Source: Lampropedia aestuarii (GTDB taxonomy: Bacteria > Pseudomonadota > Gammaproteobacteria > Burkholderiales > Burkholderiaceae_C). Taken from it: DNA of 64,000 nt. The DNA is taken from assembly GCF_004803635.1 (NCBI RefSeq), contig NZ_SSWX01000007.1:1-64000 (forward strand). The letters run 5' to 3'. A model generated the notes under the pieces. That model did not search any database. It was not told where the DNA came from and was given only the letters and a program-made list of their open reading frames with translations. Shown in pieces: positions 1-64,000 of this stretch. The first letter of the stretch is position 1. Each line of letters opens with the position of its first letter. The translations under genes were made by a program, and so were the position numbers.

Positions 1-272
1 AGGACCACAACCTGTGCTGCAGTATGAGCAGGCGCGGTAACTGTCACGATAATGCCGTGGCAGAAAGCTTCTTCCAACTGCTAAAACGCGAACGCATCCG
101 TAAAAAAATCTATGCCACAAGGCAAGAAGCGCGCAGCGATGTCTTCAACTACATTGAAATGTTCTACAACCCGATTCGCAGGCATTCTTCTGCAGAAGGC
201 CTATCTCCTGTAGAGTTCGAGAGACGCAATTCCATGAGGCTCAAAACTGTCTAGTAAATACTGGTCGATTCA
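1..272 (+). mobile_element. 3' end of an IS3-family insertion sequence
   Basis: The segment holds the tail of an IS3-type transposase followed by a probable right terminal repeat. Downstream of the stop, the sequence ending near 272 reads on the minus strand as TGAATCGACCAGTATTTACT. That resembles the TGAATCG start found at the ends of some IS3-group elements. The left end lies outside the window, so the full length, the matching left repeat and any target duplication cannot be seen. It forms the left border of the restriction island. Confidence 0.7.
3..254 (+). CDS. IS3-family transposase OrfB, C-terminal part (partial)
   Basis: The reading frame is open from the first bases and the true start lies upstream of the window. 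The visible part carries the end of the rve/DDE catalytic core: SRRGNCHDNAVAESFF, where the glutamate of AESFF is the third catalytic acidic residue. The typical C-terminal block YIEMFYNPIRRHSS and a final SPVEFE motif follow. In IS3 elements OrfB is made as an OrfAB fusion by frameshifting and catalyses copy-out-paste-in transposition. The visible part has no internal stop, so it may be intact. Activity cannot be judged without the upstream half. Confidence 0.88.
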   Translation, partial: DHNLCCSMSRRGNCHDNAVAESFFQLLKRERIRKKIYATRQEARSDVFNYIEMFYNPIRRHSSAEGLSPVEFERRNSMRLKTV

Positions 273-387
273 TTCTCAACTTCTCTGACAACTCACAGAT
301 GCACTGTGGTGGTGCGACGCATAAACTGAGAGATGGGGAGCTATATGTGAGAGGTGCGTCCCATCAATTGAGAAGCTGAGCGCATAA

Positions 388-566
388 GTGGGAATGCGCT
401 TTTGTGTGCCTTGCAGCTCCTTGTGGTGTTGGGGGTTGAAGCCCAAAAGGCGCACTGCTGTGTTAAAAATATTCGCCGGGCAGCCAGCCCGACTGTGGTT
501 GTTGCCGCGCATTGCATCCTGCGGGGCTTCAATGCGGTTGCGTCGAGATTGCGCGCAGGCTCCTAG
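388..566 (+). repeat. Dispersed intergenic repeat, copy A (left end missing)
   Basis: Member of the repeat family shared with 22042-22298, 28198-28356, 50007-50195, 50580-50794 and 61850-62120. It carries the conserved core (TTAAAAAT, CGCCGGGCAGCCAGCCCG, GCCGCGCATTGCATCCT) and the right terminal part with CAGGCTCCTAG. No matching left terminal repeat is visible, so this copy seems truncated. It fills the gap between the insertion sequence and hsdM. No coding function is apparent. Confidence 0.75.
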
Positions 567-688
567 GGGAATCACCCCCATAAGCGCTTGCTTTGATGGA
601 GGGTGCGCAGTCGTACCCAAAAGCGAAGAAAATCGGTCGCGGCTTATCAGACATAATCAGTTGTTCAATTGTGTCTATCCACTCCCGC

Positions 689-2248
689 ATGCTCGACGAC
701 ATTAAAAAAACACTCTGGGCCGCTGCCGACAAGCTGCGCGCCAACATGGACGCAGCCGAATACAAGCACCTGGTGCTCGGGCTCATCTTTATCAAATACA
801 TCTCTGACAGCTTTACTGGCTACAGCGCGCAGCTGGCCCAGCGCCTGCGTGACCCAGACGATGAACTGTTCTATGGCGATGCCAGCGATGAAGACATTGC
901 AGGCGAGCTGGAAGACCGCGACTACTACCTTGCAGGCAACGTATTCTGGGTGCCTGAAGGGGCCCGCTGGGAAGACCTGCGTGCTGCCGCCAAGCAGCCC
1001 GACATTGGCAAACGCATTGACGATGCATTGGCACTGATAGAAACCGAAAATCCCAAGCTCAAAGGCATTTTGGACAAGCGCTACGCCCGTGCCCAATTGC
1101 CAGACGGCAAGCTGGGCGAGCTGGTGGATTTAATCTCCACCATTGGCTTTGGCGACACGCCAGACCAAGCGCGTGACGTGCTGGGGCAGGTGTATGAATA
1201 CTTTTTGGGCCAGTTCGCCAGTGCCGAAGGCAAAAAGGGCGGCCAGTTCTACACGCCAGCCAGCATTGTCAAAACCCTGGTGGCCGTGCTGGCCCCGCAC
1301 GAAGGCAAGGTATACGACCCCTGCTGCGGCTCGGGTGGCATGTTTGTACAGTCAGAAAAATTCATTGCCAGCCACGGCGGCAAGATTGGCGATGTGTCCA
1401 TCTACGGGCAAGAATCCAACCCCACCACCTGGCGCTTGGCGGCCATGAACCTGGCCATTCGCGGCATTGACTTCAACCTGGGCAAAGAGCCGGGCGACAG
1501 CTTTGTGCGCAACCAGCACCCGGATCTGCGCGCCAACTACATCCTGGCCAACCCGCCCTTTAACATCAGCGACTGGTGGCACGGCAGCCTGGAGGGCGAC
1601 CCGCGCTGGGTCTACGGCACGCCGCCGCAAGGCAACGCCAACTATGCCTGGCTGCAACACATGCTGCACCACCTGCACCCCACGGGCCGCGCCGGCATTG
1701 TGCTGGCCAATGGCTCTATGTCATCCAGCCAGAACAGCGAAGGCGAAATTCGTGCCGCTATGGTGCAGGCCGATGTGGTGGAAGTCATGGTGGCGCTGCC
1801 CGGCCAATTGTTCTTTAACACGCAAATTCCCGCCTGCCTGTGGTTCCTCACCAAGGCCAAACCCGCGCAGCGCAAGGGCCAGGTCCTGTTTATCGATGCC
1901 CGCAAACTGGGCAGCATGATTAGCCGCGTGCAGGCCGAACTCACCGATGAAGCCACTGACCGGATTGCCCACACCGTGGCCGCATGGCGCGGTGAAGCAG
2001 ACGATGGCTCAGCCTACGAAGACATACCCGGCTTTTGCCGCAGCGTGCCGCTCGCTGAGATTGCACAGCACGGCTATGTGCTGACCCCAGGCCGCTATGT
2101 GGGCGCGGAAGCAGTGGAAGACGACGACGAAGCTTTTGCTGAGAAGATGCAGCGTTTAACCCTCCAACTGGGCGAGCAGATGAAGAAGGGCGCGGAGCTG
2201 GATGCGGTGATTCGGCAGAAGCTGGGGGGGCTGGGGTATGAGTTCTGA
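689..2248 (+). CDS. hsdM: Type I restriction-modification methyltransferase subunit HsdM
   Basis: N6-adenine DNA methyltransferase subunit of a type I restriction-modification enzyme. It joins HsdS to methylate the target and also HsdR for restriction. With the start at 689 it has 519 residues. An N-terminal helical HsdM_N region begins at [19 protein letters not shown] lies near 185-190, the SAM-binding motif [11 protein letters not shown] at 210-219, and the catalytic motif NPPF at 288-291, which defines a gamma-type adenine methylase. The 689 ATG begins at the conserved family N-terminus. A GTG at 671 is an alternative, while the longer frame from 593 runs into the upstream repeat. hsdS overlaps its 3' end by 11 bases, implying translational coupling. 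Confidence 0.95.
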
Positions 2249-3515
2249 GTGGCTGCAGGGAAAACTTGGCGAATTTATTGAACTCAAGCGTGGTTATGAC
2301 TTGCCGCAAGCAAAGCGTGAGCCAGGAGAAATACTGCTAGTTTCATCTTCTGGTATTACTGACAAACATAGTTCAGCAATGGTCAAAGGGCCTGGCGTTG
2401 TAACGGGTCGATATGGAACTTTGGGACAAGTTTTTTATATTCCCGAAGATTTCTGGCCATTAAATACAACTTTGTATGTGAAGGACTTCAAAGGCAACGA
2501 CCCTAAATTTATTCACTACTTTCTAAAAACCATTGATTTCTTCGCTTTTTCAGATAAGGCGGCTGTGCCGGGGGTCAACAGAAATCATTTGCACGAAGCG
2601 CTGGTAAACGTTGCACCGTTGAAAGAGCAAATTGGAATCGCTAGGGTTCTCGGTGATTTGGACGACCGCATCACCCTCCTACGTGAAACCAATGCCACGC
2701 TGGAGGCCATGGCCCAAGCCTTGTTCAAGTCGTGGTTTGTGGACTTCGACCCCGTTCAGGCCAAACAACAAGGTTGCGCCCCCGAAGGCATGGACGCCGC
2801 AACCGCCGCGCTCTTTCCCGATAGCTTTGAGGAGTCGGAATTGGGGATGGTGCCGAAGGGGTGGAGGCTTGTGCCATTTGGTGAGTGCTTGTCGCACACT
2901 ATCGGTGGCGATTGGGGAAATGATGCACCAGATGAGTCAAATGACACCCGTGTGGCCATTATTCGTGGAACAGATATTCCAGACCTTCATGCATGCAGTG
3001 AAAACAGAGTTCCTATTCGTTTTACGACTCAAAAGAAGCTGAAAAATAGAGAACTAAAAGCCGGTGATATTGTTATTGAGGTGTCCGGTGGAAGCAAAGA
3101 CCAGCCGACTGGCCGTTCAATACTGATAACAGAAGAAATTCTTTCGAGATTTGACTGTCCTGTGGAGCCTGCTAGTTTTTGCAGGCTTTTCCGCCCCTCT
3201 CAGATTGACTTGTCGTACCTCTTGGCGCAGCAATTGATTTTTATCTATGCCCAAGGAAAGACATGGGAGTACCAAAATCAAAGCACCGGCATCGCAAATT
3301 TCCAAACCACCCATTTTCTCGACACTGAGCTAGTGGCAATCCCCACAGAAGATGTTTTGAAGAAATTTTGCGAAATTGTGGTGCCATTAGTTGCGCAGAT
3401 GAATGGCTCCCGAATTAGGCAGCTTACAGAACTCCGTGACACCTTGCTCCCCCGCCTCATCTCCGGCCAATTACGCTTACCTGAAGCGCAAGCCTTGGTG
3501 GAGCCAGTGGTATAA
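2238..3515 (+). CDS. hsdS: Type I restriction-modification specificity subunit HsdS
   Basis: DNA-recognition subunit (425 residues) that sets the bipartite target of the HsdMRS complex. Two target-recognition domains are visible. The first spans about residues 1-130 and ends in a coiled-coil spacer ([19 protein letters not shown] then [16 protein letters not shown]). The second runs from about 205 and ends with the equivalent helix [14 protein letters not shown]. Base composition is clearly more AT-rich than in hsdM and hsdR, as expected for exchangeable recognition domains. The start overlaps hsdM. The target sequence cannot be predicted from here. Confidence 0.94.
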
Positions 3516-3754
3516 ACCATCAAGTTAACATTTTCTGCACTTCTTTTATGAGCATTTCCATGTGTTTTTTATTGGAAAGTTCTGATAATTGAGCGAAATG
3601 TGACCACTATCCACTATCAAATTCACCGTGCAAGAAAGCGTCTCCTTCCGTGAGCCAGCTGGCCTATGGAGAAGCAGAGCATACAGACAACAACATTGGC
3701 GACTGTGGGGCTGTCATCAAGCCTCCTACCCCAGCAAACCCGGAGAAAAATGCG
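3516..3754 (+). promoter_or_regulatory. Spacer between hsdS and mcrB
   Basis: About 240 AT-rich bases separate the two halves of the defence operon. No gene is evident. A GTG at 3650 opens a 35-residue extension of mcrB with no family features, and the ATG at 3755 preceded by GGAGA is preferred. The length and composition would allow an internal promoter for mcrBC, but no clear -35/-10 pair could be assigned. Confidence 0.3.
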
Positions 3755-5407
3755 ATGACCTTAGCCCCATCGGCACCATTGAATCAAATTGTGTTTGGCC
3801 CGCCTGGTACCGGAAAAACCTACAGTACGGTTACTAAGGTCATACAAATTCTAGATCCGAAATTGTTAGCACAAGTGAAGGCAGATACTACTCTGAGTCA
3901 GGATGCGAAGCGAAAGCGGCTGAAGCTACGATTTGATGAGCTGCTTAATGATGAGAGGCGTGTTCGCTTCACTACCTTTCACCAGAGCTTTAGTTATGAA
4001 GATTTCGTAGAAGGAATAAGAGCCAATCTTTCTAGGGAGAATGAGGTGGATGAGGACGTATCAGCACTTGCCTACCGCATTGAGCCAGGAGTTTTCAAAC
4101 AGCTTTGTGAGGATGCGCAGCGTGACCCATTAGCAGAGGCGAAAGCAGGCATTAGCCCAAATGCTAATGTCTGGAAAATGTCGATTGAAGAAGCTAGTAG
4201 TGACGGGCAAACGCGGCAATACTGCTTTGCGCATGACGAGGCCCGCATAGGTTGGTGCGATGTTGGCAATCTTGAGTCAGAACAGTTTGAGCATGACGAG
4301 AATCTCGGTGTAAAAGAAAAGAGCTCGCTACGTAACTTTGGCTTCCGAATTCAAGTCGGGGATATTGTGGTTTGCCTGAAGACCGTCAAAACGATTCAAG
4401 CTGTTGGGGTCGTGACTGGGCCCTACGTTTACGAAGAAACGGTACCGGTAGGCGTGCGCGAAGACTACGTCCACAAGCTGCAAGTGCATTGGCTGGCTAC
4501 CGGACTTAATTTGGATATAACCTCAATCAACGGGGGCAAGCAGTTGACTCTGCAGACGGTGTATCGGCTGTGGAATATGTCATGGCCCAATCTGCAGAAG
4601 GCATTGACCGATGCGAACATCGAACTTCGAGGGCTCGATCTGAGAAAGCGTGATGAGCAGTTTCCCTATGTTTTGGTGATTGACGAAATCAACCGGGGCA
4701 ATGTGTCGCGCATTTTTGGCGAGCTGATTACCTTGCTAGAACCCTCAAAGCGCGCAGGGGCTGCGGAAGCGCTGTCGGTGACGCTGCCGTATTCAAAAAC
4801 GAAGTTTTCTGTGCCAAGCAATGTGTACATCATCGGCACGATGAATACGACAGACCGCTCATTGGCGGGACTGGATGTGGCACTGCGACGCCGTTTTGAG
4901 TTCGAAGAGCTAATGCCTGACCCCGATGCCTTGAAGGGCGTGGTGGTGAGTGAAGGCGGCCTCAGCGTGAATATTGCCGAATTGCTGCGCGTGATGAATG
5001 AGCGCATTGAGGCATTGCTGGACCGCGCGCACCAACTGGGCCACGCCTACTTCATGGAGCTGCGCGAAGATGCATCGCGGGCAAGACTGGCGCAGGTTTT
5101 TAAGAATCGGGTGATTCCACTGCTGCAGGAGTATTTCTTTGATGACTGGGAGCGCATCGCCTGGATACTGAACGACCACCGCAAGCCTGCCGGCCAACGT
5201 TTTGTGCAAAAGCATGGCAAGAGCTTGGATGTGTTGTTTGGCGAAAACCATGGCGTCCAGGCGGTTGATAAGCGGTGGTGCCTCAATCCCTTGGCGTTTG
5301 ATGCATTGGCCAGCTTTGCAGGGGTGATTGACGCCGGTACGATGGGTTCGGCGATGGTGGCTAAGGCTCCTGAGCAAGATGCCAAAACTGCGGATATTGT
5401 CAATTGA
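3755..5407 (+). CDS. mcrB: McrB-like AAA+ GTPase with an EVE-like insert
   Basis: Motor subunit of a modification-dependent (type IV, McrBC-like) restriction system. From ATG 3755 it has 550 residues. Walker A is GPPGTGKT at about 15-22, Walker B is VLVIDEINRG at about 306-315, and the McrB signature MNTTDRS is at about 363-369. Together they mark the McrB GTPase clade of AAA+. The usual N-terminal DNA-binding domain is missing. Instead, about residues 138-265, between Walker A and Walker B, look like an EVE/PUA-type modified-base reader: it starts VWKMSI, then has IGWCDVGN, VGDIVVCLK and GVVTGPYVYEE. The stop overlaps the TTG start of mcrC. The AAA+ call is strong. The EVE assignment is inferred from motif pattern. 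Confidence 0.88.
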   Translation: MTLAPSAPLNQIVFGPPGTGKTYSTVTKVIQILDPKLLAQVKADTTLSQDAKRKRLKLRFDELLNDERRVRFTTFHQSFSYEDFVEGIRANLSRENEVDEDVSALAYRIEPGVFKQLCEDAQRDPLAEAKAGISPNANVWKMSIEEASSDGQTRQYCFAHDEARIGWCDVGNLESEQFEHDENLGVKEKSSLRNFGFRIQVGDIVVCLKTVKTIQAVGVVTGPYVYEETVPVGVREDYVHKLQVHWLATGLNLDITSINGGKQLTLQTVYRLWNMSWPNLQKALTDANIELRGLDLRKRDEQFPYVLVIDEINRGNVSRIFGELITLLEPSKRAGAAEALSVTLPYSKTKFSVPSNVYIIGTMNTTDRSLAGLDVALRRRFEFEELMPDPDALKGVVVSEGGLSVNIAELLRVMNERIEALLDRAHQLGHAYFMELREDASRARLAQVFKNRVIPLLQEYFFDDWERIAWILNDHRKPAGQRFVQKHGKSLDVLFGENHGVQAVDKRWCLNPLAFDALASFAGVIDAGTMGSAMVAKAPEQDAKTADIVN

Positions 5408-6708
5408 AGACCAATCTTGTCACCGTTCGAGAATATGCCAGGCTGACGACAGCAGATTGCGCGCCGTCTTTGGATACGCATCACGTTTCGCCTTCTGCAT
5501 TTGCTTGGCTGTGCGAGTTGCAAAGCCGGTTAAGCAAAGGCGGAGCGAGTCTGCTGGAGCTGCAGGGGCAGACTTGGCTACGGTTAGATAGCCTGGTCGG
5601 TGTGGTGCAGACACCGTGCGGCACAACCCTGGAGGTGTTACCCAAGACCTTCTCGGATGCAGACGATGTGCAAAGCAGTCGCAAGCTGTTGCGCAAGGTC
5701 GTGGCAGCGCTGTTGGACTTACCGGGCAAAGAGGCATCCACTGCCGCATTGGAGCACTTTGATGTGCCGCTTACCGAGTGGGTGATGACACAGTTTGTGC
5801 AGCATTTGCAGCAATTGGTACGACAGGGCTTGCGCTCTGACTATGTGCGACAGGAGGAAGAGCTGCCATTTTTACGTGGACAACTGAATACGACAGCACA
5901 CATGCGTCAGTCTATAGGCAGGGCCCATTTGTTCCATGTGCGACACGATGTGTTTTCGCCCAACCAAGCCGCGAATCGTTTGTTGCGATTGGCGCTAGAG
6001 CGAGTACGCCAAGCGACTGCACGGCCAGACACCTGGCGTGTGGCCAACGAATTAAGCCACCGGTTGGGTGAAATTCCTCAAAGTATGAGTCAGGCGCAAG
6101 ACTGGCGTGCCTGGGGCTCTGGACGCTTGATGGCTCGCTACCAGTCCATCAAGCCTTGGTGTGAGCTGGTGTTGGGTGAAGGCATGCCGTTGGCGCTTAA
6201 GGGGAAGGCACATGGCGTGAGTTTGCTATTTCCGATGGAAAAGCTGTTCGAAAACTATGTGACGCGTGCTTTGCGCAAGCAGATGGCGGACGGATTTACG
6301 TTGCATGTTCAGCCACGTCAGCACTCGTTAGCCTTACATAAAAGCCAGCCGATGTTTCAACTGAAGCCTGATTTGGTTGTGCGGGATGCAGAGGGCTGCG
6401 CTGTTGCTGTGCTGGACTGCAAATGGAAGCGAGTTGACCAAGCTTTAAGCAATAAAAAATACGATATAGAGCAAAGTGACATGTACCAGATGTTGGCCTA
6501 TGGCTGTAGGTATCTGCTTGGAGCTGGAGAGATGTATCTGGTGTATCCACGTTGGCAGCGCTTTGAGTCGGCACTGCCTGAATTTGTTTTGCCTAGAGAG
6601 CTGAAGTTGCACGCTGCGCCATTTGATATGGACTCGGATGGTGGCGCGCTGTTGTTAGGGCTCTCGCCCACATTTCTACGAGCAACAAAATCGCCCATAC
6701 ACAATTAA
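5404..6708 (+). CDS. mcrC: McrC nuclease subunit of an McrBC system
   Basis: Endonuclease partner of McrB that stimulates its GTPase and cuts DNA. The 434-residue protein has an N-terminal beta-rich McrB-contact region and a C-terminal PD-(D/E)xK nuclease fold. KPDLVV gives Asp about 323, VLDCKWK gives Asp 338 and Lys 340, and the following QMLAY (about 362-366) fits a QxxxY element. The start is a TTG that overlaps the mcrB stop (TTGA), so translation is probably coupled. All expected catalytic residues are present. Confidence 0.88.
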   Translation: MKTNLVTVREYARLTTADCAPSLDTHHVSPSAFAWLCELQSRLSKGGASLLELQGQTWLRLDSLVGVVQTPCGTTLEVLPKTFSDADDVQSSRKLLRKVVAALLDLPGKEASTAALEHFDVPLTEWVMTQFVQHLQQLVRQGLRSDYVRQEEELPFLRGQLNTTAHMRQSIGRAHLFHVRHDVFSPNQAANRLLRLALERVRQATARPDTWRVANELSHRLGEIPQSMSQAQDWRAWGSGRLMARYQSIKPWCELVLGEGMPLALKGKAHGVSLLFPMEKLFENYVTRALRKQMADGFTLHVQPRQHSLALHKSQPMFQLKPDLVVRDAEGCAVAVLDCKWKRVDQALSNKKYDIEQSDMYQMLAYGCRYLLGAGEMYLVYPRWQRFESALPEFVLPRELKLHAAPFDMDSDGGALLLGLSPTFLRATKSPIHN

Positions 6709-6731
6709 GCAATTGACGGAGTATCGAGACA

Positions 6732-9700
6732 ATGACCGAAGACCAATTAGAACAAGAAGTCATGACTTGGCTGGCCGAGGTCGGCTATGCGCCGCACAGC
6801 GGCCCAGAGATTGCGCATGACGGCAGTAACCCGCAGCGAGCGGACTACAAACAGGTCATCCTGCCGTTTCGTCTGCGTGAAGCGATTGCCCGGCTGAATC
6901 CGCATATTCCGACTGCAGCGCGTGAAGATGCCTTGCATCGGGTCATGGACCTGGCCATTCCTTCGCTGTTGTCGGCCAACCGCGCTTTCCATAAATTGCT
7001 CGTCAACGGCGTGCCAGTGCAGTACCAGCAGGACGGCGAAACCCGTGGCGACTTTGTCCGCTTGGTGGATTGGAAGGACGCATCACGCAACGAGTTTTGG
7101 GCGGTCAAGCAATTCACGATCAAAGGGCCGCACCATACACGCAGGCCGGACATCATCTTGTTCATCAACGGCTTGCCCTTGGTGTTGATGGAGCTGAAGA
7201 ACCCAGCTGAGGAGTCGGCGGATCTTTGGAAGGCCTACGACCAGATTCAGACCTACAAGGCACAAATTCCGGACCTGTTCGAGTACAACGAGGTGTTGGT
7301 CATCTCGGACGGCAGCGAAGCGCGCATGGGCTCGCTCTCGGCCAATGCGGAGCGCTTCTTGCAGTGGCGCACCATCGACGGCGTGAATTTGGACCCGTTG
7401 GGGCAGTTCAACGAGCTGGAAACCCTGGTGCGCGGTGCATTGGCGCCGCAATACTTGCTGGACTATCTGCGCTTTTTTGTCCTCTTTGAAGAGGATGGCA
7501 CTTTGGTCAAAAAAATTGCGAGCTACCACCAGTTTCACGCGGTGCGTGCGGCTGTAGAACATGTGGTCGCCGCATCCAGGCCGGACAGTGGCACTGCTCA
7601 GCGCGGCAAAGGGGGCGTGGTGTGGCACACGCAAGGCAGTGGCAAAAGCATCACCATGACTTGCTTTGCAGCGCGCGTCATGCAAGAGCCAGTGATGGAG
7701 AACCCGACCATTGTCGTCATCACGGACCGCAATGACCTGGATGGCCAGCTGTTTGGTGTTTTTAGTCTGGCGCAAGACCTGCTGCGTGAGCAGCCAGCAC
7801 AAGCCACCACGCGGCAAGAGTTGCGGCAACTGCTGGCCAATCGCCCATCGGGCGGCATCGTGTTTGCCACTATCCAGAAGTTCATGCCGGGTGAGGACGA
7901 GGATATTTTTCCTGTGCTCTCTGAGCGCCGCAATATCGTAGTCATGGCCGATGAAGCGCACCGTACGCAGTACGGCTTTGAAGCCAAGCTCAAAACCACC
8001 AAGGCCAAACCAAAAAACAGCAGTGCAGCAGCTTATCTATTGACCGATGGCGATACGGCCAGCGCCACTGCCATGACCGCTGAATTGGTCCAGCCTGAAT
8101 ACACCACCAAATACCAGGCGGGCTATGCGCAGCACCTTCGCGATGCCTTGCCCAACGCCACGTTTGTCGCCTTTACGGGCACCCCCGTGAGCAGCACGGA
8201 CCGTGACACCCGTGCGGTGTTCGGTGACTACATCCATGTCTATGACATGCAGCAGGCCAAGGAGGATGGTGCCACGGTCGCTATCTACTACGAAAGTCGC
8301 CTAGCCAAGCTGAAGCTTAAAACCGAAGACCTCTCGCTCATTGATGAAGAAGTTGATGAGCTGGCGGAGGACGAGGAAGAAGGCACCCAGGCCCAGCTCA
8401 AAAGCCAATGGGCGGCCCTTGAGAAAATTGTGGGGGCCACGCCGCGTGTCGCCAGTGTTGCGGCTGACCTGGTGCAGCACTTTGAAGAGCGCAACAAGAC
8501 GCAGGATGGCAAGGCCATGGTTGTGGCCATGAGCCGCGATATCTGCGTGCACCTGTATGACGAAATCACCAAGTTACGCCCCGACTGGCATGACCCAGAC
8601 CCAGAAAAGGGCGTCATCAAGATCGTGATGACGGGCAGTGCCAGTGACAAGGCACTGCTGCGCCCACATATCTACAGCGGTCAAGTTAAGAAACGGCTGG
8701 AGAAACGGTTCAAGGACGCCAAAGACCCGCTGCGCTTGGTGATCGTTCGCGATATGTGGTTGACCGGCTTTGATGCGCCTTGTGTGCACACCATGTATGT
8801 GGACAAACCCATGAAGGGCCACAACCTGATGCAGGCCATTGCCCGTGTCAACCGGGTGTTCAAAGACAAGCAAGGCGGCTTGGTGGTGGATTACATTGGC
8901 ATCGGCAACGAGCTCAAGGCCGCCATGAAGGAGTACACCGCCAGCAAGGGGCGCGGCAAACCGACCGTGGATGCCCATGAGGCGCTGTCCGTGCTGCTCG
9001 AGAAGATGGATGTGCTGCGCGCCATGCTGCACGGCTATGACTATTCCGGTTTCCTGACGGGCGGCCATAAGACTTTGGCTGGTGCGGCCAACCATGTGCT
9101 GGGTATCGAATCCCAGGGCCAAGATAACAAGCGTGACGGCAAGCGCCGGTTTGCGGACGCAGCGCTGGCTATGAGCAAGGCGTTCTCGTTGTGCTGCACT
9201 TTGGACGAGGCCAAGGCCTTGCGTGAGGAAGTGGCATTCCTTCAAGCAGTCAAAGTCATTTTGACCAAGAAGGAAATCAGCGCCCAGAAGAAAACCGATG
9301 AGCAACGCGAAACGGCGATTCGCCAAATCATTAGTCAGGCGGTGGTGAGCGAAAGCGTCGTCGATATCTTCGACGCGGTGGGCCTCGACAAACCCAATAT
9401 TGGTCTGCTCGACGACGAGTTTCTCGCGCAGGTCAAGAATCTGCCGGAGCGCAATCTGGCCGTGGAGCTGCTGGAGCGCCTGCTTGAAGGCGAAATCAAG
9501 TCCAAGTTCGCCAGCAACGTGGTGCAGCAGCGCAAGTTCTCTGACCTGCTGACCGGCGTCATCACCAGATACCAGAACCGCAGTATTGAAACGGCGCAAG
9601 TCATGGAAGAGCTGGTCGAGATGGCCAAGAAATTCAAGGCTGCTGCTGCCCGTGGTGAGACGCTGGGATTGACCAATGACGAAATACGGTTTTATGACGC

Positions 9701-9953
9701 GCTGGCCAACAACGAGTCGGCGGTGAAGGAACTGACCGATGAGACGTTGAAGAAGATTGCTCATGAGCTGACGGAAAACCTGCGCAAGAACATCACGGTG
9801 GATTGGAGCCAACGCGAGAGCGTGCGTGCCAGCCTGCGGTTGATGGTCAAGCGCATTCTGCGCAAGTACAAATACCCGCCAGACCTTGCCGATTCAGCCG
9901 TCGAGTTGGTGCTGCAGCAGGCCGAGGCATTGGGGGAGAGCTGGGGCGCATAG
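6732..9953 (+). CDS. hsdR: Type I restriction endonuclease subunit HsdR
   Basis: Motor and nuclease subunit (1073 residues) of the type I enzyme encoded with hsdM and hsdS. The N-terminal nuclease has RPD (Asp 140), MELK (Glu 154, Lys 156) and QIQTY (171-175). The SF2 translocase has Walker A QGSGKS at 301-306, DEAH at 407-410 and motif III FTGTPVS near 481-487. The C-terminal part is helical and would contact HsdM. A 23-base gap separates it from mcrC, so the five genes are likely one transcript. No frameshift or motif loss is visible. HsdR is normally next to hsdMS, and here mcrBC lies between. Confidence 0.95.
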
Positions 9954-10124
9954 CCAGTCACGTCACTGCGGTTGTGACCTGACTGAACCCAGCAGCCTGC
10001 GTGATACCTGGGGTAATGCAGTGTTTGAGAAGGGCTGCATTCACGACCACCATGTGGCGGTGGCGAAGAATAGGGCGGCTCAACAAAGCAGATAGAAGGA
10101 TGGCTGATGGTGGGTAGAGCCTAA

Positions 10125-10280
10125 GCGCAAGAGCTGCTGCGCGTGGCGATGACGAATCCGAAGGGGGGTCTTCGAGAAGGTCAATGGGAGGCCATTGACT
10201 ACACCGCCAACCTACGCAGTCTGCGCAAAGACCGTCAACAGGTTCTTGAGGCACACATGGCGATTGCTAGCGGCCTTTGA
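10125..10280 (+). pseudogene. Possible remnant of a RecQ-type helicase N-terminus
   Basis: A short open frame just after the restriction operon reads through GLREGQWEAIDYTANLRS. LREGQWEAI matches the Q-motif (motif 0) of RecQ-like helicases that appear in defence islands. The frame stops after about 50 residues, long before Walker A, and no continuation is seen. It is best read as a decayed fragment left by a lost gene. The rest of 9954-10571 holds no recognisable gene. Confidence is limited because the match rests on one motif. Confidence 0.35.
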
Positions 10281-10571
10281 ATAAGTCTGCTCAGAAAAAT
10301 GCCCTTTTGCCCCAATCATGCGCTGGCTATTACGCTGGTGAATGGTATTTGCACCATTGAGTGAATGGCGCATGTTTATTGCAAGGCCGTGCATAATGGA
10401 TTGCAAGAATGCATGAATACTGCGCAGCTTCGCCCCTAGCATGGAGCTTTGCAAAAAAGCGGTAGACGCACGCTGTGGTGCGCCTGTGTGAGGTGGCCTT
10501 TGGGCGCTGCTGCTATCGCCACCATCGCGTGTTCGCACGCGCAACCGTCTCTCAACACCAAGCACAGCGCC

Positions 10572-11288
10572 ATGAACTACGCACAAGCATTCGAAAACCA
10601 AGTCATCGTCATCACTGGGGCTAGCGGTAATTTGGGGCGTGCTGTTGCAGACGCTTTTGCACAAGCGGGCGCCCGCAGAGTTTTGGTGGGTTTGAGTCAG
10701 GCCCAGCTCGAAGCAACTTTTGGCCCTAGCGATCAAGGCCAATTATTGCTTGCAGCCGATCTGACGCAGAAATCAGCAGGCCAGGCCGTTGTCGCGCAAG
10801 CGCTGGCCCAGTTTGGCCGCATTGATGTGCTGTGCAATGTCGCTGGCGGCTTCAGAATGGGGCCCGCTGTGCATGAAACTCCCGATGATGATTGGGAGTT
10901 TTTGTTTGCTTTGAACCTGCGTAGCGTGCTGCACATGGTGCAAGCCGTTGTGCCCGGCATGCTGGCGCAAGGCGCAGGCAAAATTGTCAATGTGGGTGCG
11001 TTTGCTGCCGCGCGTGGAGTGGCCCATATGGGGGCTTACACGGCCTCCAAAAGTGCACTGGCCCGTGTCACGGAAGCCATGTCGGGCGAGCTGCGTGAGC
11101 AAGGCATTAATGTGAACTGCGTGCTGCCCACCATCATCGATACGCCAGAAAACCGCAGTGCGATGCCCGATGCCGACCCTGCCCGCTGGGTGGATCCCGC
11201 CGACCTGGCTGCCGCGATTGTGTTTCTTGCCTCGCCCCAGGCGCGGGCGATTCATGGGGCTTGTTTGCCGGTGACTGGTCTGAGCTGA
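10572..11288 (+). CDS. Short-chain dehydrogenase/reductase (SDR)
   Basis: Classical SDR oxidoreductase of 238 residues with a Rossmann fold. The cofactor-binding motif TGASGNLG lies at about residues 15-22, the NAG-type motif is CNVAGG, and the catalytic YTASK has Tyr and Lys four residues apart. The substrate is unknown. The start chosen is ATG 10572 (MNYAQAF). An upstream in-frame ATG at 10449 would add 41 residues resembling a hydrophobic leader but without family support. It stands alone between the restriction island and cspA. Confidence 0.85.
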   Translation: MNYAQAFENQVIVITGASGNLGRAVADAFAQAGARRVLVGLSQAQLEATFGPSDQGQLLLAADLTQKSAGQAVVAQALAQFGRIDVLCNVAGGFRMGPAVHETPDDDWEFLFALNLRSVLHMVQAVVPGMLAQGAGKIVNVGAFAAARGVAHMGAYTASKSALARVTEAMSGELREQGINVNCVLPTIIDTPENRSAMPDADPARWVDPADLAAAIVFLASPQARAIHGACLPVTGLS

Positions 11289-11599
11289 TCAAGCTGGCTG
11301 TATCCGTGCAATAACACCAGTCCCGTTCAATCACGCTGGCGGTGGCGTACTGCTGCGCATCAATACATGCTGTATTCGCAGTCTTTTTACCATAACGTGT
11401 TATTTAAATGGCGAAAACAGGCGTGAACAGCAAAATCGGTGTAGTATTAGCGCGTTGATATGTGAAAGAGCATCCGCTCATAGGTTTTAGTGTGTTGTCC
11501 CTGACTCGTTGGGGGTTCGTTCGATTTCCCTTGAAGATTTTTTTCGCGTCTCTTCGCCAGACGCGTTTTGCGTTTTGGCAATCTTGAAAGGAAGTCACA

Positions 11600-11812
11600 A
11601 TGACTACACAAACCGGAACCGTTAAATGGTTCAACGATGCCAAAGGTTTTGGCTTTATCGCTCCTGACGATGGTGGCAAAGATTTGTTCGCCCACTTCCG
11701 CGAAATCCAAGGCGAAAACTTCAAAAGCTTGGCCGAAAACCAACGCGTTCAGTTCGAAGTGACGCAGGGCGCCAAAGGTCCACAGGCATCCAACATCCGT
11801 GATGCAAGCTGA
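11600..11812 (+). CDS. cspA: Cold-shock protein, CspA family
   Basis: Single cold-shock domain of 70 residues that binds single-stranded RNA and DNA and melts RNA structure. [15 protein letters not shown] contains RNP1 (KGFGFI), and DLFAHF is the RNP2 position, with Ala where many paralogues have Val. A consensus ribosome site (GAAAGGAAG) lies before the ATG. About 160 bases of leader precede it, a length compatible with the structured cold-responsive leaders of csp mRNAs. Paralogue identity (cspA, cspC or cspD) cannot be settled. A strong terminator follows. Confidence 0.93.
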
Positions 11813-11871
11813 TGGTGATTGATCCGAGCAGGGCTTAGCGCCCTGTTTGGCGATCCTGGCCACAGGCCAAC

Positions 11872-11902
11872 AAAAAAGCGCGATTGGGTTCGCGCTTTTT
11901 TT
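11872..11902 (+). terminator. Rho-independent terminator after cspA
   Basis: Perfect stem AAAAAGCGCGA / TCGCGCTTTTT with a 6-base loop, followed by a T tract. It is about 60 bases after the cspA stop. A smaller hairpin (CAGGGC...GCCCTG) lies just before it. Confidence 0.88.
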
Positions 11903-12560
11903 ATCCAGCTTATGTGCCGCTTGCTGACTCCTTTTTGGCCTTTGTGACCTGCCGCTTAAGTGAGAGTGGGGATGGCAGGAGCAATGAAAACTATCTTTTT
12001 TGATTAAAAGATGTTATGCTATGCCGGCTTGTTTTAAGTTTGACCAGCAAGCAGCAGCAACAGCCTTATCCTGCGCTTTTTCGCCCCGTTCTGGGTTGTC
12101 TTTGGCCTCTTGCCACAGGCACACACATCAGCGTATTACATCCTCATTGCTTTATTGGCTTGAGCGATAACTGTTTTTGGCCGACATCATGCTCGGCGCG
12201 TGGCGAACCATCCTACAAAGCTCCCCCACCAACGCCAATGTGTATTGGCTAATAAGGATCGGCCTTGTCGCACTAGAGCTTCGTGCTCTTTTTATTATTT
12301 TGCAAAATTCACTCTCCCCAAATTATTCTTATATCTCTGGCCGGTACACCATTACCCCATCGGCCAAACCGCATCCTCATGCCATGGGCTTTTCAGCCAA
12401 GCTGTCGATTCGCAGCGGGCATGACACCTCCTCCCATGACCGTGTGTTTACGTTCGCGCCATGCTTTCGCTCTGAAGCTGCAGCGATGCGTTATGCACTT
12501 ACACACGCCTCACACTGGTTGTCGACCAGTGGCTCATCCAACTAAGCGAGAAGAAATCGT
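11903..12560. other. Intergenic region before infA
   Basis: About 650 bases without a supportable gene. Open frames of 74-122 codons exist on the plus strand, but they lack ribosome sites or family features and overlap each other in different frames. The stretch is more AT-rich than its surroundings. It may hold the infA promoter and leader. No riboswitch class is recognised. Confidence 0.5.
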
Positions 12561-12830
12561 ATGGCAAAAGAAGAATTGATTGAAATGTCTGGCCAAATCA
12601 TGGAAGTACTGCCAGATGCACGTTACCGAGTCACTTTGGATAACGGCCATGAATTGGTCGCCTATACAGGCGGCAAGATGCGCAAGTTCCGTATCCGCAT
12701 TTTGGCTGGCGATAAGGTCACTCTGGAAATGTCTCCTTATGACTTGACTAAGGGCCGCATTACCTTCCGCCATCTTGAGCCACGTGCTGGTGGCGCACCA
12801 AGGCCTCCCCAGCGCCAAAACCGCCGCTAA
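12561..12830 (+). CDS. infA: Translation initiation factor IF-1
   Basis: S1-like OB-fold protein that occupies the ribosomal A site during initiation with IF-2 and IF-3. The hallmark pieces are present: [41 protein letters not shown]. The body of about 72 residues is extended by a basic, proline-rich tail ([16 protein letters not shown]) to 89 residues, as in one of the betaproteobacterial IF-1 paralogues. It lies upstream of an RRM protein rather than in the ribosomal protein operon, so a second infA probably exists elsewhere (inference). Confidence 0.95.
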
Positions 12831-12843
12831 TCACTCGCAAGTT

Positions 12844-12881
12844 TTAGAACGTGTTTGCATTGCATGCAAACGCGTTCTTAG
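12844..12881. repeat. Palindrome after infA, related to the repeat-family ends
   Basis: TTAGAACGTGTTTGCAT pairs with ATGCAAACGCGTTCTTA across a 3-base loop, with one mismatch. The arms match the AAGAACGTGTTTA-type ends of the repeat at 61850-62120, so this may be a minimal copy made only of termini. It could also act as a transcription or mRNA 3'-end hairpin for infA, although no T tract follows. Confidence 0.6.
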
Positions 12882-12951
12882 GCATTTCTGTCGCTTATCG
12901 CACCTCATCGGGGGTGGGCGAATCGATTCAACGCATACAAGGAAATATCCC

Positions 12952-13242
12952 ATGCAACACAAACTCTACGTGGGCAACCTGCCTTATTCTTTTGGCAACC
13001 AAGACCTGGAAGAGCAATTCTCTGCCTTTGGCTCTGTGCAATCTGCCATCGTTTTGCAAGACCGTGAAACCGGTCGTTCCAAAGGTTTTGGCTTTGTCGA
13101 AATGGGCTCTGCCGCTGAAGCGCAAGCCGCTATCAGTGGTTTGCATGGCAAAGAAGTCAATGGCCGCGCATTGGTGGTCAACGAAGCCCGTCCGCAAGAG
13201 CCACGCTCCTCCGGCGGTGGTTTCGGTGGTCGCCGCTACTAA
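12952..13242 (+). CDS. RNA-binding protein with one RRM domain
   Basis: Small protein (96 residues) consisting of one RNA recognition motif and a glycine/arginine-rich tail (SSGGGFGGRRY). RNP2 is LYVGNL near the N-terminus and RNP1 is KGFGFVEM near residue 45. Such proteins in proteobacteria and cyanobacteria are often cold-induced RNA chaperones. Its position close to cspA and infA suggests a shared role in translation at low temperature. The start is ATG 12952 with AAGGAAAT upstream, and the longer frame from 12775 overlaps infA. Confidence 0.93.
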   Translation: MQHKLYVGNLPYSFGNQDLEEQFSAFGSVQSAIVLQDRETGRSKGFGFVEMGSAAEAQAAISGLHGKEVNGRALVVNEARPQEPRSSGGGFGGRRY

Positions 13243-13646
13243 GCCACAATCCCAATGAGGCCGTGCTGAATGGCATCTGTTCAGTCTCTCGCGGCCATTT
13301 TCAATGGCACCCTGTGCCATTGATTGCCAGGGTTGAAAAAATGGGTTCTTGCAATGACAGGCCCATACAGGCTCTTAAACGAAAGCCTGAGCGGATTCAA
13401 TACAGCTGCGCCCAAACGAAGGCCCATTGGCTATTTTGCTTGCGTGCGAATTGATGCTGCTGACAGCAATTTGGACCATGCTGTGTCAGACCGATGCTCC
13501 AATCTCTGGAGGCAATGGCAGGTTATAACAATCCTCAACATGCGTGGATGGCCGTTTTTTGAGCCTAGTACGATTGTTGGAAGCCTGAGCAGGTTGTAAG
13601 ACCGATAGAATTTGAGCGCGACTTTCGCAAGCACTCAAGGGCCATT
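13243..13646. other. Intergenic region with a short palindrome
   Basis: About 400 bases between the RRM gene and the next small gene. A perfect 9-base inverted repeat CAATGGCAC / GTGCCATTG with a 3-base loop lies at 13303-13323 and could be the end of the RRM transcript, although no T tract follows. Nothing else is recognisable. Confidence 0.45.
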
Positions 13647-13940
13647 ATGTCTCAGCTGACCGTTACTCTCAAAGACTTCCCCGATATCGACGACCGTAAC
13701 AAGGAGCTGGCGGAGCGCAAGTTCATGCAGTCACTTGAAAAAAGCTTCCCCAGTGCAGAGGCCTTGTTGGCTGCTTTCAAAATATTCCAGGATGCTAGTG
13801 AGGGCGGTGATGCCAACTTGACCGGGCCAGAGCTGCAGCAAGCCCAGCAGTTTTACAAAGCATTTGATAAAGCCCGTCAAGCAGGTTTTCAGCATCTAGG
13901 TGGCGGAGAAGAAGCGTATTTCGACGTGCGCTTAGCGTGA
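13647..13940 (+). CDS. Conserved small protein of unknown function
   Basis: Encodes 97 mostly helical, soluble residues (MSQLTVTLKDFPDIDDRNKE...) without signal peptide or membrane segment. The central part FPSAEALLAAFKIFQDASEGGD is amphipathic and a glycine-rich turn (HLGGGEEAYFDV) lies near the end. I do not recognise the family. A weak AAGGG precedes the ATG. Codon use resembles the neighbouring genes, so it is likely real. Confidence 0.65.
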   Translation: MSQLTVTLKDFPDIDDRNKELAERKFMQSLEKSFPSAEALLAAFKIFQDASEGGDANLTGPELQQAQQFYKAFDKARQAGFQHLGGGEEAYFDVRLA

Positions 13941-14119
13941 TGTGCTGGTAGCTTCAATGTGCGAGCTGCCATCTTGAATCAATTCACTGCATTGGGCTGC
14001 CCAGAGACTGTTGCGGTGGGGTAGCTGCGTCTGGGGTTTGGAGTGGCTCGGTCTACGCTTTATTTATGCAACAAAGCCGATACGCGGGGCGTGGCCGAGA
14101 TGAATTCGCTGTTTGAGGT

Positions 14120-14689
14120 TTATTGAGCGACTTTCAACTTCTGGGTATCCTCAATGCCTTCAATATCCTCAAGCTCAAATTCATCATCATCGGTTTTCTC
14201 TGGCTCAGGAGTGAATGGGGGCACGAGGTATTTCTGACCGAATTTCTCGCAGTAATCAATAGCTGCTTTGGCTTGTGAGTGTTTGAGTGCGGTGGAACTT
14301 ATCATAACTGCGTCCTCATCGACTGAATTCTTTAGATCGGAGGCAGGGGAGAAAAACAGAGTGAGGGATTGCTCACGAGATAGCTCGCCTTCAGAGCCTC
14401 TCCACCAATAAAGTCGATCTTTATTTTCCCAAATAACCATAGTTAGTGGTTTGCCGTCTGAGAATATAAAACCAGATGCGCAGAAGCTGTTATTAAGCTC
14501 AGATGCCTTGCTGTTGGAAATTAAATTTTTTAGTTCGAGATTGATCAGATCAAACCGTTCATGCTCGATAGGACTAAAGCGCTGGACAGGAATGTCTGAA
14601 AATATGGGCGGATAGGAAATTTTTTCTGCCCAGGCATGACTAGCCAAAGCTATTACAAGAATCCCTTTTGCAACGAAATGCCATTTCAT
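14120..14689 (-). CDS. Secreted hypothetical protein, possible immunity partner
   Basis: Encodes 189 residues with a clear Sec signal peptide (MKWHFVAKGILVIALASHAWA, cleavage after AWA). The mature protein would lie in the periplasm and ends in a very acidic tail (EKTDDDEFELEDIEGIEDT). It starts 15 bases after the larger gene upstream, so the two are co-transcribed. Together with the upstream protein's resemblance to cell-wall hydrolases, this suggests an effector-immunity pair in which this protein protects the producer's periplasm (inference). The gene is AT-richer than the flanking housekeeping genes. No family is recognised. Confidence 0.7.
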   Translation of the reverse strand: MKWHFVAKGILVIALASHAWAEKISYPPIFSDIPVQRFSPIEHERFDLINLELKNLISNSKASELNNSFCASGFIFSDGKPLTMVIWENKDRLYWWRGSEGELSREQSLTLFFSPASDLKNSVDEDAVMISSTALKHSQAKAAIDYCEKFGQKYLVPPFTPEPEKTDDDEFELEDIEGIEDTQKLKVAQ

Positions 14690-14704
14690 TTTGAATTTCC
14701 CAAT

Positions 14705-15586
14705 TTACGGTTTTGCAGGGTTTTGTGGATTTTTAAGATAGCTATTGCTTAATGAGAAAAAAAACTGTCCAGCTAAAGCTAGTCTTTGTGTTGCATAAGC
14801 TGATGGGGGATCGGAACGCGCAGTTCGCCAGAAGATTAAAGAGGATTCTGTGATAGTTGATGATTGAGTAGGCCGTGAAGCAATCTCAATCGCTTTTTCT
14901 ACATGCGCTCTTGTCTTATCAAAGAAGCCGTGAGTGCCGTCATTTGCTATCTCAAAAATTTTCGTAATAACATCGAGCTGTTTTTCGTCTGGTGCACTCC
15001 TTGCACCATCAAAGCCTGCAAACTGTGGGAGGCGTGCTCGCCCACAAGTATTGGCTTGTACAACGCCGCGCATGTCGTTAGTTGTAGGGTTACATGCAAC
15101 ATAGCTGCGTAATAATTCAGAGGAATTTGCAGCGGAAAGTCGGTTGTCTAGAACTTCTCGCATTAGCTCCATAGCTCGAAAGACATCAGTCCCATCCCCG
15201 TAATCGAGTGAGTTGGGCGTGATGCTCTCAGCCAAAAGTAACTGAGCAACGATACCAACCTCACTTCCAAAGTTGGGTAAAACTATTTTCGGCAGAATAT
15301 TAATCCTAAAAGACGCCCCCACGCTGTTGTTGTCCGGCGAGTGCGCACTGATGGTGATTAATTTGGCTGTGCCAGAATCACTTACATCCAACGTAATGAT
15401 CTGCTCTCGTTGTTTGTCGTTGGGTCTTTGTTGAATCTTGATGAGAGGACTTGAGCTTCTAACCTGATAGTGGGATGCTTTTCCACCCTTGACCACACCA
15501 TCTAGCTTGAGGCGTAGCGTGTTGCCTTGCACTAAATCTATTGTTCCCGTTACTTCCCTGCCATTGGATCGTCGAAAGCTGGACAT
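14705..15586 (-). CDS. Putative cell-wall-hydrolase-like effector
   Basis: Encodes 293 residues from the ATG at 15586, which follows GAGGGAAAG. The N-terminal 110 residues are beta-rich. The C-terminal part contains VAQLLLAESITP, AMELMREVLDNRL, LPQFAGFDG and LIFWRTA. The pattern of a glutamate on a helix followed by VLDNRL resembles SleB-type peptidoglycan hydrolases and related proteins found near type VI secretion genes. No signal peptide is present, consistent with export by a contractile system if it is an effector. The partner downstream is periplasmic. Low GC and the neighbouring tRNA gene suggest acquisition by transfer. Function is inferred from motif pattern only. Confidence 0.6.
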   Translation of the reverse strand: MSSFRRSNGREVTGTIDLVQGNTLRLKLDGVVKGGKASHYQVRSSSPLIKIQQRPNDKQREQIITLDVSDSGTAKLITISAHSPDNNSVGASFRINILPKIVLPNFGSEVGIVAQLLLAESITPNSLDYGDGTDVFRAMELMREVLDNRLSAANSSELLRSYVACNPTTNDMRGVVQANTCGRARLPQFAGFDGARSAPDEKQLDVITKIFEIANDGTHGFFDKTRAHVEKAIEIASRPTQSSTITESSLIFWRTARSDPPSAYATQRLALAGQFFFSLSNSYLKNPQNPAKP

Positions 15587-15790
15587 TTCTTTCCCTCGTG
15601 TGTTTTTGCCTTGGATTGCAGATCGCAAACTGGCTTGAAAACATAGTAAGGGAGTGGGCGCACGTTGTGCCGTGCTTTGGCATTTGTTGACACTGATGTA
15701 ATTTGGGGAGTGCTTTGATAGCCGTTTTGAGTCGTTCCCGCGAAAGATTTGACTTCCTGCGAGCACTGTGCCGGGTTGTTGTGGACAAGA

Positions 15791-15822
15791 AAAAGCCTCT
15801 TCACAGTCAATTTTGAAGAGGC
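15791..15822 (-). terminator. Rho-independent terminator after tRNA-Arg
   Basis: On the minus strand GCCTCTTCA pairs with TGAAGAGGC across a short loop, followed by TTTTT. It lies about 90 bases downstream of the tRNA gene on the same strand and would end that transcript. Confidence 0.8.
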
Positions 15823-15909
15823 AGAGGGCTTGGAGTTTTGAATTTTGTCCCGCTCCTGCCCAGAAATGGAATTTCAGCAGCGCAAGCCATTGAATAAAAA
15901 CGGTAATTT

Positions 15910-15984
15910 TGGTATCCCGAACAGGAATCGAACCTGTATCTCAACCTTAGGAGGGTCGCGTTCTATCCATTGAACTACCAGGAC
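15910..15984 (-). tRNA. tRNA-Arg (anticodon CCT)
   Basis: The minus strand folds as a complete tRNA of 75 bases with encoded CCA. It has acceptor GTCCTGG, D-arm TTCAATGGATAGAA, anticodon stem CGACC/GGTTG around the loop CTCCTAA (anticodon CCT, plus-strand 15949-15951), and T-arm CAGGTTCGATTCCTG. It decodes AGG. The acceptor stem has several G-U pairs but is otherwise regular. Confidence 0.93.
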
Positions 15985-16106
15985 ACTGGGCGCGGTAAAC
16001 GTGCCCGAATGTAGACGATGGAGGCGCTCCAAGCCAAGAGGCGCTCCCATCCACAGTTGCGATTGTAGCGGCTTCGCGCGATCTTTGGCAGCAATTGCGC
16101 GCAGTT

Positions 16107-16131
16107 GGTATGGCCCGCATGGGGCCATACC
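16107..16131 (-). terminator. Strong hairpin downstream of the nitronate monooxygenase gene
   Basis: Perfect 10-base arms GGTATGGCCC and GGGCCATACC with a 5-base loop, about 55 bases after the stop. No T tract follows, so it may stabilise the mRNA end rather than terminate by itself. Confidence 0.5.
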
Positions 16132-16186
16132 GGTTTGACTGCACAGCGGCTATCCCAAGCAGGCTGCGCGCGCAGTATGGTGACTT

Positions 16187-17149
16187 TTAGCCCAGCAAAC
16201 GTTGGCGTGCCGCTTGGTATTGCGCTTCGAGTTGGTCGACGAAGCCTGCGGCGGACTGTACTTTGTGGATCGCACCAATGCCTTGGCCGCAGCCCCAAAT
16301 ATCGCGCCAGGCTTTGCTTTTGCTCGAGGAGCCTGAACCGAAATTCATATCGCTGTGCTTGCCATCTGGCAGGTTGTCGGGGTCCATGCCCGCAGCGCGA
16401 ATGCTTGGGGCCAGGTAGTTGCCGTGTACGCCAGTGAACAGGCTCGAATACACAATGTCGTCTGAGTTGTAGTCCACCAAGGCTTGTTTGTATTCAGGCG
16501 AGGCCTGGGCTTCGTCGGTGGCAATAAAGGCCGAGCCGATGTAGGCGAAGTCGGCGCCCATCGCTTGGGCGGCCAGTACCGCATCACCAGTGGCAATTGC
16601 GCCTGACAGGGCCAATGGGCCATCAAACCAGGCTCGGATTTCCTGGATCAGCGCGAACGGGCTTTTCACGCCAGCGTGGCCGCCTGCGCCAGCCGCCACC
16701 GCAATCAGGCCATCGGCACCTTTTTCAATCGCTTTTTTGGCAAACTTGTCATTGATGACGTCGTGAAACACCACGCCACCATAGCTGTGCGCTGCTTCGT
16801 TGATTTCAGGCCGTGCGCCCAGCGAGGTGATGATGATTGGCACCTTGTATTTGACGCACAAGGCCATGTCGTGCTCCAGGCGGTCATTGCTTTTGTGCAC
16901 GATCTGGTTGATGGCGAAGGGTGCTGCTGGTTTGTTCGGGTGGTTGGCGTTGTACTCGGCCAGGCCTTCGGTGATTTCTTTAAGCCATTCTTCAAACATT
17001 TCGGCCGGTCTGGCATTCAATGAGGGCATGGAGCCGACGATGCCCGCTTTGCATTGCGCCAAAACCAGTTTGGGATTGCTGATGATGAACAGTGGCGAGC
17101 CAATCACAGGCAGGCGAAGGTTGTGCAAAGCGGCTGGGATGCGGGGCAT
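16187..17149 (-). CDS. Nitronate monooxygenase-family flavoprotein
   Basis: FMN-dependent TIM-barrel enzyme (320 residues) of the 2-nitropropane dioxygenase / nitronate monooxygenase family, which oxidises alkyl nitronates. Typical blocks are PVIGSPLFIISNP, IITSLGARPEI, GADGLIAVAAGAGGHAG (phosphate and flavin binding), LSGAIATGDAV and GADFAYIGSAFIATDEA. The start at 17149 follows CAAGGAGAC. An in-frame extension to 17407 lacks family sequence. It is transcribed alone. FabK-type enoyl reductases are related, but the AGGHAG region and the ALSGAIATG block favour the nitronate class. Confidence 0.88.
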   Translation of the reverse strand: MPRIPAALHNLRLPVIGSPLFIISNPKLVLAQCKAGIVGSMPSLNARPAEMFEEWLKEITEGLAEYNANHPNKPAAPFAINQIVHKSNDRLEHDMALCVKYKVPIIITSLGARPEINEAAHSYGGVVFHDVINDKFAKKAIEKGADGLIAVAAGAGGHAGVKSPFALIQEIRAWFDGPLALSGAIATGDAVLAAQAMGADFAYIGSAFIATDEAQASPEYKQALVDYNSDDIVYSSLFTGVHGNYLAPSIRAAGMDPDNLPDGKHSDMNFGSGSSSKSKAWRDIWGCGQGIGAIHKVQSAAGFVDQLEAQYQAARQRLLG

Positions 17150-17479
17150 GCGGGTGTCTCCTTGTTGGGTGCGCACGAATTGCTGGTTGCGCACATGCAT
17201 ATAAAAATGGCGTAGCGTGTCCAATGCTACCAATGTAGCGGTGCTGGCTATTGCACGCAATTGCAGTCGGGCCGTTGGCTGTTCTTTGCGTGACAGCGCC
17301 TGCGCATGGAAAGCTATGCACAGCTCCTTGCTGTGGGCTGAGCCTGGCCTCAGGCGATAGGCTGTGCAAGTCTTTTTTTGCCTATAGCGGTGGCTATGGC
17401 CTTCCAAAGACGCCTGGCGGCTTACCCTGGTATCGCCGGCTTTCCAACAACGTTGGCAGGGCTTTCCTGGATAGACGTG

Positions 17480-17537
17480 AAAAAGGCCGCCGCCTCCAGA
17501 ACCTCTGATTCAAGCAGGTTCTTTGTGGCCGCGGCCT
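17480..17537 (-). terminator. Rho-independent terminator after the ETF-QO gene
   Basis: On the minus strand a nested stem is visible (GGCCGC...GCGGCC outside, AGAACCT...AGGTTCT inside), followed by TTTTT. It follows immediately after the palindrome at 17539-17577. Confidence 0.78.
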
Positions 17538-17538
17538 G

Positions 17539-17577
17539 ACACCGACATGTAAGCTCGCTGAGCTTACATGTCGGTGT
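17539..17577. repeat. Perfect 18-base inverted repeat across the ETF-QO stop codon
   Basis: Arms ACACCGACATGTAAGCTC and GAGCTTACATGTCGGTGT are perfectly complementary with a 3-base loop. The ETF-QO stop codon TAA lies inside one arm, so the last codons are part of the hairpin. It is followed by an ordinary terminator. Confidence 0.9.
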
Positions 17578-19255
17578 AGTTGGGCCCGCCGCCGCCTTCT
17601 GGTGCGACCCAGACGATGTTTTGCGTCGGGTCTTTGATGTCGCAGGTTTTGCAATGCACGCAGTTTTGCGCGTTGATTTGCAGGCGTTTGCCATCCTCGC
17701 CTGCGGCGTCGTCAACGAACTCATACACACCGGCAGGGCAGTAGCGCGACTCAGGGCCGGCAAACTTGCGCCAGTTGATCTCGACTGGCACGCTGGCGTT
17801 TTTGAGCGTCAAGTGTGCAGGCTGGTTTTCGCCGTGGTTGGTGTTGCTGATGAATACGCTGGAGAGGCGGTCAAACGTGATCTTGCCATCCGGTTTCGGG
17901 TAGTCGATTTTGGCGCATTCAGCCGCGGGCTTCAGGAACGTGTAGTCAGGTGCTGGATTTTTGAGTGTCCATGGCGGCGTTTTGACGCCGATTTTGGGCA
18001 GCAGCCAGTGCTCGATACCGGTCATCAACATGCCAACGGTGCGGCCTTTTTTGAACCAGGGCTTGAAGTTGCTGGCTGCTTTGAGCTCCTGGTGCAGCCA
18101 GCTTTTCTCAAAGGCTTCAGGGTAGGCTGTGAGTTCATCGCGCTGGCGGCCTGCTGCGACAGCCTCAAACAAGGCGTCGGCCACCAGCATGCCACTTTTG
18201 ATCGCTGCGTGACTGCCTTTGATGCGGCTGGCGTTCAGATAGCCGGCGTTGCAGCCAATCAAGGCGCCGCCTGGGAAGATGGTTTTAGGCAGGCTGGGGA
18301 TGCCGCCGTTGTTGATCGCGCGCGCGCCATAGCCCAGGCGCTTGCCGCCCTCAATGTGCTGCAAGATGGATGGGTGCTTTTTCCAGCGCTGCATCTCTTC
18401 AAACGGGCTCAGCCATGGGTTTTTGTAGTCCAAGCCGATCACAAAGCCCAGCGTGACTTTGTTGTCTTCCATGTGGTAGAGAAAGCCACCCCCAAAAGTG
18501 TCCTTGTCCATTGGCCAGCCGGCAGTGTGCACGACCAGACCGGGCTTGGCTTTGTCAGCCGGGATCTCCCACAGCTCTTTGATGCCAATGCCAAAGCTTT
18601 GCGGCGCTTTGCCGTCTTGCAAGTTGTAGCGTGCCAGCAGCTGGCGGCCCAGTTGGCCGCGTGCGCCTTCGGCAAAAACCGTGTACTTGGCATGCAGCTC
18701 CATGCCCAGCTGGAATTCGCCGGTGGGCTCGCCATCTTTGCCAATGCCCATATTGCCAGTTGCAATCCCTTTGACTGCACCTTGCTCGTCATACAGCACT
18801 TCGGTGGCAGCAAAGCCAGGGAAAATCTCCACGCCCAATGCTTCGGCTTGCGCGCCCAGCCAGCGCACCACGTTACCTAGGCTGATGACGTAATTGCCTT
18901 CGTTGTGGAAATTATTAGGCACCAAGGCCGCAGGGGTTTTTGTTGCGCCGGTTTCGCTCAGCAGCAGCACTTCATCGGCACTGACAGCCTGGTTCAGGGG
19001 CGCGCCTTTTTCTTTCCAGTCAGGGATCAGCTCAGACAGCGCAATTGGGTCCATCACTGCACCAGACAGAATGTGCGCGCCAGGCTCAGAGCCTTTTTCC
19101 AGCACGACCACATTGATTTCTTGTTCTTTTTCTGCGGCCAATTGCTTGAGGCGGATGGCTGTGGACAGGCCAGCGGGTCCGCCGCCAACGATCACCACGT
19201 CGTATTCCATGGATTCACGTGGGCCGTATTGGGCGAGGATCTCTTCGTTTGTCAT
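17564..19255 (-). CDS. Electron transfer flavoprotein-ubiquinone oxidoreductase
   Basis: Inner-membrane-associated enzyme (563 residues) that passes electrons from reduced ETF, for example from acyl-CoA dehydrogenases, to ubiquinone. The N-terminal FAD motif is VVIVGGGPAGL near residues 20-30. The ubiquinone-binding middle part includes LGFVIGLDYKNPWL. The C-terminal 4Fe-4S cluster ligands appear as YCPAGVYEF and NCVHCKTCDIKDP. Length matches the family. AGGAA precedes the ATG. The ETF subunits are not in the window. A nitronate monooxygenase on the same strand downstream is separated by a terminator. Confidence 0.96.
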   Translation of the reverse strand: MTNEEILAQYGPRESMEYDVVIVGGGPAGLSTAIRLKQLAAEKEQEINVVVLEKGSEPGAHILSGAVMDPIALSELIPDWKEKGAPLNQAVSADEVLLLSETGATKTPAALVPNNFHNEGNYVISLGNVVRWLGAQAEALGVEIFPGFAATEVLYDEQGAVKGIATGNMGIGKDGEPTGEFQLGMELHAKYTVFAEGARGQLGRQLLARYNLQDGKAPQSFGIGIKELWEIPADKAKPGLVVHTAGWPMDKDTFGGGFLYHMEDNKVTLGFVIGLDYKNPWLSPFEEMQRWKKHPSILQHIEGGKRLGYGARAINNGGIPSLPKTIFPGGALIGCNAGYLNASRIKGSHAAIKSGMLVADALFEAVAAGRQRDELTAYPEAFEKSWLHQELKAASNFKPWFKKGRTVGMLMTGIEHWLLPKIGVKTPPWTLKNPAPDYTFLKPAAECAKIDYPKPDGKITFDRLSSVFISNTNHGENQPAHLTLKNASVPVEINWRKFAGPESRYCPAGVYEFVDDAAGEDGKRLQINAQNCVHCKTCDIKDPTQNIVWVAPEGGGGPNYTDM

Positions 19256-19614
19256 ATCTCAATTCCTGTGGGGCGCGCCAGTTGGAGCTTTGTATTGCGG
19301 GTCACACTCGTTCTTGGGGGTGCCTGTTTTCGTATCGTGCACGAAAACCGGATGTCTCTTGTCTATTGCGCGACGCTGTGTCGTTTGTGCGACTCACTGG
19401 GCGGTTTGAAAAGTGACAATGCACTGCACCGTACTGCAATGGCCAGGTGAAACGCTGCGTGTGCAAGGGCGCTGGGGTATGCGCGTTGCCTATCCAGCGA
19501 TCGCCAATTGGGCGAGCTGCACACCACGACAAGCGGTTTTCACAGTCCAGTTCAAGGGACAACTGGCCGATGCGAACAAAGGGCCTAATGATACAAGGGA
19601 TACAAGGAACCACC
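19256..19614. promoter_or_regulatory. Divergent promoter region between ETF-QO and SDR genes
   Basis: About 360 bases between two genes that point away from each other. Both promoters must lie here, but no clear -35/-10 hexamers or operator could be picked by eye. No gene is seen. Confidence 0.35.
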
Positions 19615-20394
19615 ATGGCTTACACCATAGATTTGATAGGAAAAACCGCATTTGTTACCGGCGCCTCCAGCGGTTTGGGCCGACAGTTTGCAAAGACTTT
19701 GGCTGCTGCTGGTGCCAAAGTGGTGTTGGCGAGTCGTCGGCGCGATAGCTTGCAAGAGGCTGCAGACGCGATTGTGCAAGCCGGTGGCGAGGCCTTTGTA
19801 GTTGAACTGGATGTGACCAGCCTCAGCTCGATTGAGGCGGCGGTGGCAGAGGCAGAGCAGCTGGCTGGCCCAATCGATATCCTGGTCAATAATTCGGGCG
19901 TTAGCACGACCCAGAAGCTGCAAGACGTGCGCGAAGAGGACTGGGATTTTGTGCTGAACACCAACCTCAAAGGTGCTTTCTTTGTCGCCCAAGCCGTGGC
20001 CAAACGCATGATTGCACGCTCGCAAGCCAGTGGTCAGCCGTTAGAAGGCGCGCGCATTATCAATATTGCTTCTATGGCGGGTTTGAAGGTCTTGCCTTTG
20101 ATTGGTATTTATGCCGTCAGCAAAGCCGGTGTTGTGCAAATGAGCAAGGCGATGGCGATGGAGTGGGGCCGTTATGGCATCAATACCAACGCGCTCTGCC
20201 CAGGTTACATCGAGACTGAAATCAACCGCGCGCATTTTGCGACAGATGCAGGCCGCAAACTGATTGACAAGCTGCCGCGCAAAAAAGTCGGCCAGCCAGA
20301 GGATTTGGACGCGAGTTTGGTACTGCTGGCCAGTGGACAGAGCCATTTCATCAATGGCGCCACAATTGCTGCCGATGATGGCTTTGCGCTGTAG
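19615..20394 (+). CDS. Short-chain dehydrogenase/reductase (SDR)
   Basis: Classical SDR of 259 residues. The NAD(P)-binding TGASSGLG lies near residue 15, followed by NNSG, the catalytic serine in INIASMAG, and YAVSK. The RRR after the second beta strand (LASRRRDS) suggests NADP preference. Sequence blocks such as LPRKKVGQPEDLDASLVLLAS resemble SDRs annotated as 3-oxoacyl-ACP-type or hydroxyacyl reductases. The true substrate is unknown. The start is ATG 19615 with AAGGAACC upstream. A longer frame from 19447 has no family support. Confidence 0.9.
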   Translation: MAYTIDLIGKTAFVTGASSGLGRQFAKTLAAAGAKVVLASRRRDSLQEAADAIVQAGGEAFVVELDVTSLSSIEAAVAEAEQLAGPIDILVNNSGVSTTQKLQDVREEDWDFVLNTNLKGAFFVAQAVAKRMIARSQASGQPLEGARIINIASMAGLKVLPLIGIYAVSKAGVVQMSKAMAMEWGRYGINTNALCPGYIETEINRAHFATDAGRKLIDKLPRKKVGQPEDLDASLVLLASGQSHFINGATIAADDGFAL

Positions 20395-20470
20395 TGTGGT
20401 CGCCACTCACATTGACGCGATTGCTGCAATCGTGGGTGCAAGATCTGCGCAATGTTTCCATAGCAACAAT

Positions 20471-20492
20471 AAAAAAAGTCTGAACTTTTTTT
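20471..20492. terminator. Possible weak terminator after the SDR gene
   Basis: AAAAAAAGT and ACTTTTTTT pair around a 4-base loop about 75 bases downstream of the stop. The stem has almost no GC, so it is weak. Confidence 0.35.
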
Positions 20493-20624
20493 AACCTCTG
20501 TTGTCACGTAAATTGTGGCTATAAGTGGTGTGTCCAATGCCACTTTATGATACGGTACGCACATGCCGCGCTATAAATAATCGTGGCTGTTTTTAAAAAT
20601 AATCATTTATCAAAGAGGTGTGCT

Positions 20625-20930
20625 ATGGGAATTTTTTCTGGAAAAACTCAACCCCGCGATGACCTTGAGAAATTAGTGGGTGAGCTGCGCGATATCATCT
20701 CCAGCCGTGATCTGGATGATGTGCCTCAGATTCGCCAAATTCGTCAGCGCTTTGACGAGGGTTACAGCAATGTTCGAGAAGCTGCTGTGCATGCTGCACA
20801 TGAAGCAGCATCCCGGGCTAAGGATCACGCGGAAACTGCCAACCGTTATGCGCATGACGAGCCTTGGCACGTGGCCGGTGCCGCGGTCGCAATCGGTGCC
20901 GTGATTGGCTTTTTGTTGGCCCGTCGTTAA
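20625..20930 (+). CDS. DUF883/ElaB-YqjD family membrane-anchored protein
   Basis: Encodes 101 residues: a long charged amphipathic helix (about 1-75), then the conserved EPWHVAGAAVAIGAVIGFLLARR membrane anchor and arginine end. In E. coli, YqjD and ElaB bind stationary-phase ribosomes through the helical part and sit in the inner membrane. The ATG at 20625 follows AAAGAGGTG. The next two genes, a YqjE-like membrane protein and a further protein, complete the yqjD-yqjE-like arrangement, though a terminator hairpin lies between the first and second. Confidence 0.88.
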   Translation: MGIFSGKTQPRDDLEKLVGELRDIISSRDLDDVPQIRQIRQRFDEGYSNVREAAVHAAHEAASRAKDHAETANRYAHDEPWHVAGAAVAIGAVIGFLLARR

Positions 20931-20990
20931 GCTTGCAACACGCATTCAAACGTCAGGCCATTGGCCTTGATTAAATTATTCATGTAAGCT

Positions 20991-21044
20991 GAAAGCCAGC
21001 TAAGCCAAGCCCCTCAACGGGGAGATTGGTTTAGCTGGCTTTTC
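20991..21044 (+). terminator. Rho-independent terminator or attenuator between DUF883 and YqjE-like genes
   Basis: A long stem AAAGCCAGCTAAGCCAA / TTGGTTTAGCTGGCTTT encloses a smaller CCCC/GGGG hairpin and ends in TTTTC. It stands 18 bases before the next start codon, so it could attenuate read-through. Confidence 0.78.
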
Positions 21045-21061
21045 TATTGGGAGGAAGCATT

Positions 21062-21463
21062 GTGGCGATTCAGTGGCAAAACTGGTTGGGTCTTGACCGT
21101 ATGCGTGAGTCCGCACGCTATTGGTTGGAAGAGAGCTCTATTGCGCTTGATGACCGCATTGAGCTGGCCAAGCTTGAAGGGCAAAAACAAATCACTGCGA
21201 TAGTCGGCCTCGTCATTGCAGGCGCGCTGCTGCTGATGCTGCTGTTTGGTGCCTTGATTGTGGGCTCTTTCATGGTATTGCTCAGTTGGTGGCAAACCCC
21301 ACAGTGGGGGGTGGCATTGGCTTGGATTGCCGGCGCCTGGCTGATCACCTTGGTGGTTGCGGCGATTGTGTTGTGGCGCATGGTGCGCAGACTGGCGCAA
21401 CCCTTTGTCTTGACCAGACAAGTGCTGGCCCAGGATTTGCGAGATCTCAAGGAGCGTTTATGA
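21062..21463 (+). CDS. YqjE/phage-holin-superfamily III membrane protein
   Basis: Encodes 133 residues with two long hydrophobic segments (about 40-65 and 75-105) after an amphipathic N-terminus, typical of the YqjE/PF07332 family. The start is GTG 21062 after GGGAGGAAG. The TTG at 21047 lies inside the ribosome site. The stop overlaps the ATG of the next gene (ATGA). A role in envelope or stationary-phase physiology is inferred from its DUF883 neighbour. The 'holin' label reflects family naming and does not imply lysis. Confidence 0.83.
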   Translation: MAIQWQNWLGLDRMRESARYWLEESSIALDDRIELAKLEGQKQITAIVGLVIAGALLLMLLFGALIVGSFMVLLSWWQTPQWGVALAWIAGAWLITLVVAAIVLWRMVRRLAQPFVLTRQVLAQDLRDLKERL

Positions 21464-21993
21464 CAGACAAAACCTTCTCAGATTCCAGCGCACTAGAAGA
21501 CAAGCTCGAGCGCATTACCGCTTTGCAACAAGCGATTGAGCAGGCCTCGCGCGAAGTACACGCAGCGCAGATATTGCAACCTGAAGAGCAGCGGGTGATG
21601 CTGCGCATCATGGCGCAGCGCCGCAGGTTGCACCAACGAACAGCGCAGCCGGCTTTGGAGCGGGCCAGACGTGCCACAGCCCAGGCCAGCAACGGCGGCA
21701 GTGGCAATGGCAATGCCTCCAGTGCTTGGGGTGAGGCTAGCGCAAGCGCAAGCGCAGTGCCGCGCTCTCTGTTTGGTGACGCTGGTGCTTTGATGCAGGC
21801 GGTGCCCTGGGTGGCGGATGCGAAAGATTTTGCCATGCGCAGACCGGTGTCGGTCGGCTTGGCCTTGGGTGCCACGCTGGTGATTATTGGCCCCAAACGT
21901 CTATTCCGTTCGGTGCTGTGGTGGACACCATTTGTCTGGCGCAGTATGCGCGTGGCCCAACGTGTGAATACGACGCTGCGCAAGCGCTATTAG
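21460..21993 (+). CDS. Hypothetical protein with a C-terminal membrane segment (YqjK-like position)
   Basis: Encodes 177 residues. A charged coiled-coil-like N-terminus (ERITALQQAIEQASREVH) is followed by an Arg/Gln-rich helix, a low-complexity Gly/Ser/Ala linker (NGGSGNGNASS), and one hydrophobic segment near 140-155 (VGLALGATLVIIG). It overlaps the upstream YqjE-like gene by 4 bases, so the two are translationally coupled. The order DUF883-YqjE-this gene mirrors yqjD-yqjE-yqjK in enterobacteria. Equivalence is by position, not by clear sequence match. Confidence 0.72.
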   Translation: MTDKTFSDSSALEDKLERITALQQAIEQASREVHAAQILQPEEQRVMLRIMAQRRRLHQRTAQPALERARRATAQASNGGSGNGNASSAWGEASASASAVPRSLFGDAGALMQAVPWVADAKDFAMRRPVSVGLALGATLVIIGPKRLFRSVLWWTPFVWRSMRVAQRVNTTLRKRY

Positions 21994-22041
21994 TGACTCC
22001 GTCGTAAGATGTGCCTATGGCAACAGGCGTAGACCACGACC

Positions 22042-22298
22042 GAGAGGCTGTTCATGAACGCTATGCAGTCGTGCATGGCGTTCGTAGTTGCTCAACCGTC
22101 TATATACGCCAAATGGGCAGTGCAGCAATGCGCTTTTGTGTACCTTACAACCTGCATTGGGTGTTTGGGGTTGAAGCCCAAAAGGCACGCAGCTTTGTTC
22201 AAAATGCCCGTCGGGCGGCTTGTTCAACTGCGTCCCTTGCTGCGCCTCGCATCCATTGGGGTTGCAGCGTGGTCTGCGGCGAGACCTTGACCAAGCCC
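22042..22298 (+). repeat. Dispersed intergenic repeat, copy B (diverged)
   Basis: Both ends are recognisable: AGAGGCTGTTCATGAACG on the left and GGTCTGCGGCGAGACC on the right. The core (GAAGCCCAAAAGGCACGCAG, CTTTGTTCAAAAT, CGCATCCATTGGGGTTGCAGCG) is shared but more diverged than in the copies near ileS. It lies just upstream of the M20 peptidase gene and could carry or disrupt its promoter. Confidence 0.72.
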
Positions 22299-22348
22299 AA
22301 AGCCCATCGTCTATCTATGTCTATGAGAACCCGCTTCTGAGTCGCACT

Positions 22349-23836
22349 ATGAATGCCCCCACCCAATCGAGCCAATTTGCTCCAGACCTCGCCTTGGAGC
22401 GTGTTTCCCATCAGTGGGACAATGATATTGTGGCCCGTCTGTCGGACTACATCGCCATTCCGGCCAAGTCGCCGATGTTTGAAAAGGATTGGCAGGCCCT
22501 GGGCTTGATCGACAAGGTCGTGCAAGACGCTGCCGATTGGGTTACGGCGCAAAAAGTGCCTGGACTCACACTGGAGATCGTGCGCATGCCAGGCCGCACA
22601 CCGGTGCTATTTTTTGAAGTGCCAGCTACCGCAGCGGCTGGTGGCCAAACGGTGCTGATGTACGGCCACCTCGACAAGCAGCCTGAATTTTCTGGCTGGC
22701 GCAGCGACTTGGGGCCATGGACACCCAAATACCAGGACGGCAAGCTCTACGGCCGTGGTGGCGCGGACGATGGCTACGCGGTGTATGCCAGCATTGCTGC
22801 TGTGCAAGAACTCAAGCGCCAAAATGTGCCGCACCCAAGAATTGTCGGGCTGATTGAGGCCTCGGAGGAAAGCGGCTCGGTGGATTTGCTGCCTTACATT
22901 GATGTGCTCAAGCCGCAATTGGGTGATGTGGGACTGGTGATTTGCCTGGATTCAGGCGCAGGCAATTACGACCAGCTGTGGCTGACGACCAATTTGCGCG
23001 GCAATATCACCGGCACGCTGAAAGTTGAAATCTTGACCGAAGGTGTGCACTCTGGCGACGCCTCAGGCGTCGTGCCCTCGTCCTTTCGCATCATGCGCCA
23101 GGTGCTGGACCGCTTGGAAGACAGCAGCAATGGCCATTTGCTGCCCGAGATTTTCCACTGCGAAGTACCGCCAGAGCGTATTGCTCAGGCACAAGTAACG
23201 GCTGGCATTTTGGGTGAAGAAACCTATGCCCGTTTTCCTTGGGCCCATTACGATTGCGGTGGCGCCAGCCTGTTTGCGCTGCCTACAACCACCGACCCGG
23301 TGGAGGCCTTGCTCAAACGCACGTGGCGACCTACCTTGAGTATTACCGGCGCTGACGGTCTGCCGAATTTGGCCAATGCCGGCAATGTGCTGCGCCCATA
23401 TACCGCATTTAAGCTGAGTATTCGCACTCCGCCCTTGGTCGATGCCGCTGCCTGTGTCGAGCAAATGAAAGCCTTGCTGGAAGACAACGCGCCCTACCAA
23501 GCCCGTGTGACCTTGGAGGACGTGCATGGCGCCAACGGCTGGAATGCACCGGGCATGGACTCCTGGTTCCAGCAATCACTGGATGCGGCCAGTCAGGCCC
23601 ATTTTGGCGCCTCTTGCGGCTACATCGGTCAGGGGGGCACGATTCCCTTGATGGGTTTGCTGAGCCAGAGCTTTCCGAGCGCGCAAATGATGGTCTGCGG
23701 TGTGCTTGGCCCCAAAAGCAATGCGCACGGCCCGAACGAGTTTTTGCATGTGCCTTATGCCAAAAAACTCACGGCGGCAGTGGCGCAAGTCATCGCCGCG
23801 ATGTCTGTGGCCCAGGCCACAACATCGGCGGTTTGA
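22349..23836 (+). CDS. M20-family metallopeptidase (dipeptidase)
   Basis: Zinc-dependent exopeptidase of the M20 family (495 residues), close to carnosinase/CNDP-type dipeptidases. Metal ligands fall in MYGHLDKQP (His, Asp) and GRGGADDGYA (Asp), with the catalytic EASEESGS (Glu-Glu) and later ICLDSGAG (Asp). A dimerisation insert follows (TEGVHSGDASG), and a final His is in NAHGPNEF. No signal peptide, so cytoplasmic. The start is ATG 22349 (MNAPTQSS), and the longer frame runs into repeat B. The next gene, a pyroglutamyl peptidase, begins directly at the stop, so the two form a peptide-degradation operon. Confidence 0.93.
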   Translation: MNAPTQSSQFAPDLALERVSHQWDNDIVARLSDYIAIPAKSPMFEKDWQALGLIDKVVQDAADWVTAQKVPGLTLEIVRMPGRTPVLFFEVPATAAAGGQTVLMYGHLDKQPEFSGWRSDLGPWTPKYQDGKLYGRGGADDGYAVYASIAAVQELKRQNVPHPRIVGLIEASEESGSVDLLPYIDVLKPQLGDVGLVICLDSGAGNYDQLWLTTNLRGNITGTLKVEILTEGVHSGDASGVVPSSFRIMRQVLDRLEDSSNGHLLPEIFHCEVPPERIAQAQVTAGILGEETYARFPWAHYDCGGASLFALPTTTDPVEALLKRTWRPTLSITGADGLPNLANAGNVLRPYTAFKLSIRTPPLVDAAACVEQMKALLEDNAPYQARVTLEDVHGANGWNAPGMDSWFQQSLDAASQAHFGASCGYIGQGGTIPLMGLLSQSFPSAQMMVCGVLGPKSNAHGPNEFLHVPYAKKLTAAVAQVIAAMSVAQATTSAV

Positions 23837-24487
23837 GTGGCCAAGCGGGCAGGCGTTGCGCCGATTCTGTTGACTGGCTTTGCGCCTTTTGATGGCGCAG
23901 CCATCAACCCCAGCTGGGAAGTCGCACGCGCCTTGCATGGTCGGCAGATTGCTGGCGTGTCGGTCATTGCGGCCGCTTTGCCCGTGGCGTTTGAACTGGC
24001 GCTGCCAAGCCTGCAGGACTTGATCGCCCAGCACCGCCCACAATTGGTGGTGTCGCTGGGCTTGGCTGCAGGGCGGGCAGCAATCTCACTGGAGCGCGTG
24101 GCGATCAACCTGATCGATGCACGTATTGCCGACAATCTGGGCGCGCAGCCGGTTGACGAGCCGGTCTTGCAAGACGCACCAGCAGCGTATTTCGCGACGC
24201 TGCCAATCAAGGCAATGCGCCGCGCCATAGAGATCGAGGGCGTGCCAGCCGAGATCTCCTACACCGCCGGCACCTTTGTCTGCAACCAGGTGATGTTCGC
24301 TGCCTTGCATTTCAGCCATGCATTGACTCCAGCCGTGCGCGCAGGCTTGATCCACCTGCCTTGGTCAACCGGTTTGGGCGAGCCAGCACTGGACTTGGCG
24401 GTGATGGTCCATGCCATTGAACAGGCGCTGACGGTTGCACTCCACACCCAAAGCGATCTGCTCGAAGCAGGTGGCACCACGCATTAA
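23837..24487 (+). CDS. pcp: Pyrrolidone-carboxylate peptidase
   Basis: Cysteine peptidase of family C15 (216 residues) that removes N-terminal pyroglutamate from peptides. It starts with the family signature LLTGFAPFDGAAINPSWE. The catalytic Cys is in GTFVCNQVMF and the His in LIHLPW. The Glu is expected near LAAGRAAISLERVAIN. Translation begins with a GTG immediately after the stop of the M20 peptidase, indicating coupled expression. The length matches bacterial Pcp. Confidence 0.93.
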   Translation: MAKRAGVAPILLTGFAPFDGAAINPSWEVARALHGRQIAGVSVIAAALPVAFELALPSLQDLIAQHRPQLVVSLGLAAGRAAISLERVAINLIDARIADNLGAQPVDEPVLQDAPAAYFATLPIKAMRRAIEIEGVPAEISYTAGTFVCNQVMFAALHFSHALTPAVRAGLIHLPWSTGLGEPALDLAVMVHAIEQALTVALHTQSDLLEAGGTTH

Positions 24488-24910
24488 GGCCTTGCACTGC
24501 ATGGCTGCCATCTCCCGGCTGGCCAATGCAACTGCTGCCGCAGGTGCTCTCACACTGGGCTTTTCAAACACACCAAACCTGTGATGCCGCTGATCACCAG
24601 TGCACTCTCCATCAGCGGGGGTAAGGTCAGGCCCAAATTGCCGCAACGGGTGCTGACGGGCGCTGCGCCTAGCAACTTGTGGGCTGAGCAGGCCTTCTCA
24701 CCATAGGTGTTCTGACTTGAGCGTTTGCCAGTGTCAAAAAAGAAGTCAACCGGCGCATCAACTGCTGCGTTAGGTGGATGGACTAAATTCATTCCCAGCA
24801 CGCGCATGGTTTGCGTTGAAGGGCGGTTTTTCATGAGTGAGAGGCTGTGCCACGAACTGGGTCCGCGGCAGTGTTCTGCACCTGCCGAAAGTTGATAGGA
24901 GAGATGTGGT
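24488..24910. other. Intergenic region before the acyltransferase gene
   Basis: About 420 bases with no convincing gene on either strand. The only other long frame here is antisense and extends into the acyltransferase. It probably holds the acyltransferase promoter. Confidence 0.4.
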
Positions 24911-25996
24911 TTGTCTGGATTCAGCCTCAAATACAACCCCGCCCTTGATGGTTTGCGTGCAGTCGCAATCATTTTGGTGTTTATGTCGCACGTGCATGCG
25001 CCCATGTTCGATGGTGCATTTTTAGGTGTCGACCTGTTCTTTGTGCTCAGTGGCTTTCTGATTACGTCCTTGCTGCTCAAAGAGCACCAACAATCGGGAC
25101 GATTGGATTACTGGCGCTTTTACAAGCGCCGTTTCTTGCGCCTGGCACCCGCGTTGCTGGTGTTCTTGGCAGCCTATTGGTTGCTTGCCCCGCTGGTTTG
25201 GCCCGAGCTGGACGACATCAACCAGGATGTGGTCGTTTCGGCGCTGTATTTGGCCGATTACGGTATTGCCTTTTTTGATAGCCCTGACACGCTGCTGCAT
25301 ATGTGGTCCCTGTCGGTAGAAGAGCATTTCTACCTGGTCTGGCCGCCTTTGCTGGTGCTGTTGCTGGCCTATACAGCGCGCAAACAGCTCTGGCGTCCGG
25401 TGCTGCTGTTGGTGGCGCTGATGTTTGTCTGGCGCGTCTATTGGCTCCATACCCAAGGCCAGCAGTTTTACGAAGTATTTTTCCGCTTTGACACGCGCGC
25501 TACGGGCATGTTGCTGGGGTGCGCACTGGCTGCGATTGCGGTGCACCGCCCCGAGTGGATGGAAGCTTTGCATGCCCGCCAAAAATACCTGCTGTGGACG
25601 CTGCCGATCTTGCCATTTGCCATCATTGGCTATGAGTGGGGTGACGCTGGTGCCTTGCTGTGGGGCATTACGCTGGCTGAACTGGCTGCTGTTGCGATCA
25701 TCGTCGCCGTGATCAAGCAAACAGGCCTGCTATTTGAGATGCTGAGTCTGCCTGCGCTGGTATGGTTGGGCAAGATGTCCTACGGTATCTACTTGTGGCA
25801 TTACCCGATCGTGCGCTATTTGCGTGCCAATTTGGAGTGGCCATGGGTGGTAGCCATTGGTCTGCCACTGTCGGCATTGCTGGCGATGCTGTCGTTCTAC
25901 ACGATTGAGCGTTGGGCACTGGGTCTGCGTGACAAGGGCGAGTCGCATGCCAAGCCTGCGCATGCCACAGCACCCGCAAAATATACCGCAGCTTAA
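24911..25996 (+). CDS. Acyltransferase family 3 (OafA/YrhL-like) membrane protein
   Basis: Integral membrane O-acyltransferase (361 residues) that transfers acyl groups, typically acetyl, onto cell-surface glycans. The hallmark ALDGLRAVAIILVFMSHVH lies at the N-terminus, followed by FFVLSGFLIT, YKRRFLRLAPA and HMWSLSVEEHFYLVWP, and about ten hydrophobic segments. There is no C-terminal SGNH domain. The likely start is TTG 24911 after AGGAGAG. It stands alone, so the target (LPS, capsule or peptidoglycan) cannot be told. Confidence 0.9.
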   Translation: MSGFSLKYNPALDGLRAVAIILVFMSHVHAPMFDGAFLGVDLFFVLSGFLITSLLLKEHQQSGRLDYWRFYKRRFLRLAPALLVFLAAYWLLAPLVWPELDDINQDVVVSALYLADYGIAFFDSPDTLLHMWSLSVEEHFYLVWPPLLVLLLAYTARKQLWRPVLLLVALMFVWRVYWLHTQGQQFYEVFFRFDTRATGMLLGCALAAIAVHRPEWMEALHARQKYLLWTLPILPFAIIGYEWGDAGALLWGITLAELAAVAIIVAVIKQTGLLFEMLSLPALVWLGKMSYGIYLWHYPIVRYLRANLEWPWVVAIGLPLSALLAMLSFYTIERWALGLRDKGESHAKPAHATAPAKYTAA

Positions 25997-26740
25997 TTTC
26001 AAGCGAGTCAGGTGTGCTTGCTCGCGGGCAGTGCACACACGGTCCTGGATGGCGTTGGCTGTTTTCAGTCAGCGCCATTTTGCATGGAACCTATAGAGCT
26101 TCACCCCAGGTGTTGCATGCGCCAATCCATGCGCGAAAACAACACCTCACCCTCGTACAACCCAATGTCTGCACGATCGTGTTGCAGCTGCTGGAATAGA
26201 CGCAATGGTCTGCTCAGAGGCCCGGATGGGTGCTGGCCTGCCAATAATGCGTGCGCACGGCGCGATGGTCGGCATGTGCGGCGCATGCTGGGCTTATGCC
26301 AGCAAAACATGGAGGCTCTCGGGATGGCCGCGCGGCGCGACCGGAGCAATGGCAACCTGCTCCGATAGGTCTATTTGCTGACCTTGCATGCCTCCGAGCG
26401 AAGGCTGGCGCAGCGCTTGCACCTAGCTCGTCAGTTTCCCAGGGTTCATTGGCCTAGAGCAGATCGTCTAGCGCAACGAAGCTGCTTGCGCCCAATCCAT
26501 ATGCTGTCTGAACAAATAGCCATCAACCGATGGGCTCCAGCTTGGGTCAGGTATTTCGTAATGAAAGAACAATGAGGGGGTGGGAGTGTGTGGCTGACGC
26601 CGCGAAGTCGTTATGCACCAGCTGGAAGAAGGCGGTGCGGGGCAGGGCCGGTGCGCCAACCCGATTGGCGTATCCCGGCTAAGCTTTCGTGGTGCAGGCT
26701 GAAGTTTGGTCTGGGTTCTTTGCAGCAATGCTTTGCCGCT
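25997..26740. other. Gene-poor region between the acyltransferase and GNAT genes
   Basis: About 740 bases. After the terminator at 26049-26081 no gene can be supported. Two short minus-strand frames end with vaguely similar tails (GEVLFSRMDW ending near 26101 and DGYLFRQHMDW ending near 26468). They may be fragments of a decayed duplicated gene, but this is weak. Confidence 0.35.
26049..26081 (+). terminator. Rho-independent terminator after the acyltransferase gene
   Basis: ATGGCGTTGGCTG pairs with CAGTCAGCGCCAT (two G-U pairs) around a TTTT loop and ends in TTTT. It lies about 50 bases after the stop. Confidence 0.78.
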
Positions 26741-27241
26741 TTATCCGGCGACTCGGAACTTATGAAAACGCTGCCCTGCGTGAAGCACATCTGCGACGTG
26801 TTCAAACCCCAGCCTTTTAAGACCTCTAGTGCGCAGCCGACTGGGCGGGAGCAAGACACTGACAGTCTCAATGCCGAGTGCAGTGCGGCAGCGCATGAAG
26901 TGATGAAAAATCTGGCTTCCTTGTCCCCAGTATTCTGGGAAAAGAACCAAAGCGAAATCGGCCTCCCCATCCTCTTGCTGAAAACCACCCCAGCCTGCAA
27001 ATTGGCCATCCATTCGGATTGCTAGTGGCCCATAGCCGTTTTCCTTCCATTGGGTATCTTTTCCCTGAGCCCATGCTGCAATCGCAGCTTCATCCCAGTT
27101 GGTGTCTGCCAAAGGCATGTGACGGATCACATCTGGATGCTTCAGCAATGTCATCCACTGTTGGACTGGAATGTCAGAGAAGGCGTGGAGTGAGAGGCCC
27201 ATGTTGTGTGCGAAAAATTGAACAAAGAGATCAAGCTCCAC
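26741..27241 (-). CDS. GNAT-family N-acetyltransferase
   Basis: Encodes up to 166 residues with the GNAT fold. There is an N-terminal MTLLKHPDVIRHMPLAD segment, then AIRMDGQFAGWGGFQ (beta4), ADFALVLFPEYWGQGSQIF (acetyl-CoA binding, related to the Q/RxxGxG/A loop), and a C-terminal RGLKRLGFEHVADV. The acceptor is unknown. The first codon is a GTG at 27241. An ATG at 27202 is equally possible and neither has a good ribosome site. It lies upstream of and on the same strand as tRNA-Sec but is not obviously linked to it. Confidence 0.75.
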   Translation of the reverse strand: MELDLFVQFFAHNMGLSLHAFSDIPVQQWMTLLKHPDVIRHMPLADTNWDEAAIAAWAQGKDTQWKENGYGPLAIRMDGQFAGWGGFQQEDGEADFALVLFPEYWGQGSQIFHHFMRCRTALGIETVSVLLPPSRLRTRGLKRLGFEHVADVLHAGQRFHKFRVAG

Positions 27242-27618
27242 GATGGAAAAGGGTGGGGCGTGATGCGGTTGGTCGCTGGGTGTCTGTGGCAGCTACCACT
27301 TGTGCTCTGCATACCAATTTGGCCGGCCTGCATGGAGCGCGCCACATGCCAATGGTCTTGCGTGAGCGCAAATCCAAGACAGCCGCCAGATAAAGCCAGG
27401 CACGGTGAGGGCGGCGGAGGCGATATCATTGCCTTCCCTTCTGTGTTGGTTAGCCATGCAGGACTCTCTTACGGGCTCCATCGGCCAAGACCTGCGCCAG
27501 TTCTGGAAAGATGACCTCGAGGGCTTCGGGGTGAGAGCCCTTCGCTTGGCCTCGAATCGTCTTTCCCTTTGGGCTGGGATTGATCTGGACGATGAGGCAC
27601 TTGACTGCAGTAATTGAG
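27242..27618. other. Intergenic region between GNAT and tRNA-Sec
   Basis: About 375 bases with no supported gene. No selA or selB fragment is visible here. No clear terminator for the tRNA could be found. Confidence 0.35.
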
Positions 27619-27714
27619 TGGCGGAAAGCAGCAGGAGTCGAACCTACCAGGGAGTGTCTAACACCCCCTACCGGGTTTGAAGCCCGGGCGCACCACCGGA
27701 TGCGTATGCCTTCC
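27619..27714 (-). tRNA. selC: tRNA-Sec (selenocysteine, anticodon TCA)
   Basis: The minus strand gives a 96-base tRNA with encoded CCA and the special features of bacterial tRNA-Sec. It has an 8-base-pair acceptor stem (GGAAGGCA with TGCTTTCC, G discriminator), a long D stem, an anticodon stem CCCGGG/CCCGGT around CTTCAAA (anticodon TCA), a long variable arm (GGGGGTGTTAGACACTCCC), and T-arm CAGG-TTCGACT-CCTG. It inserts selenocysteine at UGA codons with SelA, SelB and SelD, none of which is in this window. A selenoprotein, often formate dehydrogenase, is therefore expected elsewhere in the genome. Confidence 0.95.
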
Positions 27715-28197
27715 ACGGTCGTCTGTTTGCCCACTTCAAAGTGCCATTGGGCGGCTCTTTGGGACAGACCTTTGACTGACCAGCGCTAGATTTTATAAGC
27801 AACTAGTCCTGCGTGAGTGGCTATTTATCACTTGGCGCCGTAGCTCGCTAGGAGCGTAGCATGCGCGCAATGTCGTATTCAACCTGCCGTGGCTGTGCGA
27901 ATGTGTCGCTTAACCTGCTACGAGATGCTAACTTTGCTCTGCAAAAAACCTCTATATTTTATACATATCAATGGCTTATATCGCATTGGCGGGGTTTCAA
28001 GTCCTTTGACGTGTACCAGCATGGATGCGGTGTTAAGAAATAATTAATTAAAAATGAAGCCAAAAATTTGCAATTCAGTAAAAATAACGCTTTCTAGCGA
28101 AGCGCTGAACACAACTTGTTGCTGGAGTGAGAGCGGTCCACGAGATTTTTTAACAAGCCACACTGCGCTAACGAGGGCTGTTGGTTGGAGACTTCTT
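27715..28197. other. Intergenic region upstream of tRNA-Sec
   Basis: About 480 AT-rich bases. It includes the tRNA-Sec promoter region on the minus strand. No gene is recognised. Confidence 0.35.
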
Positions 28198-28356
28198 TAA
28201 GAGCTTGTTCGAAATCTCCACGCAGCCGCGTTGCAGCTCCAATGGTGCAAGCTTTGTTAAATATCCTTGCCGGCCAGCCAACCCGATTGCGGTTTTAGCC
28301 GCGCATTGCCTCCTTTGGGGCTGCAACGCGGCTGCGTGGAGATTGTGAACAAGGAA
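28198..28356 (+). repeat. Dispersed intergenic repeat, copy C
   Basis: Complete copy of about 159 bases. The termini form a perfect 24-base inverted repeat (ATCTCCACGCAGCCGCGTTG... matched by ...CAACGCGGCTGCGTGGAGAT), flanked by GAGCTTGTTC and GAACAAG. The core keeps CTTTGTTAAATATCCT, GATTGCGGTTTTAGCCGC and GCATTGCCTCCT. The whole element can fold into one long stem with inner hairpins. It lies between tRNA-Sec and the GTPase cluster. Confidence 0.85.
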
Positions 28357-28676
28357 TCTCTCAATACCTTTATTTCTATAATTTCGTGAATGAAATCAAT
28401 GGGTCGCTTTTTGCAAATTCGAGGTTTTAGGGGCTGTGAGAGGCTCCCGACATGCTCTAAGGCATGGCAGGGATGCAGGCATAAACCGGTTCCGGCCCTG
28501 AATCTGCGTATTTGTTCGGAGTTTGTGGCTAAGCGGTATCGTGAATACGTGCTGTAATGCAGGCACAGTGATTATGCGTGGTGCAAGCACGTCGCCAGTC
28601 GCTTTAGGCGGTTGCGGGATGAGTGTGTTATTGCCTGGCACAAGCTTGCAACACTGCATTGACCCATTCATCAGCT

Positions 28677-29645
28677 ATGTCTAATCTTTTACAGCTTGGT
28701 TTGCGTGACTTGCCTCTGGATGAGGTGATTTTGATTAAAACCATCTTTCGTTTATCGAGCGAGCAACTCTCGCATACGTGGGAATTGGTTGATGGCGACA
28801 GTGCGCATGCGTGGATTGCCGACAGCGCATCATGGGAGCTGGACCGTGCGCGGCAGGCACGCGGTGAGTCTATCGGCCCGACACTGTACTTGAGCAGGCA
28901 ACAATGCTTGGAAATTATGCCGGCTTTGATACGCCCGATACGCGCACAGGCAATGGTGCAGTGGTTGGCTGAGACGGCGCAAGCTTTATCAGGGACTGCA
29001 CTGCCGGAAGCCCCTGCTGTGCCAATGCCCGACGGCGCACCTATTGACGCACCGGCTGAAGCACTGATGGCCAGCGAGCATGAGCAATGGGCGATCACCG
29101 AGCCTGCCGGGTTGTCGTTTATAGAGCCCGTCAGAGTGGCGCCAGCACCTGCTGTCAAGGTTGAGCCGTTGGTGATTCCTGACGCGCTTGCCCATGCCGC
29201 GCCGGCGGTTAAAACCCAGTTGAGGGCGGAGGCTGACTCGGCCGGGCAGAGCGCATCTGGCACTGCATCAGATGCTTTGGCTGGGCCGCAGCTCGATCCC
29301 GACTCGCGCTATTTGCTGCGCCGCTGGCCACCTGCGCAAATCATCGGCAATGACGCCAAACGCTTGCGCATCACTTCATTGCTCTCCAAGCAGGCTTTGC
29401 AGCTGGATGAATTGTCTAATTTATCGGGTGCAAGCGTCGAAGAATGCGAAGGTTGGATGTCGACCCTGTTACATTCGGAATTATTGGATACGCGTGTGGC
29501 TGCGATGCCAGGCGGTGGGCCTGCAATGGCTGAGAATTCGGCCGCGCAGCAATCTGCTGCGCTGACGAATAATTCAGGCATGGCATCGTCACCCAAGCGC
29601 AGTTTGAGTCTGGTCAGTGCGATTCGCCGCCGTCTGCGTATTTGA
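28677..29645 (+). CDS. Hypothetical partner protein of a roadblock/GTPase cluster
   Basis: Encodes 322 residues with three parts: an N-terminal globular region (about 1-105; LRDLPLDEVILIKTIFRLSS), a long Ala/Pro-rich linker (about 105-215), and a C-terminal part (about 220-290; YLLRRWPPAQIIGNDAKRLR then LSKQALQLDELSNLSGASV) that looks like a small helix-turn-helix/winged-helix-like fold. No signal or membrane segment. It starts the cluster that continues with a Ras-like GTPase and three roadblock proteins, so it may be an effector or scaffold of the GTPase. I do not recognise a named family. Confidence 0.78.
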   Translation: MSNLLQLGLRDLPLDEVILIKTIFRLSSEQLSHTWELVDGDSAHAWIADSASWELDRARQARGESIGPTLYLSRQQCLEIMPALIRPIRAQAMVQWLAETAQALSGTALPEAPAVPMPDGAPIDAPAEALMASEHEQWAITEPAGLSFIEPVRVAPAPAVKVEPLVIPDALAHAAPAVKTQLRAEADSAGQSASGTASDALAGPQLDPDSRYLLRRWPPAQIIGNDAKRLRITSLLSKQALQLDELSNLSGASVEECEGWMSTLLHSELLDTRVAAMPGGGPAMAENSAAQQSAALTNNSGMASSPKRSLSLVSAIRRRLRI

Positions 29646-29719
29646 TGCCCGTGGGGCTGCCGCTTGCAGCGAGCGTGTCCATCAAGCAAGCCCTTTGTTA
29701 ACGGATTTATTGCTGAGCT

Positions 29720-30268
29720 ATGACTGAGTACAAATTGCTTTTCACAGGCCCCATGGGGGCCGGAAAAACGACCGCGATTGCTGCCGTGAGTGAGGTCGCG
29801 CCGGTGATCACTGATGTGCAAAATACCGACCAGTCAGTGCTCAAGGAGCGGACTACGGTGGGCTTGGATTTTGGCTTGCTGTCGCTCGATAATGGGGACC
29901 GTATTCGCCTTTTCGGTACGCCGGGACAAATGCGCTTTGATTTTCTTTGGAAGATCTTAGCCAAGAACGTGCTGGGCATCATTATTTTGATCGACAACTC
30001 CAAACCCAAGCCGTTGGAGGACTTGGGCGTGTACCTGGATGGTTTTGCCCAAGAGCTGAGCAAAGACACGCCATGTGTGATTGGTATTGGTAGAGCCGAG
30101 TCGCACCCGACGCCCAGTTTGGACGACTATGCCAATGCCGCGAGTGCGCGTGGATTGGTGTTGCCTGTGATGGCCGTCGATGTGCGCGAGCGTGATGATG
30201 TTGTGTTATTAATTGACTGCCTTCTTGCACAAATGGAGGCATCCCTACACATGGAAAACAATAAATGA
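29720..30268 (+). CDS. Small Ras-like/MglA-like GTPase
   Basis: Encodes 182 residues of a P-loop GTPase. G1 is GPMGAGKTT near residues 10-18. The G3 region is LFGTPGQMRFDF, with the FGTPGQ variant seen in the conservon/MglA-like class of bacterial Ras-like GTPases. The G4 position reads IGIGRAE instead of NKxD, so guanine recognition may be unusual. Such GTPases work with roadblock/LC7 proteins as GAPs or exchange factors in cell polarity and signalling. The gene overlaps the next, a roadblock protein, by 4 bases. Cytoplasmic. Confidence 0.88.
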   Translation: MTEYKLLFTGPMGAGKTTAIAAVSEVAPVITDVQNTDQSVLKERTTVGLDFGLLSLDNGDRIRLFGTPGQMRFDFLWKILAKNVLGIIILIDNSKPKPLEDLGVYLDGFAQELSKDTPCVIGIGRAESHPTPSLDDYANAASARGLVLPVMAVDVRERDDVVLLIDCLLAQMEASLHMENNK

Positions 30269-30663
30269 GTGCCGCAAATTCTCCCCTCCCGCCCGTTGTG
30301 ATCAGCTTGGCGCACAAAGAGGCCCAGCAGCTCATGGACGATATCCTAGAGATCCAAGCAGTGGTCATTGCGTCTGTCGACGGCTTTGATGTGGCCTCAG
30401 CGGTGCGCGCAGATATGGATGCCAGCCGCATCGCCGCAATGGCCAGCTCAATTGCAGCCATCAGTGGGGTCGTCTCGCACGAAGCCCAATTGGGCCGCAG
30501 CCGCAGCGTGACCATCGATACTGACGCGGGCTTTGCTGTGGTGCGCAGCGTCTACCGCGATGATGTCGAGCTGATTATCAACGTCATTGCCCAAGAAGGG
30601 GTGCTCATTGGCGAAGTCGCCTACCGCACGGCCCAACTGGCACGTCAGTTGGCAGAAGCATGA
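30265..30663 (+). CDS. Roadblock/LC7-domain protein (first of three)
   Basis: Encodes 132 residues forming one roadblock/LC7 domain (MglB-like). It opens with helix AQQLMDDILEIQAVVIASVDGFDVAS, then the central helix DASRIAAMASSIAAISGVVSHE and strands SVTIDTDAGFAVVRSV. Roadblock proteins dimerise and bind Ras-like GTPases. Start and stop both overlap neighbours by 4 bases (GTPase upstream, second roadblock-like gene downstream), showing tight coupling and probably fixed stoichiometry. Confidence 0.9.
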   Translation: MSAANSPLPPVVISLAHKEAQQLMDDILEIQAVVIASVDGFDVASAVRADMDASRIAAMASSIAAISGVVSHEAQLGRSRSVTIDTDAGFAVVRSVYRDDVELIINVIAQEGVLIGEVAYRTAQLARQLAEA

Positions 30664-31031
30664 GCGATGCGACCGCCTTGCGCCAAGCGCTGGATCAACT
30701 CGCACTTGATTTTCCAGATCTGAAAGGCTGCGTGCTGGTGGAGATCTCCACTGGCATGGTCTGGCATGCGTCAGGGGGCAATGACAATATTGCCATCCTC
30801 TCCGAAGCTGCCAGTGATTACTGGCGGCTGTGTGCCCGACTGGAACAACCGTTTGCAGAGCTTGGGGCTTTGCAGGCGTGTGTGTTTTTACACAAGCATG
30901 GCCGCATCACGATGTTGCAATGCGGCCACGATATGTTTTTGCTCTCACTGTCCATTCATCTGGCGCCTGTTGATTGGGCTGCATGGCAAAGGCGCACGCA
31001 GGCGATCGCACAAATGGTGAATGAACTGTAA
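30660..31031 (+). CDS. Roadblock-like protein (second, diverged)
   Basis: Encodes 123 residues with the roadblock pattern: helix LRQALDQLALDFPDLKGCVLVEISTGMVWHASG, then a helix with DYWRLCARLEQPF, and strands ACVFLHKHGRITMLQC and MFLLSLSIHL. The sequence is more diverged than the first roadblock protein and may form a heterodimer with it. It overlaps the preceding gene by 4 bases. Confidence 0.72.
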   Translation: MSDATALRQALDQLALDFPDLKGCVLVEISTGMVWHASGGNDNIAILSEAASDYWRLCARLEQPFAELGALQACVFLHKHGRITMLQCGHDMFLLSLSIHLAPVDWAAWQRRTQAIAQMVNEL

Positions 31032-31244
31032 AAAAATGTGTAAGATGTAGATGGGCTTATAAGCGATGTTGCGCGATTGCATTATTGCCGCGCAAACGGG
31101 TGTCCTCACACGATGCACGCACTGGTCAATGCTTGTGAATATAAGACCGCTTTACAACTCTCTTGTAGGTGTCGTTTTTCGATGGAGCGCCTTGCTCCAA
31201 TTCAATAGTAGATTCTTTAAATCTTTCGAAAGGATTTAACCGTT

Positions 31245-31604
31245 ATGTCGACAATCAAACAGACCTTGGATGAGCTGATGGAAGTGGATGGCGCGATGTG
31301 CGCTGCCGTGGTGGACTCAGCCAGCGGCATGATGCTGGGATCGATTGGCTCTGGCGTGGATTTGGAAGTGGCTGCTGCAGGCAACACCGAAGTGGTGCGC
31401 GCTAAAATGAAAACCATGCGTGCGCTGGGTCTCAACGATGTGATTGAAGACATTCTGATCACACTGGGCAAGCACTACCACATCATCCGTCCGGCATCGC
31501 GCAAAGATGGCGTGTTCATCTATTTCGTACTGGATAAGCAGCGCTCTAACTTGGCGATGGCACGTCGTAAAGTGCAAGACGTTGATAAGGAAATGACTTT
31601 CTGA
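31245..31604 (+). CDS. Roadblock-like protein (third)
   Basis: Encodes 119 residues. The N-terminal helix is IKQTLDELMEVDGAMCAAVVDSASGMMLGS, the middle has NTEVVRAKMKTMRALGLNDVIEDILITLG, and the C-terminal strands include YHIIRPASRKDGVFIYFVLDKQRSNLAMARRKV. This matches a roadblock-type fold. It is separated from the first four genes by 213 bases and may have its own promoter. Its start follows GAAAGGATTTAACC. Confidence 0.8.
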   Translation: MSTIKQTLDELMEVDGAMCAAVVDSASGMMLGSIGSGVDLEVAAAGNTEVVRAKMKTMRALGLNDVIEDILITLGKHYHIIRPASRKDGVFIYFVLDKQRSNLAMARRKVQDVDKEMTF

Positions 31605-31786
31605 GCCAAGCGCTTCTCAACCGGCCGTCTGCGCCTGCCTGACTTGGCCTCTGGCATTGGGTGCGTCGCTCTGGGAGCGTGCGCACGACTTGCCGGTGCG
31701 TTGCATACACACAGATTGTGAGCCTTTGCCTGGCGCATCAGAGTGCATCATGCTGATGCCATGGCCGATTGCCAGATCGCAGCAGT
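31605..31786. other. Intergenic spacer before repeat copy H
   Basis: Nothing is recognised. No clear terminator for the GTPase cluster could be found. Confidence 0.3.
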
Positions 31787-31910
31787 GAGAGCCTGTTTGC
31801 CATCTCCCACAGTCACGCAAGGAGCAAAAAGTGCAATGCAGCATTGCTGCATTGCCTGTTGCCGCTTCTTGTGCTGTGCGACTGCACAGAGCTGATGAAC
31901 AGGCTCTAAG
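31787..31910 (+). repeat. Dispersed intergenic repeat, copy H (short form)
   Basis: About 124 bases bounded by AGAGCCTGTTTGCCATCTCC and GATGAACAGGCTCTAAG, the same terminal type as the copies near ileS. The interior is different, with a palindromic GCAATGCAGCATTGCTGCATTG. It is probably a shortened or rearranged member. Confidence 0.7.
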
Positions 31911-32065
31911 GCGCGGCCATTGATTCGTCAAGCCCAGGCGACTTTAGTGGTGCATTCGCGTGGGTATCTGCGCTTTCTTGGCCGAGAGTCGGTAGAATCC
32001 CTTTCCTTTAAGCTTTGTGCTCGAGACGAGTTGGTCAAAAGCTGACCTCGGGGCACCTGCCAACC

Positions 32066-32386
32066 ATGTCCAGTGCTGCATCTACCCCGCAAGAAATTTT
32101 CATCTTGGGTAAAACCAAAGATGGCAAAACCTTTCGCCCTAGCGATTGGTCTGAGCGACTGGCGGGCGTGATGAGCGGCTTCAGGCCGAGCGGCATGCTC
32201 CCGGGCAACCACATTGTCTATTCGCCATGGTGTGTGCCAACGGTGATCGATGGAGTCAAATGCGTGGTGGTGCGCTCGGCATTGCGTGACCATGAGCCGA
32301 TGGCCTGGGATTTCGTGATGAACTTTGCCAGGGACAATAATCTGCAGACACTCGATGCTTGCCTTTTGCCTGATGCGAAGCCCTGA
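32066..32386 (+). CDS. DUF3579-family protein
   Basis: Encodes 106 residues of a conserved betaproteobacterial family of unknown function (DUF3579). Recognisable blocks are EIFILGKTKDGKTFRPSDWSERLAGVMS, YSPWCVPTVIDGVKCVVV and PMAWDFVMNFARDNNLQ. Soluble, without signal peptide. The ATG at 32066 is preferred over a longer frame from 32015. It is a single gene. Confidence 0.85.
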   Translation: MSSAASTPQEIFILGKTKDGKTFRPSDWSERLAGVMSGFRPSGMLPGNHIVYSPWCVPTVIDGVKCVVVRSALRDHEPMAWDFVMNFARDNNLQTLDACLLPDAKP

Positions 32387-32564
32387 TTGATTGCTGCACT
32401 CGTCGGTACAAAAAAGGCATTTGAGCGCAGCGCTTGGTTTTTTTCCACTCCGCACACCTGTAGCTCGGGTACGAATTGATTCTTGAGCAGAGAAAATTGG
32501 GCTTAATGCTCTATCTGCACTAGAATAGCGGGTTTTCTACACTTCTTCTAATGCAGGAGCCGTC

Positions 32565-32732
32565 ATGGCCAATAAATTTTTCACTGAAGCTGACCGTAAA
32601 GCCTCTCCTCGTCCAGTCGCTCCAAAAGGCTACCACATCCCACGTGATGGCGGCGGTCAGCGCGTGAGCGACGAGCGCGGCGTGCACACACGCAGCAAAA
32701 AGAACCCAGGTAAGCGTGCTCACCAAGGTTAA
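32565..32732 (+). CDS. Small conserved basic protein (55 aa)
   Basis: A 55-codon gene with a good ribosome site (GCAGGAGCC) before the ATG and a terminator at its end. The product MANKFFTEADRKASPRP... is basic and glycine/arginine-rich (HIPRDGGGQRVSDERG, HTRSKKNPGKRAHQG) and probably disordered, maybe nucleic-acid binding. The regular signals argue that it is real even though I do not recognise a named family. Confidence 0.75.
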   Translation: MANKFFTEADRKASPRPVAPKGYHIPRDGGGQRVSDERGVHTRSKKNPGKRAHQG

Positions 32733-32762
32733 TTAAAGGGGCGTAAGCCCCTTAATTTTTTT
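32731..32762 (+). terminator. Rho-independent terminator after the 55-aa gene
   Basis: AAGGGGC pairs with GCCCCTT around GTAA and is followed by AATTTTTTT. It overlaps the stop codon of the small gene. Confidence 0.88.
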
Positions 32763-32878
32763 CGGCAATGTCGCGGCGGATTAGTCCGTCGGCACAAGTC
32801 TTGGCGGCCACTGCAGCAGGCGTGTTGCAGCAGGCCCATGCATCTGTGTAAAACTCCAGCATCGAAAGAGGAATGGCG

Positions 32879-33688
32879 ATGGCAACTACTTTGTTTGTCG
32901 GCGGTGGCAATATGGCGCGTGCCATTATTGGAGGGCTGCTGCAGCAAGGCCAAGCGCCCACCAGCATTGTGGTGATTGAGCCGCACGAGGCAACCCGTTT
33001 GGCGCTGCAGCAGGACTTGGGTGTGACTGCCCATGCCGATAGCGCGTCATTGACTGAGCCTGTGGATGTGGTCGTGTGGGCTGTCAAACCCCAGGTACTG
33101 AAGCCAGTCATGCAAGCTTTGGCAGTGCAGTTGCACAGCGCCTTGCATTTGAGCATTGCTGCCGGTGTTACCACGGCGGCGATGCAGCAATGGCTAGGCA
33201 GCTCTCGTGTCGTGCGGGCCATGCCCAATACCCCCGCTTTGATTGGCAAAGGGATTGCTGGCCTGTTTGCCAATGCGGATGTGAACCAGGCGGATCGTAC
33301 TGCTGCGGCGGCAGTGCTGCAGGCCGTAGGCGAGGTGCTGTGGGTTGAGGCAGAAGCCCAGCTGGACGCAGTGACCGCTTTGTCCGGCTCTGGCCCTGCC
33401 TATGTGTTTTATTTTTTGGAGGCCATGCAGCAAGCTGGCCAGCAATTGGGCCTGTCAGCCCAGCAGGCTTACCAGCTGGCTGTGGCCACCTTTGAAGGTG
33501 CATCGGCATTGGCTGCGCGCTCAGAGGAAACACCTGAGGTGCTCAGACAGCGCGTCACCTCCAAAGGCGGCACGACCTATGCGGCCACCACTACGCTGGA
33601 CCAGCTGGATGTGAAAGCGCACTTCATTGCAGCCATGCAAGCCTGCCATGACCGCGCCGCTGAGATGGCGCAGGAATTTGGCAACTAA
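32879..33688 (+). CDS. proC: Pyrroline-5-carboxylate reductase
   Basis: Last enzyme of proline synthesis, reducing 1-pyrroline-5-carboxylate with NAD(P)H (269 residues). FVGGGNMARAIIGGLL is the Rossmann motif, WAVKPQ and RAMPNTPALIGKGIAG are family blocks, and LSGSGPAYVFYFLEAM with TSKGGTTYAA forms the ProC signature and dimerisation domain. Two ATGs lie in frame. The one at 32879 has the better spacing (6 bases) from AGAGGA than the one at 32873. Confidence 0.96.
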   Translation: MATTLFVGGGNMARAIIGGLLQQGQAPTSIVVIEPHEATRLALQQDLGVTAHADSASLTEPVDVVVWAVKPQVLKPVMQALAVQLHSALHLSIAAGVTTAAMQQWLGSSRVVRAMPNTPALIGKGIAGLFANADVNQADRTAAAAVLQAVGEVLWVEAEAQLDAVTALSGSGPAYVFYFLEAMQQAGQQLGLSAQQAYQLAVATFEGASALAARSEETPEVLRQRVTSKGGTTYAATTTLDQLDVKAHFIAAMQACHDRAAEMAQEFGN

Positions 33689-33789
33689 CAAACCAGTGTG
33701 GTCAATCGCCTGCCTAACAGACGGGCGATTAGCTGAGCCGCGCTAGCAGTACGCCAGCGTACGGGGTCGTGGACATGCGCGGCCTACGG

Positions 33790-34203
33790 CTAACTTGCAG
33801 GCGGCGCTGGCGTATCGTCTAGCCATGGCTGGGCAATCTCGGCGACCAACTGTGCCAGACGTGTATCTGTGCCCAATGCTGGGGCCAAGGTCCATTGCAG
33901 CTGTGGGTACTGCTGCGCAAGTTGCTGATGCAGTTGAGGCAGGTCTTGTCTGGCATGTGATCCCATGCCGATGAAGACCGGGTAAATCACAATGCTTTGC
34001 AGGCTTGGGAACTCGCGCATCAGGGCTTGCGTTGCGGCAAACACATCCGGTTCACACAGCTCCAAATACGCGCAGCGCACAGGAATATGTGGCTTTTGTT
34101 GCTGGATCGTGTGCTGCATCCGCTCCATTGGTTCGCGCCACTGGGGATCGCGCGAGCCATGGCCTAATAAGATCAAGGCACTGTTGGCAAAAGCGTAAGT
34201 CAT
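33790..34203 (-). CDS. CbiX-like sirohydrochlorin chelatase family protein
   Basis: Small class II chelatase (137 residues) of the CbiX/SirB type, which inserts cobalt or iron into sirohydrochlorin for cobalamin or siroheme. The N-terminal LILLGHGSRDPQW holds the metal-binding His, and the second His is in GMGSHARQDLP. Only one CbiX repeat is present, typical of the short form that works as a dimer. It follows the TonB-like gene on the same strand after 24 bases. The physiological metal is not decided by sequence alone. Confidence 0.88.
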   Translation of the reverse strand: MTYAFANSALILLGHGSRDPQWREPMERMQHTIQQQKPHIPVRCAYLELCEPDVFAATQALMREFPSLQSIVIYPVFIGMGSHARQDLPQLHQQLAQQYPQLQWTLAPALGTDTRLAQLVAEIAQPWLDDTPAPPAS

Positions 34204-34227
34204 GACAAAGATCTGGCTGAGATGCGC

Positions 34228-35085
34228 TCAGAAATGCGTGGCCAAGGTGGCATCGCGTTTGAAGTCGAAGGTCGAGGTAAAGCCAATCTGGTCGGCCGTA
34301 CGCCGAATTTCTGGTGTGAAATGGCCAAACGGCCCGGCGGCATAAACGATGGCCTCGCTGATGCGGTCGAGTGTCAAATTGCCTGAGCTGCGGTCAATCT
34401 GAACGTCAACAATGCTGCCATCAAAATTGATCAGCACGGTCACCACCAGTTGGCCATAGATTTTTTTGCCATTTTGCTCTGGAAAGCGTGCCGTGCCACG
34501 CTCTTCAATGGCGCGGCGCACATTGTCCAGGTACAAGGCAAACGGTGAGTCCTGCGTTGCCGGGCTGACATAACGCTTCTTAGGCCGTTCGTTCTCCAGC
34601 TTGACCAGCATTTCCATTTCAGCGAGTTGTTGCACCAGCAGAAGGCGTTTTTCTTCTTGTGCAATCTCTTTGGGGCTGGGGTTTTCCTTGCGCGGGTCGG
34701 GCAGCGGGTAGTCAGCCACTGCCTGGCGCAATTGTGCAAGCATGCGGTTTTGCCGCTCACGCGGGGTTTCCTCGCTTTGCTGCGCCTCTTCGGAGTCGTT
34801 GCCCAAGCGGGTCAGGGCGGAGTAGGGCGTGGGGCTGGTCGCCCTGCCACTGTCGGCATCGCCGCCGCCGGCCATGGCCACTTGTGCCACGGCCTTGCTT
34901 TCTTCCGGTTTTTCGTCAGTTTGCGCATTCACCAGAATGATCTCTAGCGGCTGCGCATTGAGCATGCGGTCAAACGTTTCAGGGCTGACAAAACGAATGG
35001 TCAGCAAGACAGCATGCACTGCCAGTGACACGACCAAAGCGATCGTGAAAACCGACATATTACGAAGAAAAGAGGGCAGCTTCAC
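34228..35085 (-). CDS. TonB-like energy transducer protein
   Basis: Encodes 285 residues anchored by an N-terminal membrane helix (about 12-32, FTIALVVSLAVHAVLLTI) with a periplasmic region. The middle is charged and Pro/Glu-rich (about 55-165). The C-terminal TonB domain (about 195-285) has YLDNVRRAIEERGTARFP, GQLVVTVLINFDGSIVDVQIDRSSG and FTPEIRRTADQIGF. It would couple the inner-membrane proton motive force to outer-membrane receptors, but no exbBD is nearby. Translation starts at a GTG, 9 bases after the upstream RNase gene. Confidence 0.87.
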   Translation of the reverse strand: MKLPSFLRNMSVFTIALVVSLAVHAVLLTIRFVSPETFDRMLNAQPLEIILVNAQTDEKPEESKAVAQVAMAGGGDADSGRATSPTPYSALTRLGNDSEEAQQSEETPRERQNRMLAQLRQAVADYPLPDPRKENPSPKEIAQEEKRLLLVQQLAEMEMLVKLENERPKKRYVSPATQDSPFALYLDNVRRAIEERGTARFPEQNGKKIYGQLVVTVLINFDGSIVDVQIDRSSGNLTLDRISEAIVYAAGPFGHFTPEIRRTADQIGFTSTFDFKRDATLATHF

Positions 35086-35094
35086 GGTAGGTAC

Positions 35095-37176
35095 TTATCC
35101 TGCGGTAGTGGTCGCTGTGTCAGCTTCGGGATTCATATCCACGGCGATAGTCAAGGATTCTGACAGTGGTGCCTCGTCCTCTTCGCTGTCGTCCTCGCTG
35201 GACTCCAGGCTGCTGTCCAGGCGCGCAATGACCGTGGCATTGACATCCAGAGCCAGCAAGTCGATCTCACCGAGTTTGATGCGCACCCGGCTGCCGCGCG
35301 CCATGTCGCCAGCGCCCATGACGCGCACGACCAGTGGCAGGGTGTCGGCGCGCACGACTGCCGGCTCGCCGCCCTGGGCATCTTTGATGATGGTTGCATC
35401 CAGCTCGTTGATGCCATTTTGTTGTACGTAGCGCAAAGTCCAGTACCGCTCCATGTCATTTTGGTAGCGGTTGTAGGCAGTGTAGGCGGCATCAAAGGCG
35501 CTGATAATGGAGAACAACTCCGCATCTTTGGGCTTGAATGGTGCCACCAGCGCTGCAGTTTGGCCATTTTTGACCGCGGCAATGATCTGCCACTGGTTGA
35601 CCAAGTCCACGTAGCGGCGCAGCGGCGATGTGGCCCAGGAGTAGCAGGCCACGCCCATGCCTGCGTGGGGCAGGGGTTTGATGCCCATACGCACTTTCAT
35701 GCCAGGCGCAAGGCTGTGTTGGCTGCGGTAAATAGCGGGCACGCCCAGGCCGCCTAGCCAGCTGCCCCAGTGGCTGTTGGCGACAATCATGCACTCGGCG
35801 ACCATCAAGTCCAGCGGTGCGCCACGTTTGCGGGTGCCAATTTCGACGGTTTCGGAGCCATCCGGGAAGTCGCCCGTTTGTTGCCGCAGGTGGAAGGTGT
35901 AGTCTGGGCGACTGAAGGTCTCGGGCTTGCCTCGAATGACCTCGCGGCGCGATTTGAGCTCTTGAGCGAGTCGGAACAAAAACGCCAGTTGCGGATGCAG
36001 TTGCACCAGCTCTGGCGGCACCGGTCCTTGTTCGGGAGCTGGAGCGGTCGTGGCCGTGCTGCTACCCAGCCAGTCCTGCGTGACGATGTGGTCTATCTTG
36101 TCGTGGCGCAGGTTATGGACGGTCGTGACCTGCTCCAGGCGGGTGTCGTAGCCCAGCGGCTCCAGCGTCGCCTCGTCAAAGCGTACATACAAGGACAGCG
36201 CCGGGTTCGCGCGGCCTGCGTCGAGCGTGTAGGTTTGCACGACTTCGTCGGGCAGCATGGTGATTTTGGCGCCCGGCATGTAGACGGTGGACAGGCGTGC
36301 GCGAGCAATCTGATCCAGATCACTGTCTTTTTCAATTGACAGAGCGGGCGCGGCAATGTGGATGCCTAGGGTGACTTCGCCCGTGCCCAAGCCTTGAATG
36401 GACAGCGCATCGTCGATTTCCGTGGTGTTGGAGTCATCAATCGAGAAAGCCTCAACTTGCGCCAGCGGCAAGTCGGCGGGCGGCTTGGGTGCGCTGGTCG
36501 TGGCAAAGCCATAGCCTTTGGGGAACTGGTCAAACAAAAATCGTTGCCAGTGGAACTCGTAATCCGAGCGTATCGCGCCAGCGCGCTGCAGCAGCGTCAA
36601 CGGCGGCAGCTGGGTCGTGCGGGCCGCCTCTACAACGGCTTTGTACTCAGCGGCATTTTTATCCGGTTTGAACAAGATTTTGTAGAGCTGCTGGGAAATC
36701 GGCTCTGGCGTTGTGCCATTGGCCAATTCGCCTGCCCAGGCCTCAATCTGCAATTGAGTCTGGCGTTTTTTCTCAATCGCAGCCAAGGCCAGCTGCACGG
36801 TTTCTTGCGGCGCTTTCTTGAAGCGCCCCTTGCCTGCGCGGCGGAAGTAATGCGGCGCCTCATACAGGCGCAGCAGCGCCGCAACCTGGTGGGCGGTATC
36901 GGCATCGGCGCTGAAATAGTCTTTGGCAAATTCGGCAAAACCAAATTCGTCTTCTGGGGCAAACTCCCAAGCCAGTTCCAGCTCAATCTCAGGAGCAATT
37001 TCTTGGGCACGCGCCAGCAGTGCCTGCGGCGTGGGCTTGTCAAAACTCAGCAGCGCATTGTTCTTTTTGACCTTGACGCGTTTGCCGCTGTCGAGTTCAA
37101 CCTGGGTCGAAGCATCGGCTTCGGAGAGGATACGGCCAGCGAGAAATTTGCCAGCTTCTTCAAACAATAAGTACAT
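35095..37176 (-). CDS. RNase II-family (RNB-domain) exoribonuclease
   Basis: 3'-to-5' exoribonuclease of the RNB family (693 residues). The catalytic signature is AFSIDDSNTTEIDDALS near residue 245, with further conserved segments YMPGAKITMLPDEVV, SPLRRYVDLVNQWQI and a C-terminal S1-like region (RGSRVRIKLGEIDLL) before an acidic tail. The N-terminus is not the classical cold-shock domain of RNase R, so the gene is neither clearly rnb nor rnr. It is the first gene of a unit with the TonB-like gene and probably the chelatase. Confidence 0.92.
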   Translation of the reverse strand: MYLLFEEAGKFLAGRILSEADASTQVELDSGKRVKVKKNNALLSFDKPTPQALLARAQEIAPEIELELAWEFAPEDEFGFAEFAKDYFSADADTAHQVAALLRLYEAPHYFRRAGKGRFKKAPQETVQLALAAIEKKRQTQLQIEAWAGELANGTTPEPISQQLYKILFKPDKNAAEYKAVVEAARTTQLPPLTLLQRAGAIRSDYEFHWQRFLFDQFPKGYGFATTSAPKPPADLPLAQVEAFSIDDSNTTEIDDALSIQGLGTGEVTLGIHIAAPALSIEKDSDLDQIARARLSTVYMPGAKITMLPDEVVQTYTLDAGRANPALSLYVRFDEATLEPLGYDTRLEQVTTVHNLRHDKIDHIVTQDWLGSSTATTAPAPEQGPVPPELVQLHPQLAFLFRLAQELKSRREVIRGKPETFSRPDYTFHLRQQTGDFPDGSETVEIGTRKRGAPLDLMVAECMIVANSHWGSWLGGLGVPAIYRSQHSLAPGMKVRMGIKPLPHAGMGVACYSWATSPLRRYVDLVNQWQIIAAVKNGQTAALVAPFKPKDAELFSIISAFDAAYTAYNRYQNDMERYWTLRYVQQNGINELDATIIKDAQGGEPAVVRADTLPLVVRVMGAGDMARGSRVRIKLGEIDLLALDVNATVIARLDSSLESSEDDSEEDEAPLSESLTIAVDMNPEADTATTTAG

Positions 37177-37272
37177 CGGCCTATTTTCGCATGGCTAGCC
37201 CCGATTCCATCCAAGACAGGCCCGCATTGAAGACTAATTCTTAACGCCGTCTGTATTGTGTGACACACGTTC

Positions 37273-37620
37273 TTAGGGCTTCACAACCAGGTTGTTTTGT
37301 ACCGAGCGAACATTGAGGGTCTCAGCGGCGATTTGTGTGGCGCGCTGTTTTTCCTGCTCGGATTTGGCAAAGCCCGACAAATGCACCACACCATTGAAGG
37401 TTTCGACACTGATGGCAATGGCTGATGTGGCCGGATTGTCTGCCAGTCGGGCTTTGACTGCAATGGTGATGCCGGCGTCATCGATGTATTCGCCCACTGA
37501 TTGCTGGTCGCGTACGACGGCGCAGCCACTCACCATCGCCAGGCTTGCGCCTAGCAGACCTGCCATGGCCAGTTGGCGGACAGAGACGGAAATACGCCAG
37601 CTTGTGAGAAGTTGATGCAT
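37273..37620 (-). CDS. BON-domain lipoprotein (OsmY-like)
   Basis: Encodes 115 residues from the ATG at 37620. The N-terminus is a lipoprotein signal with lipobox LAMVSGC, so the protein is probably lipid-anchored in the envelope. One BON domain follows (IAVKARLADNPATSAIAISVETFNGVVHLSGFAKSEQ and ATQIAAETLNVRSVQNNLVV), which is thought to bind phospholipid and protect against envelope or osmotic stress. The stop codon lies in GTTCTTAGGG, similar to the end of some repeat copies. It stands between two stress-type membrane genes. Confidence 0.88.
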   Translation of the reverse strand: MHQLLTSWRISVSVRQLAMAGLLGASLAMVSGCAVVRDQQSVGEYIDDAGITIAVKARLADNPATSAIAISVETFNGVVHLSGFAKSEQEKQRATQIAAETLNVRSVQNNLVVKP

Positions 37621-37648
37621 AAAGGCGGTATTGGGCTCAAATGAGGAG

Positions 37649-37683
37649 AAAAGCACCAAAGGCATGACTGCCTTTGGTGCTTG
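37649..37683 (-). terminator. Rho-independent terminator after the DUF883-like gene
   Basis: A 14-base stem (AAGCACCAAAGGCA with TGCCTTTGGTGCTT) and 4-base loop, ending in TTTT on the minus strand. It lies between the upstream gene at 37733-38206 and the BON gene. Confidence 0.88.
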
Positions 37684-37732
37684 CTGGGCTGCAGCTGTCA
37701 CAGGACAACAGGCCAGAGCTGTCCAGCATCAA

Positions 37733-38206
37733 TCAGCGATTGCGGCGACCACCGAGCAGCAACGCAGTCAGTACCGCGCCGGTTGCAGCGGCAATCATCA
37801 AGGATTTGCCGGGTTTTTCCACCACGTAGCGGTTGGTTGCTTGAGACAAGTCGCTCAAACGTTGGCAGGTGCGTTCGCTGGAGTCAGCGATGACGTTGAT
37901 GCACTGCGTGGTCACATCCAGAGCCTTGTGGGCAATCTCGTCAATTTTTGGATCTGCATGACCGTTGAGGTCGCGCACCGTGCGCTCGACTTTATCCAGA
38001 CCGCTGTCGACAGCCTTGCGCGTTTTATCAATCGCTTCTTCGGCGTGATCCAGCACTTTGCCAGTGGCCTTTTGCGCTACATCGGCTGCTTTCTCAACGC
38101 CTTTTTCAACTTTTTCAATGCCTTTGTCGGCCGTTTTACGGATGGTTTCATCCACAGCCTCGGCAGCTTCATTGACAGATTTTTCCGCGCTATTTTTCGT
38201 GCTCAT
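37733..38206 (-). CDS. Apolipophorin-like helical protein with C-terminal membrane anchor (DUF883-like)
   Basis: Encodes 157 residues. A long, repetitive, charged amphipathic helix (KGIEKVEKGVEKAADVAQKATGK and AIDKTRKAVDSGLDKVERTV) is followed by a C-terminal hydrophobic segment (SLMIAAATGAVLTALLLGG) and RRNR. The architecture matches the ElaB/YqjD/DUF883 group, as in the protein at 20625-20930. It is likely inner-membrane-anchored and stress or stationary-phase related. It is followed by a strong terminator. Confidence 0.78.
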   Translation of the reverse strand: MSTKNSAEKSVNEAAEAVDETIRKTADKGIEKVEKGVEKAADVAQKATGKVLDHAEEAIDKTRKAVDSGLDKVERTVRDLNGHADPKIDEIAHKALDVTTQCINVIADSSERTCQRLSDLSQATNRYVVEKPGKSLMIAAATGAVLTALLLGGRRNR

Positions 38207-38740
38207 GTAGTGACTCCAGTCGATTGGTTGAATACGGATTCACCTCTACGTGGTAGAGACGAGAAGGCTGGTAAGCGCCAATCTTGCAAGAACAAGAAAG
38301 CCGCTAGCGATGCTAGGCCTATGCCAGTAGGAGGAGGTTATGGGCCGCGAGTTCCTTACTTGCAACACAGGGGGCAGCGCTGTCCATCGAGAACCATTGT
38401 GCCATTGTCTTGGCTAAACACGTGCAAGCGTGTGTGTAATCCATGCCAGGGCGGGGCCTGCTGTTAGAGCTTGTTCAAGATCTCGGCGCAGGCGCGGAGA
38501 TCTTGAACACGTTCTTAGCCTGTTTAAAGCCATTTACACACACGCAATACCCTATGGCGGCAAGCCAACAAAAATGCTTGGGTTAAATCGCAAGCCATAA
38601 AATGGGTTGGTCTGCAACGCGTTTTTAGGCGTTTATACCTTGAATTATTGGCCCATGGCGCCATTTGGTCTAAACGACTTGAAACACGAGACGATGCTTA
38701 TGGGGCGCGACTGCACAGCGCCCGAAGTTTCAAAAAGGAT
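38207..38740. other. Intergenic region with mini-repeat D
   Basis: About 530 bases between divergent genes. Apart from the hairpin at 38464-38518 nothing is recognised. It should contain promoters for both flanking genes. Confidence 0.4.
38464..38518. repeat. Dispersed repeat, mini copy D (termini only)
   Basis: GTTCAAGATCTC and GAGATCTTGAAC form a perfect 12-base stem around a 12-base loop (GGCGCAGGCGCG). The flanks TTAGAGCTT and CACGTTCTTAG match the two end types of the repeat family. It appears to be an internally deleted element. Confidence 0.75.
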
Positions 38741-39067
38741 ATGAATTTGAACAAGCTTTTGGCTACTTTACTGAGTGCCGTGCTGCTCATCATGGGTTTA
38801 ATTGCTGGCACTGCGCTGTTTTTTGTGCTGCTGTTTGTGTTCGTGGCGGTATGGGCCAGTTTCAAGCTGCGCCAATTGTGGGCACGCATGACAGGCAAGC
38901 CTATGGTGCAGCCTTTTTCGGCTGGACGTTTTGACCCCCGATATGGCTTTCAGCAAGCCTATAGCAGCGTGCGCAAAAGCAACAGCGCTGCAGGATCTGC
39001 TGCGCATCGTGGCCAAATTCAGGATGTGACTGATGTTGAGCCGCGAGCGCCTTCACGGCCTGATTAA
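38741..39067 (+). CDS. Small membrane protein of unknown function
   Basis: Encodes 108 residues from the ATG at 38741. Near the N-terminus it has one long or two short hydrophobic segments (LLATLLSAVLLIMGLIAGTALFFVLLFVFVAVWASF, quoted as about residues 5-40). A basic stretch (KLRQLWARMTGKP) and a hydrophilic, probably disordered cytoplasmic tail follow. The family is not recognised. AAAAGGAT directly precedes the ATG. Confidence 0.68.
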   Translation: MNLNKLLATLLSAVLLIMGLIAGTALFFVLLFVFVAVWASFKLRQLWARMTGKPMVQPFSAGRFDPRYGFQQAYSSVRKSNSAAGSAAHRGQIQDVTDVEPRAPSRPD

Positions 39068-39135
39068 ACCACCTGTATGCCAAAGCTTGCTGGTAGCGGC
39101 TCCCTTTAGATCGGCTCTAATGCAACGTTGTATCC

Positions 39136-39651
39136 ATGTGGCAATCTTGGCTTGATGCATTGCTGGCGGCTTTGGCACTGCCCGAATACGGTTTGTCGAC
39201 CGTGTTTGTGGTGGCGTTTTTGTCTGCGACCCTGCTGCCCATGGGGTCAGAGCCGGCCGTATTTGGGCTCATACAACTCAACCCCAGCTTGTTCTGGCCC
39301 ACTATTGTTGTGGCAACGGTAGGCAACACTTTAGGGGGCATGGTCAGCTGGTGGATGGGCGCTGCGGCGCACCGCGCAGTCGATGCGCGCCGCAAAGATA
39401 AACAGGACCAAGCTGCGCAGTCCAATCCGCGTGTGCTGCGTTGGCTGCAGCGCTTTGGCCCTAAAGCCTGTTTTTTGAGTTTTTTGCCTGTTGTGGGCGA
39501 TCCATTGTGTGCGGTTGCCGGCTGGTTGCGCCTGCCACCGTTGCAGTGTGCAGCTTATATGGCCGTAGGCAAGTTTTTGCGTTACGTGGTGATGACCTGG
39601 TTGCTGATGCAGGCTGCCGAGACCGGCATGCAATGGTGGGGTGGCAGTTGA
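39136..39651 (+). CDS. YqaA/DedA-type (VTT/SNARE-associated) membrane protein
   Basis: Encodes 171 residues with about four membrane segments. The YqaA-like pattern is visible: FLSATLLPMGSEPAVFGLIQ, TVGNTLGGMVSWWMG, LQRFGPKACFLSFLPVVGDPLCAVAGWLRLP and VGKFLRYVVMTW. These proteins belong to the DedA/VTT superfamily, which is linked to phospholipid scrambling and envelope homeostasis. The gene is 68 bases after the preceding small membrane protein and may be co-transcribed with it. Confidence 0.88.
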   Translation: MWQSWLDALLAALALPEYGLSTVFVVAFLSATLLPMGSEPAVFGLIQLNPSLFWPTIVVATVGNTLGGMVSWWMGAAAHRAVDARRKDKQDQAAQSNPRVLRWLQRFGPKACFLSFLPVVGDPLCAVAGWLRLPPLQCAAYMAVGKFLRYVVMTWLLMQAAETGMQWWGGS

Positions 39652-39768
39652 TCAGAAGAAAGAGCCGACTATGATCGCTCCATATGTGTCTGGCGCAGGT
39701 CGAGCGGCTATGTGCGCGTGCGCAGCTCGCTGCGCAATGAGGCGCAATTCATGCCAAGTTGCAGGCAT

Positions 39769-39805
39769 AAAAAAGCACGCGCAGCTGATTGGCTGCGCGT
39801 GCTTT
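39769..39805 (-). terminator. Rho-independent terminator after sodA
   Basis: A 14-base stem AAAGCACGCGCAGC / GCTGCGCGTGCTTT with a 6-base loop. On the minus strand it runs into TTTTTT. It is placed between convergent genes and could also stop plus-strand transcripts. Confidence 0.9.
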
Positions 39806-39844
39806 GTGTGATTGAACGCCGCTAGGGGCTCAATCACAAGGCCA

Positions 39845-40474
39845 TTAAGCGGCTTTAGCGGCTTGGTAGCGGCGCTCGACTTCCGCCCAGTTCACGACGT
39901 TGAAGAACGCAGCGATGTAGTCAGGGCGGCGGTTTTGGTATTTCAGGTAGTAGGCGTGTTCCCATACGTCCAGACCCAGCACAGGCGTGTTGCCAGAGCC
40001 GACGCCAGTCATCAGTGGGCTGTCTTGGTTGGCGCTGCTTTCAACCAGCAGTTTGCCGCTCTTGTCAGTCGACAGCCAGGCCCAGCCGCTGCCAAAACGT
40101 GTCAGAGCGGCTTTGGTGAAGGCTTCTTTGAAAGCGTCAAAACCGCCCAAATCGCGCTCGATCGCAGCAGCCACGTCGCCAGTAGGCTTGTTGCCTTCTT
40201 TGGCTGGGGCCATCACGGTCCAGAACAGGCTGTGGTTGGCATGGCCGCCGCCGTTGTTGCGCACTGCGCCACGGATGTTTTCTGGCAGCTTGTTCAGGTC
40301 GACGATCAGCTCTTCAGCCGCTTTGCCATCAAACTCAGTACCTTTGACCGCAGTGATCAGGTTGTTGATGTAAGTTTGGTGGTGCTTGGTGTGGTGGATT
40401 TCCATGGTTTGCGCATCGATATGCGGCTCCAGGGCATCGTAAGCGTAGGGAAGCGATGGGAGTGTATAGCTCAT
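39845..40474 (-). CDS. sodA: Superoxide dismutase, manganese type
   Basis: Encodes 209 residues of the Fe/Mn superoxide dismutase family. [20 protein letters not shown] and [14 protein letters not shown] carry the first metal His. [13 protein letters not shown] has the second His and the Gly-Gly-Gly pattern typical of manganese enzymes. [21 protein letters not shown] supplies Asp and the final His. The sequence is close to E. coli SodA, so manganese is the likely metal, though cambialistic use is possible. The ATG at 40474 follows AAGAGGATT. Cytoplasmic, because there is no signal peptide. Confidence 0.95.
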
Positions 40475-40645
40475 GGTAATCCTCTTGAAGTGGGAGTAAT
40501 GAATGGGTGGCGCAGCGCACCGCCACGGTTGTAGAGCAAGTGCTGCAGGAACAAGCCCGCGCACTGTGTTGGCACAATGAGCCATTCTAGCGGCCATCTG
40601 TTGTTAGCGCTGCGAGTAGGGCATATGGCCGTGCATGTTGTCCAT

Positions 40646-40882
40646 TCAGGACGGTTCTGACCCGCTGCCGCCCAGCGCCGCCATCAGTTGCATATTCGCC
40701 AGCAGCCGCTGCGCTTGCACATCCTGCATTGTGCGGCGGCTGGGCTTTCTTAGCCAGGCTGCTATTGCGCTGGCTCGCGCGCGATTGGCGCGCACGGGAA
40801 TGGCTGGTAAATCCATTTGCGGCGCCACGGCCAGCAAGCGCCAAGCCAGCAGGCCTGCCAGGGCCTGGGCAATGGCCAGCAT
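40646..40882 (-). CDS. Possible small hypothetical protein
   Basis: A 78-codon frame with an N-terminal hydrophobic stretch (MLAIAQALAGLLAWRLLAVAP) and a basic, helical remainder (ANRARASAIAAWLRKPSRRT). No ribosome site is convincing and no family is recognised. It is the most protein-like frame in the 660 bases between sodA and mtfA, and overlapping frames on both strands make it uncertain. Confidence 0.3.
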   Translation of the reverse strand: MLAIAQALAGLLAWRLLAVAPQMDLPAIPVRANRARASAIAAWLRKPSRRTMQDVQAQRLLANMQLMAALGGSGSEPS

Positions 40883-41138
40883 GTAACAGGCAAATAGGGC
40901 ATTGAATCAAAAAGCGGGCGAGCGATTGTATGGAGCGGGTGGCCACAGCGGCAGCGGCAAGACGGATTCTGGGCTGCACAGCGCGGCATTGCAGAGAAGA
41001 AAGTGTCGCATTTGATGATCTGTGGGTTTAAGCTGTTCTTAATCGCGAGATTGGCCAGGCGATCTCGGTATTGTGCAAGCGCACGCTTGGTTCACAATAG
41101 CAGCCATAGCGTAGTGGTCATTACATGAAGGAGAGAGT

Positions 41139-42017
41139 ATGTGGGATTGGTTATTTGGCAAAGGGGCCAGCGAACACGCGGTGCAAAAAATGCAGGCACG
41201 TCTGGACCAGGACATGTGGGCCAGGCTGCACGGCGCGATGCCTTTTTTGCATGGCTTGAGCGCCAATGAGGAAGCGGCCTTGCAACATGCCAGTGCCTGG
41301 TTTTTGGCCAGCAAAACCTGGGACGGTGCCAATGGCCTGCAAGTGACTGATGAGATGGCGCTGTGCGTGGCGATGCAAGCCTCGTTGCCGATTCTGTACC
41401 TGGGCGAGAAGTGGTATGAGGGCTGGACTGGCATTGTGATCTACCCCAGCGCCTTTGTGACGCGCCACAAAACGCATGACGAAGCGGGCGTCTCGCAATG
41501 CCATTCCAATGTCACCTTGGGTGAGACTTGGCAAGGCGGCCCCCTGATTTTGTCCTGGGAGGCGGCCCAGCCACACGATCCGCGCGATCTCCAGGCGATG
41601 CATAGCAACGTCGTAATCCATGAGTTTGCCCACAAGCTGGACATGGCCCATGGCCCGGCCGATGGCATGCCGTTTTTGGGAGGCACAGGAATTGAGCCAG
41701 CGCATTGGATGCAGACCCTGGAGTCGGCCTGGCAGCAGCTGGTGCATGCAGTGCAGCAGCTGCAGTCAGGCAGGCCAGCTGATTCCAGCTCACGCGCGGG
41801 ACACCGGCTGTTTAACCACTTGCCGATGGACCCATATGGTGCGACCAACAAGATAGAGTTTTTTGCCGTCAGCTCTGAGGTGTTCTTTGTCAACCCAGCA
41901 CCGCTGGCGCAATGGAATCCGGAGTGGTACCGGCTGTTAAGCCTGTTTTACCGCCAGGACCCGCTGCAGCGCTTGCAGAGTAAAGCGACCGACAGTGTGG
42001 CGGCCGCTGCCCCGTGA
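41139..42017 (+). CDS. mtfA: MtfA-like zinc metallopeptidase (family M90)
   Basis: Encodes 292 residues of the MtfA (YeeI) family. The metal site HEFAH is in NVVIHEFAHKLDMAHG near residue 160, and EFFAVSSEVFF later provides the expected glutamate region. In E. coli MtfA binds the repressor Mlc and so affects the glucose PTS gene, and it has aminopeptidase activity. Whether an Mlc partner exists here is unknown. A consensus AAGGAGAG precedes the ATG. Confidence 0.92.
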   Translation: MWDWLFGKGASEHAVQKMQARLDQDMWARLHGAMPFLHGLSANEEAALQHASAWFLASKTWDGANGLQVTDEMALCVAMQASLPILYLGEKWYEGWTGIVIYPSAFVTRHKTHDEAGVSQCHSNVTLGETWQGGPLILSWEAAQPHDPRDLQAMHSNVVIHEFAHKLDMAHGPADGMPFLGGTGIEPAHWMQTLESAWQQLVHAVQQLQSGRPADSSSRAGHRLFNHLPMDPYGATNKIEFFAVSSEVFFVNPAPLAQWNPEWYRLLSLFYRQDPLQRLQSKATDSVAAAAP

Positions 42018-42053
42018 TGGCACGACGGTGCTGGGTGGTGCCAGCCGCTGTTA

Positions 42054-42983
42054 TCAGGCTGCCCAGCGCAACACCAATGGATCCAGTGAGCGGGCAATCG
42101 CCAGCAGCTCCTGGCGTGTGTGGGGGGCCAGTTCAGGCCATGGCGCACGCGGCGCGTCACAGGCAATGATGCCCCCTTCTTTCATCAGCGCTTTGGCAGC
42201 AAGAAAACTGGCTTGGCGATTCTCATGGTTGATCAAAGGCAGCCAGCGCTGGTATTGGGCAAAGGCCTCAGCATGGTCGCCGCTGCGAAAGGCCGTGATG
42301 ATGGGGCGAATGCCATCGGCAAAGCCGCCGCCAGTCATGGCGCCCGTCGCACCAGCCTGAAGGTCTGCCAATAGCGTGATGGCCTCTTCTCCATCCCAGG
42401 GGCCTTCAATGGCTTCGCCCCCCAGCGCAATCAGCTCACGCAGTTTGTTGGCAGCTCCTGCAGTTTCTATTTTGAAGTAGCTCACTTGCTCAATTTGCTG
42501 GGCCATGCGCGCCAGCAGTGCGGCCGACAGTGGCGTGCCTGCGGCAGGCGCATCCTGAATCATGATGGGGATCTGCAGTGCATCGGAGAGTGCGGCGTAG
42601 AACTGATAAATGGCGCTCTCACTGAAACGAAATGTGGCGCCGTGATAAGGGGGCATCACCATCACCATGGCTGCGCCAAGTGCTTGGGCACGGCGGCTGC
42701 GCTCGATACAGATGGCGGTGCTGGTGTGGGTGGTGGTGACAATCACCGGCACGCGACCTGCAATGTGCTCGAGCACGCTGCGCGTGAGGATGTCACGCTC
42801 TGTGTCGCTGAGCAGAAACTGCTCTGAGAAGTTGGCCAGCAAGCACAAACCATCGACGCCTGAGTCCATCATGAAGTCTACGCAGCGCTTTTGGCTCACC
42901 AGGTCGAGTGCGCCGTCAGCGGTAAAGGTGGTGGGGACGACTGGAAATATACCGCTATAGCGGGGGGAGGATAGTCCTGCCAT
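42054..42983 (-). CDS. DapA-family aldolase (dihydrodipicolinate synthase-like)
   Basis: Class I aldolase/dehydratase TIM barrel (309 residues) of the DHDPS/N-acetylneuraminate lyase family. PVVPTTFTADGALD is near the start, VIVTTTHTSTA replaces the usual GxGxNST, the Schiff-base Lys is probably in YFKIETAG, and GATGAMTGGGFAD is the GxxG region. The catalytic Tyr may be in MVMPPYHGA. The position at the end of a sugar-acid operon suggests cleavage or dehydration of a 2-keto-3-deoxy acid rather than lysine synthesis. It starts 13 bases after the dehydratase gene, with AGGAGC upstream. Confidence 0.88.
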   Translation of the reverse strand: MAGLSSPRYSGIFPVVPTTFTADGALDLVSQKRCVDFMMDSGVDGLCLLANFSEQFLLSDTERDILTRSVLEHIAGRVPVIVTTTHTSTAICIERSRRAQALGAAMVMVMPPYHGATFRFSESAIYQFYAALSDALQIPIMIQDAPAAGTPLSAALLARMAQQIEQVSYFKIETAGAANKLRELIALGGEAIEGPWDGEEAITLLADLQAGATGAMTGGGFADGIRPIITAFRSGDHAEAFAQYQRWLPLINHENRQASFLAAKALMKEGGIIACDAPRAPWPELAPHTRQELLAIARSLDPLVLRWAA

Positions 42984-42996
42984 GGGCGCTCCTGGT

Positions 42997-44169
42997 TTAT
43001 TCAATGGTGTGAAAGTGTTCAAGGTATTCTTGCTTGATTGACAGGCCCAGGCCAGGCACATCGTCGCTGAGCTGGATAAAGCCTTGCTCTGCTATGGGCT
43101 CACCATCAAACAAGTACCAAAACAGCTCGTTGCCCACTTCCACGTCGTAGACGGGGAAGTACTCAGACATGGGCGAGGCCAGCGTGCTCATACTGAGGTG
43201 GTAGTTGTGCATTTGGCCCGCATGGGGCACAACGGGGACGGAGTAGGCTTCGCACAAGGCATTGATTTTGTGGGCGGCGGTGATGCCGCCGACCCGGTTG
43301 GTGTCGTATTGCACCACGCTGACGGCTTTTTTATCGAGCAACTGTTTGAAGCCATACAGCCCAAATTCATGTTCTCCGCCAGAGATTGGAATCTGGCTGA
43401 GTTGGTTGAGTTCGGCGTAGCCATCGATGTCATCGGCGATTACGGGCTCTTCCAGCCAACGTGGCTCGTAGCGCTCGAGTTTGGGCAGCATGCGTTTGGC
43501 ATATTCCAGGTTCCAGCCCATGTAGCACTCCAGCATCAGGTCATTGTCGTAGCCAATCACCTCTCTGAGCGCCTCTACGGACTTGAGGTTTTCGCGCACG
43601 CCTTCTTGCAGGTGTGCTGGCCCATAGCCAAAGCGCATCTTGAACGCTTTGAAACCCTGATCCAGGAATTTCTGCGCCTCGTCTTGCATGTCGGACAAGT
43701 TGCGGCGGTAGAGTTTGGAGTAATAGCAAGGAATCTTTTCCTTGGTGCGCCCACCCAGCAATTTGAAGACGGGCTTGTTGACGCTTTTGCCCAAGATATC
43801 CCAGATCGCCAGATCAACCGCTGAAATGGCCGCCATGGCGATGCCTTTGCGGCCCCAGGCATGCGTGGCGCGGTACATGCGCTGCCACAGATACTCGTAA
43901 TCCCACGGATCATGGCCGATGACCAGCGGTGCCAGGTATTGGTCAATGATGGCCTTGGCAATATGGGGTGCGAGAGCCACATTGCCAAGGCCTACCAGGC
44001 CGCTATCGGTTTCGATTTCAACCACTGTCCAGGCGTGGAAGCGAAAGCTGCTCATGGTTTCTGCTGGCGAATACAGCAGGTCCATGGCGTTGGAGCAGAA
44101 GTTGGCTTGCGCTGGCACGGTTGGGCCCCGCCATTCAAACACGCGCGCACGTACTGTTTTGATTTTCAT
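42997..44169 (-). CDS. Enolase-superfamily sugar-acid dehydratase (mandelate racemase-like)
   Basis: Encodes 390 residues with the enolase-superfamily capping domain and barrel. The Lys/Arg motif is [11 protein letters not shown], the metal ligands are expected in [14 protein letters not shown] and SGGEHEF, and the catalytic His is in [12 protein letters not shown]. These features fit acid-sugar dehydratases of the mandelate racemase subgroup, perhaps like L-rhamnonate dehydratase. The exact substrate is not certain. The start is ATG 44169 (MKIKTVRAR). Its neighbours, a DapA-like aldolase, a PdxA-like dehydrogenase and a Bug binding protein, support catabolism of a carboxylated sugar. Confidence 0.9.
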
Positions 44170-44303
44170 AAGCAAAAAGTCCCATTGAGGAGATAGAGGA
44201 TGGGGGGCGACGCATAGACGTGCAGCTTGCTTGGCAGAGGTGCCTGCGGGCTGGCTGCACATGCGCGCTACCGTGTTATTTGCATGCGTTGTGCGCAAAC
44301 GCT

Positions 44304-45374
44304 TCAAGTGCTGGTGGTGAGCTGCGCTTGCCGAGCAAGGCGAGCAGCCCGGTAAGCCGCCCCCATGCGTGCAGCCACGAGCAGTGCTTGCCAAGTCGCT
44401 TGCACATTGGCTCGTCCCAGGCCTGCGATGTCGTAGGCCGTGCCGTGCGCAGGCGTGGTGATGGGGATCGGCATGCCCCCTTGCACCGTCACACCCTGTG
44501 AGAAGCCCAGCAGCTTGATGGCAATTTGGCCTTGGTCGTGGTACATCGTGACCACGGCGTGGAACTGGCCAGCCTGGGCTTTTAAAAAGACGGTATCGGC
44601 TGGATAAGGGCCGTGAAAGGGGGCTTCGGTTGGCCATGTGCGTGCCTGCAAAGCCTGTACGGCGGGGATGATGGTGTCGATTTCCTCACGCCCGCAGGTG
44701 CCGCCATCGCCGTTATGCGGGTTGAGTCCCGCGATGGCGATTTTGGGCGTTGTCACGCCAGCAGACCGCAGCGCCTCGTAGATTAATTCTGCGGCTTGGG
44801 CAATGCGCTCTTGGGTGATGTACTGGTGTACGTCTTTGAGTGGAATGTGCGAGGAGATGCGCGAAGTCCACAGGTGGCCCAGGGTATTGAATTCGCAAAA
44901 ATAGCCTTCGACCCCGAGATAGTGGGCAAAGTGGTGCAGCTCATCTTCGTGTTGCAGTCCCCCCATCTTCATCGCCTGTTTATTCAACGGGGCAAAGCAA
45001 ATGGCATCGATCTCACCAACCAGAGCGGCATCCATGCAGCGGTTCAGTACCTGCAGCGCTGCTTGCCCTCCAGCTGCGCCTGCCACGCCCATCTCTACGC
45101 GGCCTGGAGCAATGGTGTTCACAGCCAACAGTGCAGCAGGCGCGGTAGGCGACCGGCTGGCTAGCACCGACCAATCGCCAATCGGGTCTGTGGGCACGCA
45201 AACGCCGGCAATGTCCTGGCCTTGCTCCCATAGCCAGGCATCACCAACCAGCACGAGCTTGGCGTGTTGCCGCGCTTCGGGTTTGGCCAGCAGCTTGGCG
45301 ATCAACTCAGCGCCTATGCCTGCAGGGTCGCCCAATGTCAGGGCAATGATGGGGAGTGAGGGGCTTGGGGTCAT
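44304..45374 (-). CDS. PdxA-family dehydrogenase (PdxA2-like)
   Basis: NAD-dependent metal dehydrogenase of the PdxA family (356 residues). [16 protein letters not shown] opens the fold. Metal and substrate residues are expected in [27 protein letters not shown] and [17 protein letters not shown], ending with [13 protein letters not shown]. Biosynthetic PdxA makes pyridoxal phosphate. Paralogues in catabolic operons oxidise 4-phosphothreonate-like or sugar-acid intermediates. This context favours the catabolic role, but no partner DUF1537 kinase is present. The gene follows the Bug gene with a 10-base gap. Confidence 0.9.
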
Positions 45375-45384
45375 GGCAAAGTAC

Positions 45385-46365
45385 TTATTGAATGCGAATA
45401 TTGTTTTTGGCGATGATGTCGCCGTAACGCTGGAATTCAGCATCGTGAAATTGGGCGAATTCCGTCTGGCTCATGGGCTGGATGACCGCTCCAATGGCCA
45501 GCAAGCGCGTTTGCGTTGAGGGCTGAGCCAGTATGTGGTTGACGGCGGCGTGCACTTTGTCGACCACCGCACTGGGCGTGCTCGCAGGCATGTACAGCCC
45601 GTACCAGGCATTGATATTGACTTGCGCGTAGCCCGCCTCGGCCATTGTCGGAACATTGGGCAATTGCGCATTGCGTGTGGCTGTTGTCACTGCCAGCGCC
45701 CGCATTTTGTTGGCTTGGATTTGCGCCAGTACCGAGGGCAGGGTGTCAAAGCTCAACTGCACTTGACCACTCATCAAGTCAATTTGCGCGGCGGAGCTGC
45801 CGCGGTACGGGACATGGGTGAGCTCAATGCCTGCTGCGTCCTTGAACATCTCGGCTGCAATCTGCTGGGTGCTTCCGGTGCCGCTGCTGGCGTAGTTCAG
45901 CGTGGGGCGGCTTGTTTGCGCCAAGGCCACCAGGTCAGCGACCGATTGCACTGGCAGTGTGTTGCTGACGACCAGGACGTTGGGCACAGCCCCTACATAG
46001 GCGACTGGGATCAAGTCTGCATTGCTGTCATAGGGCAGGTCGAGCAAGTGCGGAGCAATCGCATGGGCAGTCACAACCCCCATCACCATCGTGACGCCAT
46101 CGCTGGCCTTGGCTGTGGTGCTGGCGGCTATGGTATTGGAGGCACCGGGTCGGTTCTCGACGACCACGGCTTGCTTCAGAACCGGCCCTAAAGCGTCAGC
46201 GACGATGCGCGCCATGATGTCGGTGCCTCCCCCAGGCGCAGAGCCCACCAACATGCGCACTGATCGAGTGGGCCATGTATCGGCAGGCTGAAGGGCTGAG
46301 ACGGCCATGGGGGCCAAGCCGATCGCGCACAGCAAGGCGGCCGTTTTCCAGATACGGATGTCCAT
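45385..46365 (-). CDS. Bug/TctC-family periplasmic solute-binding protein
   Basis: Tripartite tricarboxylate transporter substrate-binding protein (326 residues). The signal peptide is about residues 1-25 (TAALLCAIGLAPMAVSALQ). The mature protein has WPTRSVRMLVGSAPGGGTDIMAR, NRPGASNTIAA, NYASSGTGSTQQIAAEMF and YGLYMPASTPSAVVDKV. It captures carboxylates in the periplasm. No TctA or TctB membrane genes are next to it. It is the first gene of the operon, preceded by GGAGG, and divergent from a LysR regulator that probably controls it. Confidence 0.94.
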   Translation of the reverse strand: MDIRIWKTAALLCAIGLAPMAVSALQPADTWPTRSVRMLVGSAPGGGTDIMARIVADALGPVLKQAVVVENRPGASNTIAASTTAKASDGVTMVMGVVTAHAIAPHLLDLPYDSNADLIPVAYVGAVPNVLVVSNTLPVQSVADLVALAQTSRPTLNYASSGTGSTQQIAAEMFKDAAGIELTHVPYRGSSAAQIDLMSGQVQLSFDTLPSVLAQIQANKMRALAVTTATRNAQLPNVPTMAEAGYAQVNINAWYGLYMPASTPSAVVDKVHAAVNHILAQPSTQTRLLAIGAVIQPMSQTEFAQFHDAEFQRYGDIIAKNNIRIQ

Positions 46366-46446
46366 GTCAATTGCCTCCAGTTGTTGTGATTTGGAGTCCA
46401 TACTAGGGATGGAATGGATGCGCGTATATTGAAAAGAGGTGATGCT

Positions 46447-46467
46447 TTGATATCCAAAAGTTATCAA
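46447..46467. promoter_or_regulatory. Candidate LysR-type operator
   Basis: TTGATA and TATCAA form a perfect inverted repeat separated by 9 bases, matching the T-N11-A shape of LysR-regulator boxes. It lies in the 120 bases between the divergent Bug and lysR starts, about 20 bases before the regulator gene. Confidence 0.55.
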
Positions 46468-46485
46468 TTCTGAGCTGGAGTACGC

Positions 46486-47415
46486 ATGGGATCGATCGAC
46501 CACAACGACACAACGCCACAACTGCTCAATCGTTTGCGGATGCGCCAAGTGGCCCTGATTTTGGCTATCGATGCACACCGTACCTTGCGCGCTGCGGCGG
46601 CGGAGTTGGGCTTGTCGCAACCGGCTGCGACCAAGATGCTGCATGAGCTCGAAAGTGCATTGGGCGTGTCTTTGTTTGAGCGCCAAGGCCGAGGCCTGCA
46701 ACTCAATGCGGCGGGAATTTGCGTGACCCGTTATTTCAAGGATTTCCGTGGTGGTATGGAAGCTCTCAATCGTGAGCTGGTCGAATTGCGCAAAGGCAGC
46801 TACGGACGGCTGGCTATTGGCAGCATCATGGCGGCATCGCCGGGGCGGCTTACGCAATCACTCTTGGCCATGCGCCAGCAATGGCCGATGCTGGCCATGG
46901 AGGTGGCTGTCGATACCAGCGATCGCTTGCTGGCGCAGTTGCGCGACGGTGTGCTCGAGGTTGTGGTGGGGCGCTTAACCAGCCAGGAGGGGGCCGATTA
47001 TGTGTTTCGCAGCCTTGAAAATGAGGCCTTGTCGGTGGTGGTGGGCAATGCGCATCCATTGGCGAGTGCCGACTCGGTGGCGCTGTCGCAATTGCTCGAT
47101 TACGGCTGGGTGCTACAGCCCCATGGCAGTCCGATGCGCAGTTTGATCGAGCAGGCCTTTCGCGCGCAACGGCTTGCAACGCCCCGCGATCTGATTGAAA
47201 CGGGCTCTATGCTCACGAGCATGAATCTGGTGCGGCACTCAACGATGGTGACTGTATTGCCTTTGGCGGTGGCGCAAGTGCAGCAGGAGCATGGCTTTTT
47301 ACGCATTGTGCCGTTCGACTTTGGTCGTGAGCTGGAGGCTTATGGCAGCATTGTTCGACAAGATCGGCCTTTGAGCCAACCCGCACAGCAGTTTCTGATG
47401 CTATTGCACCAGTGA
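46486..47415 (+). CDS. LysR-family transcriptional regulator
   Basis: Encodes 309 residues. The N-terminal helix-turn-helix (LRMRQVALILAIDAHRTLRAAAAELGLSQPAATKMLHELE, about residues 12-51) is followed by a periplasmic-binding-like effector domain (GRLAIGSIMAA, VAVDTSDRLLAQLRDG, VVVGRLT). The ligand is presumably an intermediate or substrate of the divergently transcribed sugar-acid operon. It probably regulates both that operon and itself from the intergenic region. Confidence 0.95.
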   Translation: MGSIDHNDTTPQLLNRLRMRQVALILAIDAHRTLRAAAAELGLSQPAATKMLHELESALGVSLFERQGRGLQLNAAGICVTRYFKDFRGGMEALNRELVELRKGSYGRLAIGSIMAASPGRLTQSLLAMRQQWPMLAMEVAVDTSDRLLAQLRDGVLEVVVGRLTSQEGADYVFRSLENEALSVVVGNAHPLASADSVALSQLLDYGWVLQPHGSPMRSLIEQAFRAQRLATPRDLIETGSMLTSMNLVRHSTMVTVLPLAVAQVQQEHGFLRIVPFDFGRELEAYGSIVRQDRPLSQPAQQFLMLLHQ

Positions 47416-47606
47416 GGGCGTGATGCAGGCATGTATGCGCAGAGGGGCGTGCCTGCGCCGTCAACAAGCAGCAGGCTTGTCGCTTGGTGCATGGCAAGCG
47501 TTTGGGCCGTGTTATGGGCCTGTGTTCATAAGGCCAGCGAGTTGGCCCAGCGCTGCGTCAGCGATCACCCCTGGTGTAAACAGGCTGCCAGCACCGGTCT
47601 TGTGGT

Positions 47607-49766
47607 TCAACGGATCATGTAGATTTGCTGTTGGTCATGCCAGTTGGAATCTGCAGGTTTGAGTTGAAACTGCTGCTTCCATTGCGACAGCATGGCTTCA
47701 ACGGCCTCTTGCGGCATGGCAGGACTGAACAAGAAGCCCTGGCCGATTTCGCAGCCTACTTCCAGCAGGGCATTGCATTGCTGGCGCGTCTCAATGCCTT
47801 CAGCAATGATTTGCAGTTGCAAGGCTGGACCGAGCTGGCAGACGGCTTTGACAATGGCCGCAATCACGGCCTCGTCTTGCATGCGCCGGATGAAGTCGCG
47901 GTCGATTTTGATGCAGTCGACGGGGTAGTCGCGCAAGTTGGTGAATGACGAATGGCCAGTACCAAAATCGTCGAGTGCAATGCGCACGCCGGCTTTTTTC
48001 AGCACATTGAGCGACCGGCCTACATATTCGGCATTGCGCTCAGCCAGGCTGTGCTCGGTCACCTCGATTTCAATCAGTGAGGTGGGCAGGCCACAGCGTG
48101 CAATGTGCTCCAGCAAGCGCTCAGCAAAGTCGTCGCGTAAAAATTCGACTGGCGCGGCGTTCAGCGAGACTGGTAACAGCGGTAAGCCCAGACTGAGCCA
48201 GCGGGCCATGTCGGCAAAAACCTTTTGGCGCATTTGCGCGCTGATTTTGGTTGCGGTTTCGTAATTTTTGAACGCTTCCTCGACGCCTCGGGGGTAGTGC
48301 AGGCCAGATTTGTCACGCCAGCGCAGCAGCGCCTCAAAACCGACTACGCGGTCATCAGCCAGCGTGACCTTGGGCTGGTAGTGCGGCTCGATGGCATTTT
48401 CGCGCACGATGGCGCGCGCGCGCTCCAACTGATCGGCTGCGCGAATGGCCGATTGCATCATCTTGATGCTGTAGAGCTGCACGCCACCTCGGCCACCGGC
48501 CTTGATGTCGTTGAGCGCCGTGTCAGCTGTTTTCAGCAGGTCAGACAGATTCTGTGCATCGCGCGGGAACAGAGCGCAGCCAATGCTCAGACCGCCGGTG
48601 ATGGCTTTGCCTCGGTAGTCAATCGGCTCATCCATTTGTCGGTGCACGATATTGGCCAAATCGAGCAACTCGCTCATGTGTGAGAGGCCCGCGTGGACGA
48701 TCGCAAACTCATCGCCCCCCAGCCTGGCCACATAGGCGTTGTGCGGCAGGCACGCTTGCAGCCGCTTGGCCAGCATGCGCAGCACGTGGTCGCCGGCCAG
48801 ATGTCCGAGTGTGTCGTTGACGTGCTTGAAATGGTCTAAATCCAAGAGCATCAAACCCAGCATGGCGTTGCTGCCATGGCCCTTGCGCAGCATGTGGGTG
48901 AGTTCGGCGTACAGTGCGCGTCGATTGGGCAGGCCTGTGAGCGTGTCGGTCTCGCTGGTAGTGCGCAAACGCTGCTCCGTTTGGGTTTGCACGGTCATAT
49001 CGCGTGAGAGACACAGCAGCGCGGTGACCTGGCCTTGTGCATTGCGCAGCGGCGAGAGCATATGGTCCCAGTGCCGCACGGCATTGCCAACCACGCTCAT
49101 GCCGGAAAAACGGGTTTTCCTGCCCAGCTTCACAGCACGGCTGATGGCGCGCAGGCCCCGGCTGCGGGTGTTCTTGGGCATGAAGTCCAACCAAATCTGG
49201 CCAAAGCCATCGTTCGCTTGCAGGTCCAGGGCCAGACAGCCTGCGGCATTGACGTGCAACAAGCGGCCTTCTGGACTGAGCATTTTGATGCAGTCAATGC
49301 TCGCATCCAACATGCTTTTGTAAGTCTGCTCGAGCGTGGTGTTAGCGGTATTGCTGCTTGCAGGAATGGCGCTGATGTGCCAGCTGTACGCGCCCAGTTG
49401 CGCAGGTAGGGCGGTGCTGCTGAGCCGGTGCCACTGCCAGCCATCGGGCGTGCGCAGGCGCGCTAGCAGCCACAGCGGCCTCTGGTGCTCGGTGGTCTGT
49501 TGCCAGGCTTGCTCTGCTGCGGCCCAGTCATCGGGGTGCAAGGCGGCGATCCAATGGCCTGCAATCGGGTAGCGCACAGCTGCAGCGCCGACTGGCTCCA
49601 AGGCCATGTCCTGCGCAGTTTGCCAAGCATTATTGCAGTACAACGCCGTGCCATTGGCCTGTCCAATCCATGCCCCGTGCTCTGCGACCAGCGTCGACTC
49701 TGCAACTGTGCTGCAGGGTCGTGGCGGCCCTTCTTCGGAGGGCGCAGGGCAGGTCTTGGCGTTCAT
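47607..49766 (-). CDS. PAS-GGDEF-EAL protein (cyclic-di-GMP turnover)
   Basis: Encodes 719 residues. Two PAS-like sensory regions (about 25-130 and 145-265, the second with SMLDASIDCIKMLSPEGRLLHVN) precede a GGDEF domain (TDTLTGLPNRRALYAELTHM, intact active site RLGGDEFAIV) and an EAL domain (FEALLRW, EVTEHS, ALDDFGTGHSS, IKIDRDFI, IIAEGIE). Both catalytic motifs are intact, so it could make or degrade cyclic di-GMP. No membrane segments, so it is a cytoplasmic sensor. It is transcribed alone. Repeat copies lie directly upstream of its start. Confidence 0.93.
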   Translation of the reverse strand: MNAKTCPAPSEEGPPRPCSTVAESTLVAEHGAWIGQANGTALYCNNAWQTAQDMALEPVGAAAVRYPIAGHWIAALHPDDWAAAEQAWQQTTEHQRPLWLLARLRTPDGWQWHRLSSTALPAQLGAYSWHISAIPASSNTANTTLEQTYKSMLDASIDCIKMLSPEGRLLHVNAAGCLALDLQANDGFGQIWLDFMPKNTRSRGLRAISRAVKLGRKTRFSGMSVVGNAVRHWDHMLSPLRNAQGQVTALLCLSRDMTVQTQTEQRLRTTSETDTLTGLPNRRALYAELTHMLRKGHGSNAMLGLMLLDLDHFKHVNDTLGHLAGDHVLRMLAKRLQACLPHNAYVARLGGDEFAIVHAGLSHMSELLDLANIVHRQMDEPIDYRGKAITGGLSIGCALFPRDAQNLSDLLKTADTALNDIKAGGRGGVQLYSIKMMQSAIRAADQLERARAIVRENAIEPHYQPKVTLADDRVVGFEALLRWRDKSGLHYPRGVEEAFKNYETATKISAQMRQKVFADMARWLSLGLPLLPVSLNAAPVEFLRDDFAERLLEHIARCGLPTSLIEIEVTEHSLAERNAEYVGRSLNVLKKAGVRIALDDFGTGHSSFTNLRDYPVDCIKIDRDFIRRMQDEAVIAAIVKAVCQLGPALQLQIIAEGIETRQQCNALLEVGCEIGQGFLFSPAMPQEAVEAMLSQWKQQFQLKPADSNWHDQQQIYMIR

Positions 49767-49778
49767 ATGGGGGACATC

Positions 49779-50006
49779 CTAAGAACGTGTTGATGATCTC
49801 TTCGCAGACCGCTTGGCATCATTTGCGGCTAGGGGCTGTTGCAAAGGCCATAAACGGCCTGAATGTCTGAGGAAGCTGACTGACGGGGGGCGCCTTGTGT
49901 ATTTCGACCTGTCGCGCATGGCTCGAACAAGCGTCAAGCAACGCTTTCAATACCCGCTTGTTGTTCGATCCGTACGCGACTGAGAAGAAACCATCAACAG
50001 GCTCAT
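49779..50006 (+). repeat. Dispersed repeat, copy E0 (different interior)
   Basis: Begins with CTAAGAACGTGTTGATGATCTC and GCAGACCGCTTGG, and ends with CCATCAACAGGCTCAT, so both ends belong to the family. The interior is unlike the other copies and contains GGGGCTGTTGCAAAGG, which resembles ends of some IS elements. It is followed directly by copy E. Confidence 0.6.
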
Positions 50007-50195
50007 AAAGCCTGTTCATCATCTCCACGCAGCTGCGCAAAGCGTTTTTTGTGCCTTGCCCTTGGATCCCCAAAGGGACGCTGCTTTGTTAAAAATCCTC
50101 GCCAGGCAGATAGCCCGCTTGCGGTTTTTTTGCCGCGCATTGCATCCTTGTGGGCTCCAACGCGGACTGCGAAAAGATCATCAACAGGCTCTTAG
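50007..50195 (+). repeat. Dispersed repeat, copy E
   Basis: Complete copy bounded by AGCCTGTTCATCATCTCCAC and AAAGATCATCAACAGGCTCT. The core carries GCTTTGTTAAAAATCCTCGC, GCGGTTTTTTTGCCGC and GCATTGCATCCTTGTGGGCT. It is oriented opposite to copy F, 385 bases away. Confidence 0.85.
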
Positions 50196-50480
50196 AACAG
50201 GTTTGCATTTGAACAAGTCATAAGGCAAGCTCAGTAAAACTCCTTGCTGTGGTCAGAGCACGGTTTCAGGCGATCGGCCTTGCGGCTCATGGTGATGCCG
50301 CACTCTTTCCTACAGTGAGGGTGATGCAAAGCTTCCTTAGCAATACCACCGTCGGCAATTGCTATGCTGCAGATAATTGCTAAAGGTTAACACAAAATTG
50401 ACAAATGAAGCGCTTGAGCTTGTGCAAAGAACATGTTGAATTCAGTGGTGTATAGGCTGGGTGAGCGTATGCATTGGGCG
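50196..50480. other. Gap between repeat E and the ileS-side terminator
   Basis: About 285 bases without a gene. The only features are the flanking elements. Confidence 0.3.
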
Positions 50481-50523
50481 AAAAAAAGCAGTGCGCTCTG
50501 CGATGAGAGGCACTGCTGTTTTG
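50481..50523 (-). terminator. Rho-independent terminator downstream of ileS
   Basis: CAGCAGTGC and GCACTGCT pair, with an inner CTC/GAG stem, and are followed by TTTTTTT on the minus strand. It lies about 270 bases after the ileS stop, beyond repeat copy F. Confidence 0.8.
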
Positions 50524-50579
50524 TTGCGGTGAAAAAACGCGCACCGCATCCCGGCGCGCGTTGTTAGTGCAGCTGCTTA

Positions 50580-50794
50580 CAGCCTGTTCAAAGTCTCCAC
50601 GCAGACCGCGTTGGAGCCCACAAGGATACGATGCGCGGCAAAAACCGCAGTCGGGCTATCTGCCCGGCGAGGATTTTTAGCAAAGCAGCGTGCCTTTGGG
50701 ACGTCAACCCGAAGGGCAAGACACAAAAAAGCGTATTACTGCGCCTTTTTTTGTGCCTTGCGCGACTGCGTCGAGCCTTTGAACAGGCTCTTAG
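50580..50794 (-). repeat. Dispersed repeat, copy F (overlaps the ileS stop codon)
   Basis: Complete copy of about 215 bases in reverse orientation. The termini AGCCTGTTCAAAGTCTCCAC and AGCCTTTGAACAGGCTCTTA are inverted repeats. It contains a second strong hairpin (CAAGACACAAAAAAGCG with CGCCTTTTTTTGTGCCTTG) absent from the shorter copies. Its right end GGCTCTTAG provides the TTA that is the ileS stop codon on the minus strand. Confidence 0.88.
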
Positions 50795-53658
50795 GCAATA
50801 CGGCGCACTTCACCAGTGCCGTACAAATTGCTGATGGCGCGCTCAGACAGTTCCGGATATTGGGCATTGCGGCCAACCGTCTCGCTGTAATGCCAGGTCA
50901 TCGCGCATTTCTGACCGGGTGCCAGTGCTACTTGCACCGCCAACTCTTCGCCGGCAGCCAGTGTGGCCTGCGATGTGATGAACACGTACTTCAGGTCCTC
51001 GCCCAGGCTGTGCAGGTATTCGTAGTCGCCTGGTGCAGCGGTGATGGTGATCGCCGCTTGCAAGGACGAGCCCAATTCGCCCGTGGTGCGCACGGCTTCG
51101 ATTTCCTTGTTGGCGATATCACGAATGGCGCGGATGCGCTCCCATTTGTCGCTGAGCGCCTTGGCCTCTGCGACTTGGGGAATCGCATGGTAGGTCTCAA
51201 TGAAGATGCTGTCGCTTTGGCCAGGCGCGAAAATTGGCCAGGCTTCTTCGGCAGTGAAGGACAGGAATGGGGCCATCCAGCGCAGCATGGCGTGGGTGAT
51301 ATGCCAGAGCGCAGTCTGTGCGCTGCGGCGTGCCAGGCTGTTTTCCTGCGTCACATACAAACGGTCTTTGAGTGCATCCAGGTAGAACGCGCCCAGGTCT
51401 TCCGAGCAATACACCTGCAGCTTGGACACGACTGGGTGGAATTCATAGACCTTGTAGTGCGCCAGAATGTCTTCCTGCAAGGCTGCCGCGCGGGTCAGTG
51501 CGTATTGGTCAATTTCCAGCAACTGCTCCAGTGGCACGGCATCGGTGGCGTGGTTGAAGTCGCTGGTGTTGGCCAGCAAAAAGCGCAAGGTGTTGCGGAT
51601 GCGGCGGTAGGAATCGACGACGCGGGCCAGAATCTTCTCATCAATTGCCAGGTCGCCCGAGTAATCGGTTGACGCCACCCACAGGCGGATGATCTCGGCG
51701 CCCAGTTTGCCGCTCACCTCTTGCGGGGCAACGGTATTGCCCAGCGACTTGCTCATTTTCTTGCCTTGGCCGTCGACGGTGAAGCCGTGCGTCAGCAAGC
51801 CTTTGTAGGGCGCGCGGCCGTTGAGCGCGGACGACAACAGCAGCGAGCTGTGGAACCAGCCGCGATGCTGGTCGTGGCCTTCCAGGTACAGGTCAGCTTC
51901 CTGGCCGGTTTGGTGGCCTGCTGCAGCGTGTGTGCCGTGCAGCACATGCCAGAAGGTCGAGCCTGAGTCAAACCAGACGTCCAGAATGTCGTTGACCTTG
52001 TTGTATTGGAGTGCTTCTTCAGCGCCCAGAATGTCTTCGGTTGTGGCGCGGCTCCAGGCCTCAATGCCGCCTTCCTGGACGATCTGGATGGCCTTGTCGA
52101 AAATCTCCAGTGTGCGCGGGTGCAGCGCTTCGGTGTCCTTGTGCAAGAAGAACGGCAGTGGCACGCCCCAGTTGCGCTGGCGCGAAATGCCCCAGTCTGG
52201 GCGGTTGGCGATCATATTGTGCAAGCGCGCCTTACCGTTGGCTGGGTAGAAGCTGGTTTGTTCAATCGCCGCCAGTGCGGTCTCACGCAGCGTCATCGCT
52301 GGTTGTTCGTTGGCAAACAAGCCCTCGCCTTCATCCATGCGCACAAACCACTGGGCGGTGGCGCGGTAGATCACTGGCGATTTGTGGCGCCAGCAGTGCG
52401 GGTAGCTGTGCGAGATGGTTTGTGTGGCCATCAGACGGCCAGCGAGCTTCAGCGCATCCAGGATCACCGGCACGGCTTTCCAGATGTGCTGGCCACCAAA
52501 CAGCGGCCAGTCAGCCACATACACGCCGTTCGACTGCACCGGCGTCAGAATGTCCGAATGCTTGAAACCGTAGTTGATGCAGGAGTTGAAGTCATCCACA
52601 CCGTAGGCAGGTGCTGAATGCACGATACCGGTGCCGTCATCGGCAGTGGCGTAGTCAGCCAAGATTACTGGAGCCAGGCGGCGGTAGCCTGCATCGGCGT
52701 TGTAGAGTGGGTGCTCAAACTGCAAGTCGGCCAGTTGTTTGCCCTGCACGGTCGCGACCACTTGGCCTTCGAGTGCGTAACGCTCCAGGCATTTCTCGAC
52801 CAGCGGCGCAGCCAGCAGCAAATACCCTTTGGGCGTATCGACCAACGCATACTCGATCTCAGGATTGAGGTTCAGCGCCTGGTTGGCAGGGATGGTCCAG
52901 GCCGTTGTGGTCCAAATCACCACAAATGCGTCTTTGGCTGCATCAGGCAGGGCCGCCAGGCCGAACGCTTTGGCCAGCGCGGCGCGATCGTGGGCTTTGA
53001 AGGCCACATCCAAGGTGTCGGATTTTTTGTCGGCGTATTCGATCTCGAATTCAGCCAGCGACGACTGGCAGTCAAAACACCAGTACACCGGCTTCAGGCC
53101 GCGGTAGAGAAAACCTTTTTCCATGACTTGCTTGAGCACGCGCAGCTCGCCAGCTTCGTTGGCGAAGTTCATGGTTTTGTAGGGGTTGTCCCAGTCGCCC
53201 AGCACGCCCAGGCGCTTGAAGTCGGCCATTTGCTGGTCGATCTGCTCTTGCGCAAATACGCGGGCCTTGGCCTGCATGTCGTCACGGCTGAGGTTGCGGC
53301 CATGCAGCTTTTCAATCGCGTTTTCAATCGGCAAACCGTGGCAGTCCCAGCCGGGGATGTAGGCCGCATCAAACCCTTCGAGTTGGCGCGACTTGACGAT
53401 CATGTCCTTGAGGATTTTGTTGACCGCATGGCCAATATGGAGTTGGCCGTTCGCATACGGTGGGCCGTCATGCAGCACAAATTGCGGGCGGCCTTGACGG
53501 GCCGCGCGCAGTTTCTTGTAGATCCCTTGCTCTTCCCATTTTGCAACCCAGCCTGGCTCGCGTTTGGGCAAGTCGCCGCGCATCGGGAAGGGGGTGTCGG
53601 GCAGGTTCAGCTTGCTGCGGTAATTGGTGTCTGTAGCGGTGGTTTTCTCTTGGGACAT
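50791..53658 (-). CDS. ileS: Isoleucyl-tRNA synthetase
   Basis: Class I aminoacyl-tRNA synthetase (955 residues) that charges tRNA-Ile. HIGH is at 74-77 in [17 protein letters not shown], the editing (CP1) domain includes [11 protein letters not shown], and KMSKS lies near residue 630 in [13 protein letters not shown]. Start at ATG 53658 (MSQEKTT). The C-terminal zinc module is degenerate: where E. coli-like enzymes have CxxC...CxxC this protein reads KCAMTWHY...ELSERAISN, so only one of four Cys remains. The usual ribF-ileS-lspA neighbours are missing. The stop codon lies in repeat copy F. Confidence 0.97.
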
Positions 53659-54419
53659 AGTGTTTCTAGTGTGGCTCAAGGATGAGCCAAGTGCCATAGG
53701 GGTGGGCTACACCCAGGCGTGAGCGAAAGAAGAGGGCGAAGAGCAGGTGGCTTGTCGTGATGGGCGGCGTGGCCATCCGTAGGTGTTGCACACCTGGCAC
53801 TGCGGGGTAGGTCTGGCAAGGCCTTGCAGCCTGTGCGAGACCTGTGCGCCGCAGCGTCAAATTCGATCGCGAGTCGTTTGACGGCGCGTCTGCGTGAACT
53901 GCACTGCCGCACCCGAATGCCCTGCTTGGCGCCATGCAGCAGCCCATGGTGCAACCACTGCGCAAACGCGAATGCTGTAACAGGACAAAAGACGGAACAT
54001 GCAAGAAATGACGGAGGTGAAAAAGCCGCAAAGGGCCGGTAAAACCCCCGCTTGAAAGAGTCCATGCCCTTGGAAAAACCAAAGAACAGGTTGCCCATTC
54101 TACCCGTTGTTGCTGGCTAGCTGGTGCCTGCATTTGGCAAGCGGCAAAATCTGGCTGCCAGGCCATCAATGCACTTTTTTGGCGTAATCGGCGATGAGGG
54201 GCTAAAATACCGTGTTTTGCGCAGTCTGTGCAGTGGCGGCAAACCGATGTGTTGGTGGTTGTGTCTGCTGCGTGCATGAGGATTTGTGCATCAACCGCGT
54301 TTGCGCGCTGCTTTGCGGCGTTGCCTTCTTAGAAGCCCTGTGGCCTGCTAGCTGCTTGGTCTATAGTCCGAGCTGTGGGCTGCTTTGGCCTCTCTTTTTA
54401 TCGAGAACTGACATCTTTT
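53659..54419. promoter_or_regulatory. Divergent region between ileS and efp
   Basis: About 760 bases separate two divergent essential genes. Long minus-strand frames exist, but they share no family features and overlap in several frames. No earP gene or fragment is visible. Promoters for ileS and efp must lie here, but no T-box or other leader element is recognised. Confidence 0.4.
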
Positions 54420-54974
54420 ATGAAAATCGCACAAGAAATCCGTGCGGGTAACGTCATCATGCATGGCAAAGACCCAATGATCGTATTGAAGACCGAGTAC
54501 GCACGTGGCGGACGTGGCGCCGCGACTGTGCGCATGAAACTCAAGGCACTGTTGTCAAACATGGGTACTGAGGTGGTGTTCAAGGCCGATGACAAAATTG
54601 ACAACGTCATTTTGGAGAAAAAGGACTGCACCTACTCGTACTTCGCTGACCCGATGTATGTGTGGATGGACGCCGACTACAACCAGTACGAAGTCGAAGC
54701 CGGTAACATGGGCGATGCACTGAACTACTTGGAAGAGAACATGGCCGCTGAAGTCGTGTTCTATGATGGCAAAGCCATCTCGGTGGAACTGCCAACCGGC
54801 GTCGAGCGCGAAATCACCTGGACTGAGCCTGGCGTCAAAGGCGACACCTCCGGTAAAGTGCTCAAGCCAGCGAAAATCGCAACCGGTTTTGAAGTGGCTG
54901 TGCCTTTGTTTGTGAACCAAGGCGATCGCATCGAAATTGATACGCGCACTGGTGAATACCGCAAACGCGTTTAA
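54420..54974 (+). CDS. efp: Translation elongation factor P
   Basis: EF-P relieves ribosome stalling at consecutive prolines (184 residues, three beta-barrel domains). The tip of domain I reads [11 protein letters not shown], placing arginine at position 32. Arginine there is the substrate of EarP rhamnosylation in betaproteobacteria, as opposed to the lysine modified by EpmA in E. coli. The start is ATG 54420, and a longer frame from 54375 is not supported. It ends with [14 protein letters not shown], typical of EF-P. It stands alone and is followed by a terminator. Confidence 0.97.
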
Positions 54975-55109
54975 TTCTTTAGCGAGTCAGTTGCCAATTC
55001 GCTCCTGCGAATCAGAGCCATGCCTATCGCAGGTAAGATTTGGCCACTCACCTTGAGTAGCCGGTTTTTTGTTGCAACAAGCGGCACCTTGCTTATTGCA
55101 TAGCCAGCC

Positions 55110-55138
55110 AAAAAAGCTCCGCACAAAGGGGCTTTTTT
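55110..55138 (+). terminator. Rho-independent terminator after efp
   Basis: AAAAAAGC(TCC) pairs with (GG)GGCTTTTTT around a short loop, ending in a T tract. It is about 135 bases downstream of the efp stop. Confidence 0.75.
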
Positions 55139-55267
55139 ATCGGCGTTAATCAGCCAGAGACAGGTGAAATCCAATAGGGCGTGCCCCACCAGTGTGATCG
55201 AGACAAGTCGAGACGATGTAAGGCAAGGCACGTATTGCAAACCCAACAACAATCCAAGGAATCTCCT

Positions 55268-56611
55268 ATGTCCGATCTGTCCATGCAGCAGTTTCTCAAC
55301 CACGTCGCCGCACGCAACCCGCTTCAGCCAGAATTTCACCAGGCTGTTACCGAGGTGTTCGAGAGCCTCTGGCCGTTCATTGCCAACAACCAGAAATACG
55401 CCGGCCAGGGCCTGCTCGAGCGTCTGGTTGAGCCAGAGCGCATCATCATCTTCCGCATCAGCTGGGTCGATGACAAAGGCCAGGTACAAGTCAACCGAGG
55501 CTTTCGCATCCAGCACAGCATGGCCATTGGCCCATATAAAGGCGGTCTGCGCTTCCATCCTTCGGTGAACTTGTCGGTGCTGAAGTTCCTGGCGTTTGAG
55601 CAAACCTTCAAAAACGCGCTGACGACTCTGCCGATGGGGGGTGCCAAAGGCGGTTCGGACTTTGATCCAAAAGGCAAGAGCCAGGGCGAAGTCATGCGTT
55701 TTTGCCAGGCGTTTGCCGCTGAGCTGGTGCGCCACGTAGGTGCTGACACTGACGTGCCAGCGGGCGATATCGGTGTGGGGGGGCGTGAGATTGGTTTCCT
55801 GACCGGCTACATCAAAAAGCTCACCAACCGCGCTGACTGCGTGTTTACCGGCAAGCCTTTGCACTTGGGCGGCTCTTTGATTCGCCCTGAAGCGACTGGC
55901 TACGGCACGGTCTACTTCGCTGAAGAAATGCTCAATGAGGCCAAGAAATCCTTCCAAGGCATGAAAGTTTCGATTTCAGGCTCTGGCAACGTGGCTCAGT
56001 ACGCAATCGAAAAAGCCATGGCTTTGGGCGCTGACGTGGTGACCTGCTCTGACTCGGCCGGTACGGTCTATGACCCAGAAGGTTTCACACCAGAAAAACT
56101 CGCGATTTTGATGGACATCAAAAACGTGCAGTATGGCCGTGTCAAAGATTACGCCGAGAAAATCGGTGCCGAGTACCTCGAAGGCGCGCGTCCATGGCAT
56201 ATTCCAGTTGAAGTGGCGCTGCCATGCGCGACTCAAAACGAGCTGGATGAAAACGATGCCAAAGCCCTGATCGCCAATGGCGTGGTGTGCGTGGCCGAAG
56301 GCGCGAACATGCCTTCGACCATTGAAGCGGCCAAAGCGTTTGAAGCCGCTGGTGTATTGTTTGCACCTGGCAAAGCCAGCAATGCTGGTGGTGTGGCGAC
56401 TTCGGGCCTGGAGATGAGCCAAAACGCAGCACGCCTGGCATGGCCTCGCCAAGAAGTCGACCAGCGCCTGTTCCAAATCATGCGCGGCATTCATCAGGCT
56501 TGCTTGGAGTATGGCCGCCGCGAAGATGGCTCTATCAGCTACATCCAGGGCGCCAACGTGGCAGGCTTCGTGAAAGTGGCCGATGCGATGATCGCCCAAG
56601 GCGTGGTCTAA
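55268..56611 (+). CDS. gdhA: Glutamate dehydrogenase (NADP-type)
   Basis: Hexameric-type glutamate dehydrogenase (447 residues) interconverting glutamate and 2-oxoglutarate with ammonia. PYKGGLRFHPSVNLS and LPMGGAKGGSDFDPKGKS hold the substrate and catalytic lysines. The dinucleotide-binding SGSGNVAQYAIEKA and CSDSAGTVYDPEGF resemble the biosynthetic NADP-linked class. The start at 55268 follows CAAGGAATC. miaA follows after 17 bases and may be read through. Confidence 0.95.
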   Translation: MSDLSMQQFLNHVAARNPLQPEFHQAVTEVFESLWPFIANNQKYAGQGLLERLVEPERIIIFRISWVDDKGQVQVNRGFRIQHSMAIGPYKGGLRFHPSVNLSVLKFLAFEQTFKNALTTLPMGGAKGGSDFDPKGKSQGEVMRFCQAFAAELVRHVGADTDVPAGDIGVGGREIGFLTGYIKKLTNRADCVFTGKPLHLGGSLIRPEATGYGTVYFAEEMLNEAKKSFQGMKVSISGSGNVAQYAIEKAMALGADVVTCSDSAGTVYDPEGFTPEKLAILMDIKNVQYGRVKDYAEKIGAEYLEGARPWHIPVEVALPCATQNELDENDAKALIANGVVCVAEGANMPSTIEAAKAFEAAGVLFAPGKASNAGGVATSGLEMSQNAARLAWPRQEVDQRLFQIMRGIHQACLEYGRREDGSISYIQGANVAGFVKVADAMIAQGVV

Positions 56612-56628
56612 AACGCAGCACAGGCAGA

Positions 56629-57633
56629 ATGTCCAACCCATTGAACTCTGCTGACAACGGCTTGCTTGGCAAGCCGTTTTTTATCCTGACAGGCCCGACA
56701 GCGTGCGGCAAGTCGGCGTTGTCTTTGGCGCTGGCGCGCGCGCTGCAGGCTCACAGGCCGGTGGAGCTGGTCAGTGTCGATTCGGCCTTGGTCTACAAAG
56801 GCATGGACATTGGCACGGCCAAACCAACCCCTGAAGAGTTGGCGCAGGCGCCACACCATTTGATTGATATCCGCGAGCCCGACCAAAGCTACAGCGCGGC
56901 CGATTTTTTACGCGATTGCGAGCTAGCCGTTGATGCGGCGCTGGCGCGCGGCGCTTTTCCGATCTTGGTTGGCGGCACCATGCTGTATTTGCATGCGCTG
57001 CTCAACGGCCTGGACCCACTGCCACCGGCTGATGCTGCGGTGCGCGCCGAGCTGGACGCGCGTGCGTCAGAGCAAGGCTGGCCGGCGATGCACGCGTGGT
57101 TGGCCGAGGTCGACCCCATCACCGCTCAACGCCTAGCACCCCAAGACGCCCAGCGCATCCAACGTGCGTTAGAGGTGTGGCGCATCACCGGCCAGCCCTT
57201 GTCGCAACTGCAGCAGCGCAGCCAGCGTGATCTGTCCTGGCAAGGCGACTGGATTGCCCAGCGCATCGTGTCGCTGGAGCCACAAGAGCGCAGCTGGTTG
57301 CATGCCCGCACCGATTTGCGCTTTGACCTGATGCTCAAAGCCGGTTTTTTGGATGAGATCGACCGCTTGCGCGCCAACCCCCAACTGCATGCGCAGCTGC
57401 CCTCGATCCGCGCGGTCGGCTACCGCCAGGCCTGGCAAATGCGCGATGGCGAAGTCGCAGAAAAAGACTGGGTGCCACAAGCGCAAGCAGCCACCCGTCA
57501 ACTTGCCAAACGCCAGCTGACCTGGCTGCGCAGCATGCCAACCAGACAAGTACTGGCCTGCGACCTGCTCAATGCCGAGCAGCAACTGCAGCAAGCACTG
57601 CCCCTTGTGCGCCGCGTGATGGCACAAGCTTAA
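56629..57633 (+). CDS. miaA: tRNA dimethylallyltransferase
   Basis: Adds the isopentenyl group to A37 of tRNAs that read UNN codons (334 residues). The P-loop is LTGPTACGKSALS near residues 20-32, followed by VSVDSALVYKGMDIGTAKP, PHHLIDIREPDQSYSAADF and GGTMLYLHALLNGL, all MiaA hallmarks. Later come RIQRALEVWRITG and RAVGYRQAW. The start at 56629 lies just after the gdhA stop. It is not next to mutL or hfq, which are common neighbours elsewhere. Confidence 0.96.
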   Translation: MSNPLNSADNGLLGKPFFILTGPTACGKSALSLALARALQAHRPVELVSVDSALVYKGMDIGTAKPTPEELAQAPHHLIDIREPDQSYSAADFLRDCELAVDAALARGAFPILVGGTMLYLHALLNGLDPLPPADAAVRAELDARASEQGWPAMHAWLAEVDPITAQRLAPQDAQRIQRALEVWRITGQPLSQLQQRSQRDLSWQGDWIAQRIVSLEPQERSWLHARTDLRFDLMLKAGFLDEIDRLRANPQLHAQLPSIRAVGYRQAWQMRDGEVAEKDWVPQAQAATRQLAKRQLTWLRSMPTRQVLACDLLNAEQQLQQALPLVRRVMAQA

Positions 57634-57649
57634 AACGGCGAGGTTGGGG

Positions 57650-57769
57650 GGGCAGCTTTGCTGCCCACGCCAGCTGCCGTTCAAACATAGGGCGTTGCAA
57701 ACTGCGCTGCAAAGAGGAGGCAGCTTGTATTCAGATTGCGCCACCTGCGTGGGCAGGAAACCTGCCCAC
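57650..57769. terminator. Pair of hairpins between convergent miaA and prfH
   Basis: GGGCAGC-TTT-GCTGCCC at 57650-57666 and GTGGGCAGG-AAA-CCTGCCCAC at 57749-57769 are two perfect hairpins with 3-base loops and related stems. They lie between convergent genes and probably mark transcript ends from both sides, although T tracts are absent. Confidence 0.55.
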
Positions 57770-57799
57770 CCTCCATCGTTTGCTTGTTTCAGCGCCTGC

Positions 57800-58471
57800 T
57801 TATGGCTTGCCCTGCACCACATGCATGGCCAATTGCCCTTTGCGGCCTGGCTTGCGCTGCGGCTGGGCAGTGAATGTGCGCACCGGATTGCCACGCACCA
57901 CGCTCCAGTGCAAATGGCTGCGCTGCTTTTTCGCCTCTTCTTGAGCCGTTTGGTGTTGGCCTGCCAGCTTGAGCGCAATCAGCGCACGCGCCAACTGTTT
58001 GTTCGCATACTGGCTGCGCTGGGTTTGCACTTTCACTGCGACGCCAGAAGGAAGATGCAGCGCATGCACGGCCGAATCGGTGGTATTGACATGCTGGCCG
58101 CCTTTGCCAGAGGCTTTACAGGCTTTGAACACCAGATCCTGCTCACGCACAATCGGATTGGGCTGCGCATCTTGCTCCAGCGTGCAGGACTGCACCGCGA
58201 CAAACCAGTTTTTGCGTGGGTGGCCTGGGCGCAACGGGCTGGCAAAGGTCCATTGAATCGTGCCTTGCCAACTGCGCAAGCAGGCCGCTGCGCCGTCGCC
58301 ACGCACCGCCAGTACCGCAGATTTCAGGCCTTGCGCGCCCCAGTGCGCCTCCAGTAAATCCACTTCCAGCGCCTGTTGTTGTAGGTCTTGGCTGATTGCC
58401 TGCAGCGTCAGCTTGGCTGCCAGTTCGCATTCCAGTGGGCCATGCGCGGCCGTGATTTGGATCAGCAGCAT
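57800..58471 (-). CDS. prfH: Peptide chain release factor homologue PrfH
   Basis: Release-factor paralogue (223 residues) with the peptidyl-hydrolysis loop GKGGQHVNTTDSAV and the following QRSQYANKQLA block, but without the full stop-codon-reading domain of RF1/RF2. PrfH genes are paired with rtcB2. Published work describes PrfH with RtcB2 rescuing ribosomes whose 16S rRNA decoding centre was cut by ribotoxins. Here prfH overlaps the rtcB2 stop by 10 bases, so the pair is translationally coupled. Confidence 0.92.
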   Translation of the reverse strand: MLLIQITAAHGPLECELAAKLTLQAISQDLQQQALEVDLLEAHWGAQGLKSAVLAVRGDGAAACLRSWQGTIQWTFASPLRPGHPRKNWFVAVQSCTLEQDAQPNPIVREQDLVFKACKASGKGGQHVNTTDSAVHALHLPSGVAVKVQTQRSQYANKQLARALIALKLAGQHQTAQEEAKKQRSHLHWSVVRGNPVRTFTAQPQRKPGRKGQLAMHVVQGKP

Positions 58472-59646
58472 GTGGGCGCACCTTTCTTGTAGGTGAGTAC
58501 CGGCTTAAAGCGTGCGATCAACTCGACCAAACCTGCGTCCACCAGCGTGGCCACGACACTGTCGACTTTTTTATACGCCTGAGGTGCCTCTTCAAACAGC
58601 AAGGCCTTGTCGTTGCAGACCACGCTGCTGGCAAAGCGGGTGGTGCGCAAATCACTGGCATGGAATTTGGCAGACAGCCTGCCTTCGCAATCGGCTCTGG
58701 CCCATTTGCGACCAGCACCGTGCGCAAGCGAACACAGCGCTTCTTGCCGTTCAGCCACTGGGCGCACCAAATAGCTGTAATCCCCGCGTGAGCCGGGAAC
58801 CATCACGATGCCCTGGTCTGACGGGGTTGCGCCTTTGCGGTGCAAGTAACCGGATTGGCCTTGGTAGGTGGCCGCCAGCACGTGGTTGTGCGAAACATCC
58901 AGCAAGCACTCGCCTTCGCTGCGCAAACTGTGCAGAAAACGCTGGGCAATCCAATGCCGGTTGCAGTGGGCAAATTGCTGCGCCAAGTCATGCTGCTGCA
59001 AATACGCAGCAGCGGCTGGGCTATTGGCTGCCAAGCCGCGATGGCCAAACGCATCCACATGGGCGCGCAAAATCGCGCCACCCAAACCGCGTGAGCCGCT
59101 GTGCACGAGCAGGTACAAGGTTTTGGCACTGAGCTGGAGCGCGCTCGCCGCTTCATACAGATGGTCCAGCGCCAGCACCTCTGCAAAATGGTTGCCACCG
59201 CCAATCGTGCCCAGGCTGGACGCCAGCAGGCTGGCATCAATGGGCAAGCTGACTTCTTGCAGCAAGCCGTTTAATTCTGCATAGGCGCCAGCCTGCAAAG
59301 CTTCAGGTAAAGCGCCTTCCTGGCTGCCAATGCGTTTTTCCAGCTTTTGCGCCGAGTACTGGTGTGTTTTCAATGGGGTTTGCCACAGCGCCATGCCGCA
59401 GCCAATATCTCCTCCTACCAGTGCCGGGTAGAAATGCCCAGTAGAGAAAAAAGCAGCGCCTACGGGGTAGCCCCGGCCTGGATGGAGGTCAGGCAGGCCT
59501 ACGGCTGCACGGATGTGCGGCAGCGTTGCGGTTGTGTGGAGTTGTTCGACGGCGCTGGCTTCCAGCCAGACATCCGGATTGGCAAAAATACGTACCTCTG
59601 CAGCGTCTGCATTTGCACGTACTTTCACCTGCATAGAATGGCCCAT
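58462..59646 (-). CDS. RtcB-family RNA ligase (RtcB2 type)
   Basis: Encodes 394 residues of the GTP-dependent RtcB RNA ligase family, which joins 2',3'-cyclic phosphate or 3'-phosphate ends to 5'-OH ends. Metal and active-site motifs are LVGGDIGCGM (Asp, Cys), GTIGGGNHFAEV (His), HSGSRGLG, DVSHNH and the GMP-accepting His in SLAHGAGRK. No archease or RtcA gene is next to it. The pairing with prfH marks it as the RtcB2 subgroup for ribosome repair rather than the RtcAB operon. AAGGAAT precedes the ATG. Confidence 0.93.
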   Translation of the reverse strand: MGHSMQVKVRANADAAEVRIFANPDVWLEASAVEQLHTTATLPHIRAAVGLPDLHPGRGYPVGAAFFSTGHFYPALVGGDIGCGMALWQTPLKTHQYSAQKLEKRIGSQEGALPEALQAGAYAELNGLLQEVSLPIDASLLASSLGTIGGGNHFAEVLALDHLYEAASALQLSAKTLYLLVHSGSRGLGGAILRAHVDAFGHRGLAANSPAAAAYLQQHDLAQQFAHCNRHWIAQRFLHSLRSEGECLLDVSHNHVLAATYQGQSGYLHRKGATPSDQGIVMVPGSRGDYSYLVRPVAERQEALCSLAHGAGRKWARADCEGRLSAKFHASDLRTTRFASSVVCNDKALLFEEAPQAYKKVDSVVATLVDAGLVELIARFKPVLTYKKGAPTCC

Positions 59647-60212
59647 TGGGGATTCCTTGAAAGTAAAAATTCAACAAATTCATCAGCAAGCACAGAGAGT
59701 TGGTGCGGTGCATGGCTGCGAAGCACACGCTTGGCAGAGGGCTTGAATGCAGCGTGGATGGTCCGCCACTGTCTTTGGCCATACGCCGTATGGGCGTGCA
59801 AAGCCAAGCCGTGCCCATTCAATCAAGGGCGAACAGCAGACAGACAAAGGGGTTTTCCAAGAGGGCGGATCAGAGTCCGCTTGCAGGGCATACGGCCCCG
59901 CAGAGCATCAACGCCTGGAGCGTGTGTCAGGCCATGCGCGCAACGCCAGCTGGCTTGCAAAGCGCATGGGCAAGATCTTGAGTCATGGCATTTCCTTTAC
60001 AAACGAGGCGTTGAAGAAGAGGCGGTGGCAAGCGCGGCAAATGCGTTGACACGCCCAAAGAAGTTGCGAAGTCTAGGCCAAATGGTTTGCCGTGCCTAGC
60101 GTGGCAGGCTGGTGCCTGCTGAAAGTGTTGCATTTATGCAGAAAAATTGCCTTTGTGGTCGACCGCGCAATGGCGGGTTACGCTCTGCTCCAACCCGCCT
60201 TACGGGGTTGTG
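59647..60212. other. Intergenic region between glpD and rtcB2
   Basis: About 565 bases. A hairpin GGCGGGTT / AACCCGCC at 60172-60199 sits next to the glpD stop and may be its 3' hairpin. No rtcR gene or clear sigma-54 promoter (TGGCAC-N5-TTGCA) was found upstream of rtcB2 by eye. No gene is supported. Confidence 0.4.
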
Positions 60213-61838
60213 TTAGCCCATCTGGTATTGCTTGGCCAAGCCTAGGAACGCCTCAGCACTGACCGGCGCGCCCAATTCTTCGGCCATGATCGCCGCCACC
60301 CGTGGCGCTGCTTGCGCCGCAGCCGCCGCATCGACAAACAACAAACGCGAGCGGCGCGCCAGCACATCTTCGACCGTGCGCGCATATTCATAACGCACGG
60401 CAAAGCGCACCATGGCTTCGCTCAATGTGCCGCCGGCATCGACAGCCACATCGGCCCCCGGCAAGGCTTGCACCAGCGCAGCCTCGCTGCCGTATTGCGC
60501 CAGGCCTGCGGGTTGCTGCAGGCTGTGTGTCAAAGACGCTCCCGCAGCTGGCTGGCCGGGGCTGCCCACCAGAGGCAAATGGGCCGTCTGGCAAGTGGGC
60601 AACTTGACCGGAATCAAATGGGCCATTTGGCATTGGCGCAGCACGTCTTCGGCCATCGCCCGGTAGGTTGTCCATTTGCCGCCGGTGACGGTGACCAGCC
60701 CATGCGCTGAAATATGCACCGTGTGTTCACGGCTCAGGCTTTGCGTGGCCGCGCCGCCGTGGCCGCTGCGTGGTGGCTTGACCAACGGGCGCAATCCAGC
60801 CCATTGGCTGCGCACATCGGCAGCGCTGGGTTTGGCGGCCAGATAGCGGGCCGCTTCGGTCAGGATAAAGCCGGCTTCCTCATGCGCGGGGCGCGGCTCT
60901 AGCGGTAAATCCTGGCGTGACTGGTCGGTGGTGCCCAGGATCACATGGCCTAGCCACGGCACGGCAAACAGCACGCGGCCATCGCGGGTTTTGGGCACAA
61001 GCAGCGCGTTGTCGCCGGGCCAGAATCTGCGGTCTACGACCAAGTGCGAGCCTTGGCTGGGCGAAACCATTGGGATCACGGTCTGGCCGCTTTGGCCTTC
61101 ATCGAGCTGGCGCAACTGGTCAACCCAGACGCCGGTGGCGTTGACCACGCAGCGTGCTTGCAAGTCGATACTTTGGCCGCTTTCGCGCTCGGTGATGCGC
61201 GCGCCACTGACCTGGCCTTGTGCGTTGTGCAGCAAGCCTGTGACGCGGGCGTAATTGAGCACATGCGCGCCTTGCTGGGCAGCAGTGCGCGCCAGAGCCA
61301 GTGCCAGGCGGGCATCGTCAAACTGTGCATCCCAGTAGCGAATGCCGCCGCGCAAGCCGCTGCGGTTGACGTTGGGCAGCAGTTGTTCGGTACGCGCTTT
61401 AGACAGTGACTCGGTGGCGGGCAACCGATCTGCAGCGGCCAGTGCGTCGTACATGCGCAGGCCTGTGCCATACAGCGCCGACTCCCAGAAATGGTAGCTG
61501 GGCATGACAAACGGCAGTGGCTGCACCAGATGTGGCGCGTTGGCCAGCAGCACGGCGCGCTCGTGCAGCGCTTCTTTGACCAGTGCGATATTGCCCTGGG
61601 CCAGGTAGCGCACACCGCCATGCACCAGCTTGGTGGCGCGCGAGGACGTGCCTTTGGCAAAATCCTCGGCTTCGACCAAGGCCACTTGCAAGCCCCGGTT
61701 CGCGGCATCGACGGCAATGCCCAGGCCGGTGGCACCGCCACCAATCACCAACAGATCCAATGGCCCGGCATTGGCCAGCGCCTTCCAATGGTCAGCGCGT
61801 GATGGAGTGGGGGGCAGGGCGGGGTGCGGTGAAGTCAT
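60213..61838 (-). CDS. glpD: Aerobic glycerol-3-phosphate dehydrogenase
   Basis: FAD-dependent, membrane-associated enzyme (541 residues from ATG 61838) that oxidises sn-glycerol-3-phosphate to dihydroxyacetone phosphate and feeds electrons to ubiquinone. LLVIGGGATGLGIAVDAANRG is the FAD motif near residue 30, followed by SSRATKLVHGGVRYL and FAVPWLGHVILGTTD, and a C-terminal region rich in Ala. Length is normal for GlpD. An in-frame GTG 6 bases upstream is an alternative start. No glpK or glpF is in the window. Repeat copy G begins 12 bases upstream of the start. Confidence 0.94.
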   Translation of the reverse strand: MTSPHPALPPTPSRADHWKALANAGPLDLLVIGGGATGLGIAVDAANRGLQVALVEAEDFAKGTSSRATKLVHGGVRYLAQGNIALVKEALHERAVLLANAPHLVQPLPFVMPSYHFWESALYGTGLRMYDALAAADRLPATESLSKARTEQLLPNVNRSGLRGGIRYWDAQFDDARLALALARTAAQQGAHVLNYARVTGLLHNAQGQVSGARITERESGQSIDLQARCVVNATGVWVDQLRQLDEGQSGQTVIPMVSPSQGSHLVVDRRFWPGDNALLVPKTRDGRVLFAVPWLGHVILGTTDQSRQDLPLEPRPAHEEAGFILTEAARYLAAKPSAADVRSQWAGLRPLVKPPRSGHGGAATQSLSREHTVHISAHGLVTVTGGKWTTYRAMAEDVLRQCQMAHLIPVKLPTCQTAHLPLVGSPGQPAAGASLTHSLQQPAGLAQYGSEAALVQALPGADVAVDAGGTLSEAMVRFAVRYEYARTVEDVLARRSRLLFVDAAAAAQAAPRVAAIMAEELGAPVSAEAFLGLAKQYQMG

Positions 61839-61849
61839 GGTCACAAAGT

Positions 61850-62120
61850 CTTAGAACGTGTTTACGATCTTTTTACAGACCGCGTTGGAGCCCAAAAGGA
61901 TACGATGAGCGGCAAAAACCGCAGTCGGGCTAGCCGTTCGGCGAGGATTTTTAACAAAGCAGCGTGCCTTTTGGGCTCCAACTCAGAGGGCAAGGCACAA
62001 AAAAGCGCATTGCGGCGTTGCCCGTTTTGTTCATACAGACGTATGAACTGCAACAGGCGCCTTGCACTGCCACTTTTTTGTGCCTTGCGCGACAGCAAAA
62101 AGATCGTAAACACGTTCTTA
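61850..62120 (-). repeat. Dispersed repeat, copy G (upstream of glpD)
   Basis: The longest copy, about 271 bases. Its ends are nearly perfect inverted repeats: TTAGAACGTGTTTACGATCT on the left and AGATCGTAAACACGTTCTTA on the right. The core is the same as copy F (GGAGCCCAAAAGGATACGAT, GCGGCAAAAACCGC, AACAAAGCAGCGTGCC). It occupies the position where the glpD promoter or leader would be. Confidence 0.88.
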
Positions 62121-62191
62121 AAAAATAGCATGGCAATAGCGCAACCATAGCATGGGACTTTGACAGCATAAGCCGCTATGTCCTCTGTTGC

Positions 62192-62683
62192 TTAACTGGC
62201 CTGGCTGATGCTTTGGTAGCGCTCTTGCAACTCTTGGCGCAATTGGCGGCGCTGCTGGGCTTGGTGGTAGCGGCGCACCTCCTCCGCAGTTTGCGGGTTC
62301 AGGGGCGGCACGGGCGTGGGCTTGCCTTCGCTGCCCATTGCAACCATGGTGAAAAAGCAGCTATTGGTGTGCCGCACACTGCGCTCGCGCACGTTTTCCG
62401 TCACGACCTTGATGCCGATTTCCATCGAGGTGCGGCCTGCATAATTGACCGAAGCCAAAAACGTCACCAATTCGCCGACGTGAATAGGTTGGCGAAACAC
62501 GACCTGGTCCACCGACATGGTCACCGCGTAGGTGCCAGCGTAGCGGCTGGCGCAGGCGTAGGCGACTTCGTCGAGTAGCTTCAAAATCTGACCGCCGTGG
62601 ACATTGCCGGAGAAGTTGGCCATATCAGGCATCATCAACACTGTCATCGTCAATTGGTGATTGCCAGGCGCCATTGTGGGCAT
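62192..62683 (-). CDS. Acyl-CoA thioesterase, hot-dog fold (YciA-like)
   Basis: Encodes 163 residues of a single hot-dog domain: MMPDMANFSGNVHGGQILKLLDEVAYACASRYAG (quoted as the N-terminal half, residues about 17-50), with the catalytic Asp/Glu on the central helix (LLDEVA), then VVFRQPIHVGELVTFLASVNYAGRTSMEIGIKV. This matches the YciA/BFIT family of acyl-CoA hydrolases, cytoplasmic. The charged C-terminal helix is rich in Gln and Arg. It is divergent from the S9 peptidase. Confidence 0.9.
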   Translation of the reverse strand: MPTMAPGNHQLTMTVLMMPDMANFSGNVHGGQILKLLDEVAYACASRYAGTYAVTMSVDQVVFRQPIHVGELVTFLASVNYAGRTSMEIGIKVVTENVRERSVRHTNSCFFTMVAMGSEGKPTPVPPLNPQTAEEVRRYHQAQQRRQLRQELQERYQSISQAS

Positions 62684-62768
62684 TGCGGATTCCTTTATTG
62701 TGGGGCTTAAAAGGCGTTATTGTCTGTGCTTTGTATTTCGTGTTCTGCATATCTCAGGAGAAAAACAA

Positions 62769-64000
62769 GTGTCTGTTGCTTCCGTGGCCCCTCAGCTTCC
62801 ATTACGTGACTTTTTCCGCAACCCTGAGCAGGCGGCTTTTCGCCTGTCGGACGATGGTCGCACTTTGGGCTTTATGAAGCCTGCCAGCGTCGATGGCCAA
62901 CCCGCTCGCATGAATATTTTTGTGCAGGCGCTGGACGGCAGCAGCTTGGTTGGCGAGGCTCGCCAGCTGACACAGGAAAGCGCGCGCGATATCGCCGGCT
63001 ACTTTTTCAAAGGCAACGACGTCGTGCTGTTCCAAAAGGACTTTGGCGGCGATGAAAATTTCCATGTGCTGGCCGTCAACGTGCACACCGGTAAAGTGAC
63101 CGACCTGACGCCGTTTGAGCAGGTGCGCGCCGGCATTGAAGACGATCTGGAAGACGATCCCAACCATATTCTGATTGGTCACAACCACCGCAACCCCGAG
63201 GTGTTCGACGTTTACCGCGTCAATATCCACACCGGCGAGGCCGTGCGCGTGGCAGAAAATCCCGGCAATATCGTTGGCTGGGCCACCGACCACGCGGGCA
63301 AAGTGCGTGCAGCCACGACCACCGATGGGCTGCACACCAGCTTGCTCTACCGCGACAGCGAGGCAGAGGAGTTTCGCCCGCTGATCACCACCGACTACCG
63401 CACCAGCGTTAGCCCGGCGTTTTTCAGCTTTGACAACCAGCAGCTGTATTTGATGAGCAACCGAGGCCGCGACAAGGTGGCCTTTGTGCGCATCGATCCG
63501 GCCCAGCCCGATGTGGAGGAGCTGATCTACAGCACCGAAGAAGTGGATCTGGCCAGCGTAGCTTATTCCAGCAAGCGCAAAGTCATCACCGTCGCTGCGT
63601 ATGAAACCGACAAAGTCCAGCTGCACTTCTTTGATGACAACAGCCGCGCTTTGTACGACAAGCTCAAGGCCCAGTTGCCGGGCTACGAAGTCAGCCTGCA
63701 GTCGCACAACAAGGACGAAACCCTGTTTGTGGTGGCTGCGCACAACGACCGCACGGCCGGCTCGCGCTATTTGTACGACGCCAGCAGCGACAGCCTGACC
63801 AAGCTGGCCGATATCAACCCGCTGATTCCTGAGGCCGAAATGGCCCAGATGCAGCCTATCCACTACACCAGCCGCGATGGCTTGACGATCCACGGCTACC
63901 TGACCTTGCCCAAAGGCGTGGACCCGAAAAACCTGCCGATCATTGTCAATCCACACGGCGGCCCTTGGGCGCGTGACAGCTGGGGTTACAACCCCGAGGT
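62769..64000 (+). CDS. S9-family (prolyl oligopeptidase-like) peptidase, N-terminal part (cut by window end)
   Basis: An open frame runs from GTG 62769 to the window edge (410 codons), preceded by AGGAG. The first part is a beta-propeller-like region (LPLRDFFRNPEQAAFRLSDDG, NIVGWATDHAGKVRAA, YLMSNRGRDKVAFVR). It is followed by the entry to the alpha/beta-hydrolase domain (IHGYLTLPKG, then PIIVNPHGGPWARDSWGYNPE). The HGGP motif forms the oxyanion region of S9 peptidases. The catalytic Ser, Asp and His lie beyond the window. No signal peptide is apparent. Confidence 0.93.
   Translation, partial: MSVASVAPQLPLRDFFRNPEQAAFRLSDDGRTLGFMKPASVDGQPARMNIFVQALDGSSLVGEARQLTQESARDIAGYFFKGNDVVLFQKDFGGDENFHVLAVNVHTGKVTDLTPFEQVRAGIEDDLEDDPNHILIGHNHRNPEVFDVYRVNIHTGEAVRVAENPGNIVGWATDHAGKVRAATTTDGLHTSLLYRDSEAEEFRPLITTDYRTSVSPAFFSFDNQQLYLMSNRGRDKVAFVRIDPAQPDVEELIYSTEEVDLASVAYSSKRKVITVAAYETDKVQLHFFDDNSRALYDKLKAQLPGYEVSLQSHNKDETLFVVAAHNDRTAGSRYLYDASSDSLTKLADINPLIPEAEMAQMQPIHYTSRDGLTIHGYLTLPKGVDPKNLPIIVNPHGGPWARDSWGYNPE

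Follow-up and report, generated by a model that had tools for sequence, protein, structure and literature searches.

Candidate IS5-type miniature transposons of Lampropedia aestuarii and a folded core with relatives across Proteobacteria

What are the short inverted-repeat elements found between the genes of a Lampropedia aestuarii contig, how do they spread, and why do several of them share a core? We studied a 64,000-nt stretch (NZ_SSWX01000007.1, positions 1-64,000), here called the window, in which an initial annotation, made from the sequence alone, had listed such elements. They were present at the places where it had put them and form an inverted-repeat intergenic family; in the window six copies carry the core and three forms lack it (Table 1). 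The covariance model R1 matched the six cores at E <= 1.4e-5, and it also matched an inverted second module in the copy at 61854-62117. The elements at 31787-31910 and 38464-38518 and the minimal form at 12844-12881 had the ends and gave no core match with R1; those at 388-566, 22042-22298 and 28198-28356 kept the core and failed the end-pairing test, the last one retaining a 42-nt arm pair that is 90% complementary. The ends of the composite at 49779-50195 paired as 49783-50191, 49783-50004 or 50008-50191.

Table 1. Elements and modules of the family in the window; core positions are the R1 matches at E <= 1.4e-5 (TSD, target-site duplication)
Feature	Position	Strand	Evidence and remarks
Full-length two-module element, 264 bp	61854-62117	+	Ends GAACGTGTTTACGATC; TSD TTA at 61851-61853 and 62118-62120
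Module A of the 61854-62117 element	61880-61996	+	Core match to R1, 104.2 bits; belonged to the R1 training set
Module B, second copy of module A in opposite orientation	61976-62092	-	R1, 59.8 bits
211-bp element	50580-50790	+	Module A (core) at 50606-50722(+); TSD TTA at 50577-50579 and 50791-50793
Composite or nested element	49783-50191	-	End pairing and R1; core module 50053-50165(-)
One-module element	28198-28356	-	Arm pair and R1; core 28216-28331(-)
Decayed element with core	22042-22298	-	R1; core 22145-22272(-)
Decayed core-bearing element; end pairing not recognised	388-566	-	R1; core 408-537(-)
Core-less element	31789-31906		End pairing; flanks TGA/TAA
Core-less end-to-end palindrome	38467-38514		End pairing; TSD TTA
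Minimal end-to-end palindrome	12847-12877		End pairing; TSD TTA

Paired ends were far more frequent than in random sequence: the window gave 12 pairings within 5 mismatches, some of which reuse the same ends in another combination, while 20 first-order random sequences gave 0-1 per 64 kb, and the end motif GARCNTGTTYR occurred 10 times (1.31 expected). The elements at 12847-12877, 38467-38514, 50580-50790 and 61854-62117 have GA..TC borders and TTA on both flanks. Two end types had been proposed for the family; they belong to one series. Further copies were found genome-wide, with 70 places matching a 36-base core with up to 3 mismatches and none in the reversed control. The initial guess at the duplication (TA, TTA or CTAAG) came close, the actual one being a 3-bp TNA: flanking 3-mers were identical in 49 of 91 pairings, and TNA stood on both sides in 63, with the same middle base in 48 where 19.4 were expected (0/20,000 permutations). 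Note that this statistic rests on 3-mers, 4-mer and longer comparisons being trivial by construction and unused. Comparisons of related loci yielded one unoccupied but half-alignable site and one shared, decayed insertion, and a same-genus genome (G002) had a half-deleted copy (L064) at the place matching 61854-62117. No clean empty site was found, one comparison meeting a rearranged locus and locus L044 aligning with the window on one side only.

A transposase with matching ends, which the initial annotation had proposed to look for, was found in IS5-family insertion sequences (ISs) of two same-genus genomes. The partner IS of G001 (843 bp, overlapping orfA/orfB) was present at 4 places, and since all 4 lie at contig ends a single flank could be read for each (TTA, TCA, TAA and TGA); that of G007 (848 bp) had TAA on both sides. 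In the window's genome the partner was seen only in decayed form (841 bp, G000). The partner ends (GAACCTGTTCAAAGTCT and similar) closely match those of the elements, and their transposases hit NF033580 IS5. Duplication of TNA defines the IS1031-like group of the IS5 family, and that is the duplication observed here. For the end class AGGGCTCGTTAATG, no autonomous IS matching at both ends was found in 8 genomes; only two end classes were tied to an IS, and a DUF4096 transposase was present in only 8 of 30 element-bearing genomes. A distant copy of 343 bp (L348) has 19 nt in common with E. coli IS5A at the right end and matches it at 15/16 positions at the left end, with TTAA on both sides.

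The absence of coding capacity noted initially held, with no clear coding signal and neither a transposase nor another gene. Fully open frames were present in 20 of 37 distant elements (0.55 in random sequence) and in 16 of 24 of the family's own copies (0.41 in random sequence; 0/3 in G003). We rejected coding because long open frames (median 88 codons) were about as common in distant elements as in random sequence; the somewhat raised rate in own copies we put down to shared ancestry. The elements are under 500 bp, with terminal inverted repeats and a TNA duplication, or at L348 a 4-bp TTAA. Inverted-repeat ends, TNA duplications and same-genus IS5-family ISs with matching ends together indicate, at the level of sequence, that the repeats are real, mobile copies of an IS5-type MITE, as their initial description as non-autonomous and MITE-like had anticipated. 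The core may be dispensable for movement, since core-less copies with TTA duplications exist at 12847-12877 and 38467-38514.

Sequence comparison showed that a single structured module makes up the interior and that a second, inverted copy often follows it; 28 overlapping opposite-strand pairs were counted in 66 loci. Owing to this arrangement, the predicted fold of one strand of the whole element is a T whose stem is formed by the terminal repeats. Stems of relatives had unrelated sequences that kept their complementarity around near-invariant loop bases. Within the family 20 of 35 pairs covaried (33 sequences); among 101 distinct matches, in a model-fitted alignment, double changes were seen in 34 of the 35 and 95.5% of cells were paired, against 59.7% when shuffled and 34.5-48.0% when slid. 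At 27 aligned positions, some of them unpaired, one base accounted for at least 90% across the 66 loci. Predicted folding energies were -152 to -216 kcal/mol on both strands for four of five stretches; the fifth (L152), cut at the wrong place, gave -123 and -131 kcal/mol. A strand-specific RNA, suggested by an excess of G-U over A-C (132 vs 37), was rejected, the excess being a bias of the model-fitted alignment that was gone in a strand-symmetric count: G-U did not exceed A-C consistently in own copies (91 vs 162 in arm A, 89 vs 81 in arm B, 22 vs 21 in the ends) or in distant ones (60 vs 56 and 55 vs 65). In agreement with the first impression that the core has no named family, no element matched Rfam 15 above the gathering score; the matches otherwise were two tRNAs, one t44 outside the element and three weak sub-threshold ones.

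The covariance model found matches in 145 of 250 genomes at family level, 102 of 300 at order level, 57 of 274 at class level and 52 of 398 at phylum level, and the core pattern was present in a Polaromonas MAG. An inverted repeat score of at least 16 was reached at 66 of 84 scored distant loci and at 0/420 with shuffled flanks. These end-bounded elements were near 270 bp overall (255-285 bp in 50/66) and had 63 different 16-mers as ends in 66 loci. Mean pairwise identity was 0.50 in the ends (random 0.42), 0.35 in the outer stem and 0.90 in the core columns, which were picked for conservation. Relatives across Proteobacteria share this folded core and differ in their ends. Two same-genus queries found no match in plasmids and the L348 query one weak match, but plasmid records of Halomonas, Azotobacter and P. 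aeruginosa matched a copy from G934, so plasmids are not free of the family. Phages and E. coli, searched with one query each, gave no match; exact core patterns were found neither in viral contigs nor in the initial genome-contig scan, and six core strings did not occur in open papers.

Orientation relative to transcription was unbiased (16 sense and 21 antisense among own codirectional pairs, 7 and 9 among relatives). Own copies lay at a median of 38 nt behind the upstream stop codon (37 codirectional cases) and relatives, again by the median, exactly at it (16 cases). Copies exactly in a stop codon numbered 12 of 54 own intergenic copies (8.6 expected) and 15 of 30 relatives (9.2 expected), a modest excess of 27/84 against 17.9 with longer flanks and a per-region expectation; this count includes one own copy a second time, as L054 among the relatives, and takes adjoining parts of the composite at 49783-50191 as two own rows. 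Strong stop-codon targeting was rejected, the early striking signal having rested on unreliable gene calls from 300-bp flanks. In the window, the right TSD of the 50580-50790 element is the stop codon of a minus-strand gene called at 50791-53658.

These positions and the strong predicted folding on both strands would suit a 3' mRNA element (stabiliser, processing site or terminator) whose copies are kept through host use, but the lack of sense bias argues against it, and nearness to stops also follows from TNA targets plus selection against gene disruption; we consider this reading rather unlikely. The covarying stems could instead be a by-product of hairpin-templated correction in replication, which keeps palindrome arms alike and would leave the fold functionless. 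Terminal repeats did agree better within copies than between them (0.96 vs 3.85 mismatches in 17 nt in G000; 0/2,000 permutations for end agreement in G000, G001, G003 and G004), and wobble pairs had no strand preference. Such correction would, however, erase the several unpaired loop and bulge positions that are near-invariant in the 66 loci, and neither the narrow size range nor G006 (5 copies), where the within-copy end effect was missing (188 and 1,866 of 2,000 permutations), favours it, so that we hold it to be unlikely.

The modules are inverted, one next to each terminal repeat, as if the element had arisen from a larger autonomous transposon by fusion of its module-bearing ends. This is improbable: at 15 loci with DUF4096 hits, modules were found only in small adjoining elements (L239, L033) and none inside an IS, and one-module elements of 161 and 183 bp exist. 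Hardly credible is a non-mobile family of chromosomal RNA genes, which a conserved fold with compensatory changes would fit, but against which stand 70 copies in both orientations with differing neighbours and, strongly, the TSD statistics.

Very probably, then, the element is a non-autonomous MITE-type transposon with a structured core that would be under selection, and it probably spreads with borrowed IS5-type transposases. An IS5-type transposase would move it in trans, and a widely conserved cellular factor would recognise the folded form in either orientation, as an extruded cruciform or as a folded 3' part of an mRNA. Such recognition would place the core under selection, let the element persist beside gene 3' ends and let it continue to spread with any IS5-type transposase that is available, and for this reason the ends would follow the transposase and the core would not. 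More tentatively, at somewhat under even chances, we suggest a single ancient, phylum-wide lineage of T-folding mini-transposons of about 270 bp, whose heritable identity is a hairpin module, doubled in inverted orientation and recognised by a conserved factor of the cell, and whose ends drift or switch to follow the available IS5-type transposase; an ordinary MITE would behave the other way round. The usual view of MITEs is that they are by-products of a single insertion sequence; in this family the interior fold appears to outlast the ends across a whole phylum, so it seems to be under selection. The conserved loop is a direct handle for finding the protein or process that reads the core, and a single model would let annotators cover repeats that are at present recorded as separate items, or omitted, in many proteobacterial genomes.

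Among known systems, REP, BIME and REPIN elements have GTAG at the feet of their hairpins; the REP-like label given initially was dropped, with any GTAG in just 5 of 56 full-length elements. Integron attC sites carry RYYYAAC ... GTTRRRY, a signature found in 0/56, and were likewise rejected. BOX, RUP, ERIC and Correia elements are mobile repeats with a structure of their own and may lie within mRNAs, and by description only they are set apart by ends unlike those of the present family and by smaller host groups. The review that names these four describes prokaryotic MITEs as short, gene-less and intergenic, with terminal inverted repeats, direct repeats and an IS with matching ends (PMC10969869), all features that the present element shares with that description. 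MITEs have also been reported from Polaromonas sp. JS666 (Mattes 2008, as cited in PMC10969869), a member of a genus in which the present core pattern occurs, in a MAG. QMITE2 of Coxiella is, as described, likewise small and folded, a MITE of 150-190 bp located mostly in 3' untranslated and intergenic regions, but its direct repeats of 7-11 nt and its GTAG REP (PMC5896051) have no counterpart in the present family. The R0, R2, R26 and R200 repeats of Pseudomonas fluorescens (89, 110, 352 and 320 bp) are intergenic and several form hairpins, as here, and the ends of R0 and R2 equal those of two ISs (PMC2718517); the sizes differ, the comparison being by description only. Judged by these descriptions, the Polaromonas MITEs and the Pseudomonas repeats (R26 or R200) may be members of the family. 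It is usually by their ends that MITE families are defined, whereas in the present family the interior is conserved phylum-wide and the ends are not.

By every feature testable here, the gene-less inverted-repeat element is a MITE, and an unusual one because its conserved part is the interior. The coordinates assigned to its copies in the initial annotation were correct. A covariance model built on the structured core (module A) recovered six core-bearing copies in the window, three further listed items were core-less forms with paired ends, and both the end motif and its pairing occurred above chance. The initial annotation had also called for a search for further copies, and these were found in the Lampropedia aestuarii assembly (4.17 Mb, 75 contigs): a 36-base core with up to three mismatches gave 70 matches (37 forward and 33 reverse), against none for the reversed core used as control, and at least 40 strong matches to the copy at 50580-50794 were obtained, 40 of 299 candidates being scored.

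Elements and neighboring features with their coordinates
Feature	Location	Remarks
Core-less end-to-end palindrome	window 12847-12877	TTA duplication
Core-less end-to-end palindrome	window 38467-38514	TTA duplication
Composite with two or more element ends	window 49783-50191	encloses non-element sequence; appears nested or recombined
Element copy	window 50580-50790	target duplication at 50791-50793 doubles as the stop codon of a long gene on the minus strand (50791-53658)
Selenocysteine tRNA gene	window 27623-27714 (-)	about 480 bp away from an element
Decayed IS5-type locus	contig C74, 131206-132046	same ends as the element; flanks TAA/TTA
Complete two-module element	locus L239, 652-918 (genome G001)	directly adjoins an IS5-family copy (922 onward) with like ends
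Element with modules in direct, not inverted, order	locus L213, 1407-1679	Burkholderiaceae MAG Xx448_bin5

In genus relatives and two further genera the elements measured about 267, 183 or 161 bp and kept a like layout with differing stem sequences. Double changes were present at 20 of 35 pairs among 33 module-A sequences, and at 34 of 35 among 104 matches to the model (101 of them distinct) drawn from 66 loci. Paired cells made up 95.5% of the latter alignment, which was fitted to the covariance model and is hence biased toward it, versus 59.7% when shuffled and 34.5-48.0% when slid. Across the 66 loci, 27 aligned positions (11 unpaired) carried one base in at least 90% of sequences; the near-invariant positions fell in CAAGGCGC, CGCAG, CRAG, GCAACGCC and a closing CAACCC...GGG. 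The second half was often an inverted copy of the module, with 28 overlapping opposite-strand module pairs at these loci, and the hairpin TTTGGAAnnACCAAA was common to the second half of copies in loci L325, L328, L351 (Azotobacter) and L352 (Halomonas). The predicted folds take the form of a T whose stem is made by the terminal repeats; for four elements their energies lay between -152 and -216 kcal/mol.

The ends of distant elements were analyzed with one module per locus at 89 loci, five of which lay too close to a contig end. An inverted repeat scoring at least 16 enclosed the module at 66 of the 84 scored loci, versus 0 of 420 with shuffled flanks; none of that score was present at the other 18. 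Among the 66 end-bounded elements, 50 were 255-285 bp long and 63 different 16-mer ends were counted, resembling a graded series: AGAGCCTGTTCA, AGGGCCTGTTCACA, AGGGCTCGTTAATG, AGGGCACCTCTATT, AGGAACCTCTGGTTAA and GGAAGGTCTGCACGAA. The 343-bp element of locus L348, flanked by TTAA on both sides, ended in GGAAGGTACGAATAAG and GGAAGGTGCGAACAAGTCC, the latter having 19 nt in common with the right end of Escherichia coli IS5A. Over 48 loci, mean pairwise identity of the ends was 0.50, compared with 0.42 at random. Outer-stem columns gave 0.35, and core columns, which had been chosen for being conserved, 0.90.

Flanks were compared for 91 end pairings from L. aestuarii and its relatives, a few being alternative pairings of the same ends. 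The three flanking bases were identical in 49, and TNA stood on both sides in 63, of which 48 had the same middle base (19.4 expected; 0 of 20,000 permutations). In the L. aestuarii genome, 7 of 11 loci with IS5-type transposase hits were inspected, the remainder overlapping those, and only one, decayed, had the same ends. Matching ends were also present on IS of two congeneric genomes: G001 carried an 843-bp IS at four places, each at a contig end, with ends GAACCTGTTCAAAGTCT and two overlapping reading frames, orfA and orfB, and G007 an 848-bp IS with TAA on both flanks. The ORFs of both matched IS5 model NF033580 (orfB above the cut-off, orfA below it as a partial match), and those of G001 also matched Pfam DDE_Tnp_1 and DUF4096; the latter was present in 8 of 30 element-bearing genomes searched. 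From an IS with the same ends and IS5-type transposase ORFs we infer that such a transposase would move the element in trans. The covariance model detected no module inside either IS, and no autonomous IS was seen for end class AGGGCTCGTTAATG in eight genomes.

The two ends of one copy matched each other better than the ends of other copies in the same genome. No permutation of 2,000 equaled this at either length tested in L. aestuarii, G001, G003 and G004; 6 and 53 did in G007, and 188 and 1,866 in G006, where five copies showed no effect. Both selection for pairing and hairpin-templated correction fit this match. The core-less palindromes are either mobile as such or products of interior deletion. 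At the intergenic site that holds the copy at 61850-62120 in the window, the congeneric G002 carries a half-deleted element (locus L064 against window 61540-62527), so this insertion is probably older than the species split.

Positions relative to genes, called with a simple codon-usage script, were determined for 58 L. aestuarii elements whose ends paired and whose flanks were usable. Called genes contained four of these. The remaining 54 comprised 40 between codirectional genes, 9 between convergent and 4 between divergent ones, and 1 unresolved; 12 of the 54 coincided exactly with a stop codon, where 8.6 were expected. Among 35 rows from relatives, one being an L. aestuarii copy fetched twice, 5 were inside called genes, and 15 of 30 copies were exactly at a stop codon (9.2 expected). 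TNA includes TAA and TGA, so that an element inserting in such a stop codon restores it, as exemplified by the window copy at 50580-50790. The L. aestuarii copies did not favor the sense orientation (16, against 21 antisense).

DNA similarity search found the element in 12 of 60 relatives. With the covariance model it was found in 145 of 250 genomes at family level, 102 of 300 at order level, 57 of 274 at class level and 52 of 398 at phylum level, counts that include L. aestuarii itself, draw on wider samples sharing some genomes with narrower ones, and rest on rough E-values. A degenerate pattern yielded 51 stretches, its carriers being Acidovorax, Polaromonas and Hylemonella MAGs, Marinobacter xestospongiae, Sulfurivirga caldicuralii and MAGs labelled Alphaproteobacteria. 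By BLAST, plasmid records of Halomonas, Azotobacter and Pseudomonas aeruginosa carried matches; the elements of Azotobacter chroococcum (271 bp) and Halomonas (270 bp) both terminate in CTAG.

No Rfam family matched the element, and an attC site was rejected since the element lacks its signature. GTAG was scarce in the elements, which showed no clear coding signal and no strand-specific wobble signal. Six core strings had no match in open papers, and no publication was found naming the core in its title or the start of its abstract. No account of the conserved core, or of how widely it occurs, was found, and members may have been reported before: a review (PMC10969869) cites MITEs of Polaromonas JS666, and the Pseudomonas fluorescens repeats R26 and R200 are given as 352 and 320 bp (PMC2718517). 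Because of these Polaromonas MITEs, R26 and R200, we limit the claim of novelty to the core and its breadth.
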